This document shows, one piece after another, positions 1-64,000 of a stretch of DNA of 64,000 nucleotides; position 1 is the stretch's first letter; each line of letters opens with the position of its first letter. Made by a program: the position numbers and the translations under genes. Origin of the DNA: Onthophagus taurus (Eukaryota > Arthropoda > Insecta > Coleoptera > Scarabaeidae); NCBI RefSeq assembly GCF_036711975.1, contig NC_091976.1, positions 32,922,001-32,986,000 on the forward strand, read 5' to 3'. A model generated the notes under the pieces. The model was not told where the DNA came from. It searched no databases and was given only the letters and a program-made list of their open reading frames with translations.

Positions 1-837
1 AAATTACAAGTTTCAAACTAATTGTTACTAACTAATTAATGAGTAGATAATAGAGATAACATAGTTGTCCGGTAATTTTATTCACAAATACACATTCAAA
101 TTTAACCGTGGCATTGTCGTATTGATCCTTGAAACCTAACAAAGGGTGTCGGAACGGAACTAATTACAATCAAATTTTATGATATATGTATTTATATAAT
201 TGTAATTTAATTGTATAAATCATAATGAGTTATGAAATTTAAAAAATTTTCCCCCGAAAGTATTGTATTTAAAAGATTGCGTGACTCGCATCAAAGATTA
301 CTTCAAGTAGGATTATTTTATAAAATGGGCTATTTTCTAGTTTATGAAAGCCGTACTTCATTTCGAATGCAAGAACTACAATACAATGCATAAAGTGGCA
401 GGCAATTATATACGAGCTCACTTGAATGCATTATCCTCCCCTAAGCTTATAGGGAGTACCTAAAACAACCCAATAAAACTGTAATCACAACTCAGTTTAG
501 ATCGACGATTCGTGTAAAATTTGTTGAAAAAAACTGTTGTAGAGTTTGATTTTGTACTTTTAAATTGGTTTTTATTTTATATAGATTAAAATCTCTCATC
601 TTATCCATTTTACAATCAAGTTTCTTAATATTTCTTTTTGTTTTGTTAAAAAAGATTACACATCAAAGTCGAAATCAGATTATTAGTTACTAACTTACAA
701 AATTAACGTTTAAAAAGTTAAAAATCGACGATTCTTCTTATCAATGTGAAATGGCAAACAAAAAACACGTTAAAAATAAAAAGAAAGTGCGGAAAAGTGA
801 TTAAGACTAGATTAACTTCAGTTATTAAACTTCTCTT
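1..837. other. AT-rich non-coding sequence, no gene seen
   Basis: No reading frame, RNA gene or clear repeat is supported here. The last ~60 bases before 838 (AAAGTGCGG, then GATTAAGACTAGATTAACTTC) reappear inverted near 55200-55255, so they belong to the same repeat family as the tandem array that follows. Confidence 0.4.
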
Positions 838-3800
838 ATATGATAACTAACTTCAGGTTTAAAATGTCAACCTCAATTTTGACATATTTGTAATCTTCAT
901 TAAAAATTCTTTAAAATGAGTACAAACACGACATATTTATCTTCAATATTAATGAAGTTATGGTCAACATCCGGTTAAGAATGTCAACGTCAATTTTAAC
1001 ATATTTGTAATGAAAAATCCTTTAAAATGAGTCCAAACATGACACGTTTAATTCCAATATTACTGGAGATATAAGCAACTTCCGGTTTGTTATGTCAATG
1101 TCATTTTGACATATTCTTAATTTTTATGAAATGTGTTAAAATTTGTCACAAAAACGGAAGTATAATAAAAAAAATCAAAAATTAAGGTTGGTATTAATAT
1201 TTAAAAATTAAATTGCTATCTTCATTGTTGCTAACTTCGGGTTTAATGTTTTTTATTCTAACTTTTTGTTTTTTTTGTGTTGACACATTTTAAAGGTTTT
1301 TTTTTAATAAAGAATACATCTTGAAAGAACACCATGAAGTTGTCCATTTGTCTATTATATGATAACTAACTTCAGATTTAAAATGTCAACCTCAATTTTG
1401 ACACATTTGTAATCTTCATTCAAAATTCTTTAAAATAAGTACAAACACGACATATTTATCTTCAATATTAATGAAGTTATGGTCAACTTCCGGTTAAGAA
1501 TGTCAACGTCAATTTTAACATATTTGTAATGAAAAATCCTTTAAAATGAGTCCAAACATGACACGTTTAATTCCAATATTACTGAAGATATAAGCAACTT
1601 CCGGTTTGAAATGTCAATGTCATTTTGACATATTCTTAATTTTTATGAAATGTGTTAAAATTTCTCACAAAAACGGAAGTATAATAAAAAAAATCAAAAA
1701 TTAAGGTTGGTATTAATATTTAAAAATTAAATTGCTATCTTCATTGTTGCTAACTTCGGGTTTAATGTTTTTTATTCTAACTTTTTGTTTTTTTTGTGTT
1801 GACACATTTTAAAGGTTTTTTTTAATAAAGAATACATCTTGAAAGAACACCATGAAGTTGTCCATTTGTCTATTATATGATAACTAACTTCAGGTTTAAA
1901 ATGTCAACCTCAATTTTGACACATTTGTAATCTTCATTCAAAATTCTTTAAAATAAGTACAAACACGACATATTTATCTTCAATATTAATGAAGTTATGG
2001 TCAACTTCCGGTTAAGAATGTCAACGTCAATTTTAACATATTTGTAATGAAAAATCCTTTAAAATGAGTCCAAACATGACACGTTTAATTCCAATATTAC
2101 TGAAGATATAAGCAACTTCCGGTTTGTTATGTCAATGTCATTTTGACATATTCTTAATTTTTATGAAATGTGTTAAAATTTGTCACAAAAACGGAAGTAT
2201 AATAAAAAAAATCAAAAATTAAGGTTGGTATTAATATTTAAAAATTAAATTGCTATCTTCATTGTTGCTAACTTCGGGTTTAATGTTTTTTATTCTAACT
2301 TTTTGTTTTTTTTGTGTTGACACATTTTAAAGGTTTTTTTTTAATAAAGAATACATCTTGAAAGAACACCATGAAGTTGTCCATTTGTCTATTATATGAT
2401 AACTAACTTCAGGTTTAAAATGTCAACCTTAATTTTGACACATTTGTAATCTTCATTCAAAATTCTTTAAAATGAGTACAAACACGACATATTTATCTTC
2501 AATATTAATGAAGTTATGGTCAACTTCCGGTAAGAATGTCAACGTCAATTTTAACATATTTGTAATGAAAAATCCTTTAAAATGAGTCCAAACATGACAC
2601 GTTTAATTCCAATATTACTGGAGATATAAGCAACTTCCGGTTTGAAATGTCAATGTCATTTTGACATATTCTTAATTTTTATGAAATGTGTTAAAATTTG
2701 TCACAAAAACGGAAATGTAATAAAAAAAATCAAAAATTAAGGTTGGTATTAATATTTAAAAATTAAATTGCTATCTTCATTGTTGCTAACTTCGGGTTTA
2801 ATGTTTTTTATTCTAACTTTTTGTTTTTTTTGTGTTGACACATTTTAAAGGTTTTTTTTTAATAAAGAATACATCTTGAAAGAACACCATGAAGTTGTCC
2901 ATTTGTCTATTATATGATAACTAACTTCAGATTTAAAATGTCAACCTCAATTTTGACACATTTGTAATCTTCATTCAAAATTCTTTAAAATAAGTACAAA
3001 CACGACATATTTATCTTCAATATTAATGAAGTTATGGTCAACTTCCGGTTAAGAATGTCAACGTCAATTTTAACATATTTGTAATGAAAAATCCTTTAAA
3101 ATGAGTCCAAACATGACACGTTTAATTCCAATATTACTGAAGATATAAGCAACTTCCGGTTTGAAATGTCAATGTCATTTTGACATATTCTTAATTTTTA
3201 TGAAATGTGTTAAAATTTCTCACAAAAACGGAAGTATAATAAAAAAAATCAAAAATTAAGGTTGGTATTAATATTTAAAAATTAAATTGCTATCTTCATT
3301 GTTGCTAACTTCGGGTTTAATGTTTTTTATTCTAACTTTTTGTTTTTTTTGTGTTGACACATTTTAAAGGTTTTTTTTTAATAAAGAATACATCTTGAAA
3401 GAACACCATGAAGTTGTCCATTTGTCTATTATATGATAACTAACTTCAGGTTTAAAATGTCAACCTCAATTTTGACACATTTGTAATCTTCATTAAAAAT
3501 GCTTTAAAATGAGTACAAACACGACATATTTATCTTCAATATTAATGAAGTTATGGTCAACTTCCGGTTAAGAATGTCAACGTCAATTTTAACATATTTG
3601 TAATCGTCGTGAAAAATCCTTTAAAACGAGTCCAAACATGATACGTTTAATTCCAATATTAATCGAGATATAAGCAACTTCCGGTTGGAAATGTCAATGT
3701 CATTTTGACATATTCTTAATTTTTATAAAATGTCTAATAATATTAATATTTGTCACAAAAACACAAATATGTATAATAAAAGAAAATAAAAAATTAAGGT

Positions 3801-4620
3801 TGGTATTAATATTTAAAAATTAAATTGCTATCTTCATTGTTGCTAACTTCGGGTTTAATGTTTTTTGTTCTAACTTTTTTTTTTTTGTAATAAGTGCGTC
3901 TTGTGTTGACTCATTTTAAAGGTTTTTTTTAATAAAGAATACATCTTGAAAGAACACCATGAAGTTATCCATTTGTCTATTTTATGATAACTAACTTCAG
4001 ATTTAAAATGTCAACCTCAATTTTGACATATTTGTAATCTTCATTAAATATCCTTTAAAATGAGTACAAACACGACATATTTATCTTCAATATTAATGAA
4101 GTTATGGTCAATTTCCGGTTAAGAATGTCAATGTCAATTTTGACATATTTGTAATCGTCGTGAAAAATCCTTTAAAATGAGTCCAAACATGATACGTTTA
4201 ATTCCAATATTAATCGAGATATAAGCAACTTCCGGTTTGAAATGTCAATGTCATTTTGACATATTCTTTAATGTTTAATGTTTTTTGTTCTAACTTTTTT
4301 GTTTTTTGAGATAAGTGCGTCATCTTTGGACTCATTTTAAAGGGTTTTTAATGAACATCACAAATATGTCAAAATTGACGTTGACGTTTCAAACCGGAAG
4401 TGATTGTATTTCCATTAATATTAAAGTTAAATATGTCGAGTTTGGACTCATTTTAAAGGATTTTTTATGAAGTTGACGAATATGTTAAAATTAAACGTTG
4501 AAAGTTCGAACTTTTTGGTTTTTTGAGATACATGCGTCAAGTTTAGACTCACTTTAAAGGTTATTCTATGAAAATTACGAATATAATAATAAAATTAAAG
4601 TTAACATTGACAACTGAAAG
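838..4620. repeat. Tandem array, ~519 bp unit, about 6 full copies plus degenerate end
   Basis: The phrase ATGATAACTAACTTCAG recurs at about 838, 1358, 1874, 2393, 2914, 3433 and 3975, giving unit lengths near 516-521 bp and a last one near 541 bp. Each unit contains sub-motifs of the form ATGTCAA..TCAATTTTGACATATTTGTAAT, each followed by a CTTTAAAATGAGT phrase. The unit is therefore itself built from related ~130 bp modules. Copies are very similar, with single-base and small indel differences, which suggests recent amplification or homogenisation. The array decays from about 4290. No coding potential. Confidence 0.9.
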
Positions 4621-4639
4621 TTTTTTTCACGACAAAACC

Positions 4640-4775
4640 CGAATGTTTCTAGTTCTAGGTCTAGTGTTAGTTCTAGTTTTAGTGCAATAAAAATATACAA
4701 CATAATATCTTATGCTAACTAGCGCTACCTACCACTGCCACAAGAACTAAAACTAAACCGAGAACTAGAATCATA
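4640..4775. repeat. Copy of the dispersed CTAG-rich palindromic repeat
   Basis: TTCTAGTTCTAGGTCTAGTG followed by TTAGTTCTAG at 4647-4680, then an inverted counterpart (ACTAAAACTAAACCGAGAACTAGAA) near 4745-4772. It sits exactly at the end of the 519 bp array. It belongs to the family seen best at 17690-18430 and 33640-34200. Confidence 0.7.
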
Positions 4776-6489
4776 TGCAAATCAGACTTAAAATCGTATA
4801 ACGTGATTAGCATAATCTTTACAATTAAGTGCATATGCAATATAAAATTGCATCTCTAAACAGATTCGGGATTCTTGCTGATATTGAATAACCATAAGCT
4901 TAAAATACTTGATCCTTTTCATCCGAAATTTGACACCTTCATCTTTGAATCCCTTATTAGAGAATCCTTTAGTAAGTGATGAGTTTTATGATTAAGAGGA
5001 AAATTTCAAATGAAAGGAAAATATAAAGTCCACTCATTTTCTAACAACGCTCGGGGATTAACGTTTAAATAACTAACGAGAGAATGGGTTGGGGGGTAGA
5101 TTACAGCCGGTGTTACCGGGGTATGTTTATTTTCAACTAACAAACACAACCGGATGTACTACTATGTATATCGAGTTTCATGGCATTATTCAGAGTTCTT
5201 CACGTTCATCCAATTTACAGCTTTATTTACACTTACAAAAAAGTAATTCTTTTTTACATTGCATCTTTCTTTTTTTTTGAAATCGCCCACGTACACGCAA
5301 TCTTCTCGCAAATAACCTGTTGGGTTGTTGGGCAGGTTGGGCGACCTGCTTTAAAGACCTAGTTAACTTCCTGCCCGATTATAAATCGCGTCGTCTACAT
5401 GACCGTTACCCGAGTTGTATCATAATAACACTCATAAAACACCACTTTGAACATTTTTCTTTTTGTTGTATTAATTAAATTATTTCTTCTTTTTTTTTTT
5501 CGTTGTTTTCGATGACCTCGTTTCGATAACATTTTCTCGTTTCCAATTCTTGGTACGTGTATGTGAAAGATGGGCGATTTCCTTCGCATTCCGCGGATAC
5601 CGCGTCGTTTATTTCCGAACAAGACAAGTTGTTCGAGTACAGCTTAGTCGATAACAACGAAATGAAATTTCTTTTTTTAAACTTGAAACATTTTTGTTTC
5701 AATTTCGGTGTCAATGACTGCGAAACATTTCCCTATGAATGTTTTTTTTTGTCGCTGTCCCGGTTGTTTAAGCTTTCACATCGTTATTTAATACAAAACG
5801 ATATATTTAGTAGGCAAATTGAAAAGTGGCTTTAACTTTGCAGCTGGAATATTTTAAATTTTCAATGAGAGTGTTGATTATACAAAGAGATTTTCTTTGG
5901 TGGAATTTTTCTTTGCAATTTGAATGATTATTAATTAATAAATAATTTGAAATGTCAACTTTTTTATATAAAAAAAAAAGATTTTAATCTATGTGAGTAT
6001 TTGTTAGTCGTTTTAGATTAAAATCGGGAAAGTTAGCAGACCGTTTCAAAACTCCCTATACGTGGACTGTTTAATTGCGAAATTATTTATACAAAACAAC
6101 CCAAAACGGTTGTTTGGTTAATTGCTTTACGCTCCGAGTGGTTTTATCTAACTCTTTACTTTAAAATTTGTCTTAATACATTTTTGCAAAACTTCCCACA
6201 AAGTTTTGCAAAAAAATCTAATAATAATAATATGAGATTACTTCTCTGGGAGTTTTTTTTTGAAACAAAGTGAAGATTCAGCGTGTGAATGATCTTTCTT
6301 CTTTTTCATGTTGTTGCTGTTGTTAAATAGGGTCTCTTACAAAAAAATAGTGTTTAATTAAGTTTTCTTAACGTTAAAACAATGCTTTGGTATACTTTTA
6401 CTTTCCAATTTTCTTCACGGTCTTCTGATAACATTGTTTTACGTTTAATTATAATTCTTTTAATTAATAATTTATTATTTCTTTTATAG
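4776..6489. other. Non-coding; probably intron or upstream sequence of the GRXCR1-like gene
   Basis: The exon at 6490 begins after an acceptor, so this stretch should be intron. I looked for an upstream exon with a glutaredoxin-like C-terminus ending in phase 0 before a GT donor and found none convincing. The 92-codon frame at 5557-5835 has no recognisable motif and is flanked by low-complexity T-runs, so I do not call it. Confidence 0.4.
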
Positions 6490-6783
6490 GATGCTGAAGC
6501 TGTTGAGAGACTCAACGAGTCTGGCGAATTACGCCTAATTCTGAAACCTTACAAGGTAAATAAATAAATTAATTAACGCTTAACATTATAATGAAATTAA
6601 AATTTGCAGAGCATGGATGTTTGTACGACTTGCCAAGTATGTGGTGGATACCGTTTACTTCCGTGTCCGGTTTGTAATGGAAGCAAGAAATCAGTACACA
6701 GAAATCATTTTACAACCGAATTCGTCGCTTTAAAATGTATGAATTGCGATGAAGTCGGACTTGTGAAATGCAATTCGTGTTAA
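6490..6783 (+). CDS. GRXCR1: GRXCR1-like cysteine-rich glutaredoxin-related protein, last two exons (partial)
   Basis: Two exons are supported: 6490-6555 (22 codons, after CTTTTATAG, before GTAAAT) and 6610-6783 (57 codons plus TAA, after TTTGCAG). The translated end reads DAEAVERLNESGELRLILKP, then a zinc-binding-like tail with cysteine pairs CTTC, CGGY, CPVC, CMNC and CNSC. The order of a 'N/HESGEL' helix followed by a CxxC-rich C-terminus, with a NGSKKS turn and 'FVALKC', is that of the GRXCR1 family (vertebrate hearing protein, stereocilia; insect orthologues uncharacterised or bristle-associated). The glutaredoxin-fold exons must lie upstream, outside the window or beyond recognisable distance. 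No feature suggests it is broken. Family assignment is strong; function in an insect is inferred. Confidence 0.85.
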
Positions 6784-7194
6784 ATGTTACAAAAAAAATC
6801 TAAAACATCTTTATTTAAAGAACGTTGATGTTTTTTTCGTGTAAATAAGTCCAATTTGTAAATAATTAAATAATTATGACTTGTTAAGTTTTTTTTACGT
6901 GCAATCGAATAATTTAAAAGATTTAATAAATAGGGATAATAAAATATTTGGTAAGTAACGGATGGGACATAAAAGTAAATAAAAATTAGCTAATTAAGAA
7001 GTATAATCGGTGATTTTTTTGTCTATTCATTTTAGAATTGTAGTTGTAAATATTTTAGTGTAATCGATTAATTTTTACAATAAAATAAACGTTTATTAAT
7101 AATTAATAATGTATACAAAGAATATAATAAATCAAATAAATTATTCGCTTTCGCCTCATTTCTCAAAATAAATCAAAATTACTTAATTATTACT
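6784..7194. other. 3' flank of the GRXCR1-like gene
   Basis: AT-rich sequence, presumably the 3' UTR. Several AATAAA-type signals occur (for example near 6925, 7080 and 7170). Nothing else is recognisable before the repeat array. Confidence 0.4.
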
Positions 7195-9140
7195 AAATAT
7201 AAAATTAATTTTTTAGTTTATAATTAGCAAAGATATAAACCACAACAATTTATTTGTATTTCAAAAGATGGCGCCACCGAAGAAAACTTCAATTTCTTCA
7301 TTTGACAGTTTAAATAAATTAATTAGGTTATAAACAACAAATATCGCGAAAAAGGCGATTCCACGTAACAAAATGGAAATATTATTGAGTTCAGATTTCA
7401 CTTTTCACTTGACTGAGAATAAAAAGATGCAAACCATAATAATTTATTTGTATTTCAAAAGATGGCGTCACTGAGATATCTCTTCAAAATCTTCCTTTGA
7501 CAGTTTAGATAAATTAATTAGGTTATAATCAACTAATATCGGGGAAAAGGCGATTCTACGTAAGAAAATAGAAATATTATTGAGTTAAGATCATGTGGAG
7601 AACGATTACGCGACAATAAATCGTTAAAAATAGTCCAACTTGTGACATCAAGATCATTTAGTTTATTGGTAAGATTTTCTTTCATTGCTTTTTTAATAAC
7701 TCATACACGTAAGATTAATGAAACTAAAGTGTGGGAAGGTGTTAATTCACATACGATTCCAGTTTTGACTTGACTAATCTAAAATTAATTTTTTAAGTTA
7801 TAATTAATACAAACCATAATAATTTATTTATATTTCAAAAGATGGCGCCACCAAAGAAAGCTTCAATTTCTTCCTTTGACAGTTTAATTAAATTAGTTAG
7901 GTTATAATCAACAAATATCGCGAAAAAGAAACGATTCTACTTAAGAAAATGGAAATATTATTGAGTTAAAATCATGTGGGGAACGATTACGCCACAATAA
8001 ATCGTTAAAAATAGGCGAACTTGTGACATCAAGATCATTCAGTTTATTTATTGGTAAGATTTTCTTTCGTTCCTTTTTTTGATAACTCATACACGTAAGA
8101 TTAATAAAACTAGAGTGTAGGAAGGTGTTAATTCACATACGATTCCAGTTTTGACTTAACTTATCTAAAATTAATTTTTTAAGTTATAATTGGCAAAGAT
8201 ACAAACCATAATAATTTATTTGTATTTCAAAAGATGGCGCCACCAAAGGAAGCTTCAATTTCTTCCTTTGACAGTTTAAATAAATTAGTTAGGTTATAAT
8301 CAACAAATATCGCGAAAAATAAACGATTCTACGTAAGAAAATGGAAATATTATTGAGTTAAGATCATGCGGGGAACGATTACGCGACAATAAATCGTTAA
8401 AAATAGGTGAACTTGTGACATCAAGATCATTCAGTTTATTTATTGGTAAGATTTTCTTTCATTGTTTTTTTAATAACTCATACACGTAAGATTAATAAAA
8501 CTAGAGTGTAGGAAGGTGTTAATTCACATACGATTCCAGTTTTGACTTGACTTATCTAAAATTAAGTTTTTAAGTTATAATTGGCAAAGATACAAACCAT
8601 AATAATTTATTTGTATTTCAAAAGATGGCGCCACCAAAGAAAGCTTCAATTTCTTCCTTTGACAGTTTAAATAAATTAGTTAGGTTGTAATCAACAAATA
8701 CCGCGTAAAAGAAACGATTCTACTTAAAAAAATGGAAATATTATTGAGTTAAGGTCATGTGGGGAACAATTATGCGATAATAAATCGTTAAAAATAGGCG
8801 AACTTGTGACATCAAGATCATTCAGTTTATTTATTGGTAAGATTTTCTTTCGTTGCTTTTCTTGATAACTCATTCATTTAAGATTAATAAAACTAGAGTG
8901 TGATCAAATGTAATTAACATTTGATACGATTCCAGTTTTCACTTGACTAATTCAAAATTAATTTTTCAGGTTATTATTGGAAAAAATGTAAACCATAATA
9001 ATTTATTAATATATCAAAAGATGGCGCCACAGAGAAAACTCTTCAAATTCTTCATTTGACAAATTAGATAAATTAATTAGATTATAATCAACAAATATCG
9101 GTAAAAAAACGATTCCACGGAAGAAAATGGAAATATTGAT
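7195..9140. repeat. Tandem array, ~390 bp unit, about 4.5 copies
   Basis: The phrase AAACCATAATAATTTATTTG followed by CAAAAGATGGCGCCACC recurs near 7240, 7432, 7808, 8203, 8597 and 8990. The first interval is ~192 bp (a truncated unit), the others 376-395 bp. A second marker, AACTCATACACGTAAGATTAAT, recurs in phase near 7697, 8085, 8472 and 8865. The last copy is diverged. No open frame is conserved between copies, so this is a non-coding satellite-like array. Confidence 0.88.
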
Positions 9141-10382
9141 GTCTGTCAAGATTAGCCATTCTAAGTCCTATAAAATTTGGAATTCTGAAGATTCAAAATG
9201 GTCTAGAGTGAAAACAAGAAGAAAATATAAAATTATAAAGGAAACCTTGTTACTTTTGGAATCATAAATATTTCCATAACAATCTCTAAAGGGAATCTGT
9301 TCCCCCGTTTCACAATTTTCCCCTGACCTGTTTTACCACTTGGCATCGATTTTTCTTTTTCACCACCTTCATGCCATTCATACAAATGATAGATAAATAT
9401 ATGAAATAATCTAAAATTCCATCTTATCCGCGAAGAAAAACTCTTTTTACGTTCGACGCATAAAAAAATTTAATAATAATAATAACCCGGTAGCAACAAC
9501 ATTGTTGATAAAGCCGTTATTAAGGCGATAAAAAACGAAGAAAGTAGTAAAGACAAAAATAGCGATTGGTTTCGGTTGTAAAATGTCGGATACATAATAA
9601 AAGCGTTGTTCGCTCGTCGCGAAAAATTGCATGCAAATTTTATAGAAGAGATTCGACAAGTTAGCAAAACTGCACTCGCTTAAGGTCAAGGTTAGTTACC
9701 GATCAAATAACGCGCAGTCGTAAAAGTTCTATTGACGACGAAGACATAAAGTTTTGCACACATACACACAATAAAAATAAATTTCATATTTACATTTATC
9801 ATGATGTAACTAATAAATTCACATAAAGATAGCTTTACATCATCTAGTTTTTGATACTTTGTCATGTCGCTCAACGTTACTGTCACTGTACTTGATAAGT
9901 CCGCAATTTACAACCGCCACATGCTAACAGTTTCACATTTTTAAAACGTCAAATCAAAAAAGAACAAAAAAAACCCAAAAAAATGAAAACATTGTTTACC
10001 ACATACAATCGAATCGATTCCCGGAAACGCTTTCTTTGTTTACAAAATACCTCAGAATTTTTCCAACAAACAATTTTCCCCTATTGAAACGGAATCAAAA
10101 TCAATGATTTCATTTCTTACTCCTTGTTGAAAAGAAGTAACGTCTGCAAGCTTTTTTCTTTACCCCGTGGAATTTTTATAAACACTGCAAACGACTTCGT
10201 TGTGGCCGTCGTCGACTTCGGGATTCTAAGCGAGAGTCGATTGCCAATTTCCTTGCATCGTCGTTTTCATCGTCGATACAAAAGGAAATGAGACGCTTAC
10301 GAACTCTTCTCAAACTTGGCTTTCTTTGAATATTTCATGAAAACATTTTATGTAGGTATAGAGAAATTTTCTTTTTTAAGAA
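9141..10382. other. Intergenic sequence without recognisable gene
   Basis: Short frames on the minus strand (9447-9689, 9470-9667, 9692-9886) overlap in different frames and match no family I know. A slightly more CpG-rich patch lies at 10195-10280 (GTCGTCGACTTCGGG and nearby). It could be a regulatory stretch, but nothing defines it. Confidence 0.35.
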
Positions 10383-13300
10383 CAGATTTTTAAAAAAATC
10401 GTGTCTCAGAAACTAATTGCGATATCATCATGAAATAAAAAGCAATTTAAAGCAAATTTATTTAGTATTTAATGTTTTGAACATCATTTCTTTGAATCTT
10501 CAAATTTCGGAGTTATGATTTGTTGATTACAACCTCAAACATAAATGTTAGGGTAATTCAACTTTATGTATCTCAAAAACTAATTGAGATATCGTTATGA
10601 AATAAAAAGCAATTTAAAGCAAATTTATTTAGTATTTAATGTTTTCAAGATCATTTCTTCGAATCTTTAAATTTCGTAGTTACGATTTTTTGATTACATA
10701 ACCTCAAACATAAATGTTAGGGTAATTCATTTTTATGTATCTCAAAAACTAATTGAGATATCGTTATGAAATAAAAAGCAATTTAAAGCAAATTTATTTA
10801 GTATTTAATGTTTTGAACATCATTTCTTTGAATCTTCAAATTTCGGAGTTATGATTTTTTGATTACAACCTCAAACATAAATGTTTGGGTAATTCATCTT
10901 TATGTATCTTAAAAACTAATTGAGATATCGTTATGAAATAAAAAGCAATTTAAAGCAAATTTAATGAAGAGTTGATGTATTGAAGATCATTTCTTCGAAT
11001 CTTCAAATTTCTGAGTTACGATTTTTTGATTACATAACCTCAAACATAAATGTTAAGGTAATTCATTTTTATGTATCTCAAAAACTAATTGAGATATCGT
11101 TATGAAATAAAAAGCAATTTAAAGCAAATTTAATGAAGATTTGATGTATTGAAGATCATTTCTTCGAATCTTCAAATTTGGGAGTTACGATTTTTTGATT
11201 ACATAACCTCAAACATAAATGACAGGGTAATTAATCCTTATGTATCTCAAAAACTAATTGAGATATCGTTATGAAATAAAAAGCAATTTAAAGCAAATTT
11301 AATTAAGATTTGATGTATTGAAGATCATTTCTTCGAATCTTCAACTTTCGGAGTTACGATTTTTTGATTGCATAACCTCAAACATAAATGTTAGGGTAAT
11401 TAATCTTTATGTATCTCAAAAACTAATTGAGATATCGTTATGAAATAAAAAGCAATTTAAAGCAAATTTAATGAAGATTCGATGTATTGAAGATCATTTC
11501 TTCGAATCTTCAAATTTCGGAGTTACGATTTTTTGATTACAACCTCAAACATAAATGTTAGGGTAATTCATCTTTATGTATCTCAAAAACTAATTGAGAT
11601 ATCGCTATGAAATAAAAAGCAATTTAAAGCAAATTTAATGAAGATTTGATGTATTGAAGATCATTTCTTCGAATCTTCAACTTTCGGAGTTACGATTTTT
11701 TGATTGCATAACCTCAAACATAAATGTTAGGGTAATTCATTTTTATGTATCTCAAAAACTAATTGAGATATCGTTATGAAATAAAAAGCAATTTAAAGCA
11801 AATTTAATGAAGATTTAATGTATTGAAGATCATTTCTTCGAATCTTCAAATTTCGGAGTTACGATTTTTTGATTACAACCTCAAACGTAAATGTTAGGGT
11901 AATTCATCTTTATGTATCTCGAAAACTAATTGAGATATCGTTATGAAATAAAAAGCAATTTAAAGCAAATTTAATGAAGATTTGATGTATTGAAGATCAT
12001 TTCTTCGAATCTTCAAATTTCGGAGTTATGTAATTTTTTGATTACAACCTCAAACATAAATGTTTGGGTAATTCATCTTTATGTATCTCAAAAACTAATT
12101 GAGATATGGTTATGAAATAAAAAGCAATTTAAAGCAAATTTAATGAAGATTTGATGTATTGAAGATCATTTCTTCGAATATTCAACTTTCGGAGTTACGA
12201 TTTTTTGATTGCATAACCTCAAACATAAATGTTAGGGAAATTCAATTTTATGTATCTCAAAAACTAATTGAGATATCATCATAAAATAAAAAGCAATTTA
12301 AAGCAAATTTATTTAGTATTTAATGTTTTGAAGATCATTTTTTCGAATCTTCAAATTTCGGAGTTATGTAATTTTTTGATTACAACCTCAAACATAAATG
12401 TTAGGGTAATTCATCTTTATGTATCTCAAAAACTAATTGAGATATCGTTATGAAATAAAAAGCACTTGAAAGCAAATTTAATGAAGATTTGATGTATTGA
12501 AGATCATTTCTTCGAATCTTCAAATTTCGGAGTTACGATTTTTTGATTGCATAACCTCAAACATAAATGACAAGGTAATTAATTTTTATGTATCTCAAAA
12601 ACTAATTGAGATATCGTTATGAAATAAAAAGCAATTTAAAGCAAATTTAATGAAGATTTGATGTATTGAAGATCATTTCTTCGAATCTTCAAATTTCGGA
12701 GTTACGATTTTTTGATTGCATAACCTCAAACATAAATGTCAGGGTAATTCATTTTTATGTATCTCAAAAACTAATTGAGATATCGTTATGAAATAAAAAG
12801 CAATTTAAAGCAAATTTAATGAAGATTTGATGTATTGAAGGTAATTTCTTCGAATCTTCAAATTTCGGAGTTACGATTTTTTGATTGCATAACCTCAAAC
12901 ATAAATGTTAGGGTAATTCATCCTTATGTATCTCAAAAACTAATTGAGATATCGTTATGAAATAAAAAGCAATTTAAAGCAAATTTATTTAGTATTTAAT
13001 GTTTTCAAGATCATTTCTTCGAATCTTCAAATTTCGGAGTTACGATTTTTTGATTGCATAACCTCAAACATAAATGACAGGGTAATTAATCCTTATGTAT
13101 CTCAAAAACTAATTGAGATATCGTTATGAAATAAAAAGCAATTTAAAGCAAATTTAATGCAGATTTGATGTATTGAAGATCATTTCTTCGAATCTTCAAA
13201 TTTCTGAGTTACGATTTTTTGATTACATAACCTCAAACATAAATGTTAGGGTAATTCATTTTTATGTATCTCAAAAACTAATTGAGATATCGTTATGAAA

Positions 13301-15370
13301 TAAAAAGCACTTTAAAGCAAATTTAATGAAGATTTGATGCATTGAAGATCATTTCTTCGAATCTTCAAATTTCGGAGTTACGATTTTTTGATTACATAAC
13401 CTCAAACATAAATGTTAGGGTAATTCATCCTTATGTATCTCAAAAACTAATTGAGATATCGTTATGAAATAAAAAGCAATTTAAAGCAAATTTATTTAGT
13501 ATTTAATGTTTTCAAGATCATTTCTTCGAATCTTCAAATTTCGGAGTTACGATTTTTTGATTGCATAACCTCAAACATAAATGACAGGGTAATTAATCCT
13601 TATGTATCTCAAAAACTAATTGAGATATCGTTATGAAATAAAAAGCAATTTAAAGCAAATTTAATGAAGATTTGATGTATTGAAGATCATTTCTTCGAAT
13701 CTTCAAATTTCGGAGTTACGATTTTTTGATTGCATAACCTCAAACATAAATGTTAGGGTAATTCATCTTTATGTATCTCAAAAACTAATTGAGATATCGT
13801 TATGAAATAAAAAGCAATTTAAAGCAAATTTAATGAAGATTTGATGTATTGAAGATCATTTCTTCGAATCTTCAAATTTCGGAGTTACGATTTTTTGATT
13901 GCATAACCTCAAACATAAATGTTGGGGTAATTAATCTTTATGTATCTCAAAAACTAATTGAGATATCGTTATGAAATAAAAAGCAATTTAAAGCAAATTT
14001 AATGAAGATTTGATGTATTGATGATCATTTCTTCGAATCTTCAAATTTCGGAGTTACGATTTTTTTGATTACATAACCTCAAACATAAATGTTAGGGTAA
14101 TTCATCTTTATGTATCTCAAAAACTAATTGAGATATCGTTATGAAATAAGACGCAATTTAAAGCAAATTTAATGAAGATTTGATGTATTGAAGATCATTT
14201 CTTCGAATCTTCAAATTTCGGAGTTACGATTTTTTTATTACAACCTCAAACATAAATGTTAAGGTAATTCATCTTTATGTATCTCAAAAACTAATTGAGA
14301 TATCGTTATGAAATAAAAAGCAATTTAAAGCAAATTTATTTAGTATTTAATGTTTTCAAGATCATTTCTTCGAATCTTCAAATTTCGAAGTTACGATTTT
14401 TTGATTGCATAACCTAAAAACATAAATGACAGGGTAATTAATCCTTATGTATCTCAAAAACTAATTGAGATATCGTTACGAAATAAAAAGCAATTTAAAG
14501 CAAATTTAATGCAGATTTGATGTATTGAAGATCATTTCTTCGAATCTTCAAATTTCGGAGTTACGATTTTTTGATTGCATAACCTCAAACATAAATGTTA
14601 GGGTAATTCATCTTTATGTATCTCAAAAACTAATTGAGATATCGTTATGAAATAAAAAGTAATTTAAAGCAAATTTAATGAAGATTTGATGTATTGAAGA
14701 TCATTTCTTCGAATCTTCAAATTTCGGAGTTACGATTTTTTGATTGCATAACCTCAAACATAAATGTTAGGGTAATTCATCTTTATGTATCTCAAAAACT
14801 AATTGAGATATCGTTATGAAATAAAAAGCAATTTAAAGCAAATTTAATGAAGATTTGATGCATTGAAGATCATTTCTTTGAATCTTCAAATTTCGGAGTT
14901 ACGATTTTTTGATTGCATAACCTCAAACATAAATGTTAAGGAAATTCAATTTTATGTATCTCAAAAACTAAATGAGATATCGTTATGAAATAAAAAGCAC
15001 TTGAAAGCAAATTTAATGAAGATTTGATGTATTGAAGATAATTTCTTCGAATCTTCAAATTTCGGAGTTACGATTTTTTGATTGCATAACCTCAAACATA
15101 AATGTTAGGGTAATTCATCTTTATGTATCTCAAAAACTAATTGAGATATCGTTATGAAATAAAAAGCAATTTAAAGCAAATTTAATGAAGATTTGATGTA
15201 TTGAAGATCATTTTTTCGAATCTTCAAATTTCGGAGTTAGGATTTTTTGATTACAACCTCAAACATAAATGTTAGGGTAATTCATCTTTATGTATCTCAA
15301 AAACTAATTGAGATATCGTTATGAAATAAAAAGCGATTTAAAACAAATTTAATGAAGATTTAATGTGCTA
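10383..15370. repeat. ~169 bp satellite, about 30 tandem copies, two monomer types
   Basis: The phrase CTCAAAAACTAATTGAGATA recurs every 165-172 bp from about 10403 to 15312. Monomers share GAAATAAAAAGCAATTTAAA, TCTTCAAATTTCGGAGTTAC and AACCTCAAACATAAATG. Two types alternate irregularly: one with TTATTTAGTATTTAATGTTTT, the other with TTAATGAAGATTTGATGTATT after AAGCAAA. Units at 12944-13129 and 13451-13636 give the same 61-residue conceptual translation and lie 507 bp apart, i.e. three monomers, indicating higher-order copying. Short open frames here are by-products of the repeat. Confidence 0.95.
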
Positions 15371-15918
15371 TAAATATAATTCTAAATATTTCTTATTTTA
15401 GATAATCATCGTATCTTAAGAACTATTGGATTATGAAATAAAGAAGATTTTGAAGCAAATTTGATGAAGATTTAACAACAACCTGATGACGCTGAATAAC
15501 AAGTTAAACTAGAACTAACACTAGACTTAGAACTACAACTAAGAAACTTTTTAGTTTAGTCTCAAAAGTAAAGAATATTAATAGAACATGAATATATTAA
15601 ACTCGTTATCCCCAAAACCTTATTACATCCTGAAATGAAGAATATATAGTGTTGAATCGTCCAGGTGGGAAATACTGGTAGTCGTTGTCGCCGAAGGAAT
15701 TGAAGGGAATAGGGATAAGGGAAGGTCAACGGGAGGGTAGAATCGTCGCCGCCGCCGCCAGCCTTAACCTTAACCCGCGGCAGCATCCACCAATTGCGCT
15801 GGAGGTCGCCCGTGACGTCACGGGGGTGCGTACGACGGTAGCACCAAGTTTACTGCCATCCACTACTGCAGCCAGCCGACTAGAGGTGTACACTCTCACA
15901 CTCACTCATCCACCGACC
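15371..15918 (+). promoter_or_regulatory. Probable 5' region and 5' UTR of the synaptotagmin gene
   Basis: Between the satellite and the start codon, base composition shifts to GC-rich (about 15680-15900, with GCCGCCGCCGCCAGCC and CACGGGGGTGCG). This is unlike the surrounding AT-rich DNA and typical of a first exon or promoter. A fragment of the palindromic repeat (AACTAACACTAGACTTAGAA) lies at about 15510-15545. No TATA box is convincing. The frame is open upstream of the chosen ATG, but the ATG at 15919 has the best context (ACCATGGG). Confidence 0.45.
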
Positions 15919-18900
15919 ATGGGACTAGTGAGAACCCCAGCAGGACTAGTGCCAGCAGGAAACCAACTACCACCAGAAGAAGTTAACGGTTCAAATATTT
16001 TATTACAAGATAATAACGGTGAGTAAAAAAAAGTTTTAATTAATTTTTACTTTAATTAATTAAATTAACAAGTTTATTTAAGATAACAATAAATAAGTCA
16101 TCTTAATTTATTTGTTGTTAACAATATTATCGGGCTCGAACTCGGTGTAATTAGATTTAATATTATTTTTTCTTTTTTTGGCTCTCTTTATCTCGATTAT
16201 TATTGTAACGCTAATTAGATGAGTAATGAGGGAAAGGAGGGTTGTAAAAGTGAAATGTACACCGCGGAAAATGTGCGTAAAGTGAGAGGAGGTTGATGTG
16301 AAAACGGCGGTTCCGGCGCGCGTAGTAAAATCAATTTTGCAAAAGCACCGACGACCTTGGGACGAACGGATAAAGCCCAACTGTTGCGCCGCACCTCGCG
16401 TTCAGAACCGCACGAAACGTTTTGTTGTTATTCGCTTTCCGTTTTTGTTGCAACGCATTTCCAATTCTGCACAAAATCGATTCATCAACCCAAAATAATT
16501 CTTTTTTAATTTATTCCAACTCAAATATTGCATAATGATTTGGAAACGACTTATTATTATTAATAATAATAATAATACAGGTTAAAGACTTATAATTAAA
16601 ATGAGATCTTATGCTAAATAACTGATTAAATAGCTGATTTATTAACGTTCCAGAAATAAACATTTCCATAATATGTCGTTTAAAATTATCCCATATTTGT
16701 AATTTAAATAAGGACTTACACGCAAAGCAAATTTTCTAAAACACGCAAAATTATTTTTTTAATTTCAGTTGAAGTGTGGAAAGAAGCTTTACCATATCAA
16801 TTAGTAATCGGAATAATAATTTTCGTGATGGCTTTAGTTCTTTTCGCGGCTGTTAGTTATCAATGTGCCGCGACGTGGAGATGGATTTTAGATAGAACTT
16901 GTCGGGATCCTTTCGAAGGCGAAGATGGGCTCTCGTCGTCGAAACAACCCGCCATTCAAATCAGTCATTCTTTACCCGATTTGCAAACGGAACCATTAAA
17001 ACAAGAATACGTTCAAGATCATAAAGAAGCAGCAAAAAAGGTAAGTAATAAGAGAAAAACTTAAAATAAATAAAAACGCAATATAAAACCCTCTTCGCGA
17101 AACTTAATAAAACGATTTCGAAATTTTCGACGTCGACCTCTCGGTATTTGTAGCAATTTCAATACGGAATTTTTGCAATTCTTTTTCATAAACTACGAGA
17201 GCACCCTCAAATAATCTTTATAATACTTCTCATATTGAAACGAACGCTTCAATTGCGTGATATTACTTTTTTTCATTACGTTTAATTCAAATTATTAAGA
17301 ACGGAAATATTGAAAGTCAATAATCACTCTTAAAGAAAATATTAAATTTTATTTTTTATTTAATTAATTAAAATGATATATATTCAAGAAACGAAAATAG
17401 CAGCGAAACGAGAATAATAAGATTTTGACTTTAACGAAACGATAGGAAAAGGAAATTTTATTATTGGATGTTTCTTTTGGTGTTATCCGCATTATTTCTA
17501 CTTTTCGTGAGGATTAATCCAGCTCGGCTTATCTCCAAGACTTCATAATTACTTTTATTGATTATCTTCTTAATTGTATTGATGTTTCGTGGTCCTTTTT
17601 ACATTTATATTGTTTTCTTTTTTGTTCTTTGTAAGAAATTTCTTTGGATAATTAATTTAATCAAAGTTAATTTATTTAGGTTGGTACTATTGTTTATTGA
17701 AAGTAGAACTAAAACTAGAGCTAGAACTAAAAACATTCGGCTTTAGCCGTCTAAAGAGACGCACGGCTAAACACGAATGTTTCTAGTTCTAGGTCTAGTG
17801 TTAGTTTTCGTGTTGGAAGTAAAACTAGAACTAACACTAGACCTAGAAACTAGAAATTTTCAGGTTTAGCCGTGCTTCTTGAGAACCAAATCTTTCTAGT
17901 TCTAGGTCTAGTGTTAGTTCTAGTTTTAATTGTGATTCAGTGTTAGGTTGTTATATATTTTTATTGAACTAACACTAGATCTAGAACTAGAAACATTCGG
18001 ATTTAGCCGCACGTCTCTTAAGACGGCTAAAGCCGAATGATTTTAGTTCTAGGTCTAGTGTTAGTTCTAGTTTTAATTGTGATTTAGTGTTAGGTTGTTA
18101 TATATTTTTATTGAACTAACACTAGATCTAGAACTAGAAGCATTCGGGTTTAGCCGTCTTAAGAGACATACAGCAAAACCCGAATGTTTTTAGTTCTAAG
18201 TTTAGTGTTAGTTCTAGTTTTAATTGTGATTCAATGCTAGGTTGTTATATATTTTTATTGAACTAACACTATTTCTAGGTTTAGTATTAGTTCTAGTTAT
18301 AGTGTAGTACTATCATTAGAACTAACACTAGATTTAGAACCAAAATCATTCGGGTTTAGCCATCTTAAGAGACGCACGGCTAAATCCGAATGTTTCTAGT
18401 TCTAAGCCTAGTGTTAGTTCTAGTTTTAGTTTACTAGAAATATACAATAATTGAAACCATATCAATTATTCCCAATTTTTTAATTCTTTCATGTTTATGG
18501 ACAACATCCCATTTCGAGATATAAAAGGGATGAAATTATTCCCCATATTTCTCAAAAATTAAATAATAAAAATAGGAAAAAGTAAAAACTTTTTGTGAGA
18601 AATCTAATAAGTTAATTTCCAAGAAATTTAAAGGATTTTATTTAAGGAAAGAAAACCAAAACTCATTCCTATTTCCAACATATTTTAAATTTATCCATCA
18701 ATTTGTAATTATTTCAAGTACTGAAGATGAAACATTTGTTTCGAAACATGTTTACTTTTTGAAATAAATTAAGTATTTTTAATAATTCTCACAAAAAGTT
18801 TTTACTTTTTCCTATTTTTATTATCCCCGAGATGTTTCTTGTCGATTTACACACACCAACAACCTTTTTTCTCAATTTTGAAACACTTTCAAAACCCAGT

Positions 18901-21900
18901 AAAATTCTTTTTTCAATTTAATCATCCTATTTAAGTGTCATAGAGATATTTTAAGCCATATAAAACCATTTTGAACCAAAATCATCAATAAATCCCATTT
19001 TTTGAATTCTTTCAAGTTTATGGACAACATTGTATTTAATTATTTTAACTTATTTTTTCTTTGTTAAGTATTCCCGAAATGTTTCTTCCAAATTAGAACC
19101 ATTTTGACACACACCTTTTCTATTTTTTGACGACTTTGAAACACTTTCTAAAGCCATACAAATATTTTTTCAATTTAATCATCTTACTTAAGTATTACCC
19201 CAATTATAGTGTGAAGAAACCCCAATTATAACGTGAAGGGATGTTAGGAGAGGTCAGTTTTCTTTTGAACCCCCCAATTGTAGCGTAAAGGAATGTTAGG
19301 ATAGATCAGTTTTGTTTCCACCTGTCAATCATCCTGGAAAAAATGTTGGGTAAGGTTAGTTTTGTTTACGGCTGTCAATTACATCGGAAAAGAATGTTTG
19401 GTAATAAGTCAAGGAATATACACAACAAACTACATATATTTGTTAGTTCGGCAGTAATTATTGCGAATAAATAATAACTGTCTGTATGGAAAGGACATTT
19501 TGAGCAAAATTTATTTCTATTTATTATCGTATCATATCTTAAGAAGAACAACGAATGGGATATTGTATTATAAGAATTTTTTACCATTACGCCTCTTACT
19601 TCTATTCTATTCTAGGTCCAGTGTTAGTTTTCGTGTTGGAACTAAAACTAGATCTAACACTAGATATATCTAGATAGCCGTATGTCTCTTAAAACGGTTA
19701 AACCCCAATGTTTCTAGAATTAGAAACGGGTTTAGTGTTAGTTCTAGTTATAGTGTAGTACTCTCATTAAAACTAACTCTAGACCTAAAACTAGAAGCAT
19801 TCGGGTTTAGACATCTTGAGAGACGCACGGCTAAATCCGAATGTTTCTAGTTTTAGGGACATATCAACAACCATTTTCTACTTTTTTGGCAATTTTGAAA
19901 CACTTTCAAAGCCCATTAAAGTTGTTTCTTCAATTTAATCATCCTATTTAAGTGTCATAGAAATATTTTAAGCCATATACAGGGTGTATCTGAATGACTG
20001 CAACAAACTTCAAGGGGTGATTCTTTAGTGAATTTTAAGGGTACTTTGATATATGAACCATGGGCGACTTCGGCTCCCCTAAGGAGCTACACCCCTCCAA
20101 AAATGGCGGAAAATTTTGGTTTAATTTTTTTTTCTCGAAAACCATAAACGCTAGGAAAATGAAAAATTTGGGGAATATGTTTAACTCATGATAAGGCACG
20201 TTTTGACCCTATTTGTACTTTCAACCTATCCTTCTAAACTACTAAACGTAACCACCCCCGTTCAATTTATGCTTAGATTTTTTTTATGAAGATGATAAAT
20301 ACATTGGAAAAGTTTCAGTTAGATAGATAAAACTATTCTAAAACTTTTTTGTCTCTCTGATGTTCTTCTAAAAATTAATAATTTCTGAGAAAAAAAATAA
20401 TTAAGCAAACACTAACTGTTAAGCTGTAGGGTTGTTAATCGAAAGTTGGAATGAATTTTTAAAGAAAAAATCTTAGCAGGCTTAGCAATCTTTGTCAGAA
20501 ATATTTTTGACTTTTAATTTCAGTGGTTTTCTTATTTTATTATTGTTTTATTTAAAATTTTGAAACGTCGAGTGAACGAGCGTAAATGCGATAGAACTTT
20601 ATTCAAAAATTAATTTGAAAAACAATAATAATAGTAAGAAAAACTGACATTTAAACGTCAAAAATATTTCTGGCAAAGATTGCAAAGCCTACTAAGATTT
20701 TTTCATTCAAAAATCATTCCAACTTTTGATCGACAACCCCGTGTTTGCTTTACTATTTTTTTTCTCAAAAATTAGTCGTTTTTGGTAAAATTTCAGAGAA
20801 ACAAAAAAGTTTTAGAATACTTTCATCTATCTATGTAAAATTTTTCTAATGTATTTATCATCAGCATAACAAAAATTTTAGCAAAAATGCAAAGGGGGTG
20901 GTTACGTTTAGTAGTTTAGAAGGGTAGGATGAAAGTACAAATAGGGTCAAAACATGCCCTCTTATGAGTTAAACATATTCCCCAAATTTTATTTTCCTAG
21001 CGTTTATGGTTTTTGAGAAAAAAAAATTAAACCAAAATTTTCTGCCATTTTTGGAGGGGTGTAGCTCCTTAGGGGAGCCGAAGTGACCCATGGTTCATAT
21101 ATTAAAGTACCCTTAAAATTCACTAAAGAATCACCCCTTGAAGTTTGTTGCAGTCATTCAGATACACCCTGTATACTATATAGTTCGTTTTTTTTTTATA
21201 ATACTTGTCAATGTAAATTTTTTAGGGTTTCTGTTGGTATTATCTAAGACCCTTATAAAATTTATGTTGTTTTTCTGATTTTTAGTAACATTTTCACTAA
21301 CTAAATAGTTAAGGTTAAAATACTAATAAATTTTTAGATAAATACGTTTAACGAAGTAAAGTTAATTAGAATTAAATAGAACAAAACACCTTTTCTAGGT
21401 AAATAAATGGCAAATAAACACCCCACAACATTTTTTAAGCACCTTTTTTTTTGAATAACGAAAGCTCAAACGTCAGTATGACATATTTATTTCAAAACAT
21501 GATAAAACAAAACTCCCTGTTAATTTTGCCAACTTTACAACAATTTGGCAGGTATTATAGAAAAAAAATGAACTATACAATCGTTTTAAAAGGAACAAAA
21601 AGTTTTTGTTAATTATTCAATTACTATTAGAAATATACCCAACAAACTACACATATTTGTTAGTCTCCCTTTGTTAGTTAATGTCTCTTTTAGTTTCGGA
21701 GGTAGCTTATGTGGACAAAGAATTTGGGAAACCATGTACAGGGTGGGCAAATTTGGGTGTTATTATAGGCTATCTCAGAAACTGTAAGAGATACGAAAAA
21801 AGTAGGTGCCATGTCCCGGTCTCTTTTTTCGAGACTAATCCAATCCCGCAAACACCAAACCTCTATCTTCTTTTGTTTTTAAGTTATAGCCAAAAAGTCA

Positions 21901-24900
21901 AATTTTCGTTATTTCAAAAAATGCTCATATTTCGTTTATTTTTGAAATTAGAGAAATGGGGATGATACGTTCTTAAGACACTTTTTTAAGTAGAATTTAC
22001 TGCCGTTGAAAAATTTTAAAAATATTTGATGATTTTTGAGATACAACACAAAGTTGTATTTTTTTAAATACAAACTATAGTAGATTATGGTGTTACTGAA
22101 AAGAGCATATTTTTAGCTTTCCAATGATGTATTGCACGCATGGTGTATTTGGGGAAAATAAGCGTTATTTTTTAATTCTAAAATATTGAAGATTAATATT
22201 CAAAATTTTAATTATAGTAGGCGAGGAAAACGTTAAATGCCACTTAGTTACTATAGTAACGTGAGTTTACTGATCATTTCATTCATGAATTTTTTGAAAC
22301 TAGTTTCCCGTTTAAAAATTCCTCATTATCTTTAACTACATAAAGCGATAAAATTAAAAAATTAATCTTTGAAAATGATAGATAAGGCTCCATATTATCT
22401 CATATAAACATCGTTTCAATGGAAAGTCCGCTGCCCAGTTTATGATCTCCAATCTTCCTCTATTTCACCCAATGTCAAAAGAAAAGGTTGCTAATATGAA
22501 AAAACTTCTAAATCTCATGATTGGGGAAAACTGGGAAGATACTACCGAAGATTTCATTCATTGATACCCAGCTGTGCTAACCTTACAACCAGTAAGTTTA
22601 GTAGAAGAAGATGACAGTTTGTGACTGTTTAGTTCCTGAAGTTGTCCATATTTAATTATTCATTAATTAATACATTTCTTGTATTTTTAATAAACAAACT
22701 TTACTTGCTAACCATTTTTTATTGGTGAACAAAGTCAGGGATAAAATGTTGAGAAATTTAAATTAACTATTCAAAGTTTTTATTCGTTGGTACAAAACCA
22801 ACTTTATCCTGAATAATAGTACAAAACCATGCTACATCCATTGTGGTGACAACCTGCCCGCAAACTACGTCACACCATTTTCCACGCCCATCTGTTGTTA
22901 TGGTCTATGCGTTTCTGTGTATTTTTAAAGGTTATATCCTAGACGTATTCATATTATTTTTGAAGTTTTCCGTCCTAGACGTAATAATGTCTATCATATA
23001 ACCTCTAAAAACACAGACATTTACCAGGCGTGGCTAATAGTGTGACGTAGAGTGCGGGCAACCAACCCGTAGTGGACTACAAAAATACAATAGATGTAGC
23101 AATCCTGTTAGATTCTACTGTCCTTGGTACAAAACCACTTTTATTCTGTCATATTATAGCCACTAGGTAGTATTTATTGTCCGGACCCGCCTACTATAAT
23201 CAAAATTTTGAATAATTTGGCTCTTACTATTTTGAAATTCAAAATTAACGCTTACTTTCTGCAAAGACACCATACATGCGATACATCATTGGAAAGCTAA
23301 AAGTATGCTCTTTTCAGTAACATCATAATCAATTATAGTTTGTATTTAAAAAAACACAACTTTGTGTTGTATCTCAAAAATCATCAAGTATATTTAAAAT
23401 TTTTCAACGGCAGTATATTCTACTTAAAAAAGTGTCTTAAGAACGTAACAACCCCATTTCTGTAAATTGAAAAATAAACGAAATATGAGCATTTTTAGAA
23501 AGCACGAAAATTTGACTTTTTGGCTATAACTTAAAAACAAAAGAAGATAGAGGTTTGGTGTTTGCGGGATTGGGTTAGTCTCGAAAAAAGAGACCGGGCC
23601 ATTGCACCTACTTTTTTCGTATCTCTTATAGTTTCTGAGATAGCCTATAATAACACCCAAATTTGCCCACCCTGTACACATGTACCTTCTTCTTTATATA
23701 AACGTTCGGTGACTTGAAGACATACAAGAAGGCAAAACAGAGTCCATTAGCAAGAATAGCGCGCCTTTTTATTTCTGAATTTTGCTTTCCATCGCTTTCA
23801 AGATTTCATTCCAAGATAGTACGTTCGATGTTGTCATCAGTTATCATTAGCAGGATGACCACAGCATCTTTTGGCTGTATTAGGATCTTTAATGTATTTG
23901 CGTTGATTTCCAGTCCCATATTTTTCGCATTTTCTTTTAATAAGTTTCTTTGAATACGTAAATGGTCAAATCAGGTATGAGTAGAAAAAATTTATGAGAT
24001 GTCAATGTCCCATTCTTTGTCCTTCTGAAGATATGATACGATAGAGTTAAGAGTTTTCAAGTTTAAATAGTGCTGCATAAAGAATTAAGAATAAGATAAA
24101 GAAGCAGGCTTTGATTATCCATATAGCTTTAATTTGACAACATAAAAGCAATTTTTTCGCCATAAAAGCGAGCTCTTCGGTGTGTTTGAAGTTTTTAGCT
24201 GCAAATTTGTTGTTTCTTAGGACTTCCATTATGCCTCTTACTTCTATAACTGTTGGTTGGTGCTCTTCAATTTATTTCCTTTCTCGTTTCTTTCGTACAC
24301 AATTTGTAGCTCTCTCGTTCTGGCACTTAAGAGTTCTTAAAGTGAGCTGTACATGTGTTTTTGATGTCTTCCAGATCGCTGGTTATCTCACAGTCTTTGT
24401 TTCTACACTCACTTTCGCATATTTGGTCTATAGCCTTGTCTGCGTTTTCATGCATATTTTATCTGCTTTTTCTTTACAAATTTTTTCTCTTCCTCGATTT
24501 ATCCCAAAAGAGAAATTCGTATTTTTGGCTTGTTAAGTGTGTCATCAACGAACGCTTCCCCCGACAACATCGATTTTGAGATTATTTGTACAAAATTGAA
24601 AGTTACTACAAATAATGCTTCGGTGGTACTTTATGTAAGAGCCATCTTTATGTATGTAAGAGCTTATTGTACCTCTTGGGAGTTGACCTTCACGACTAGT
24701 GGATTGGGATAACGTTCGTCGAATATCTTTTTGGCTGTTCCCAACTATTAGATCTGATAACAACCTTGCATAATTTGACTCCGTTTTCCACATAGGTTAT
24801 TAAGAGTCATCACGAAGAAGTGAAAAAAAACTTTATAGATTGATTAAAACGATCTTTTTTTATACGACGCTAAACCTTACAAACATAAATTTTAAAACCA

Positions 24901-27485
24901 GGTGTTTTCCATTACTTTAATACTCAATTTCGACGCACTTTTAGATTACTATCAGTCGTAAAAACCGCAATACGACGTTCGTCCTTTCAAAAACCCCTTT
25001 TTTACAACAACCCCGCGTCACCATAAAACCGGATGTTTTATATTTTTATCCGAACGTTTTTAATCCATCGGTAAATGTAAACAAAAAAAATCTTTTCGTT
25101 TCGTTTTCGCTCCGTTACATTTCTTGAATATATTAAGGGCCATTGTAACATCACTTGAAATTCCATTTCCCGAGTACTCTTACTATGAAATAGTATAAAC
25201 ACGCAAGACGGGGTCGGGGTTTAATTCAATTTGGGTTGTACAGGTCCTCAGACAGACGACTTTACCAATAGTTCCGACGAGACATCAAACATTCCAAAGG
25301 CAGCTATCTCATCGGCTGGAAATGCCGGCAACAATTCAATTCAGTATATGCAGTCTTGAACACAAAAACGATTCGAGTATTATTGGGTTAATAAAGGTAA
25401 ATATAATAAATGATTTTTTTTATTATTTTATTATTTATTTTTGTTTAAATCCAGCCGGAGCTTTACAAAAAAGATTTAGTTCGACAAGCTTCCACGGAAA
25501 GCGGAGGTCCCGATATGGAATATTGCGGAAAATTGCATTTCGCACTCCGATATGATAAAGATGTTGAAGGACTCGTTGTTAAAGTAAGTTTTTTTTTGAA
25601 TTAATAGTCAAGTTAAGGATAAATTCGCGTGATAAATTCCCATTGCGTTTATTGCATCGGGGACGCTTCTCCTATTAGGTCGCAGATAGGGAAGGTTTTC
25701 CAATCGATTTTTACGATCCCGAAGGACGAAAAGTGAAAAAAGAATGAGTTTAAAGCGAGTAACACGCCACTCTACAAAGATTAATAGGCGAATTAAAACG
25801 AATAAATATTTAAAAATAATCTTTACTACATTTCAAAGCGAATTTGATGGATTTCGATCGTGTAACGTTTACAACTACAAATGTGCACTTCAACTTTGCC
25901 TATTATCCAAAACTGGGTTTGGAATCGAACAATACTCGTGCTTCTAAACCATTCCAATCTAAACAACAAGTTAATGTCGACGATATTGAATTTAATTTTT
26001 AAACCAACCGTTTTCTATGTTTAATTATTCCTGTTTTATTTATTTTCTTTAGGTTCTTGAATCCCGGGACTTACCTATAAAGGATGTATCTGGCAGCAGC
26101 GATCCATACATTAAAATTTATCTTCTCCCGGATCGCAAGAAGAAGTTTCAGACAAAGGTTCACCGTAAGAATCTTAATCCCGTTTTCAATGAAACATTTA
26201 TCTTTAGGTGGGTCTTAAAAATGTATTTAAACTTAAATAAATCAATCACAACTTCTTAATTCATTTTTAAATCTTTTCAGCGTTTCTTACGATGACTTAA
26301 AACAACGTTACATCCAGTTTTCAGTCTACGATTTCGATAGATTTTCAAGACATGATCTCATTGGGCATGTTGTTCTTAAAGGATTATTAGACAATACTGA
26401 TTTACAACAAGAAATTGAGTACACAATGAATATTCTTTGTCCACCTCAGGTAAAAAAATATATTAAACAATTTTAACATTTAAATTATTTTCTTTGAAAT
26501 TGATTGGTTTGGTTGTCAATGTCAATTAATACCAACATAAAAATTTATTATTTTTTTTTAATATAATTATAATTTATTTAAATATTTGTTAGATTACATT
26601 TAAATCAATTAATTGATACGATTTAAGTGTATATTTTAAATTAATTTTGTAAGTTGAACCAAAAATACATTAAAAAAAACTCGATTTAAAATTAGAGCGC
26701 CATCTCTTATCACAAATACGAACTAATTATGAATAAATTAAGAATTAAACAAATTTAATGTTAATTTGCAACTTTAAATAAAAAGAGTTTGTGAAAAAAT
26801 ACAACTTTAAAGGATGTCGTCGCGGTTGAACGCTAAATTAATGGATTCAATGAGCAGCATAATTTTTTGGTCGCGAATAATCAATAACTTATTATTTCCA
26901 GTTGATAAACAAAAATAATCTAAAACAATGTTAACCCTTAATTTAGGAATTACGAGATTTGTTTTATTTATTTGATATTTTCGTTTTCTTTAGGATAAAG
27001 TTGATTTGGGGGAAATAATGTTATCATTGTGTTATTTACCAACTGCTGGAAGATTAACATTAACCGTAGTGAAGGGACGAAATTTAAAAGCAATGGATAT
27101 CACTGGCAAATCAGACCCTTACGTAAAAGTATATCTTTTATGCCAAGGAAAACGAATAAAAAAGAAAAAAACCTCTGTGATGAAAAACACTTTATCTCCA
27201 GTTTATAATGAGGCGATGGTCTTTGATGTTCCCGCTGAAAATATAGAGGATGTCAGTATAATTATTAAAGTTTTCGATTACGATCGAATTGGTTCCAACG
27301 AGCTAATGGGTTGTACAGCAATCGGGTCGAGTTTTATTGGGATAGGAAGAGAACATTGGATGGAGATGTTGGATAATCCGCGGAGGAATGTTGCCCAATG
27401 GTACCCTTTAATGGAATCTATACCGGGATTCATCCCACAAACTAATTCAAATCAATTGAGATTAAGTTGCATTAATGCCAGGTGA
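15919..27485 (+). CDS. Synaptotagmin, Syt3/6/9/10 group (insect Syt-alpha/beta type), complete, 489 aa
   Basis: Membrane-anchored Ca2+ sensor for vesicle fusion. Coding exons: 15919-16018, 16769-17040, 25244-25396, 25455-25583, 26053-26207, 26281-26449, 26994-27485; total 1470 nt, all junctions in phase. Domains: short lumenal N-terminus, one membrane segment at about residues 45-67 ([18 protein letters not shown]) followed by SYQC, a basic linker ([15 protein letters not shown]), C2A at about 196-320 and C2B at about 329-460. C2A keeps the Ca2+ loops ([22 protein letters not shown]). C2B has [12 protein letters not shown] and [10 protein letters not shown], the last acidic position being Glu as in vertebrate Syt10-type C2B. 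C2B also has the polybasic KRIKKKKT and the WHXL-like HWMEML. There are no cysteines N-terminal to the membrane segment. Intron 2 (8.2 kb) is full of transposons. The choice between Syt-alpha and Syt-beta was not resolved. Confidence 0.93.
16019..16768. other. Synaptotagmin intron 1
   Basis: 750 bp between donor GTGAGT and acceptor AATTTCAG. There are TAATAATAATAA runs near 16555. The open frames at 16108-16380 (-) and 16298-16498 (+) overlap each other and match nothing; the region 16270-16470 is moderately GC-rich without a recognised signal. Confidence 0.5.
17690..18430. repeat. Tandem/inverted array of the CTAG-rich palindromic repeat
   Basis: At least five ~145-150 bp units. Each combines a palindromic core (CATTCGGGTTTAGCCG ... 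CGGCTAAACCCGAATG around CGTCTCTTAAGAC) with arms TTCTAGTTCTAGGTCTAGTG and its complement AACACTAGACCTAGAACTAG. A spacer, ATTGTGATTCAGTG then TAGGTTGTTATATATTTTTA, lies between arms. Successive units are near-inverted, so a transcript or single strand could form a chain of hairpins. No protein coding. Located in synaptotagmin intron 2. Confidence 0.9.
18563..18824. mobile_element. Small fold-back element (MITE-like), ~260 bp
   Basis: AATAATAAAAATAGGAAAAA with GTAAAAACTTTTTGTGAGAA at the left is matched by the inverse complement TTCTCACAAAAAGTTTTTAC...ATTTTTATTAT at the right: terminal inverted repeats of about 40 bp. The interior is AT-rich and non-coding. Flanks carry similar phrases (TTTATGGACAACATCCCATT; again near 19020), so it sits in a duplicated neighbourhood. 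Confidence 0.75.
19190..19390. repeat. Dispersed minisatellite with AATTATAGYGTGAAGG motif
   Basis: Repeats of CCCCAATTATAGTGTGAAG, then GGATGTTAGGAGAGGTCAGT and TTTTCTTTTGAACCCC, in two to three degenerate copies. The reverse complement family appears at 34611-34925 (TTCACGCTATAATTG, CTAACCTTACCTAACATTCC) and again at 63500-63660. Confidence 0.7.
19605..19865. repeat. Copy of the CTAG-rich palindromic repeat
   Basis: CTAGGTCCAGTGTTAG, ACTAGATCTAACACTAGATA, AACATTCGGGTTTAG variants (AAGCATTCGGGTTTAGACAT) and the CACGGCTAAATCCGAATG core, as in the array at 17690-18430. More diverged than that array. Confidence 0.75.
19980..21171. mobile_element. Fold-back element 1, ~1.19 kb near-perfect palindrome
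   Basis: The left end CAGGGTGTATCTGAATGACT and the right end AGTCATTCAGATACACCCTG are inverse complements, and the match continues almost to the centre (about 20575). Examples are GGAGCTACACCCCTCC on both arms, and ATGAACCATGGGCGACTTCG against CGAAGTGACCCATGGTTCAT. Flanked by TATA on both sides, consistent with a TA target duplication. No transposase remains. Arms of about 590 bp leave only a few bases unpaired, which is extreme for a MITE. Confidence 0.9.
21739..23674. mobile_element. Fold-back element 2, ~1.94 kb, arms ~430+ bp
   Basis: The left end CAGGGTGGGCAAATTTGGGT and the right end ACCCAAATTTGCCCACCCTG are inverse complements, flanked by TA. Arms encode the same conceptual peptide in opposite directions (21681-21965 plus, 23424-23681 minus), which shows the inverted repeat rather than a gene. 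The arms extend through CACAAAGTTGTATTTTTTTA. The core has an unrecognised fragment at about 22380-22620 (open for [16 protein letters not shown]) and a nested MITE. Confidence 0.88.
22829..23080. mobile_element. MITE nested in fold-back element 2
   Basis: Imperfect terminal inverted repeats: CCCGCAAACTACGTCACACC...CCACGCC at the left and GGCGTGG..TAGTGTGACGTAGAGTGCGGG at the right. The interior repeats TATATCCTAGACGTATTCAT and ATAACCTCTAAAAACACAGA around another small inversion. A sister copy lies at 45873-46110 inside fold-back element 3. Outer flanks (GCTACATCCATTGT / ACAATAGATGTAGC) are also inverted, so the element may be somewhat longer. Confidence 0.8.
23700..24790 (-). pseudogene. Degenerate non-LTR retrotransposon-like remnant
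   Basis: On the minus strand 23960-23705 reads [18 protein letters not shown], then DDNIER and [15 protein letters not shown] with one stop. This resembles the reverse-transcriptase tail motifs 'A..MGLKIN..KTK' and 'EIKRRI.LANRCY' of insect non-LTR elements. Further upstream on that strand (about 24050-24790) are interrupted frames without a clear motif (for example [18 protein letters not shown]). I place it as retrotransposon debris with modest confidence; the two parts may be separate elements. Confidence 0.4.
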
Positions 27486-29000
27486 AAGAAAATTCGCAAA
27501 AATAAAAAGGAAGCGACGTGAATAAGAATCGTTAAATAAAGGAGTTATAAAGAAAAAGATTTTGGAAGATTTCGAATAAAAATATAAAAAAATCAATGTT
27601 AAAACTTATAAAGTAACATGTATTCGAAAAGAGTTTGTATTATCATTATAATTTAAGATTTTCTGTGTACATAACCTAATTAATTTCCAAAGTTATGCAA
27701 CCAAACATGCTTAATTGTATCATTGGTTGCATTTGACATACACATTTTAATTTAATCTTTCTTTAAATTAAATTAAATAGCAAAATAAGAAACAACACCT
27801 TTAAAACAACTCTCCAACTGTTTATTTTTATTCATCATACACCTAACTATCCTTAAAACAATTTAATCTCCTCAAAATACCTCTCCAATTAGCACAATCA
27901 AATTTAAAGACACAAGTTGGATTGTTTATTGGGTGTTATTTCTTTTTATCGATATATTTAATAGTGATAAGATGTACTAACTTCTGTGTTAGATGTCAAA
28001 AAAAATGAGGAAATGTTAAGCTCAAAGTGATCGCGCAATACTAATTGAAATAAAAATTGAGTGAAAATTGAAGTAGTTTTGAAGAAAAATTAAATAAAAT
28101 AAGTGTAATATTATAAGAAAACTTTAAAAACATGGTAACAATAATGTAGGATGTATAAAAAAGAAAATGATGGTTGTTTATTAAATTCTAAACAATTCTG
28201 TACTAAAAAGAAAAATAAATACACATTTACATAAAAATATAATTGAAGAGAAGATATTTTTGTATATTTGTTTTAAGACTATTTTACGATTCTAAGGTGT
28301 GGATTTAGCACACTAACTACATGTTAACTGGAACTCAAATATTTATTTTATTGTACTCTATAAGGATTTAAGAATAAACTATTTCTTTTTTGTAAAAAAA
28401 TAAGACTTAAATGCGTAAAGAAAATCGTTTTAAATCGTATCGTAATGAAAAGAAGATCTGTTTAGTAGCATTTTTATGTATGGTGATTGTTACAATAAAC
28501 TTTAAAAACGATTTAATTACAGTTTTTATTTAAGTACTTATCCTTCAACACTTTTTTAATAAATTCAATTTTATGAAACAAATTAATTATTATAAACAAT
28601 TCTAATAAGATAAAATAATTTTATTCTTACACGAGACATCTAGTGTTGAATAGACGAATTTAAAATTGTAGAATTATGACAATTAACATAAAAGACCTCC
28701 TCATAACATTTCCCATCCTTTTTTAATCAATACAAAACAATATTTCCATCCCTTTTCTTTTTCATTGTATTGACGGCCGAGTAGAAAATCGAAATGACGT
28801 CATGTTTTGACGTTTGACGTCTTGCCATGCTAAAGCTGTTAAAAATAAAATAAAAAACAGAAAGTTAAAATAGAAATAATTAATGATTTAAAGAGCGAAA
28901 CGTAAAGGAAAGTTGTTTAGCAGGAGCTGAGTGAGAATGATATTATTCTGGTGAATCGTAAAATCTGTGTTATTAATAAATTAAGTCGATTGAAACGGAG
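27486..29000. other. Synaptotagmin 3' UTR and synaptotagmin-DENND5 intergenic region
   Basis: AT-rich. Several AATAAA or similar signals follow the synaptotagmin stop (for example AAGAATAAACTATT near 28370 and AAAATAAATAC near 28210). A patch around 28770-28830 (GACGGCCGAGTAG, ATGACGTCATG, TTTGACGTCTTGCC) is less AT-rich and holds CRE-like TGACGTCA sequence about 200 bp upstream of the DENND5 start codon. It is a candidate promoter. No gene is supported. Confidence 0.5.
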
Positions 29001-32000
29001 ATGAACAAATTTGCGGATTATTTTGTAATTTGTGGATTGGATTATAATTCAGGATTGGAATCGGATAGATTTACGGGTAATTAAGTGATGAAGACGTTAA
29101 TTAAATGTTAATTGGTTTATTTTATTTTCTTAGTAGATGATAATTTGCACACTTCACCTTTGGAACGGCCTTATAAATCTAAAATTTTAGCACATTACCC
29201 CGAAAATGTTAAACATAATCCGTTTGATCCGGCAGCTGTGGCAATGGTAAAATTAATTAAATTCTACAAAAATCAATATAATAAATAAATTTATAATTTT
29301 AGTTTTGTTTGCCAAACGGTCTCAGATTTAGAACACAAAAACACTCGGTTACTCAAGTACCTAATTTTCACTCATTTATGATAACGAGAGAAGATGGAAA
29401 GCGTTCATACGGATTCAGTCTTATTTTTTATGAAGAAGTTAAAAACCGAGATATTTGTAGTGCCATGCAAACTTTACAAGCTATGTATGTTACCGAGTTA
29501 TCCAGTGGGTTAAAACCGAAATCGATACAAAATCAAACAATAACACCCCAATCGAGATCACTGCCAAGACATTTTAAATTAAGCACTCCAAGTCCTGGAG
29601 GAGTATCATTAACTTATTACGATATAAGTAACGATAAGCTATTTGTATCAAAAAGTATTGGAATTATTTGTCAAATTCCTTATGTTCAGGCAGCTAAAAC
29701 GTTTTTAGAGAATCTATACAGGTTAGTATTACATTTTTTAACTAACACACATTTTTTTAAATTTTTGTTAGGTTATGTTTTTATGTTATGTCAAGGAGTC
29801 ATGTTGACAATGTTGTTGCCATGACAACTTGGTAGATCCTTCATTAAATCCCCATGGCAACAGTAAATTATAACATAACCTAACAAATGTGTGTTAAAGA
29901 ATTATAAATGTAAATAACAATAATCTTAATAATGCTTTCTAATCTTTTTGCTTAGATGTGTCCCCAAAAGATCTACCCCAGTAGGGCTAAGTTTAGAAAG
30001 TTATATATTTAATTTATTATACGAGGTATCATCTCTATTTTATGTAATCACCTCATAAATCTAAAATTAACCAAATTATTCTTTTTAGGTTGAAACACCA
30101 TCACCAGGTCGAAGCTTATTAGTTCATTTACCACCTTGTGATCCAAAACTACCGTTAACAAACGTAATACTCCAAAATCCTAGTCCTATCGTTGAATTAC
30201 CTCATTTCGATTATTCCTTAAGACTTATGTTTCTTTGGTTAGGCGTTGATATCGTCGTTCAATTATTTACCTGCCTCCTCCTTGAAAATCAAATTTTATT
30301 AAGAAGTGCCGATAGTCAAAGGTTAATGGTGGTCGCAGAAGGGATCACTGCATTGTTATTTCCATTTTCTTGGCCACACGTTTATGTTCCAATATTACCA
30401 GCGTCGTTACATCACTTTTTGGACGCTCCTGTACCGTTTGTAATGGGTAAAATAATATTTATAATTAATAATAATTAAATTGAGGTTATGTTGATATAGA
30501 AATGTCAATAATTTAAATCATAACCTCACTTTTGAAAAATTAATTAAATATGCAGTTAGTCACAAAAGTTTACATACACCAAGTAAATTCACTCCAGTTA
30601 AATAATACGTCATATTATTGATGATTTCGTTTTAAAAATATTTATTACTACCTGAATGTAGAGAATTTTGAGACATCATAACTATTTTATCATAATACAA
30701 TCTAAGAAAAAAATTTAAACTAAAGCTAAGTTTCCACATGTATGGATTACTGGTACCAGTTCATTTGCATTTATTTCTACTTTTTGGCGCCAAACGTGTT
30801 CGTGCAACTAAAATGAACAAATCCGCTAATAAACCGTCCATAAAATGGACATCAGAACAAATAGTACTATTTCTAGAAACGTATAAACAATATCCTTGTT
30901 TGTGGAATCAGAAAATTTGACAATATAAGGACCGACTGGCACGAAATGAAGCTGTCAGAAGGATAGTTGAAATTATGAAGAAAACAGTTTCTAATTTTGA
31001 CGAAACCTCGGCAAAAGCAAAAATACAAAGTATACGAAATGCGTATACAATTGAATACCCTAAAGTACTTCACCATAAAGCACTTTACATATAAATTTAG
31101 AAATTGTGATACATATATTACAAGGATGTAGAAGAATCTAAAAATCTTAAAGTTGCTTGCAATTTTACGTGAGCTGAAATGGCATCTCTCATATGCGTAT
31201 GTTGTTTTTGTATTTTAGAGGATACTTGCCTCAACAAAAACATGAAACTCTCTTTAGGCATTCTTAAATGATTAAAAATCTTCATGGAATAATTCTCTAA
31301 TTAAAGTACTAGACGCACCTAGGTTATTTCTACATGCAATCCACGATCTATCCCAGCAACTATGTTTTTGGTTTTTTTTGTTAATAACGTGTGCAGTTCC
31401 AAGAAGCACATTTGGAGTACCATATTGATGCGAAGTACATCACTTGCCGCCATTTTTATTACTGTGCCAGTACACAATTATAACATTTATGTGGCAACAA
31501 CTTCTGGTGTCACTAAACTGGCTTCGTACTGGCGCCAGTTGCATGTGGAAATTTAGCTTTAAATTAACAGCTCACAAAAGTCTACATACACATGTATAAA
31601 ACTTGAAATTATTAAGTTAATCATAGTCAAATACAAAAATTTTAATATTTTGTAGGTCCACCTTGGAAATTGAGAACTGCGTGGAGTCATCTTGGCATAG
31701 AAAGAACAAGATTCTTTGTTACACTGATTGGTATTTTAGTCCAAGCTTTATTTAGCGCATCGTTTGTTGGATTGCTTATTCTTATATTTTCAAATATGCC
31801 TTGAAATATTTCCAAATACCGTCTATGGTCCATGATATCATCAATAAAAATCAAATTTCCTAGCCCACAAGCCACCATTGAGTCCCAAACGATTATCAAC
31901 CCTTTACCACGTTTAAAGCGGCCCTTACACGATTAATAATATTGATAATACCTTAGCATATTGACAATGTAAGGTGAAAAATTTTATTGATGGAGTATTG

Positions 32001-35000
32001 ATAAAAACCCGGATTTTCTGATTTTCGGGCATCAATACTGAAAATTGGAGGGGATATTGGCAATACTATTGACCATGTAGGGTTGGAGCCAATATTTCCA
32101 TCAATACTCAGTGTATGAGTAATAAACTCAACACTCAAAATTAAATACCTACTTTTATTTAATTGTAACAATAACAAAACATGTGTATCAACACACTGAA
32201 AAACATATGTTATTTTAACCCTTTAACGGGCAAATTATTTTTTCGTTTTTAGAAACGATTTAGTTGTGGTAATGCAGCTATTTGACCTTATTGATAACTA
32301 GTCTCTATAGAAGCCACTAACCATTAAAGGGTTAACCGAGATGATTTGAAAACAAGTTTAATTTTTATTTTCTAAATTACACTCAGTTTAGTTCAAGCCG
32401 CGCGCCCGTTCAACACGATGATGATACTGTTGGTTCATCCTGTTCATCCAGCTTTGCTGATAGTTGCTGAGGACATTATAACAGAAAACTTCAAGTCTTC
32501 AAAATTTCTTCCTGTGGCCAAATACCTCAGGGTTAAGGCTAATCTTTCCCTAACACTTGTACTTTCTCTTATATTGCTATTCTATCTTCTTCAAAAATGG
32601 TTCAACCATCTGTAACAGTTGATTAAAGGAACTTTCATCCATTCAAACGTAGTTCTTGAAATCATCAACATTGCAGAGGTTGATTTCTGTCAACAGTACT
32701 AGATAAGAATATTCATCTCTCTTCTTCAACCATTCTTTCATTCCGTATTTGCGTTTCACTCGAAGAGTAGTTCCAAGCGCCAAAATAAAGCTACGCAAGC
32801 TTTTGTACGTTTTTATCCTTATTTGGAAAGGAAAAACTAGCAAATAACCCAGTAAAACTACGTAGATTCACCCTGTTCGTGGTAAAAAGGTAACTTATTG
32901 ACAAAAGTATTGACAATAATATTGATCGTGTAAGGTTGGGAGCAAATTTTTTGCTTCCATTTCTTGGTTTGCTCTCCGTCAAATTTTTCCTCTACCATCC
33001 GATCCGAAAATATACTTACTTTCGTCAGTAAACAGAACTGTTTTCCAAAATTCAAAGTCACTTGCAGGATAACTTATAGCAAATTCAATCCTTTTCTGTC
33101 TGTTTTGTTGAGAAATCAAAGGTTTTTTTCATGGAATTCGTCCATTAAATCTATTAAATCTTAACACTCTACATACAGTTTCTGAATGGTCGATTTTGTA
33201 GGTAGCTTGTTGAATTTCTTCTGCCAGTTGAGGAGCACTTGTTCTGGCATTTTCTTTCATCCGTTTTAAAATTGTACTAATAGTGCTAGACATAGACTGA
33301 TGTTGCTCGACTTTTGCCAACAGTTCACTTTCACCATATGATTTCCGCTCACTTCTTAACTTTATTATTATGGTGAACTTCCTGTGTAAGCTGTTTTGTA
33401 TCAAATGCGTAACTGTATGTTGACTTTTGTGAGGGTTATCTATCAGTATTAAATTTTTTGCTCCGTCTATGGAGCATTTGATTTAGTTTTATTCTATGTG
33501 GTATGCTCATCAATAAGCACAAGTAGTTTTAAATGTAATACAAAGATTAATTTAATAGTCTTTATTTCTATATCGCTATTTTAGGTGGTGTATGTAGACT
33601 TTTGTGACTAACTGTAAGTACGAAGGCTTTCACGGCCGGTGTTAATTAAACTAAAACTAGAACTAACACTATAACTAGAATTAACATTAGATCTAGAACT
33701 AGAAACTTTCGGATTTAGCCGTTTTGAGAGACGTGCGGCTAATCCCGAATGTTTCTAGATCTAGGTCTAGTGTTAGTTCTAGTTTTAATTGTTATTCAGG
33801 TATATTTTTATTGAACGAAAAGCAGAACAAGACTAGACCACAACTAGACAACACTAGACCGAGAACTAGAAACATTCGGGTTTAGCCGCACGTCTCTCAA
33901 GACGGCTAAACCCGGATGATTCTAGTTCTAGGTCTTGTGTTAGTTATAGTGATAGCGCTAGTGTAAAACTAGAACTAACTCTAGAACTAGAAACATTCGG
34001 GTTTAGCCGCACGTCTCTTAAGACGGCTAAACCCGAATGATTCTAGTTCTAGGTCTTGTGTTAGTTCTAAAGCAAAACTAGAATTAATACTAGAACTAGA
34101 AACATTCGGATTTAGCCGCACGTCTCTTAAGACGGCTAAACCCGAATGATTCTACTTCTAGGTCTTGTGTTAGTTCTAGTGATAGTGCTAGTATTCGTTC
34201 TATACTCTGTTTTTAAACCAGGAGGAGTAAACGCGAAAGTCAAATTTACACTAGGAAAAATCACCAGAAAATATCACTAGATATTTTGGCGGTAAATTTA
34301 AATTAATAATAATTATTATTTATTTATTTACTTATTATTGTATTTATTTTCGTTTGTTATCGTCAACACTAAACATACAAATTATCATTGAAGTTATGAG
34401 TGTATTTATTTCAAAATATAATAAAGAAGGGTTTAAGAACACAAAATTTACAATAATGACACGAAACTGTCGAATTGTCAATAACCTAACCTTCAAAATC
34501 AAAATTCAAAATTGCCTGTGTGTGAACCTTCCTCGCATTCAACCAATCACGTGCAAGGTCAATCTGGTGACAAATTTAAAATACTCCTCCTGGTTTAAAA
34601 ACAGAGTATAATTGCCAAAGAAAACTTCAAGGTATAATTAATGTTTGTAAACAAAACTAACCTTACCTAACATTCCTTCACGCTATAATTGACATTACAA
34701 AAGAAAACTTTACGCTATAATTGCCATTACAAATTGCCAAAGAATACTTCATGGTATAATTAATGTTTGTAAACAAAACTAACCTTACCGAACATTCCTT
34801 CACGCTATAATTGACATTACAAAAGAAAACTTCACGCTATAATTGCCATTACTAATTTCCAAAGAAAACTTCATGGTATAATTAATGTTTGTAAACAAAA
34901 CTAACCTTACCTAACATTCAGCGTCTGAAGACACAGGGCTAAACCCGAAACTTAAAAATATACAACTTAGCGCTGAATAACAATTAAAACTAGAACTAAC

Positions 35001-38000
35001 ACTCGCACTAGAATTATACTCTGTTTTTAAACCAGGAGGAGTAAACGCGAAAGTCAGATTTACACTGGGAAAAATCACCAGAAAATATCACTAGATATTT
35101 TGGCGGTAAATTTAAATTAATAATTATTATTTATTTATTTACTTATTATTGTATTTATTTTCGTTTGTTATCGTCAACACTATACATACAAATTAACATT
35201 GAAGTTATGAGTGTATTTATTTCAAAATATATTAAAAAAGGGTTTAAGAACACAAAATATACACTGACCGGCAAAAAAAACCGGCCACCAAAATGTAGCC
35301 ACAATTTCAAAGCTGGCTTACTCGCGAACCACTCATTCGATTTTGATGATTCTTTTTTTGATCGAAACGTTGATTCTTCTGTAATAATCCTGCGATAGAA
35401 ATTTTTATTCGGATATTAATTTGAGCATATACGGGGTGCAAGAATGAGAAAACCTTTTTTTCCCGAAATTTGTAATACCCTATGGGGTGCAGCTGCTACA
35501 GCAAAGGGTGTTAACTGGAATCAAATGGTAGCCCAATCTATTCTGAGCATTTTATTTTTTTATTCACTCTATTATCTCTGTTACTAATGAAGATGCAGTA
35601 TTTTCAAGTGATCGCCTGTGAAAACAAGACGAGTGACAATAGTAGCTGATGACCGTTTTATTGTTCTAAGCAATCGTAGAACGACAGCTGTAGAAGCTCG
35701 GTGTCGTCTTCAAATGGTGCATGTCGTTGATGTCAGTGAGCAATTGCGGTAAACTCTTCTTCAAAAGCAATTTGTAACTTTTGAAGGTTGTCCGGTAGGA
35801 CAGGACGACGACGAATGCGTCTCTCAAGTTGGTCCCAAAGATATTCGATAGGGTTAAGGTCCGGGCTGCACGCGAGCCACTCTATCCGTTCAATACCCTA
35901 CTTCATCAAGGTATTCGTTAACCACACGTGCTACGTGCGGTCGCGCATTGTCATGCATTAGCATGAATCCGTCACCAATAAAATGGGAATAGAACCTCCA
36001 TGGAAAGGTACTCTTTCCGAAATGGTGTAGGTCGCAAACCTTTCATTACGACGTCTCCACAGTCACTCTCGACCATCAGGTGACCGGAGTTGTTCCATTC
36101 CCTAATTCATACGTATATACGCGCCCAAATTGAAGACGTGCTCGCCGATGTCTCTGGAGCAGCCGAGGTCTTTTGGCAGGTCTTCTTGCAGTCAGATCAC
36201 TTTTATCAAGTCTTCGATGAATAGTTCTTTCACTTACGCCAACCCCACGCACCATCTGAAGAGGGTGCCGAGTTTCTACAGCTGTCGTTCTAAAATTCCT
36301 CAGAGTGTTTAGAACAATAAATCGGTCATCAACTGCTGTTGTCACTCGTCTTCTAGCGAAACCTTGCCGCCTAGTGAAATTTCCTGTTTCCACATATTGG
36401 TTCCAGGCATCCTGAACTGTTGTTCAGGGTACACCCAACGTATGGGCAACGTATTGCTGACTTTTGCCATCCTCAATTAAAGTAACAATAGCCGCAACAT
36501 CAGTTACTGACAACGGGATTGCTATTATGTTAAAAGACTGTAAAAATCTTTAACAACTGTCAATCTACTATTCGAAACAAATGACATACGCTACCTAGCG
36601 CGCCACCTTAGATTTTTTTATGCTTGCTTGTCTTGTTTTTATAGGCGTTCGCTTTAAAACACTGCATCTTCGTTAGTAATAGAGATAATAGAGTGAATAA
36701 AAAAACAAGATGTTCAGAAAAGATTGGGCTACCGTGTGATTCCAGTTAACACTATCTGCTGTAGCAGTTGCACCCCACAGGGTATTACAAATTTCGAGAA
36801 ACAAAAGTTTTTCTCATTCTTGCAACCCGTATATGCTCAAATTAAAACCTAAATGAAAATTTCTATCGCAGGATTATTACCGAAGAATCAACCTTTCGAT
36901 CAAAGAAACAATCATCAAAATCGAGTGCGCGGTTCGCGAGAAAGCCAGCTTTGAAGTTTTGGCTAATTTATAGTGGCCGGTTTTTTTTGCCGGTCAGTTT
37001 ACAATAATGACACGAAACTGTCGAATTATCAATTACCTAAACTTCAAATTCAAAATCAAAATTGCCTGTGTGTGAACCTTCCTCGCATTCAACCAATCAC
37101 GTGCAAGGTCAATCTGGTGACAAATTTAAAATACTCCTCCTGGTTTAAAAACAGAGTATAGTTCTAATTTAATTAATTAAATAATTTTTAACTGATGTTT
37201 AGGTTTATATGCTTCATCTGAAAACATAAAAGTAGCCTCAGAGGCGAGTTTATGCTACGTAGACATCGATAAATGCAAAGTACAACTTCCGGAAGAAATG
37301 CCGGCGTTTCCCAATCTTGACTCATTTTCGGATGAAATTAATTGTACTTTAGATAAATACGGAGTTCATACACCTAACATTGAAAATACACGCAATAATC
37401 AAGTATTATAATCATATTTATTGTTAATTTTAAAGTTTTAACTCATTTATTGTTTAGGATATTATGTCACGGAGTTGCACACTCCCTGGGCGACCACAAA
37501 ACCGGCGTAAATTATCAATTCACGATACTTTAGATACTGATAGGCCTCCATCTCCACCTGGTTCAGCACGATCGGAAGCTTTACAAAGAATAGCCGATAT
37601 TGTACGAAGAACCGGTGTGGCTTTAGATCAAAACGATGCTCCTCAACAACCGACGGATTCTTACATGGAAGATTTAAGGTTTAATAATTCAATTCGTGAA
37701 ATTTTTTTGAATCGTTTCGTTCACATTTTTCAATCGTACGATAATTTCGTAATTTTTCCCAATCAAAGTCGTGAGGATTGGCTTAATAATCGCGATACGA
37801 TGCAGAATTTCGATAAGGCGTCGTTTTTATCCGATCAACCCGATCAACATCGATTATTTTTATGGCGCTTTTTGGAGTCGCAAATGTTTACGACGTTCGT
37901 TGATAATAAAATTTTATCGCAATGGGGCGAAATCGACAATAATTTGCAAATTTTCGATACTAGAATAAAAATTTTAAAGGAAAGGTACGGTGGAGAACAT

Positions 38001-41000
38001 TTTTTGACGCGATCTACATACGAACCGTGCACGAGCGCGCATGATACCCAAAAATTATTAGATCGTAGAATGACGAATCCCGATTTCGAATCGCCGTATC
38101 CTAAAGAAATTATGAACCATCCAAGTTCGATATCGCGCACTTTTCCTTTATTAGACAAAGAAATTTTGAATAAAACCCCAATCGTTAATAAGGGAAGTAT
38201 ACCGAGGGCGAATGCTTTAAAGAAAACGTCTTTATTTTCGTTTAATTCGCGCACAATTAATTTAAACATTGAGAAATGCGAGAAACAAGGGATTAATCAA
38301 TCGGATATGTCGCCCGCTTTACTTGCGCAAACTAATTGGAGTTTTGTTGAGAAATTATTAAAAGATTGTAAGGTTAAAACGAAAAGGATGGTTTTGGCGA
38401 AATTGGGAGCTGAAGGAGTTACGTTATCTAGTACTAATTGTATGGATAGTTCTGGGTCGGTTGAGGAGAATATTTTAGTTGCTTCATTGTGCGATTTTTT
38501 GGAAAGGGTGTGGTCGCATGGGGTGCAAAGGAAACGAGGAAAATCTGCGTTATGGTCCCATTTGCTTATTTATCAAGAGTATCATCAACCAATTAAAAAA
38601 TTGGATAATCAACATTTATCACCAGGTTAGAAATAAATTCTATAATAAAGTTTATTTTATTAATAAATTTATTTTTTAGCTGATATTTCTAGGTTAGCTT
38701 TAGGAATGGAAAATTGGTCAAGTAGTAGTAGCACAGAAAATAAAAACATGAAATGTGAATTACCACCACTTCCAGAATCTCTTTTATTCGATATCACGTA
38801 AGATTATCAAATAAATCAATAAATATTAATAATGAGATAATTTTATGATACAGGAACGTTCAAATGATGTCAGATGTAAAAAGTGGTATTGGAATGGCTA
38901 GAACTTGGGTTCGGCTTGTTTTGGAAAAGAAACAACTTTCAAAACATTTCCGAATGTTACTTTCGGACCAAAACATCTTAAAAACGATTTATAAACGAGC
39001 GGCTTTTCTACGATGCGAAGAGGAAAAAGAACAGTTTTTATATCACCTTTTAAGTTTAAATACTGTTGATTATTTTTGTTTTACTGGCACATACCACACC
39101 ACTGGTAATTAAATTTGTGTATTTATTGCGGTGACCAAAGTGTAATGATATAGTGTTAGTTCTCGTCTTAGTTTAATAACAACATAAGAATAACAACTAA
39201 AACTAGTACTATCACTATAACTAACACTAGAACTGACACTAGACTTATACATTTAGGTTTAGGTGTGTTTAAAGAATATACAACTAAATCCGAATGCTTC
39301 TAGTTCTAGGGTTAGTTCAATAAAAATACACAACCTCGCGCACTGAATCACAATTAAAACTAGAACTAACCCTACACGTAGAACTAGAAAGTTTCGAGTT
39401 TAGCCGTGCGTCTGATTAGATTTTGGAACTTTTCGCTTTATTTCTAAAAAATGTTAACCGTTAGAAGAAAATTTTGTTATAAATTATTCTTTATTAATGT
39501 AATATCAACAATTTTAATGCAAAACATTTTCTTCTATCGATTATAGTCTTTGGGTAATGATCAATTTTCATAATATGAGTCATATATTTTGACATTTTGA
39601 AGATTTTCGCCTTATTTTTAAAAAATGTTAACCGCTAGAAGAAAATGTTGTTATAAATTATTCTTTATTAATTTAAAATCAACAATTTTCATGAAAAACA
39701 TTTTCTTCTATCGATTATAATCTTTGAGTAATGATCAATTTTCATAATATGAGTCATATATTTTAACATTTTGACGATTTTCGGCTTATTTCTAAAAAAT
39801 GTTAACCGCTAGAAGAAAATTTTGTTATAAATTATTCTTTATTAATGTAATATCAACAATTTTCGTGCAAAACATTTTCTTCTATCGATTATAATCTTTG
39901 AGTAATGATCAATTTTTATAATATGAGTCATATATTTTGACATTTTGACGATTTTCGGCTTATTTCTAAAAAATGTTAACATCTAGCAGAAAATTTTGTT
40001 ATAAATTATTCTTTATTAATTTAAAATCAACAATTTTCATGCAAAACATTTTCTTCTATCGATTATAATCTTTGAGTAATGATCAATTTTCATAATATGA
40101 GTCATATATTTTGACATTTTGAACATTTCCGCTTTATTTCTAAAAAATGTTAACCGCTAGAAGAAAATTTTGTTATAAATTATTCTTTATTAATGTAATA
40201 TCAACAAATTTCATGCAAAACATTTTCTTCTATCGATTATAATCTTTGAGTAATGATCAATTTTCATAATATGAGTCACATATTTTGACATTTTGAAGAT
40301 TTTCGCTTTATTTCTAAAAACTGTCAATAGTTAAGAGAAAACTTTGTTATAAATTAATCGTTATTAATTTAAAATCAACAATTTTCATGCAAAACATTTT
40401 CTTCTATCGATTATAATCTTTGAGTAATGATCAATTTTCATAATATGAGTCACATATTTTGACATTTTGAACATTTCCGCTTTATTTCTAAAAAATGTTA
40501 ACCGCTAGAAGAAAATTTTGTTATAAATTATTCTTTATTAATTTAAAATCAACAATTTTCATGCAAAACATTTTCTTCTATCGATTATAGTCTTTGAGTA
40601 ATGATCAATTTTCATAATATGAGTCATATATTTTGACATTTTGAAGATTTTCGTTTTATTTCTAAAAAATGTCAACAGTTAGGAGAAAACTTTGTTATAA
40701 ATTATTCTTTATTAATTTAAAATCAACAATTTTCATGCAAAACATTTTCTTCTATCGATTATAATCTTTGAGTAATGATCAATTTTCATAATATGAGTCA
40801 TATATTTTGACATTTTGAACATTTCCGCTTTATTTCTAAAAAATGTTAACCGCTAGAAGAAAATTTTGTTATAAATTATTCTTTATTAATGTAATATCAA
40901 CAAATTTCATGCAAAACATTTTCTTCTATCGATTATAATCTTTGAGTAATGATCAATTTTCATAATATGAGTCACATATTTTGACATTTTGAAGATTTTC

Positions 41001-44000
41001 GCTTTATTTCTAAAAACTGTCAATAGTTAAGAGAAAACTTTGTTATAAATTAATCGTTATTAATTTAAAATCAACAATTTTCATGCAAAACATTTTCTTC
41101 TATCGATTATAATCTTTGAGTAATGATCAATTTTCATAATATGAGTCACATATTTTGACATTTTGAACATTTCCGCTTTATTTCTAAAAAATGTTAACCG
41201 CTAGAAGAAAATTTTGTTATAAATTATTCTTTATTAATGTAATATCAACAAATTTCATGCAAAACATTTTCTTCTATCGATTATAATCTTTGAGTAATGA
41301 TCAATTTTCATAATATGAGTCACATATTTTGACATTTTGAACATTTCCGCTTTATTTCTAAAAAATGTTAACCGCTAGAAGAAAATTTTGTTATAAATTA
41401 TTCTTTATTAATGTAATATCAACAAATTTCATGCAAAACATTTTCTTCTATCGATTATAATCTTTGAGTAATGAGCAATTTTCATAATATGAGTCATATA
41501 TTTTGACATTTTGAAGATTTTCTCCTTATTTTTAAAAAATGTTAACCGCTAGAAGCACATTTTATTATAAATTATTCTTTATTAATTTAGTATCAACGAT
41601 TTTCATGCAAAACATTTTCTTATATCGATTATAATCTTTGAGTAATGATCAATTTTCATAATATGAGTCATATATTTTGACATTTTGAACATTTCCGCTT
41701 TATTTCTAAAAAATGTTAACCGCTAGAAGAAATTTTTTTATAAATTATTCTTTATTAATGTAATATCAACAAATTTCATGCAAAACATTTTCTTCTATCG
41801 ATTATAATCTTTGAGTAATGATCAATTTTCATGAGTCATATATTTTGACATTTTGAAGATTTTCGCCTTATTTCTAGAAAATGTCAACAGTTAAGAGAAA
41901 ACTTTGTTATAAATTAATCTTTATTAATTTAAAATCAACAATTTTCATGCAAAACATTTTCTTCTATCGATTATAGTCTTTGAGTAATGATCAATTTTCA
42001 TAATATGAGTCATATATTTTGACATTTTAAAGATTTTCTCCTTATTTTTAAAAAATGTTAACCGCTAGAAGAAAATTTTGTTATAAGTTATTCTTTATTA
42101 ATTCAATATCAACAATTTTCATGCAAAACATTTTCTTCTATCAATTATAATCTTTGAGTAATTATCAATTTTCATAATATGAGTCATATATTTTGACATT
42201 TTAAAGATTTTCTCCTTATTTTTAAAAAATGTTAACCGCTAGAAGAAAATTTTGTTATAAATTATTCTTTATTAATTCAATATCAACAATTTTCATGCAA
42301 AACATTTTCTTCTATCGATTATAATCTTTGAGTAATGATCAATTTTTATAATATGAGTCATATATTTTGACATTTTGACGATTTTCGGCTTATTTCTAAA
42401 AAATGTTAACCGCTAGAAGAAAATTTTGTTATAAATTATTCTTTATTAATGTAATATCAACAATTTTCATGCAAAACATTTTCTTCTATCGATTGTAGTC
42501 TTTGAGTAATGATCAATTTTCATAATATGAGTCCTATATTTTGACATTTTGAAGATTTTCTCCTTATTTTTAAAAAGTGTTAACCGCTAGAAGAAAACTT
42601 TGTTATAAATTATTCTTTATTAATTTAATATCAACAATTTTTATGCAAAACATTTTCTTCTATCCATTATAATCTTTGAGTAATGATCAATTTCTATAAT
42701 ATGAATCATATATTATGACATTTGGAGATTTTCGCTTTATTTCTTAAAAATGTTAACAGTTAGGAGAAAACTTTGTCATAAATTATTTTTTATTAATTTA
42801 AAATCAACAATTTTAATGAAAACATTTTCTTTTATCGATTATAATCTTTGAGTAATGATCAATTTTCGTAATATGAATCATATATTTTGACAATATGAAG
42901 ATTAACTCCGAAACTAATCGAGATGTCTCAAAATCTAATGTTTCAAAATTCGAATGTTTCTAAATCTTTAACAGTTTCGAGTTTAACCACACGTCTTATA
43001 AGATGGCTAAACATATTATTATATTTATTTCTTTAAATCATTGCTTTTGATTAATTAATTTAATAATTTTTAGTGATAACTTATCGTATAGTAATTGTGC
43101 CAACAAAAAGAGGAACAATAACATCCGCAAACGTATGGTTCGTAGCTTCCGGTACACTACTTGAAACCGGAAGATTATCCGTGCCAAGAAACGCGCTTAA
43201 TTTCGAAATTAAACACAAAAATCTCGGAGTTTTAACCACACTACGAATTGGCCATGATAATTCCGGGTTATCGGCGAAATGGATGATCGATTACGTTTTG
43301 GTTCGCAATGAAATTACTGGCCATACTTATCAGTAAGTTAAAATCAAATTTAATAAATTAATTTAATAATTTTTTTTTAATTAAGTTTCCCGTGCGGTCG
43401 ATGGTTAGGAAGAGGGGTGGATGATGGCTCAACTGAACGTTTACTCGTTGGTACATTAATAAAACAACAAACCGATGATGAATCTGGATCGTCTTCTAAC
43501 CCTGGAAGTTTAAAAAAGCGAAACACAATTCGTAGCCAATCACCTGGCCCACCAAGAAATGAGTTTAAACCATCGCAAATCCAACACATGCTTGGTGATT
43601 GCGTTAATAATATAGTAAAATGGCATTATAGGCGTAGTTCAGAACGAAATACTACACTTACAGCTTTGTTATGTGGTGATACCGGATTGGTTAAGTGTTT
43701 AGAGTTGGTGTTTTTGCTTGGGTTTCGATCGGCTAGATTATTCGTTTTTAATCATTATCTTTGGGATTATTTTGGTATTAATAAATTAGGTACTAGTTTA
43801 TTATTAAGTATTAATGTTGATGAAATTTTTAGTAAGAGTTAAAGAACAATTTGAATATGATTTAATGGAAGAAACCTCGGGAAATCGTTCAATTTCCGTT
43901 GAAAGAAACCATCAAGAAACCGTTGCAGTTTGGCGATGTTATTGTCATTTAGTCGATGAAATCCAATCGGGGAGTAAAGCGTTAGGGAAAGATGGAAAAT

Positions 44001-44278
44001 TCCAATTATTTATTTGTTTGAGTGTTAGGTAAAGTGGGTTAAATAAAATAAAATTATATCGTTTAATTTTAATTTGTTTTAGAGAACATTTGTTACACAG
44101 GATGTTGTTGCCTATGGCTAATTGTAAAGTAACGACGGAAATGTACGAAGAAAATTCGTTTTTAAGGAAGCAAGGTTTATTAACGTTCTTACGACAAATT
44201 TTATTGCCACTGGACGAGTTAGATGTCGTCTTGGAAAATTCGGTTACTCACGGAATCCCTTCACCATCAACACATTAA
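29001..44278 (+). CDS. DENND5: DENND5-type DENN/RUN/PLAT protein (Rab6-interacting protein 1 family), complete, 1269 aa
   Basis: Membrane-trafficking regulator; vertebrate DENND5A/B bind Rab6 and activate Rab39. Coding exons: 29001-29076, 29137-29246, 29303-29721, 29956-30025, 30089-30446, 37203-37402, 37458-38625, 38680-38797, 38854-39104, 43074-43332, 43386-43774, 43833-44028, 44083-44278; total 3810 nt, every junction in phase. Domains: uDENN with FCLPNGLRF at residue 63; cDENN with [17 protein letters not shown] at about 285; dDENN ([15 protein letters not shown]) at about 500; first RUN from about 700 ([15 protein letters not shown]); PLAT from about 924 ([20 protein letters not shown]); second RUN to the C-terminus ([25 protein letters not shown]). 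Length fits human DENND5A (~1287). Ten introns are short (53-63 bp, one 234). Introns 5 and 9 are enlarged by transposons and satellite. No defect seen. Confidence 0.95.
29734..29905. mobile_element. MITE of ~170 bp inside DENND5 intron 3
   Basis: Terminal inverted repeats: TTTAACTAACACACATTTTT..TTGTTAGGTTATGTT at the left against CATAACCTAACAAATGTGTG..TTAAAG at the right. A nested inner pair also occurs (GTTGCCATGACAAC / CCATGGCAAC). It accounts for why this intron (234 bp) is about four times longer than its neighbours. Confidence 0.8.
30721..31562 (+). mobile_element. Nested DNA element with MADF-domain remnant
   Basis: Terminal inverted repeats TAAAGCTAAGTTTCCACATG (left) and CATGTGGAAATTTAGCTTTA (right). 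On the plus strand, 30810-31070 reads [20 protein letters not shown], then (after a stop) [18 protein letters not shown] and [13 protein letters not shown]. This is the pattern of a MADF/SANT-like DNA-binding domain, as carried by the accessory gene of PIF/Harbinger transposons. No transposase is present. Call: non-autonomous Harbinger-like, inferred. Confidence 0.6.
31569..33436 (-). pseudogene. Inner Tc1-like transposase, interrupted by another transposon
   Basis: Ends GCTCACAAAAGTCTACATAC and GTATGTTGACTTTTGTGAG are imperfect inverse complements and resemble those of the outer element, so related elements nested. Minus-strand coding: the N-terminal helix-turn-helix part at 33404-33129 ([37 protein letters not shown]); the first catalytic region at about 33060-32945 ([17 protein letters not shown]); then, after the insertion at 31923-32937, [20 protein letters not shown] at 31900-31690. 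Stops and frame changes make it dead. Confidence 0.8.
31923..32937 (-). mobile_element. PIF/Harbinger-like remnant inserted in the Tc1 transposase
   Basis: Inverted ends CCTTACACGATTAATAATAT (left) and CAATAATATTGATCGTGTAA followed by GG (right). Minus-strand 32820-32580 reads [20 protein letters not shown], then [20 protein letters not shown] and VEPFLKK. This matches the start of ALP1-like Harbinger transposases ('W...R...G....L..EL...D...F.NF.RM....F..LL..V.P'). No catalytic core remains. It splits the surrounding Tc1 frame cleanly, which confirms the boundaries. Confidence 0.7.
33640..34200. repeat. Array of the CTAG-rich palindromic repeat in DENND5 intron 5
   Basis: Four units of AACATTCGGGTTTAGCCGCA ... 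AAGACGGCTAAACCCGAATG flanked by AACTAGAACTAACACTATAA-like and TTCTAGTTCTAGGTCTTGTG-like arms, with ~110-150 bp spacing. The palindromic core CGTCTCTTAAGACGG is nearly identical between units. It borders the MITE beginning at 34201. Confidence 0.9.
34201..34610. mobile_element. MITE copy A, 410 bp
   Basis: Terminal inverted repeats TATACTCTGTTTTTAAACCA..GGAGGAGTA and TACTCCTCC..TGGTTTAAAAACAGAGTATA, about 29 bp. A second copy at 35015-37160 has the same ends and interior (TTACACT.GGAAAAATCACCA, ATTGCCTGTGTGTGAACCTT), but is interrupted by a Tc1-like element. Confidence 0.9.
34611..34925. repeat. Minisatellite, ~120 bp unit, about 2.5 copies
   Basis: AAACTTCAAGGTATAATTAA, GTTTGTAAACAAAACTAACC, TTACCTAACATTCCTTCACG and CTATAATTGACATTAC recur near 34625, 34745 and 34865. 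It lies between the two MITE copies and is related to the motifs at 19190-19390 and 63500-63660. Confidence 0.8.
34926..35014. repeat. Fragment of the CTAG-rich palindromic repeat
   Basis: CAGGGCTAAACCCGAAACTT, then AGCGCTGAATAACAATTAAA, then ACTAGAACTAACACTCGCAC directly before MITE copy B. It is the same flank type as the one before MITE copy A. Confidence 0.7.
35015..37160. mobile_element. MITE copy B, split by a Tc1-like insertion
   Basis: Same ends as copy A (TATACTCTGTTTTTAAACCA; TGGTTTAAAAACAGAGTATA). Left piece 35015-35261, right piece about 36999-37160. Copy A supplies the uninterrupted sequence (ACAAAATTTACAATAATGAC), so the target site of the insertion is known to within a few bases, at a TA. 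Confidence 0.9.
35262..36998 (-). mobile_element. Tc1-like element with extended inverted arms, dead transposase
   Basis: Ends CACTGACCGGCAAAAAAAAC and GTTTTTTTTGCCGGTCAGT are inverse complements. The inverted match runs for about 370 bp or more (GTTAACTGGAATCA against TGATTCCAGTTAAC). Minus-strand transposase: 36393-36080 reads [37 protein letters not shown] and [12 protein letters not shown]; 35890-35760 reads [21 protein letters not shown] second, inverted copy of the transposase start ([20 protein letters not shown]) lies at about 35645-35740 on the plus strand. So one arm captured coding sequence. Stops and the missing middle show it is non-functional. Confidence 0.85.
39140..39424. repeat. 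CTAG-rich palindromic repeat at the left border of the intronic satellite
   Basis: TGATATAGTGTTAGTTCTCG, CACTAGAACTGACACTAGAC, CTTCTAGTTCTAGGGTTAGT, AACTAGAACTAACCCTACAC and GAGTTTAGCCGTGCGTCTG occur in series. The ~175 bp satellite starts within a few bases of the last core. Confidence 0.8.
39425..42905. repeat. ~175 bp satellite, about 20 tandem copies, inside DENND5 intron 9
   Basis: TTTCTAAAAAATGTTAACCG and CTTTGAGTAATGATCAATTT recur every 171-178 bp. Other constant phrases are AACATTTTCTTCTATCGATT and ATAATATGAGTCATATATTT. Sub-types exist: GAAGATTTTCGCTTT versus GAACATTTCCGCTTT, and CTGTCAATAGTTAAGAG at 40318 and again at 41016, about 698 bp (four monomers) apart, showing block duplication. 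Unrelated in sequence to the 169 bp satellite at 10.4-15.4 kb. A degraded palindromic-repeat core (CGAGTTTAACCACACGTCTT) follows at about 42975. Confidence 0.95.
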
Positions 44279-44712
44279 TTAACGAGTCATTTGTTCAAGA
44301 CAAATTATTAGTACAAATAAGAATTTTTCCTTTTTTTTTTTGATTTGAAGAATTAGATGATAATAAGTATCTAATAGAAAATTGTGTGTTATAACTTATA
44401 ACTAATTAAGATGAGTTAAAATGAGTTGAAATTGAAGATGGTAGAATCTAAAAGGAGTGTTATATCATAGTTTAATAGAAATGTGAACAATTTAACACTG
44501 AATAATAACTAAAATTGAAGCTAATAGAACTAACATTAAACATAGAATTAGAATCATTTAGGTTTAGATGGATGTGTCTTAAGATGGGTAAACTCTAATG
44601 TTTCTAGTTCTAGATCTAAGTTTGTTTTAGTGTTGGAACTAAAACTGGAACTAATTCTAGATTGAGTTCAATAAAAATATAAAAAACCCCGGTATTGTGT
44701 AACAAACTTGTA
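44279..44712. other. DENND5 3' flank with palindromic-repeat copy
   Basis: AT-rich 3' UTR-like sequence to about 44490. Then a diverged copy of the CTAG-rich repeat follows (AACATTAAACATAGAATTAG; TTTCTAGTTCTAGATCTAAG; GTTGGAACTAAAACTGG) up to the TA where fold-back element 3 begins. Confidence 0.6.
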
Positions 44713-46797
44713 CAGGGTGTCCCAATTTCGATGTCCGCATAGGCTATCTCCGAAACTAAAAGAGATAGAAAAAAAGTAGCTTACATGTCATGATCTCGTT
44801 TTTCGAGAAAATGCTAATGCCGAAAACTCCGAACAGCTATCGTCTTTTGTTTTCGCCCTATCGGCAAAAACTGAAAATTTTACAAAAACGACAATCGCGA
44901 ATATCTTACTTATTATCAAAGATGGAGTATTATAAATAAAACATTATATGGGCAACTTTTTACGAAGAATTCAGTGGCGTAGGTAGAATTTTTTTCCCAT
45001 CATTTATTTTCGAGATTTTAGACGTAACTTTATTTTTTTAAATGGAAACCATAGTTGGCTATGACTTAAAACAATTTGTTATTTTCTTCTGATAACAAAT
45101 ATATATAGTTTGTGGGGTATATTTCTTATGGTTATTGAATAATTAACAAAAATTCATTTTGTTCTGTCTAAAACTAATGTATGTATTTAAAAGTTAATGT
45201 TGCTATGGTGATAACCATACATACTATGATGGAACATAATGTATCAAATAATTACCAAGGTTTGTATTTAAAAATTTGATAACAACTCTGGCATTATGTG
45301 CTGGTACGAAGCACCAGCATGTTAAGTGTCAAAGTATAACAAAACTGAATAAAACTTTACAATGAATTTCGAAAATTATGAAAAATGTAACATGATGGAA
45401 TGCTATATGTTATCAGATAAGAATGCGATGTTAGCCGCGGAATTTTATTTCACAAGATATCCAGAAAGAAAACAACCGCACGAAAAAACCTTCAGCTGAT
45501 TAGCAGAAAATTTAATAGATATTTGGTCCTTTCCCAAACCACATACAAAAACATACCAAAATGACCTGCAAGAGTCCTAAATAATCTGCTGTTTGTTCAA
45601 AATGTTATCTGGACCGATGAAGTCTCTGAGTGTTCAAAGAAGATTGGGGTTTAATGTATGGTGCCCCCTTTTAGATAATAGAATTTTGGCATATAGTATC
45701 TACCATAAAAACTTAAACTCAGGGAAATACCTCAATATATTAAGGCAGCACATTGAGCCTTTGGTCGACAATTTGCCACTAAATATGTCTCAAATGATAT
45801 ATTTTCAATATGACGGAGCACCAGCACATAATGCCAGAGTTGTTAGTGAATTTTTAAATACTGCCATTGTTGTGACAGCCTACCCGCAAACTACGTCACA
45901 CCATTTTCCACGTCCAGCTGTTGTTATGGTCTATGCGTTTGCTGTGAGAGGTTATATCCTAGACGTATTCATATTAGTTTTGAAGTTTTATGTTTTTAGA
46001 CGTATTAATGTCCTTCATATAACCTCTAAAAACATAGACAGTTATCTACCAGGCGTGGCAAATAGTGTGACGTAGAGTGCGGGCAACCAACCCGTAGTCG
46101 ACTACAAAAATAGAATGGATGTAGCAGTCCTGTTAGATTCTACTGTCCTTGCTACAAACTTTGGCAATAATTGGAAACAATGCTTTCCCTCATGGTATGG
46201 TTATCACCATAACAACATTAAGTTTTAAATACACACAATAGTTTTAGAAAGAACAAAAAAAATTGATACATTATATTCCATCATAGTATGTATGGTTATC
46301 ACCATAGCAACATTAACTTTTAAATACATACATTAGATTTAGAGGGAACAAAATGAATTTTTGTTAATTATTCAATAACTATAAGAAATATACCCTACAA
46401 ACTATATATATTTGTTATCAGAAGAAAATAACAAATTATTTTAAGTCATAGCCAACTATGGTTTCCATTTAAAAAAATAAAGTTATGTCTAAAATCTCGA
46501 AAATAAAAGATGGGAAAAAAATTCTACCTACGCCACTGAATTCTTCGTAAAAAGTTGCCCATATAATGTTTTATTTATAATACTCCATCTTTGATAATAA
46601 GTGAGATATTCGCGATTGTCGTTTTTGCAAAATTTTCAGTTTTTGCCGATAGGGCGAAAACAAAAGACGATAGCTGTTCGGAGTTTTCGGAATTAGCATT
46701 TTCTCGAAAAACGAGATCATGACATGTAAGCTACTTTTTTTCTATCTCTTTTAGTTTCGGAGATAGCCTATGCGGACATCGAAATTGGGACACCCTG
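44713..46797. mobile_element. Fold-back element 3, ~2.09 kb, mariner-type transposase remnant inside
   Basis: The left end CAGGGTGTCCCAATTTCGAT and the right end ATCGAAATTGGGACACCCTG are inverse complements, flanked by TA. Arms of about 600 bp contain GGCTATCTCCGAAACTAAAA / TTTTAGTTTCGGAGATAGCC. Between them, on the plus strand, 45362-45500 (MNFENYEKCNMMECYMLSDK, then AAEFYFTRYPERKQPHEKTF) looks like the DUF4817-type helix-turn-helix. 45650-45870 (NVWCPLLDNRILAY, NMSQMIYFQYDGAPAHNARV) looks like the catalytic part of the same mariner-like transposase. Stops and a nested MITE break it. Confidence 0.88.
45873..46110. mobile_element. MITE nested in fold-back element 3 (sister of 22829-23080)
   Basis: Same inverted ends (CCCGCAAACTACGTCACACC; GTGTGACGTAGAGTGCGGGC) and the same interior (AGGTTATATCCTAGACGTAT; CATATAACCTCTAAAAACAT) as the copy inside fold-back element 2. 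It interrupts the transposase frame just after NARVVSEFLNT. Confidence 0.85.
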
Positions 46798-46904
46798 TAC
46801 TAAAACTAGAACTAACATTAGACCTAGAACTAGAAAGGTTCCAAATGTTTCTAGGTCTAGTGTTAGTTCTAGTTTTAATTGTGATTCAGTGGAAGGTTGT
46901 TATA
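46798..46904. repeat. Left part of a CTAG-rich repeat split by fold-back element 4
   Basis: ACTAAAACTAGAACTAACAT, TAGACCTAGAACTAGAAAGG, GTTTCTAGGTCTAGTGTTAG, then TTGTGATTCAGTGGAAGGTT and GTTATA. The repeat resumes after the element at 47934 with TATTTTTATTAAACTAACAC, exactly as in uninterrupted copies near 17945. Confidence 0.85.
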
Positions 46905-47933
46905 CAGGGTGTCTCACCTAACTGGTTCGTTAGAACTTTTTCATTTTCTACTATTCGTAGAGATTTGAAATTTTGGTAGCATGGGTTGTTCATTCGGAAC
47001 TTTCGATCTAAAATACTTTCAAGATTGCCGCCACTTCCGGTCTACCGGAAGTAGACCATAACTTCGCTATTTTAAATGGAATGCTATAGTTTTTATTACA
47101 CAGTTTAATTGTACATAAAAAAGCAGGTTGACTTTGATAAAAGTTATTGGTACCTAGCGTTTTTTGTTTTCGAGTTAGTTTGGTTTTAAACTTTTTTTGG
47201 TAAATTTCAACATGCTCTTTAAAACTCCATATCTCAGCCAAAGTTCATTCAAAAAAGATCTACTTTGGCACGATTACTATTCAGATGTTGTCAAATAGAT
47301 TGCCATTTGTTGTATCGGAGTATCTTATACAGGATGGTCAAAAATTGAATTACTGTTTCTCCATATTTAATGGCGAGAAAGTCGAAAATTTTAAATGGAA
47401 CGCCCCATATTTTTTTAGGCTATCAGGAAGAGAATCTAATTCTCTACAAATTACCTATACACATTCCCATACCTATTTATTGTAGTTTGCCTCATATTGC
47501 GATATTTATTAAAACATGCACGAAATGCAGGAAACCGTTTGTATTTTTATTAGAAGGCCATAACATTTTGACAGTTTTTTCTTTAATTTATTTCTATTAT
47601 TATTTGTACTATTAACTACGATTGATAATCTATTTGACATTTGACTATTACTACGTATGACAATCTATTTAATTAAAAACACTAGGTACCAATAACTTTT
47701 ATGAAAGTCAACATATTTTTTTACGTACAATTAAAAGGTGCAATAAAAACTATAGCATTCCATTTAAAATAACGAAGTTATGGTCTACTTCCGGTAGACC
47801 GGAAGTGACAGCCATCTTGAAAATATTTTAGATCGAAAGTTCCGACTGAACAACAAATACTACCAAAATTTCAAAACTGTACGAATACTGGAACCTAAAA
47901 AGTTCTAACGAACCAGTTACGTGAGACACACTG
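46905..47933. mobile_element. Fold-back element 4, ~1.03 kb
   Basis: The left end CAGGGTGTCTCACCTAACTG and the right end CAGTTACGTGAGACACACTG are inverse complements. The match extends through AACTTTCGATCTAAAATA and GGTCTACCGGAAGTAGACCA, the latter itself palindromic. Arms of roughly 330 bp; no transposase. Confidence 0.88.
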
Positions 47934-48080
47934 TATATTTTTATTAAACTAACACTAGATCTAGAACTAAAAGGAGAACTAACACTAGAACTAGAAATAT
48001 TTGGGTTTACTTGTGCGTCTGAAGACGTTTAAACCCGAATGTTTCTAGTTCTAAATCTAGTATTAGTTCTACTTACAGTT
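47934..48080. repeat. Right part of the split CTAG-rich repeat plus one more unit
   Basis: TATTTTTATTAAACTAACAC, TAGATCTAGAACTAAAAGGA, GGGTTTACTTGTGCGTCTGA and GTTTCTAGTTCTAAATCTAG, ending directly against the exportin-5 exon fragment. Confidence 0.8.
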
Positions 48081-48086
48081 CTTTTT

Positions 48087-48235
48087 TAGCAAGTTCAGTT
48101 GCAATAGCTGGTGCAGCTTCCCTCATAGTCAAAATTGGCAATAAATATCCATTGCTTTTACTCCCAATGTTCGATGAAATCCAATTAACCGTTGAGGATC
48201 TCTCAAGACCAGAAAATCCAGCTGGTTTAAGTATC
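48087..48235 (+). pseudogene. Truncated, internally deleted copy of exportin-5 coding exon 4
   Basis: The plus strand starts with the intron acceptor TTTTTTAGC and reads SSVAIAGA, then jumps to SLIVKIGNKYPLLLLPMFDE, IQLTVEDLSRPENPAGLS. The real gene on the minus strand (from 54102) reads SSVAMSGA, about 40 residues more, then SLMVKIGNKYPLLLLPMFDQ, IRLTVENLSRPESPAGLS. The deletion joins two GC(A/T)GC-like sequences. Because intron sequence is kept, this is a DNA-level duplication, not a retrocopy. Similarity ends after GGTTTAAG. Amino-acid changes (M to I, Q to E, R to Q, N to D, S to N) indicate relaxed constraint. Confidence 0.9.
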
Positions 48236-48249
48236 GCAGGCAAATGGTT

Positions 48250-48965
48250 ATTTCAGGTAGATAGCTTTTTCCTAGGCAAACAGTAGTTCGTTACAATTTT
48301 ATCATTTAATGTCTAGGCAAATACTTTTGGACAAGATAAATCGTATCTGTCTAAGCTTGTTTTAGGCAAGTACTATTTTTTCGATACAACAATGCAATAT
48401 ATAGTAGAAACCACGAGAGCTGGCAGTGACAGATCGCTTAAAAATGGTATGAATCAAGATATGGAGGTACGACTTAGATTATTTCACCACATACATTTAA
48501 ATGTAGGTTATGTTAGTAACGGAGGTTATATGTCAAACATTGTCAAAGATATTATTTAATGATTTTCCTTTCAAAGGAAACATTTTCGGCTTGTGAAAAC
48601 ACAAACAGATTCATGACAACGCTGACAAGACGTTTCGATTTGAGGTTATAATTATAGAGTGACATCCCTTAGAAGAACAGACGTACTTTTTCGACGTGGC
48701 CATTTGAATTGTACAGCAGACATATTAAACTAATGCTATCTCTTTCTATCACACATTACTCTCTAGCGGTTTGTGAACTACGTATGGCATTTGTAAGAGC
48801 GGAAAACGATGATTTACTGCCAGCTCTCGTGGCGTCTACTATAGATAGTTCCTAGTCAAATACTGACTGCCTAGGCAAACAGTAGTTCGTTACAATTTTA
48901 TCATTTAATGTCTACGCAAATACTTTTGGACAAGTACCATTTTTTCGATACAACAATGCAATATA
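48250..48965. repeat. Direct duplication (~130 bp) surrounding a MITE
   Basis: CTAGGCAAACAGTAGTTCGT, TTTTATCATTTAATGTCTA and TTTTTTCGATACAACAATGC occur at about 48270-48400 and again at about 48870-48960. The right copy lacks an internal ~40 bp. Between them is the element at 48403-48841. It begins right after the exportin-5 exon fragment. Confidence 0.8.
48403..48841. mobile_element. MITE of ~440 bp
   Basis: Terminal inverted repeats AGTAGAAACCACGAGAGCTG..GCAGT and ACTGC..CAGCTCTCGTGGCGTCTACT. It has a TATA-like flank on each side. The interior has no coding potential. Confidence 0.82.
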
Positions 48966-49105
48966 GAATAGGTACCTGTTCACAATAAAATGAAGCAGTT
49001 CCTATCGTTATCAACCGAACTTTTCTTAAATTAAAGTCACTAATGAGTGTCAAACGAGTCAAATTATTTGCGTATCATTTTCAAAAAATGCATAACAGTT
49101 TCATA

Positions 49106-49525
49106 TATTTTTATTAAGTTTAATCTTTGATTATATATAATATGGATTGAGCCAACAAGCTGACATATAATGGGCGTGCGTTAATTTATAAGATAAAAAA
49201 CTATCAATTAGAAGTAACATTTATAATACTTACAGGTGATGTGAAACTGTATTATCGCGAACTTTGCACACGAAACAATACATTTTTAAACATAACGGTG
49301 TGACTGGCTGTGACACAACAAAACGATAAACGTCAAATGGAAGAGGTTTGACACTTTTGTGCGCATGCGCCCGTCTGTTTAGTACCGTTTTATGTCTATC
49401 TTTGTTACACTTTCACATTATCGCTTTCCATCTGCGTCTATTCACCTTGAGCCACATTTTTGTTAGTAGATATATTCAGTTAGCTCAATCCATATTATAT
49501 ATAATCAAAGAGTTTAATAAAAATA
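49106..49525. mobile_element. MITE of ~420 bp with ~45 bp inverted ends
   Basis: Left TATTTTTATTAAGTTTAATC, TTTGATTATATATAATATGG, ATTGAGC; right GCTCAAT, CCATATTATATATAATCAAA, TTTAATAAAAATA. The interior is non-coding (the short frame 49348-49536 is incidental). Confidence 0.85.
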
Positions 49526-49574
49526 CAAATAAATGATTTATTTCTTGAAGACTTAAATACTAAATAAAAAAATT

Positions 49575-50990
49575 TTACTTGTTTTGACATTTATTGCTGG
49601 AATTGCACATCATCATATTTTTGAAACAAATGTGGCGTTTTGACATCCCTTGCCCAGAAAACAGTGACTGTGAAGTGTAGGCCCAAGGTTTATATATAAA
49701 AGGTTGTCTAGGTTCGTACGCAACCATACTGCGCATTACGTCACATGTGGAAAATAATACCGCCAAGCAATTCAAATTAAACAAATGCATGGAGCACCAC
49801 ATGGCCATGAGGTTGCGTGCGCAATCCGTGATCGCTTACGTCACGAAACACTCCTGCTCTTGCCCCTCGCCCACAAACTAAAATCAAAGTATTGCAGCAT
49901 AGGAACTTAGACAACCTTTAATATATAAACCTTGGTGTAGGCCTCCCTTAAAGAAATAAAGCATTCCTGGGGTTGGGTTGGTTTAAAGAGCTATTTGCCT
50001 GAAAATATTTTAGCCATATGCTATTTACATAGGAAAGTAGAATTTAGACTGAAATTAATGGAATAAAACTATTTGCCTGCGACATAAGCACAATTCGCAC
50101 GATTCTTAATTTTCCTGCACGATTTTTATCAAGTCGATTACACCTTTCTCTATAAATCAAACCTGCATTAGAAAATAGTTTTTCTGAACAAACAGAGCTT
50201 TATGGTGTGATTAAGTATCATTTAGCAAGCTTACTTAAAATGCGAAATCCATCCTTATTGGTACTCAAAGCCCACCATTCATATGGATTTATACTTCTGT
50301 CAGCGTCGTAGATTCTTCAAAACATGCCTAAAATAATTTATAAGTTTCCGAATCGACATTCCCACTTTCATTGTCTAAACGAGGTCTTTTCGATGCCATT
50401 TCTGGATCTGAATCATCATTTTCGTCGTGAAAGAAGTCTAATTGTAAGAACTTTGAAAGTTCTAAAAGAAAGTTCTTGTAGCGAGGATCGAAATAAAAAT
50501 GTCGACAAGTAATATGTGCATCTTTCATTAGGTACATGATTAATGACACTGTTCTAGATATTACATCTGACATAGGTGCATGTGGAACTCGTTCTTTTTG
50601 TTATTTCTTCGAGAGCTTCAGAGCTTCATCAATTCACGCTCCTTGATTCTGAGATATACACTGAAATTGCTCTTTTTTGTTCAAGTAGACACTCCAGTAG
50701 GTAATATGTTGAGTTCCAGCGAGTTTAAATATCTTGAATCAGTTTATGTTTAGGCAGTCCGAGTTCAGATTGAGTACTTTCAAGTTTTGTATATCCCGTA
50801 TATCCTGTGATTGAAATGTGTCACAAAGTGACGGGCATTAGTCAGAGTTTCTGTTATTGGAGGACTATTTCTTAATGCATCATTTATCACCAACTGGAGA
50901 GTATGGATGAAGCAACGCTCTCAAGGAAGTATCATTATCGTGAACAATCGACATGATTCAATTAAGTTTTCTGATATCCAGTGTCCTGTG
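49575..50990 (-). pseudogene. Dead hAT-family transposase
   Basis: Minus-strand pieces in order: TRWNSTYYLLECLLEQKRAI at about 50730-50660; HITCRHFYFDPRYKNFLLEL near 50510-50440; then WWALSTNKDGFRILSKLAK and SSVCSEKLFSNAGLIY at about 50280-50150. These match the hAT hallmarks 'TRWNST', 'LDPR.K' and the C-terminal dimerisation block with 'W......L..LA......S....E..FS..G'. A dead tail extends to 49575. Several stops, frameshifts and a 251 bp MITE insertion. ZBED-like hAT subgroup is likely but unproven. Confidence 0.8.
49684..49934. mobile_element. MITE of 251 bp with 9-bp target duplication
   Basis: Ends CAAGGTTTATATATAAAAGG, TTGTCTA and TAGACAA, CCTTTAATATATAAACCTTG are inverse complements. 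The exact 9-mer GTGTAGGCC flanks both sides (49675-49683 and 49935-49943). A 9 bp duplication is typical of Mutator-like elements (hAT makes 8). The insertion interrupts the hAT remnant, so it is younger. Confidence 0.9.
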
Positions 50991-51265
50991 CAACTCAGGC
51001 TAAACCCAAATGTTTCTAGTTTTAAGTCTAGCGTTAGTTCTATTTTTAGATTGTGATTCAGTGCTAGGTTGTATATTTTTATTGAACTAACACTAGATCT
51101 AGAAGTAAAAGTAGAACTAACACTAGACCTTGAAACATTTGGGTTTAGCCACACGTCTCAAAAGACGGCTAAACTTGAATGTTTCTAGTTCTAGTAATAG
51201 TTCTAGTAACATTCGGGTTTAGCCATACGTTTTTTAACCCGTATGTTTCTAGTTCTAAATCTAAT
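50990..51265. repeat. CTAG-rich palindromic repeat, several units
   Basis: CAGGCTAAACCCAAATGTTT, CTAGCGTTAGTTCTATTTTT, ATTGTGATTCAGTGCTAGGT, ACTAACACTAGATCTAGAAG, GGGTTTAGCCACACGTCTCA and AGACGGCTAAACTTGAATG occur in sequence. Last unit ends near 51262. Confidence 0.85.
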
Positions 51266-51893
51266 ATAGTCTTTTTAGATTCTACCATTCTTGATTGAAA
51301 CAAAAAAAAAACAAATTTTGATATCTTTGAATACTCATTGCTTTAAGATGATTTAATATGCCCTTCTTGCCAAATATAACGATTTAATTGTAGAACAAAA
51401 GTTAACTAATGAGATTTTAAGTTACCAAGAATCTAAAATGTTTTTATTTATTTTACTTTTCCTATATCTTAATCTTATGCGGAATAAAGTAGTTTTTTTT
51501 TTAAGTAGGAACTGTAATAAGGAAGTTTATGTCATGTGATCTGTGTTGTATGTGATAAGAAATAAACCATATTTACTTACATATTTGTAATTCTATTAAT
51601 TTTTTATTTTTCTCAATTATTACATAAATCTTAATATGTCACATCAGTAGATCCATAGTAAAGTTCTTTATATCAAAAAAGCAAGGACAAATATTTAAAT
51701 AATTACCAAAAAATAGTTAAAAAAAGAAAACAAAAAAAATCTAACAAGAAGTATGTACAGAATATAATAGGTGAATTCCTTTTTCTTCAGACAATCTCAA
51801 ACAACGGTGGAATGTTGTACAAATTAACCAAAAATAAATTAAATATTAATAACGAACGACGACGCCATTTTTTTTATGTTTTTTTAATATGTA
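51266..51893. other. Exportin-5 3' flank
   Basis: AT-rich, no gene. It should contain the 3' UTR of exportin-5 (minus strand); poly(A) signals in this orientation appear as TTTATT, for example near 51445 and 51605. Nothing else is recognised. Confidence 0.45.
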
Positions 51894-54800
51894 TTATGAG
51901 TTGAAAATGTTTCTTAAATCCGGCACGACTGGTTTCGGTTCAATTTTTTTTGGAATCACAATTGTTGGCAAATCATGGATTTTTACTTCTTTTTTAAATA
52001 ATTGTCCCACACTTTTTCCCATTAACTAAAAAAAATCAACACAATTAATAACAAATTAAAAAAAATGTTTAATTCAAAACCATGCAACACAAACAAAGCA
52101 ACAAATCAAAAAAAAACCAATTTACTTTGATTTTCTGTTGATAAACACAAATTTTGGTGACAACTCGTTGTTTTTTGTACAAATTCCCTCAACTACTCAT
52201 AAAAAAAAATTAATAATAAATAATAAATCAATCAATTTAATCTTACCGTTCCAGTAATTTTTTTAAACAGATCCTTCTTAACCTTCTCAATTTTATTCCC
52301 TTTACTGGTACTCCCCGATATTCGTTCATCTAATTTTTGTAAATCAACCGGATTTACCCCGGGAATTTGTTGCATAACACCTAAAACTTCCGAAAAAGTC
52401 GGCCTCAACATCTCGTACATTTGAGCACCCAACGTTAACAACGACCCTTGATTCGCCTCATGTTGCCCGTGTAACGTTAAAGCATTCAAAACAGCAGCCA
52501 TAATATGCGCCGCCATCTCCCCATTTAACGAGTGATCCAACATTAATTGTCTCACAATCGGGCCGGTTAATAAAGTCGCCTTTAACGAAGCCGTACTATC
52601 TATCCAAGATAAAGCCCCCAAAACAACCAAAACCAACGATTGGCAAGTTTTTTCTGACCGTAAAAGCAAAATCCCCAACTCAGAAATAACCTCGGTCGTC
52701 ATGTTATTACGAGTATGAGAAGGGGGTGAATCCATACTGTGCTCCTCAGTTTCCATGATACTATCATGAGCAACCTCCGGGGTTAAACTCCCCCCTACGA
52801 GGGCTACTTTAAGTACTTCGAGACATTCTCGAGTTAAAGCACGCGTTAAAATATCTTCAAGTACTTCTTGAGTATCCGCATTATCATCGGACGCTTCCCG
52901 GCTACGTACTTCATTAATATGCTGCCATTTCACATTTAATTTCGTCACCACTAAAAATTAAAAATCGATAATAATTTAAATTTAATAATCACAAAATTAT
53001 TTACTTATTGGTCCAATATGAGCAATAATCGGTAAAATAACAGCTTCGTAATACAATTGTGGGCACGAATATATAAAAGCTTTCATATAAACTCTAATAA
53101 TTGGCCTCAATCGATAATCTGGGATATATTGTAAACAAGCCAACACACTATTTACAATCGCAGGGCCTAAATCAGGTAAGCTATATAAATCTCGTCCGAG
53201 CGATGATCCAACTGACCCCATCATATGATAACAACTCTCATGTAAACTCATTAAAAATCTTTGCATACTCTCCGTGGGGGAATCTTTTCCGACGTTGTGT
53301 TCAGCGGCCCCTGCATCGTATATATGACCAACTTGTCCTAAAAGATTCGCTTTTTCCGTCTCCATCATATTCAAACAATCTTTGTAAGTTTCGTGTAGCG
53401 CGCTTTGAGCTTCCGGGGTAAATAATTCATTAAAAATTCGAATTAATGACAAAATGTGGGGTAATAATGGAACGACGTGAGGCGCAGCGGGATTTCGACA
53501 AATCGGATTCCCCGATTCTGTTAATCCGACGACGAATCCGCCTCTAGTTGCTCTTTCGGGGTCGTCAGGCCAAGCGCAACGTTTCACAGCACCCAATAAT
53601 AAGTTGACGCAAAAGAATAAATTCCTTCTATTCGTACCGAAATTATTCGACTCGCTCGGCGGTTTATTTAACCCAACGAACGACATGAATTCAATCGCCC
53701 CTTTAAAAGCACCAGCACTTGCCATTGTGAGCCATTGAACATTCGCCTCTCGCATTATCTCACCGACGAAAGAACTCTGTCGATCGTAATCACAGAAATG
53801 ATTCGAAATCAACAATAAAGCTTCGTGTAAAGTTACTTTTTCTAATGTGCTTAAACCAGCTGGACTTTCTGGTCTTGAGAGATTCTCAACGGTTAATCGG
53901 ATTTGATCGAACATTGGGAGTAAAAGCAATGGGTATTTATTGCCAATTTTTACCATGAGGGATGCTGCGTGGCGTCTCACATTTTTTACAGCCCTCGAAC
54001 GCGTTTCTCGAGTTTGATTGGGCGGGGAATACATGAGAGTTGAAAAAATTTTATCTAGGACTTGAGGTAGAAGTGCAGCACCAGACATTGCAACTGAACT
54101 CGCTAAAAAAGAAAAATAAATAAATAATTTTATATTTAACTTTTACTTAAAGGTCCATTCTGGTTAGTTAAATCAAATATTAGGCAAATTTTATGATTTT
54201 CTTGTAACTATATTGTAAAAAAAATATCAATCAATTTTATTAACTGACTGCAGCGAAATACAGACTAGACGGAATTAGAGTGTGCCAGACCTAGGCTCAC
54301 TCTAGGTCTTAAATGTTATCTGAAACAATCAACCATATGATTTTTATGTTTTTGTTGACAGCGCTAGGTAGCACTAGCTAGCATAGCATTTTTATTGAGC
54401 TAAAACTAGAACGAGAACTTGAAACATTCGGGTTTAGTCATAAAAAAAAACTTTCAGCTGTCAATGTCAACTTTACTTTTATTATTATATTCGTAATCTT
54501 CATAAAATAACCTTTAAAGAGAGTCCAAACTTGACGTATTTATCTCAAAAACCCAAAAAGTTCGAACTTTCAACTTTTAATTTTGACATATTTGTAAACT
54601 TTATAAAAAATCCTTTAAAATGAGTCCAAACTCGACATATTTAACTTTAATATTAATGGAAATATAATCACTTCCGGTTTGAAACATCAACGTCAATTTT
54701 GACATATTTGTCATTTTCATTAAAAAACCTTTAAAATGAGTCCAAAGATGACGCGCACTTATCTCAAAAAGCATTAAACCCGAAGTTAGCAACAATGAAG

Positions 54801-57800
54801 ATAGCAATTTAATTTTTAAATATTAATACCAACCTTAATTTTTTATTTTTTTTTATTATATTTTTGTTTTTGTGATAAATATTAAGACATTTTATAAAAA
54901 TTAAGAATATGTCAAAATGACATTGACATTTCAAACCGGAAGTTGCTTATATCTCGATTAATATTGGAATTAAACGTATCATGTTTGAACTCATTTTAAA
55001 GGATTTTTCACGATGATTACAAATATGTCAAAATTGACGTTCACATTCTTAACCGGAAGTTGATCATAACTTCCTTAATATTAAAGATAAATATGTCGTG
55101 TTTGTACTCATGTTAAAGGATTTTTAATGAAAATTACAAATATGTCAAAAGTGAGGTTGACATTTGAAACATGAAGTTAGTTATCATATAATAGAAGTTT
55201 TATAACTGAAGTTAATCTAGTGTTAGTCACTTTTCCGCACATTCTTTTTATTTTTAACGATGATTAATGCACTCCAATAATATACAACCAATCAGAGTAA
55301 CGATCGTTTAAAATTTCGACCAATAACGTGAATTTCTTAGTGGATAAAAGTTACCTAGGTTTTTCAACTGAATAAATCACACGTGATATTTTATAACTGA
55401 TTAAAACGCGACTACCATATATATACTTTTGTTTACGTCACATTTTTGACAACTATAATTAAGTCAAAAATAGTTAATAAATAATTAAAAATTGTTGATA
55501 AATCGTGCAATTGTCGTGTATTAATCTCCCTAAAATACGCTCGAGCTTGATTTTAAATCAGGATAATTTTATTTTTAATTCACTCAAGTTTTGTTACCCT
55601 TTGGAAATAACTCTCAATCAAAATCAGAAGATAAAATCGCTCCAGCTAAAGCTGTCGCGATTTTATCATGCTTTTGATTTCGAGTTATTTCCATGGTAAC
55701 AAAACTTTCGTGTAAAAATAAAATTATCCGATTAAAAGTCAAGCTCTTGTGTATTTACCCCCGATTAAAATTCTTGAATTTTTCCCAAGTTTCTTAATAT
55801 TTCTTTTCTTAAATAAGAGTGTGTGTAAATTTTAACCTGCAAAGTTGTAACACTTCGATATACAGGAGGGTGTGTCAAATGTCTGGAATATAGCCAATAA
55901 CTTCGCCATTTGTGGTTTTAAAGAAAAATGCTTCAAATACAAGTTTCGTTATTAAACGTGGCGCTTTTTTTAGCGATATTTACTTGTTTGTATTGTTATT
56001 TGTTTCGTTGCTATGGCAACCAACATTGTTATTTTAAATGGGATGCATACGATTTTTTTGCATACTTTGATAGAGGATAAATCCCACTATGCGATAAACA
56101 CATCAAATCATATAGTTGTATAAGAAAAAAATCGAGAAAAAATGCGTATTCTGGAAATATTAAATCATCAAATTACAATCAAAGTAGGCGACGAAATAAC
56201 AGCCTTAAATGTCAAAAAAATGACAGTTTCAACAATTATGAAAAATTAATGTAAGGGTACGGTGACACACATTTAATGGAGTTTTATCATTAGTAGCTGT
56301 CTTCGGCCGTCCACTTTTTGGAAAGCTTTTAACACTTCCGGTATTAAAGAATTTTTTTATATTTTGGATACTGTGGATTGTGTATCCAGGTAAATATTAT
56401 TGAACAGTGCACAAACTTCATTTTGAGTGCAGTTTGCACATCATTAATATTTGGATTCTTCGTTTAATTGCGCCATATTTGTTTAAACTGTCAATTTTTT
56501 AACATTTACGGCGTTATTTCGGCGCCTACTTTGATTGTAATTTGCTGATTTAATATTTTGAGAACGCATTTTTTCTCGATTTATTTCTTATACAACTATA
56601 TGATTTGATATATTCATCACTTAGAGAGATTTATCCTCTATCAAAATATGCCAAAAAACCATATGCAGCCCATTTAAAATGACAATGTTGGTTGCCATAG
56701 CAACGAAACAAAAAACAATGTAAACAAGCAAATATCGCCAAAAAATGCGCCACAATTAATAAAGAATGTTTCTTTAAAACCACAAATAACGAAGTTATTG
56801 GCTATATTCTAGACATTTGACTCACCCTGTATATCCATTGTACTCGTTTTTTTAGGTCTTTTACTATTTGTAGCAGTTCCTCTTCCTCTAAGTACTCGTA
56901 ATCTGATCAAGCGATGTATTTCTTTGATTCTGCTTCGATAGTAGAAATGAATTTGTATTAGTGTTTTTTGTTTGTTTACGTTGGAGCTGCGATATACGAT
57001 AATAGCGACGATACTAGCAAAACAACGAAATTGTTGTCATAGTTTTATATGCAGGTGTTTATATTGGAGCGACGCTAATTGTATTCCCTATTTTCTTTGC
57101 TATTATGAGGTGTGGTCGGCAATAATAGCAAATTTATACAGAAAAATGTATAATTCTATATCTCCAATAATACTGTTTAAATTAGATTACGACAAAGATG
57201 CGTTTTAAATATTTTCAGCAGATTCTTTTGGTCTTCCAGTATTACTTGGGGTAATATTTCTTGCTTTGGTTGTGCTTGTTTCTTGAACATGATGGTTAAT
57301 GCTTTCTCTATCAATTACAATATTATGTAGTAGATATATGTATCGCTGTTCCTAGAATTCTCCCCTTAGTATACAATATTTCAAAACAACATTCAACAGT
57401 TTTTCGTGCTCTTGATAATCTAGCATTAAAGTAGTCTTTATCTGTATCAATTTATTGTCTTCTATAAGGTTTCAATAGATTAGGGATAAGTGGAAAGGCT
57501 TCAGCACCTATGATAACATGGGGTACACTGATGTATATTCCATGAATTTTGCAGGGTGTTGCCTTAAGTGTTTATAAAGGTGAAGAAATTCTCTAAACGT
57601 ATACCGTTTGGTATTTATTATATTATAATATTCACCTACAAAGAAGAGATCGTCGCTTTTATCAACGCTCCACAATAAACGGCATATCATAGAAATGAAT
57701 TTTGCGCAGCTCTTATCGTTTATCGCAGCTCCAAACGTACCTCCGTAAACGCACCCTTAGGCGAATTGTTGCTAGAGTTTAATTGTCTGTAGTTTACGAA

Positions 57801-60800
57801 TGAGTTATTCAAAACGTTTATGTCTAAATTAGAGGGCTTCCAAGCGACTGCGATCTTATTCTCAGAACTTTGAATAAATCCACCATTTGCTTCCATCTTA
57901 GCCACATCTACGCCTTAGCCACGTTTAGTGTGAGGTCTAGAGTTACGGATATTATTCTGTTCAAGGCGTCTAACTGGTTTTTCATTTTTTTTTAATGTTT
58001 CTGTTTCCCATTTTTTACAATTCATTTTTGCCTCGTTTGTTATGAGTTATGATTTTAGAAAAAGTTGAATTATAACAGTGTAGGTAGTTAGCATGAAAAT
58101 ATGTATAACTATTTTGTGCATCTGCATTTCGTCGGCTTAGTAAGAAAACCACGTAACTCTAATTTTTACCAAAAATAAGATTTTGATGTAATTATGCAAC
58201 AAATTATTAAATCTACCAATTCCGAAAACTTCGCGTATATTGAAATACACGTTTCCGCTCAAATGCTTAAAATAAAAAGCATTTAACTAGGATTGTCAAT
58301 GTAAAAATTCAGTTTTTTCTGTCTCATGTAAAATTTTCAGAAACGGAGTTACGTGGTTTTCTTACTAAGCCGACGATTTGCTATGTAAGACCAGAACAAT
58401 CCGTCAGCAAAACTTTGAATCATTCAATATCTCTCATCGTAAAGTTGCGGCGTTTAATCGTAATAATAAGCAATATGCCAATAAAAGTATTCATTTCATC
58501 TCTTGTAACAGACTGCCAAGTCTTTTGGTGCGTTCTACTGCTAGATAAAGAATTATTTATGTATTGTGCAGCATATTCTAGTATGTAATTCGTGAAAAAT
58601 TAGTTTCTATAAGGCAAGAGGGTCATTTTAGTCAGTGTTTTGCAATAAAAATTCCTCTTCTTCTTAATACTCATTTATTATTGAAGTTCTTTCTCTTACT
58701 TCTGGCCATTCTTCATTCTGATTTAGACTCAAAATCTTCTTCCTCCATGACTGTTTGCATTAACAAAATCCTCGTCTGATGACGAAGAAAGTATCCTTAA
58801 TCTTGATGTCTTTCGCCTGCTTCCATTTATAGATTCATCAGACGAATCACTTATTTCCATATCCATGTTATCTACCGAGTCTTTCACTAAGCGCTTCCTA
58901 TTTTTAAAGTTAAATAAAACAAAGTGTGTGTGAGATATCTTCGAAATTTTTTATTCGGTTGAAAGGCCTATCGATGCCATTATGTGTGGAATAAAACATC
59001 GGGCAAATGTCCGCCGCGGCATCCGAGATGTCCATTTTCCATGACTCTGGCGCATAAATCAGGCTGAATTTGACCGACGATTTGGATTATGTTGTCTTGG
59101 AGGGCCGCTGTTGTTTGTGGCTTATTCGCATAGACCTGCGACTTAAGAAAACCCCACAAGAAAAAGTCTAAGGGAGTCAAATCGCACGATCTCGGTGGTC
59201 AGTTCACATCCCCTCCACGTGATATGACCCTTCTCTGAAATTGCTCGTGCAGAACGTCCAATGTGGCACGTAGCGCTCTCCTGTTGAAACCACATGTTAT
59301 TGAAAAACATAAATACATAATAAAAGGAATAACAAAAGGAGCTTGTAATCATCGCCCTATAGCGTTCGCCGTTGACGGTGACGGCTTGGCCAACGTCGTT
59401 CTGAAAGAAATATGGACCGATGACGCCGTCAGCCTAAAATCCACACCAAACAGTGACTTTTTCGGGATGCATTGAACGCTCCTGGATCTCATGAGGATTG
59501 ATATCGTCCCAAATTTTGTTTATTGACGTACCCATTCATTCAGAAATGGGCCTCATCGCTGAAGATGACTTTTTTGAAGAAAAACTTTGACAGTTTTCAA
59601 CTGCTCCAGGACCCATTCAGCGAACACACGTCGTTGTCTATCGTCGTTTACCTTCAGCTCCTGGGTCAGTTGAATTTTGTACGGGTTTTATTATTTGCAT
59701 GTGTTATTGAAGGCTATATTTGTCCATGATGATTTAGCAAAACAGACTGAATAAATCACAGCCAATCTGACAGATGTAGCTTCAGTAATATGGCTGCTAC
59801 CAACTGTCAAAGTTCAGAAGTCCTTAATGAAAGACCCTTTATTATTTAATTATACTTACTGGCAGAAATCTGTGATTTGGATGAAAAAACGGCACGATTT
59901 ACACAACTTCCACAATAAGCACTCACTGTACTACTGAGATGTAACGCGTATACAAGTCTGAACAAGCAACAATCATGCGCCGCCTCATTATAAAATTATG
60001 TCTAACTAACCAGAATGGACTTATAAGGTTACAAATTAAATTAAATTTACCCGATGGTGCCATTTGTCCAGAGGACATACTTAGGAACACGAATAAGGCA
60101 GAAATGCAAGTCAATAAAGTCGATAAAATTAACGGATCAACCGGTTGATAAGTTAAACACATTTGAAGTAACCGTAACCCCGACGAAATCGGTGGCCTTT
60201 CTTGCGCTTGAAGCACCCGGCTTAAAACACTTTCCAAACAAGTTCCCAAAGCCTCCCACTCCTGATGGAACGGATCACTTAGCGACAACCCAAACGTCGT
60301 ATTCGGAACCAATAAACACTTCAACAACCACTGCTCAACATACGAAAACGTAACCAGCGGCGAAATTACAGTCGCTTGTCTAAACGTGTCCAAAAAATCA
60401 CTTCGACACCTATAAAAATAAGCTGAATATTCCTCTTCCGAATCAAAATCGGAATTACTCCGATCGACATTTTCACTGGTATAATTCATTTTAATTATTT
60501 TAGGAGCGGTGCATTGCACCCACTCGGGGATGTAATTCAAAAAAATTGGTTCCCTACAAATCTGATCGTGCTTCATCATGCTGTTCCAAGTGGGGTTAGC
60601 CAAATGAGCCAACGTTAACGAAGTGTGCCGCGAAAACGCTAAAATCGCATCCAAATAATTCGCAAAATTTGGCGGTCGTCCAATATTTTCTTTCCCCCAC
60701 AACGAGCACAATTGCGCCCCTAATCCAGCTAAAACTTGAATCAATTTCTTTTTAAACAAAAAACTTTGCTCTTCAACGGCCATTGTTGAAGAATCAATCG

Positions 60801-61821
60801 ATTTAGCTGCCGAAACTAAACATCCCATAGCTTCATCATTAAACAATATCAAAATCGGTTTGCGCTCTTCCAATTTTCCTTTACGATTAACGATTTGTAA
60901 AAGACATTCGGCCGCGGCGCAACGAAACGTGTTATCATCGTTCAAAAGGAGACATAAAATTTGTACGAGACGTCCGTTTTGGGTCATTACATGCGTCATT
61001 GAGACCCATTCGACGAATCCCGTTAATGTTAAGAGTACTACTTGAACCACTCGACCGTGAGAACTGGCTTTTGATGTTTCGTTAGTTTCGCAACACGCGC
61101 GAAACCTCGTGACGTGCAATTCAATTAATTTTAAGAAAAATGCAAAAATTACTGCCATATTTGTTGTTAAGGCTTGGTAAATGTCTTTTCTTCGTTGATT
61201 CGACTCCAAAGTCTGTTACAAAAAACGATTTAAATAAATAAAATTATTAATTTGTTTTCTATTTACTTGTAATAAAGCAACATCTTCAACCAAACGTAAA
61301 AAAACCAACAAAACAATTTCAGTCTGAATCTCTCCATAGGCACAAGCATCCGACAATTCATTAAGTAAGCTGGGCCATTGTTGGGGCCACTCCCGTTTCA
61401 CCATTTCAACGATAACCCTACTTAACGCATCCTTCATATGGGGTTCCTCACTGATACTTCCAGCAGATAACAATTTCATTGCATTCTCCTAAATTTACAC
61501 AATAATTTACTAAATTTCATCATTATTATTTTAATTGATTTTTACCTTGATGTAAAGTTTTTCTTGTTGTGAAATTTGCGTCCATCGATACTTAACCGTA
61601 TGTTCCATAAGTTGTAATCCAAAATGCCTGGATACTAATGAATGTTGAGTCCCCGCGGCCAAAAACAACCCGGCTTCAGCGCAAAGTGGTGATGTTTCTT
61701 TAAAACTTTCGCAGGCTGTGTAAGCTTTCTGTCTATCCGATTGTGAAGCATTAGGACTCATTGTTAATTCTACGGCGCGTGCTAAATCGGCCGCGAGCGC
61801 GGCTACGTCCGGTCCGGCCAT
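51894..61821 (-). CDS. XPO5: Exportin-5 (Ranbp21 orthologue), complete, 1197 aa
   Basis: RanGTP-dependent nuclear exporter of pre-miRNA hairpins and other double-stranded RNA cargo. Coding exons in transcript order: 61821-61546, 61488-61267, 61212-60051, 54102-53005, 52950-52247, 52025-51894; total 3594 nt, all phases agree. Start chosen at MAGPDVAALA, aligning with the vertebrate start; the GTG 24 nt upstream is not a start. Landmarks: HFGLQLMEHTVKYRW (residues ~55-70), KDALSRVIVEMVKREWPQQW (~115-135, importin-beta N-terminal domain), GFVEWVSM, AAECLLQIVNRKGKLEERKP (~270-290), LLPQVLDKIF, and C-terminal KKEVKIHDLP. HEAT-repeat protein throughout; length fits human XPO5 (1204). A 5' UTR exon probably ends at 61996 (CG|GTGAGT), with acceptor TTTCAG before 61854. 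Intron 3 is 5.9 kb of transposons; the other coding introns are 54-221 bp. Confidence 0.96.
54260..54440. repeat. Diverged CTAG-rich palindromic repeat
   Basis: AGACCTAGGCTCACTCTAGG, TAGCGCTAGGTAGCACTAGCT-like stretch, and ACTAGAACGAGAACTTGAAA followed by CATTCGGGTTTAG. It borders the inverted 519 bp-family fragment, as a copy does at 4640. Confidence 0.65.
54441..55270. repeat. Inverted, dispersed fragment of the 519 bp repeat family
   Basis: Read on the minus strand this reproduces the array at 0.8-4.6 kb: AACTTCGGGTTTAATG-like (here CATTAAACCCGAAGTT), CAACTTCCGGTT, TTTTGACATATT and CTTTAAAATGAGTCCAAA-type phrases. It also carries the flank seen at 780-840 (here AAGTTAATCTAG and CTTTTCCGCAC). 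It contains about one and a half units plus both flanks, so it may represent the unamplified progenitor element. Confidence 0.85.
55863..56829. mobile_element. Fold-back element 5, ~0.97 kb
   Basis: Left CAGGAGGGTGTGTCAAATGT..CTGGAATATAGCCAATAACT and right AGTTATTGGCTATATTCTAG..ACATTTGACTCACCCTG are inverse complements, flanked by TATA. Arms continue through GGTTGCCATAGCAACGAAAC / GTTTCGTTGCTATGGCAACC. No transposase. Arms are about 350 bp. Confidence 0.88.
57230..57990 (-). pseudogene. PIF/Harbinger transposase remnant
   Basis: Minus-strand 57540-57400 reads GIYISVPHVIIGAEAFPLIP, NLLKPYRRQ, a stop, then DKDYFNARLSRARKTVECCF. This is the 'YVIVGDEAFPL..NLM.PY' and 'FN.RLSRAR...E..FG' region of ALP1-like Harbinger nucleases, with the catalytic Asp of 'GDEAF' changed to Ala. 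Upstream (57905-57510) frames are shifted several times. Non-functional. Confidence 0.8.
58132..58373. mobile_element. MITE of ~242 bp
   Basis: TCGGCTTAGTAAGAAAACCA..CGTAACTC at the left and GAGTTACG..TGGTTTTCTTACTAAGCCGA at the right are exact inverse complements of 28 bp. The interior is AT-rich. Confidence 0.88.
58400..58900 (-). pseudogene. PiggyBac-like transposase N-terminal remnant
   Basis: Minus-strand 58605-58440 reads FFTNYILEYAAQYINNSLSS, then HQKTWQSVTRDEMNTFIGIL and L. This fits the piggyBac pattern 'FF...I...I...TN.Y.......W..VT..E...F.G.L'. Upstream 58890-58740 (MDMEISDSSDESINGSRRKT, SSSDEDF) is an acidic Ser/Asp-rich N-terminus as in that family. One frame break; no catalytic part. 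Confidence 0.65.
58970..59720 (-). pseudogene. Mariner-like (DUF4817-type) transposase remnant
   Basis: Minus strand, in order: VNDDRQRRVFAEWVLEQLKT (~59650-59590), HPEKVTVWCGF and GPYFFQNDVGQAVTVNGERY (~59470-59350), NNMWFQQESATCHIGRSARA (~59300-59235), LTPLDFFLWGFLKSQVYANK (~59180-59110), RGGHLPDVLFHT at the end (~58990). The order matches insect mariner-like transposases with WFQQDGATCHT and DLTPLDFFLWG; here the Asp of 'QQDGA' is Glu-Ser and there are stops and shifts. Dead. Confidence 0.85.
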
Positions 61822-61854
61822 TGCTCCACACTTCAAGTCATCCACGGGGGCCCC

Positions 61855-62373
61855 CTGAAATTAAATCAACGAAACGTGGATTAAAATCACATGTTGTTGA
61901 ACCATGCTTGTTTGACAACCGCATTACAATCTCGTTAGAGGTTGGTTTTTCGCGAAAATCAATCAATTTGAGGTGTTAAATAAAGATAAACTCACCGAAT
62001 TCGATTTATTTAGTTATAACATATGAAACTGAGGTGAAAATCGGAATTAATAATATTTTATTGTGTGGCGGTTGCCGGCTACGGCACTGCCATCTCACGG
62101 ATAGATTAAAAGATTAATTTGGATCTTTATATGCGCGAACACGTATTCAATATTACAATCGAAATTAACATAAAAAATTTATTACACACAAAATAAACGT
62201 TTTAATAACATAATAAATAATTAATAATAAATTATTTTAATTCAAACCCCGATTAATTTATAAATTTTAACAGTGGCTAACTTCAAGTTAAAAACAAAAA
62301 ATTGGCATCCATGACGACTATATTCACTTGAATCGCTCTTCCTGTGTCGTGTTTTGTGAAATAAACAGGCGCA
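61855..62373. promoter_or_regulatory. Divergent promoter region between exportin-5 and RpL39
   Basis: Exportin-5 is transcribed leftward (5' UTR exon ending at 61996 by the GTGAGT donor) and RpL39 rightward from near 62330-62345. CTCTTCCTGTGTCGTG at about 62336-62350 is pyrimidine-rich, as expected for a ribosomal-protein transcription start (TOP-like). The start sites are therefore only a few hundred bases apart. GGCGGTTGCCGGCTACGGCA at about 62065 is the only GC-rich patch. No TATA box seen. Confidence 0.5.
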
Positions 62374-62738
62374 ATGGTGAGTTCTGCTATATTTTTTTAA
62401 TTTATCTTAATAATCGTTAAGAAATAAGCGAAAAATCGTTTTGATTCGAAATTTTTGTTTAATAAACAATCTTTTTATCTATTAATTTTTGCGTTTTAGT
62501 CGGCCCATAAGACGTTTATTATAAAGCGAAAACTCGCGAAGAAATTAAAACAAAATAGACCAATTCCTCAATGGGTTCGAATGAGGACTGGAAATACCAT
62601 CAGGTAAAGAGTCTTGTTTAAAAAATGATATAAAATTTTTTTTATAAACGAAAAAGAAAATTTTTTTGAGGTTATGTTTTTCTTTTTAGGTATAATGCCA
62701 AGAGGCGTCATTGGCGTAGAACCAAGTTGAAGTTGTAA
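62374..62738 (+). CDS. RpL39: Ribosomal protein L39 (eL39), 51 aa, three exons
   Basis: Small basic protein lining the exit tunnel of the large ribosomal subunit. Exons: 62374-62376 (the ATG alone, before GTGAGT), 62500-62603, 62690-62738; 156 nt in phase. Translation begins [20 protein letters not shown], continues with [20 protein letters not shown] and ends [11 protein letters not shown], which is essentially the universal eukaryotic L39 sequence and length. The ATG as a one-codon first exon is a common ribosomal-protein arrangement. Each exon is too short for simple ORF calling. Confidence 0.98.
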
Positions 62739-63160
62739 AAATTCATTTGTAATTTTCTCTTCTTTAATATATTGATAATTACATATTATTGTGGTGTTTT
62801 ATTTCTTCTAAATAAGTTACATATTCCATTTGGAATGTTTTTGATACAAAATATTTTTTAAATTTGACAACTTTGCTTTTAAAACATGAAATAATTTTCT
62901 TTGGGATTGTTAATATGTTCACCTAATTATATTTTAATGTTTTTTTAACTATTATTGAAAGTAATACAAATCTCTGATTATTCAGGCCAAGAGATAATCA
63001 TGGATAAGGTAGTAAATGAGAATTTTAGGTAAAACAACACGAAATTGAGAGAAAAATTGTTTAAAAGATTAACCAATAACACTTTAGCACTTATTTTAGA
63101 TGATTTATTTAAATTAAAAGTGTTAGCATACACTTTGAAACCTGAACTCACCTGAAATTT
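62739..63160. other. RpL39 3' flank
   Basis: AT-rich 3' UTR and spacer; no second gene or repeat recognised. Confidence 0.5.
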
Positions 63161-63380
63161 TCTAGATTTAGTTTAAAACTGAACTTAGAACTAGAAACAT
63201 TCTGGTTTAGCTGTGCATCTCTTAAGACAGCTAACTCCTAATGTTTCTAGATCTAGGTTTAGTATTAGTTCTAGTTTATTGAAAAATATACAACATTCTA
63301 ACACTGTAAAGCAGTTAAAACTAGAACTAACACTAGAACTAGAAATATTCGGGTTTAGCCGTGTGTCTTCAGACTTAATC
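63161..63380. repeat. CTAG-rich palindromic repeat
   Basis: AACTTAGAACTAGAAACATT, CTGGTTTAGCTGTGCATCTC, TGTTTCTAGATCTAGGTTTA, AACTAGAACTAACACTAGAA and CGGGTTTAGCCGTGTGTCTT, two facing units as elsewhere. Confidence 0.85.
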
Positions 63381-63499
63381 TTTAGTAGTACATTAACCAT
63401 TATAACCAACATGCGTTACTTTTTATTCTCTTGCTTATTCACTATCCACTTATAGCCATTTATCAGGCTTCTTATAGACATTTGGTAAGGTGGTTTACG

Positions 63500-63660
63500 A
63501 AGGTTAATGACCTACAAGTATATAAGGTTAGGTTAGTTTTGTTTAGAAATGTCAATCATCCGGGATGATGGGAATGTTAAGTAAGGTTAGTTTTCTTTTG
63601 AACCCACAATTATAGCGTGAAGGAATGTCGGTTTTCTTTTGAACCCCAATATAGCGTGAA
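63500..63660. repeat. Dispersed minisatellite (ATTATAGCGTGAAGGAATGT family)
   Basis: AAGGTTAGTTTTCTTTTGAA, CCCACAATTATAGCGTGAAG and TTTTGAACCCCAATATAGCG, about two degenerate copies, related to 19190-19390 and inverted relative to 34611-34925. Confidence 0.7.
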
Positions 63661-63661
63661 G

Positions 63662-64000
63662 CAGCAATTCTCAACCGTCGGTCCGGCGGACCGACACCGG
63701 TCCGCAGAGAAATTTAACCGGTCCGTGGACAATTTTTATCCGCCCAAGTTAAAAATTTTTTTTAAGATATTGTTATTATTCAAAAAATAATATCATTTCA
63801 TTTTACATAATTTACAATTAGCACAACATTAAACCGTTTACGATCGGCTCAACGAACAAAACTATAATGCAATGTTCGGGATTGTTCGGGAATGTTCGAA
63901 CATGTATGGTAAAAGATGTGCTTATGGTTGTAATTTGTTTAAGTATCGGAGTCGTGTAATCAGGGTGTGATGGCATTTATTTGAATACAAGTAAGTTTAT
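63662..64000. mobile_element. Probable hAT transposon end, truncated by the window
   Basis: CAGCAATTCTCAACCGTCGG followed by TCCGGCGGACCGACACCGGT resembles the ends of ZBED/Charlie-type hAT elements (CAG..GTTCTCAACC..GGTCCGCGGACC). No transposase is visible before the window ends. Confidence 0.55.

Follow-up and report, generated by a model that had tools for sequence, protein, structure and literature searches.

A dispersed near-palindromic satellite of Onthophagus taurus and its relations with composite elements and neighbouring arrays

A CTAG-rich repeat recurs along the window, the stretch of 64,000 nucleotides of the Onthophagus taurus genome analysed here (NC_091976.1, positions 32,922,001 to 32,986,000). 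The repeat belongs to a known class, satellite DNA: its monomers are arranged in tandem, head-to-tail, and it is present in high copy number at many places. We consider it likely that this near-palindromic satellite has become dispersed through local array growth and partly as a passenger in composite elements, that it is itself a target of TA-inserting elements, that its nearness to other satellites reflects chance or occasional insertion, and that its centre is probably unstable.

The CTAG monomer and its copies

The monomer is a near-palindrome of ~127 bp in which two arms of CTAG hexamers (type NNCTAG) flank a core, 44 bp long in 86 of 89 local cases. The full core has 2,741 exact copies genome-wide, and the half-core 15-mer AACATTCGGGTTTAG has 5,477 exact matches in the 290.8 Mb genome; the reversed control pattern gave 0 matches in either search, which places the repeat far above chance expectation. 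Spacings of 119-127 bp are the commonest within the short head-to-tail arrays, and the longest runs reach 18 cores, mostly in the same orientation. Such arrays may have grown locally by unequal crossing-over or slippage. Four units folded as single strands gave z-scores of -8.9 to -17.8, which bears out the description of the repeat as hairpin-forming in the sequence-only reading of this DNA. Units showed 37 compensated changes, a number reached by 2 of 500 shuffles (mean 24.7) with relatedness among units uncontrolled. Arm-to-arm conversion inside single units was not seen (identity 0.670 vs 0.665). The copies in the window are as follows; strand is unassigned except where given.

4630-4774: half-core (4630-4683), arm, long spacer and second arm, in a copy of composite element T
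15501-15538: arm only, close to the right end of the 169-bp satellite
17700-18431: array of five paired cores and one truncated half
19605-19857: array of two paired cores and one truncated half
33649-34194: array of four paired cores
34920-35016: half-core and arm within the MITE/122-bp composite
39151-39406: units, the final half-core facing the 175-bp satellite
42950-43016: degenerate half-core and core to the right of the 175-bp array, identified by eye
44525-44678: units, piece 1 of an interrupted array
46799-46880: unit, piece 2 of the interrupted array
47947-48080: unit, piece 3 of the interrupted array
50998-51278: two paired cores and truncated halves
54397-54437, plus strand: half-core with arm, on the margin of the second T copy
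63174-63361: unit and one truncated half with symmetric-centre sequence

All 13 places listed in the sequence-only reading hold copies, the one put at 54260 lying in fact at 54397-54437; the copy at 42950 was missed by the BLAST scan. The borders listed there exist as well: copies lie beside the 519-family array, two MITEs, two fold-back elements, the 169-bp satellite on its right and the 175-bp satellite on either side. Its statement that each copy consists of arms plus a palindromic core applies in part, being false for 4630-4683, 15501-15538, 34920-35016, 42950 and 54397-54437.

Being short, palindromic and present in thousands of copies, the unit might be taken for a MITE or fold-back element that has a transposase partner of its own, the more so as its CTAG hexamers, lying on both sides of the core, match the long inverted arms of sub-repeats seen in fold-back elements. 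However, its outer ends vary between copies. The outer flanks differ among 53 local clusters, and neither defined termini nor a target duplication was found at any of these. The comparison with empty sites that had been proposed yielded none in the sequence examined: the 53 spanning matches obtained for the local clusters, none of them judged a true empty site, were mostly gap-bridged matches of a query to its own locus, or further copies of the tandem or composite element it came from, with a few partial matches. That the unit is a MITE or fold-back element in its own right seems very unlikely to us.

Other searches gave little. An Rfam scan of the window returned 0 matches at gathering score, and the core had 0 matches in viral contigs. 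The telomere repeats TTAGG/TCAGG gave two overlapping matches, at one place only, against 10 for the reversed-pattern control. A literature search with three words of 11-13 letters from core and arm found no paper whose title concerns repeats.

Composite elements and insertions

The repeat is contained in, borders or is interrupted by the following elements.

768-4811, plus strand: part of element T, with 519-bp-family tandem body, CTAG piece and short tail remnant (4775-4811); 768 is the start of homology to the second T copy and not the true element end
54397-55259, minus strand: second T copy, partial and shorter
34203-34607, plus strand: MITE with ACTCTGTTTTTAAACC ends, its left flank being CTAG repeat
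34610-34919, plus strand: 122-bp tandem array of the MITE composite
35017-37157, plus strand: second MITE copy in the same orientation, with a nested insertion inside
44711-46799, strand unassigned: fold-back element with TACAGGGTGTCCCA ends, inside a CTAG array
46903-47935, strand unassigned: fold-back element in CTAG spacer, with TA duplication

All 40 scored candidates, self included, span the junction between CTAG repeat and 519-bp-family body, and the junction with the 122-bp array is likewise spanned by 40 of 40, again counting self. In 264 kb, 42 of 108 cluster flanks group into 13 same-offset families, some of which are local tandem duplicates. New places would thus be reached at least partly inside two non-autonomous composites, T and the MITE/122-bp-array composite, whose recurrent junctions suggest copying around the genome, presumably by transposase acting in trans. 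The sequence-only reading had offered that the repeat is the terminal part of an element carrying tandem repeats. Its co-movement with such repeats is borne out by these two composites; its terminal position is not. One complete T copy has 37-bp terminal inverted repeats (94.6% identity), the nearer of them ~0.4 kb outside the CTAG piece, and these ends, found further out together with the tail, rule out the CTAG piece as a T terminus. The 23-bp ends of T have 100 exact matches genome-wide (control 0). AATT, a candidate target duplication, is present at both outer sides of one T copy and at the right side of two more, but may be part of the ends. In the 122-bp composite, too, the CTAG piece is internal, flanked by the array and by a MITE copy. 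This composite shares the concentration of the CTAG repeat near contig ends (28 of 40). T junctions lack it (15 of 37 within 5 Mb of contig ends, p=0.19, three rows being dropped), and T alone is therefore insufficient to explain where the repeat lies.

A hammerhead ribozyme, suggested in the T tail by a CTGAAGA..GAAAC motif, was not supported by Rfam, where a search to E=1 gave 4 matches, all to microRNA families below gathering score.

Several known systems resemble this arrangement. The miDNA4 and Xstir satellites of Xenopus are associated with MITEs, miDNA4 being proposed in the published account to be a captured pre-existing repeat; like them, the CTAG repeat exists in separate arrays and inside a non-autonomous DNA element, but, in a comparison by description only, its monomer is a 127-bp near-palindrome found in at least two unrelated composites (PMC12628747). 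Tandem repeats shared between a DNA element and satellite-like arrays are also described for Tetris and TIR-220 in Drosophila virilis, where, however, Tetris carries TIR-220 within its long terminal inverted repeats, whereas the CTAG piece is internal to T (PMC4079207). In Tribolium castaneum, TCsat23 monomers occur in the inverted ends of Rehavkus-1_TC and elsewhere; unlike the CTAG monomer, that of TCsat23 is 164-bp and placed in transposon termini, again compared by description only (PMC10218199). The Cg_HINE Helentron elements of oyster are likewise non-autonomous, carry satellite-like repeats and have palindromes, but differ from T with its 37-bp terminal inverted repeats in that they are described as having subterminal repeats and a palindrome at the 3' end and as making no target duplication (PMC7492417). 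The one complete element T does not show the Helentron/HINE arrangement of subterminal repeats without terminal inverted repeats.

Some bordering elements have themselves jumped into the CTAG repeat, whose spacer also serves as a target for TA-inserting elements. Joining the flanks of the 46903-47935 insertion restores the CTAG spacer, with TA duplicated, and the pieces at 44525-44678, 46799-46880 and 47947-48080 are best read as one array split by two later insertions (44711-46799 and 46903-47935). In the clean cases joining the flanks of TA insertions restores the sequence, and clean transposable-element insertions sit in the spacer, not in the core. To this extent the earlier suggestion of a preferred landing or recombination site holds, as regards landing by TA-inserting elements.

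Nearness to satellites of about 170-180 bp

Two arrays of such satellites in the window have CTAG neighbours.

10404-15366, plus strand: 169-bp satellite array; its CTAG junction is unique among the matches listed
39430-42903, plus strand: 174/175-bp satellite array with a CTAG half-core on each side; its junctions are unique among the matches listed

The right side of the 169-bp satellite and the CTAG repeat are 25 to 135 bp apart, a range set by the placement of the final degenerate monomer; for the 175-bp satellite the distances are about 24 and 47 bp on the two sides. A ~179-bp type has five flanks adjoining CTAG within about 26 kb. These associations, together with the co-movement of half-cores with the 122-bp and 519-family arrays, could suggest that arm plus half-core forms the end of a non-autonomous satellite carrier, Helentron-like or fold-back, of which intact cores would be the empty form. 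Two of 26 arrays in 264 kb indeed lie between facing half-cores (null 0.30, P=0.04). Against this, CTAG junctions with the 169-, 175- and 179-bp satellites each occur at one place only among the matches listed, and other arrays of the 175-bp family had no CTAG half in any of 14 edge stretches. In 264 kb, facing halves show no enrichment at the edges of arrays (p=0.22 to 0.45), truncated copies share no end point, and the ends of T are different sequences. We judge such a carrier improbable, and the idea that one brings the repeat next to the ~170-180-bp satellites finds no support in the unique junctions and the 14 edge stretches.

Enrichment at satellite edges, set beforehand as a test, proved borderline: in 264 kb, 8 of 52 edges lie within 100 bp of a CTAG copy against a null of 4.2 (p=0.056), a weak effect that is mild at 250 bp (12 of 52, null 5.8, p=0.02). 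The latter value and the two enclosed arrays speak against purely chance nearness. In the reading we favour, the unique junctions would reflect chance in a repeat-dense region or occasional insertion, no single carrier element with CTAG ends lying behind them.

Symmetry of the core centre

Among sampled copies with a fully symmetric centre, drawn from one contig, the core is whole in 5 of 20; with an asymmetric centre it is whole in 95 of 100 (75 of 89 in a looser count allowing up to 2 substitutions). Such a difference is expected if palindromes are unstable. It is confounded by the homogenisation of arrays: asymmetric copies lie nearly all within arrays, and the 1 solitary local copy is truncated. 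The symmetric centre has a TC loop, without match on the other strand.

Some disrupted symmetric centres carry filler letters that repeat nearby sequence. Together with the enclosed arrays and the TA insertions in the spacer, these disruptions would fit a core that preferentially attracts landing or breakage, satellites and other DNA being captured when the palindrome breaks. Local breaks, however, are scattered across core and arms: a hot spot at the core centre was not seen, only 19 of 56 truncated half-cores breaking within 10 bp of it (56 of 72 unpaired halves, 16 being excluded where the match stopped short of the core). With the satellite-edge enrichment weak and the clean insertions placed outside the core, we judge this explanation unlikely. 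A more elaborate history is possible, if doubtful: a ~126-bp palindrome would have spread in the symmetric-centre form, breaking repeatedly at the centre and losing an arm or joining other DNA, until a variant with a centre asymmetric over 4 nt evaded this and became the abundant satellite, the symmetric breaks seeding junctions with satellites and other repeats.

In the account we favour, palindromy probably makes the core centre unstable, as a pattern from a small sample suggests; symmetric centres would be disrupted in this way and the asymmetric form would persist. To our knowledge, decay and stabilisation of palindromes in genomes have been studied mainly with constructs. Should the effect of centre symmetry hold, hundreds of natural copies would show both processes in a genome. 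The case bears on how satellites are dispersed and on the extent to which transposons spread them: with the CTAG repeat, three situations that look alike at one locus can be told apart, namely transport within an element, insertion of other elements into the repeat, and proximity.

Anatomy and abundance of the CTAG repeat

The genome searched comprises 290.8 Mb in 33 contigs; the local sample was the window plus 200 kb on its left (264 kb), complemented by genome-wide searches and small fetched loci. The window (C11:32,922,001-32,986,000), whose proteins carry C2, dDENN and Exportin-5 domains that suggest a eukaryotic origin, ends about 2 Mb from the end of its contig (C11, 34.99 Mb). The CTAG monomer measures about 127 bp and consists of CTAG-hexamer arms around a 44-bp core (consensus ATTCGGGTTTAGCCGCACGTCTCTCAAGACGGCTAAACCCGAAT, from 73 local cores). 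Core size is exactly 44 bp in 86 of 89 local cores, 15 of which are without clear orientation. Arrays are mostly of single orientation, with a usual spacing of 119-127 bp and a longest run of 18 cores. The two arms of a unit are no more similar to each other (identity 0.670) than are arms of different units (0.665), so each unit seems to have inherited its palindromy and not to renew it internally. Folding four units as single-stranded DNA gave z-scores of -8.9 to -17.8.

Genome-wide, the half-core AACATTCGGGTTTAG has 2,722 + 2,755 exact matches (reversed control, 0), and a search for the full core, ATTCGGGTTTAG-N(8-38)-CTAAACCCGAAT, gave 2,741 sites against none for its control. Exact half-cores reach 98 per Mb in the 264 kb versus a genome average of 18.8 per Mb, about fivefold. 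Locally there are 276 half-units (204 paired into cores, 72 unpaired); their clusters number 53 or 54, according to the distance chosen for merging, and occupy 6.2% of the 264 kb. This one region has 89 cores in all for 16 exact ones; applied to the whole genome, that ratio would give about 15,000 cores. The first 114 listed of 362 matches, which are the best-scoring array-like ones and not every copy, fall into 40 distinct 20-kb places, 33 of them less than 5 Mb from a contig end, where a fraction of 0.32 would be expected (p=6e-11); after merging at 100 kb, 27 of 34 lie within 5 Mb (p=2e-8). Contig ends are assumed here to be near chromosome ends. A genome-wide search for TTAGG/TCAGG arrays found only two overlapping matches, inside contig C3 (reversed-pattern control, 10); telomeres are either of another kind or else unassembled.

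Carriers of the repeat and satellite junctions

The sequence-only reading had raised, as one of two possibilities, that the CTAG core moves together with tandem arrays. Recurrent junctions bear this out in two families. One is the 122-bp composite, whose junction between a 122-bp array and a CTAG half-core with its arm was found in 40/40 scored candidates (the best 40 of 882, query included), matching at least 169 of 171 bases with at least 98% identity. MITE copies of like orientation flank this middle part in the two copies read out and in the window copy. These junctions are concentrated near contig ends (28/40, p=1e-5). In the window copy (34203-37157) the array and CTAG piece stand between two MITEs that have ACTCTG ends and point the same way, an arrangement like that of a composite element bounded by direct terminal repeats; at least 39 further places carry the middle part at 98% identity.

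The other is element T, a DNA element composed of a 519-bp-family tandem body, a CTAG piece and a tail. Its body/half-core junction, arm included, was likewise present in 40/40 scored candidates (the best 40 of 2,063, query included), with 89-94% identity in the other 39. Of eight junction loci fetched, L056, L058, L059 and L062 extend far into a common tail, while L057 and L061 have just a short part of it in common; three fetched T loci end alike, in ...TATAACGCGGTC. The sole complete copy read (contig C2, 13.03 Mb) is about 2.4 kb long, has 37-bp terminal inverted repeats (94.6%) and is bordered on both outer sides by AATT. Exact 23-bp T ends number 100 genome-wide (control, 0). Because the terminal inverted repeats lie further out, the CTAG piece is internal to element T, and the number of CTAG units differs between copies (L056 versus L059 and L061). 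T junctions show no contig-end concentration (15/37 within 5 Mb, p=0.19, three rows from contig C15 dropped). The tails of L056, L058, L059 and L062 contain CTGAAGATGGCCAAGGGCCGAAAC or a motif near it, which we take to resemble a hammerhead ribozyme core; an Rfam search of the tail gave no hammerhead match.

The suggestion of a Helentron-derived carrier does not hold for element T, which was rejected as a Helentron on its terminal inverted repeats (Helentron features as given in part of PMC7492417). Of the 108 flanks of CTAG clusters in the 264-kb sample, 42 fall into 13 same-offset families, some of which are local tandem duplicates. Similar sequence of type TTAATTAACACCGGCCGTGAAAGCCTTCGTACTTAC, which may be a further carrier or target, adjoins three CTAG clusters: at window 33610-33650 and, on C11, near 32.853 Mb (about 130.95 kb into the 264-kb sample) and near 32.8855 Mb (about 163.5 kb).

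With the large satellites of about 170-180 bp the outcome is different: unique junctions, CTAG-free edges and scattered break points (56 truncated halves, 264 kb) speak against the repeat as the end of satellite-carrying elements. In searches scoring 40 candidates each, the left and right 175-bp junctions and the 169-bp junction with CTAG were each spanned, among the matches listed, by the query's own locus alone. The same was true among the matches listed for one 179-bp junction (C11:32.8997 Mb), past which one neighbouring copy continues for about ten bases. The CTAG half was absent from 14 edge stretches of other 175-bp-family arrays (single match 15 bp, E=0.91), two of which, L041 and L053, possibly stop short of the true edge.

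Enrichment at satellite edges, for which a check had been suggested, was examined for 52 edges of 26 non-CTAG arrays in the 264 kb against a rotation null. It was mild within 250 bp (12/52, null 5.8, p=0.02) and 500 bp (14/52, null 8.3, p=0.036) and was borderline within 100 bp (8/52, null 4.2, p=0.056); inward-facing halves showed no excess at 100, 250 or 500 bp (p=0.45, 0.32, 0.22). Facing halves enclose two arrays in the 264 kb (null 0.30, P=0.04). On contig C16, a 175-bp-family array has a directly duplicated 110-bp segment on its two sides (near 1.5007 and 1.5059 Mb; L045 349-458, L046 57-166; 2 mismatches), as might follow from insertion of the array with a very long target duplication. 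Five further pairs of edge stretches were compared, of which one (L051/L052) also scored high (94), with indels.

Insertions into the repeat, and comparable satellites

The alternative role first envisaged for the repeat, that of a landing site, is confirmed for two elements. When the fold-back element at 46903-47935 is removed and its flanks are joined, the spacer GGTTGTTA/TATTTTTATT reappears with TA duplicated; a spacer of type ACAACCTAGCACTGAATC is split in the same manner by a MITE at about C11:32.7818-32.7828 Mb. The fold-back element at 44711-46799 also sits within a CTAG array. In the 264 kb, CTAG adjoins 7 of the 14 ends of MITEs, several as part of the composite and not as independent events. 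An ORF inside the 44711-46799 element (45593-46075) has a DGAPAH stretch, as in mariner-type transposases; it gave no Pfam match at E 0.001.

In its behaviour the CTAG repeat is like satellites found also inside MITEs or fold-back elements, among them, from the parts of the sources consulted, miDNA4 and Xstir (PMC12628747), Tetris (PMC4079207) and Rehavkus/TCsat23 (PMC10218199). A literature search with three words from core and arm found no description of the family, judged by title. We regard the repeat as of an ordinary kind: a palindromic satellite, dispersed through the genome, that is carried by some elements and receives others as guests.

Centre symmetry and core integrity

A second form of the core has a fully symmetric centre, GTGCGTCT-TC-AGACGCAC, whose left half has 368 exact matches genome-wide (control, 0). 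Among 20 copies fetched of 100 listed, all on contig C1 (0.88-12.9 Mb), the second half was whole in 5; the second arm was present with the centre deleted or rearranged in 10, and absent within 75 bp in 5. By eye, short fillers repeating nearby letters occur at some rearranged centres (L068, L071, L077). The asymmetric centre, in contrast, was whole in 95/100 copies, some from overlapping fetched loci (Fisher p=4e-11 versus 5/20); the local count alone gave 55/59, and 75/89 when up to two substitutions were allowed in the anchor. When arm identity stands in for copy age, older asymmetric copies (identity <=0.88) were whole in 22/24 cases versus 4/13 for younger symmetric ones (>=0.91; p=2.4e-4). 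Almost all asymmetric copies belong to arrays, in which they may be repaired by homogenisation; the lone solitary local copy is without its second arm. Perfect palindromes are unstable in constructs, and central asymmetry relieves this instability. The pattern described here fits such an effect, falling short of proof, and this link between centre symmetry and core integrity is the feature of the family that deserves specialist attention.
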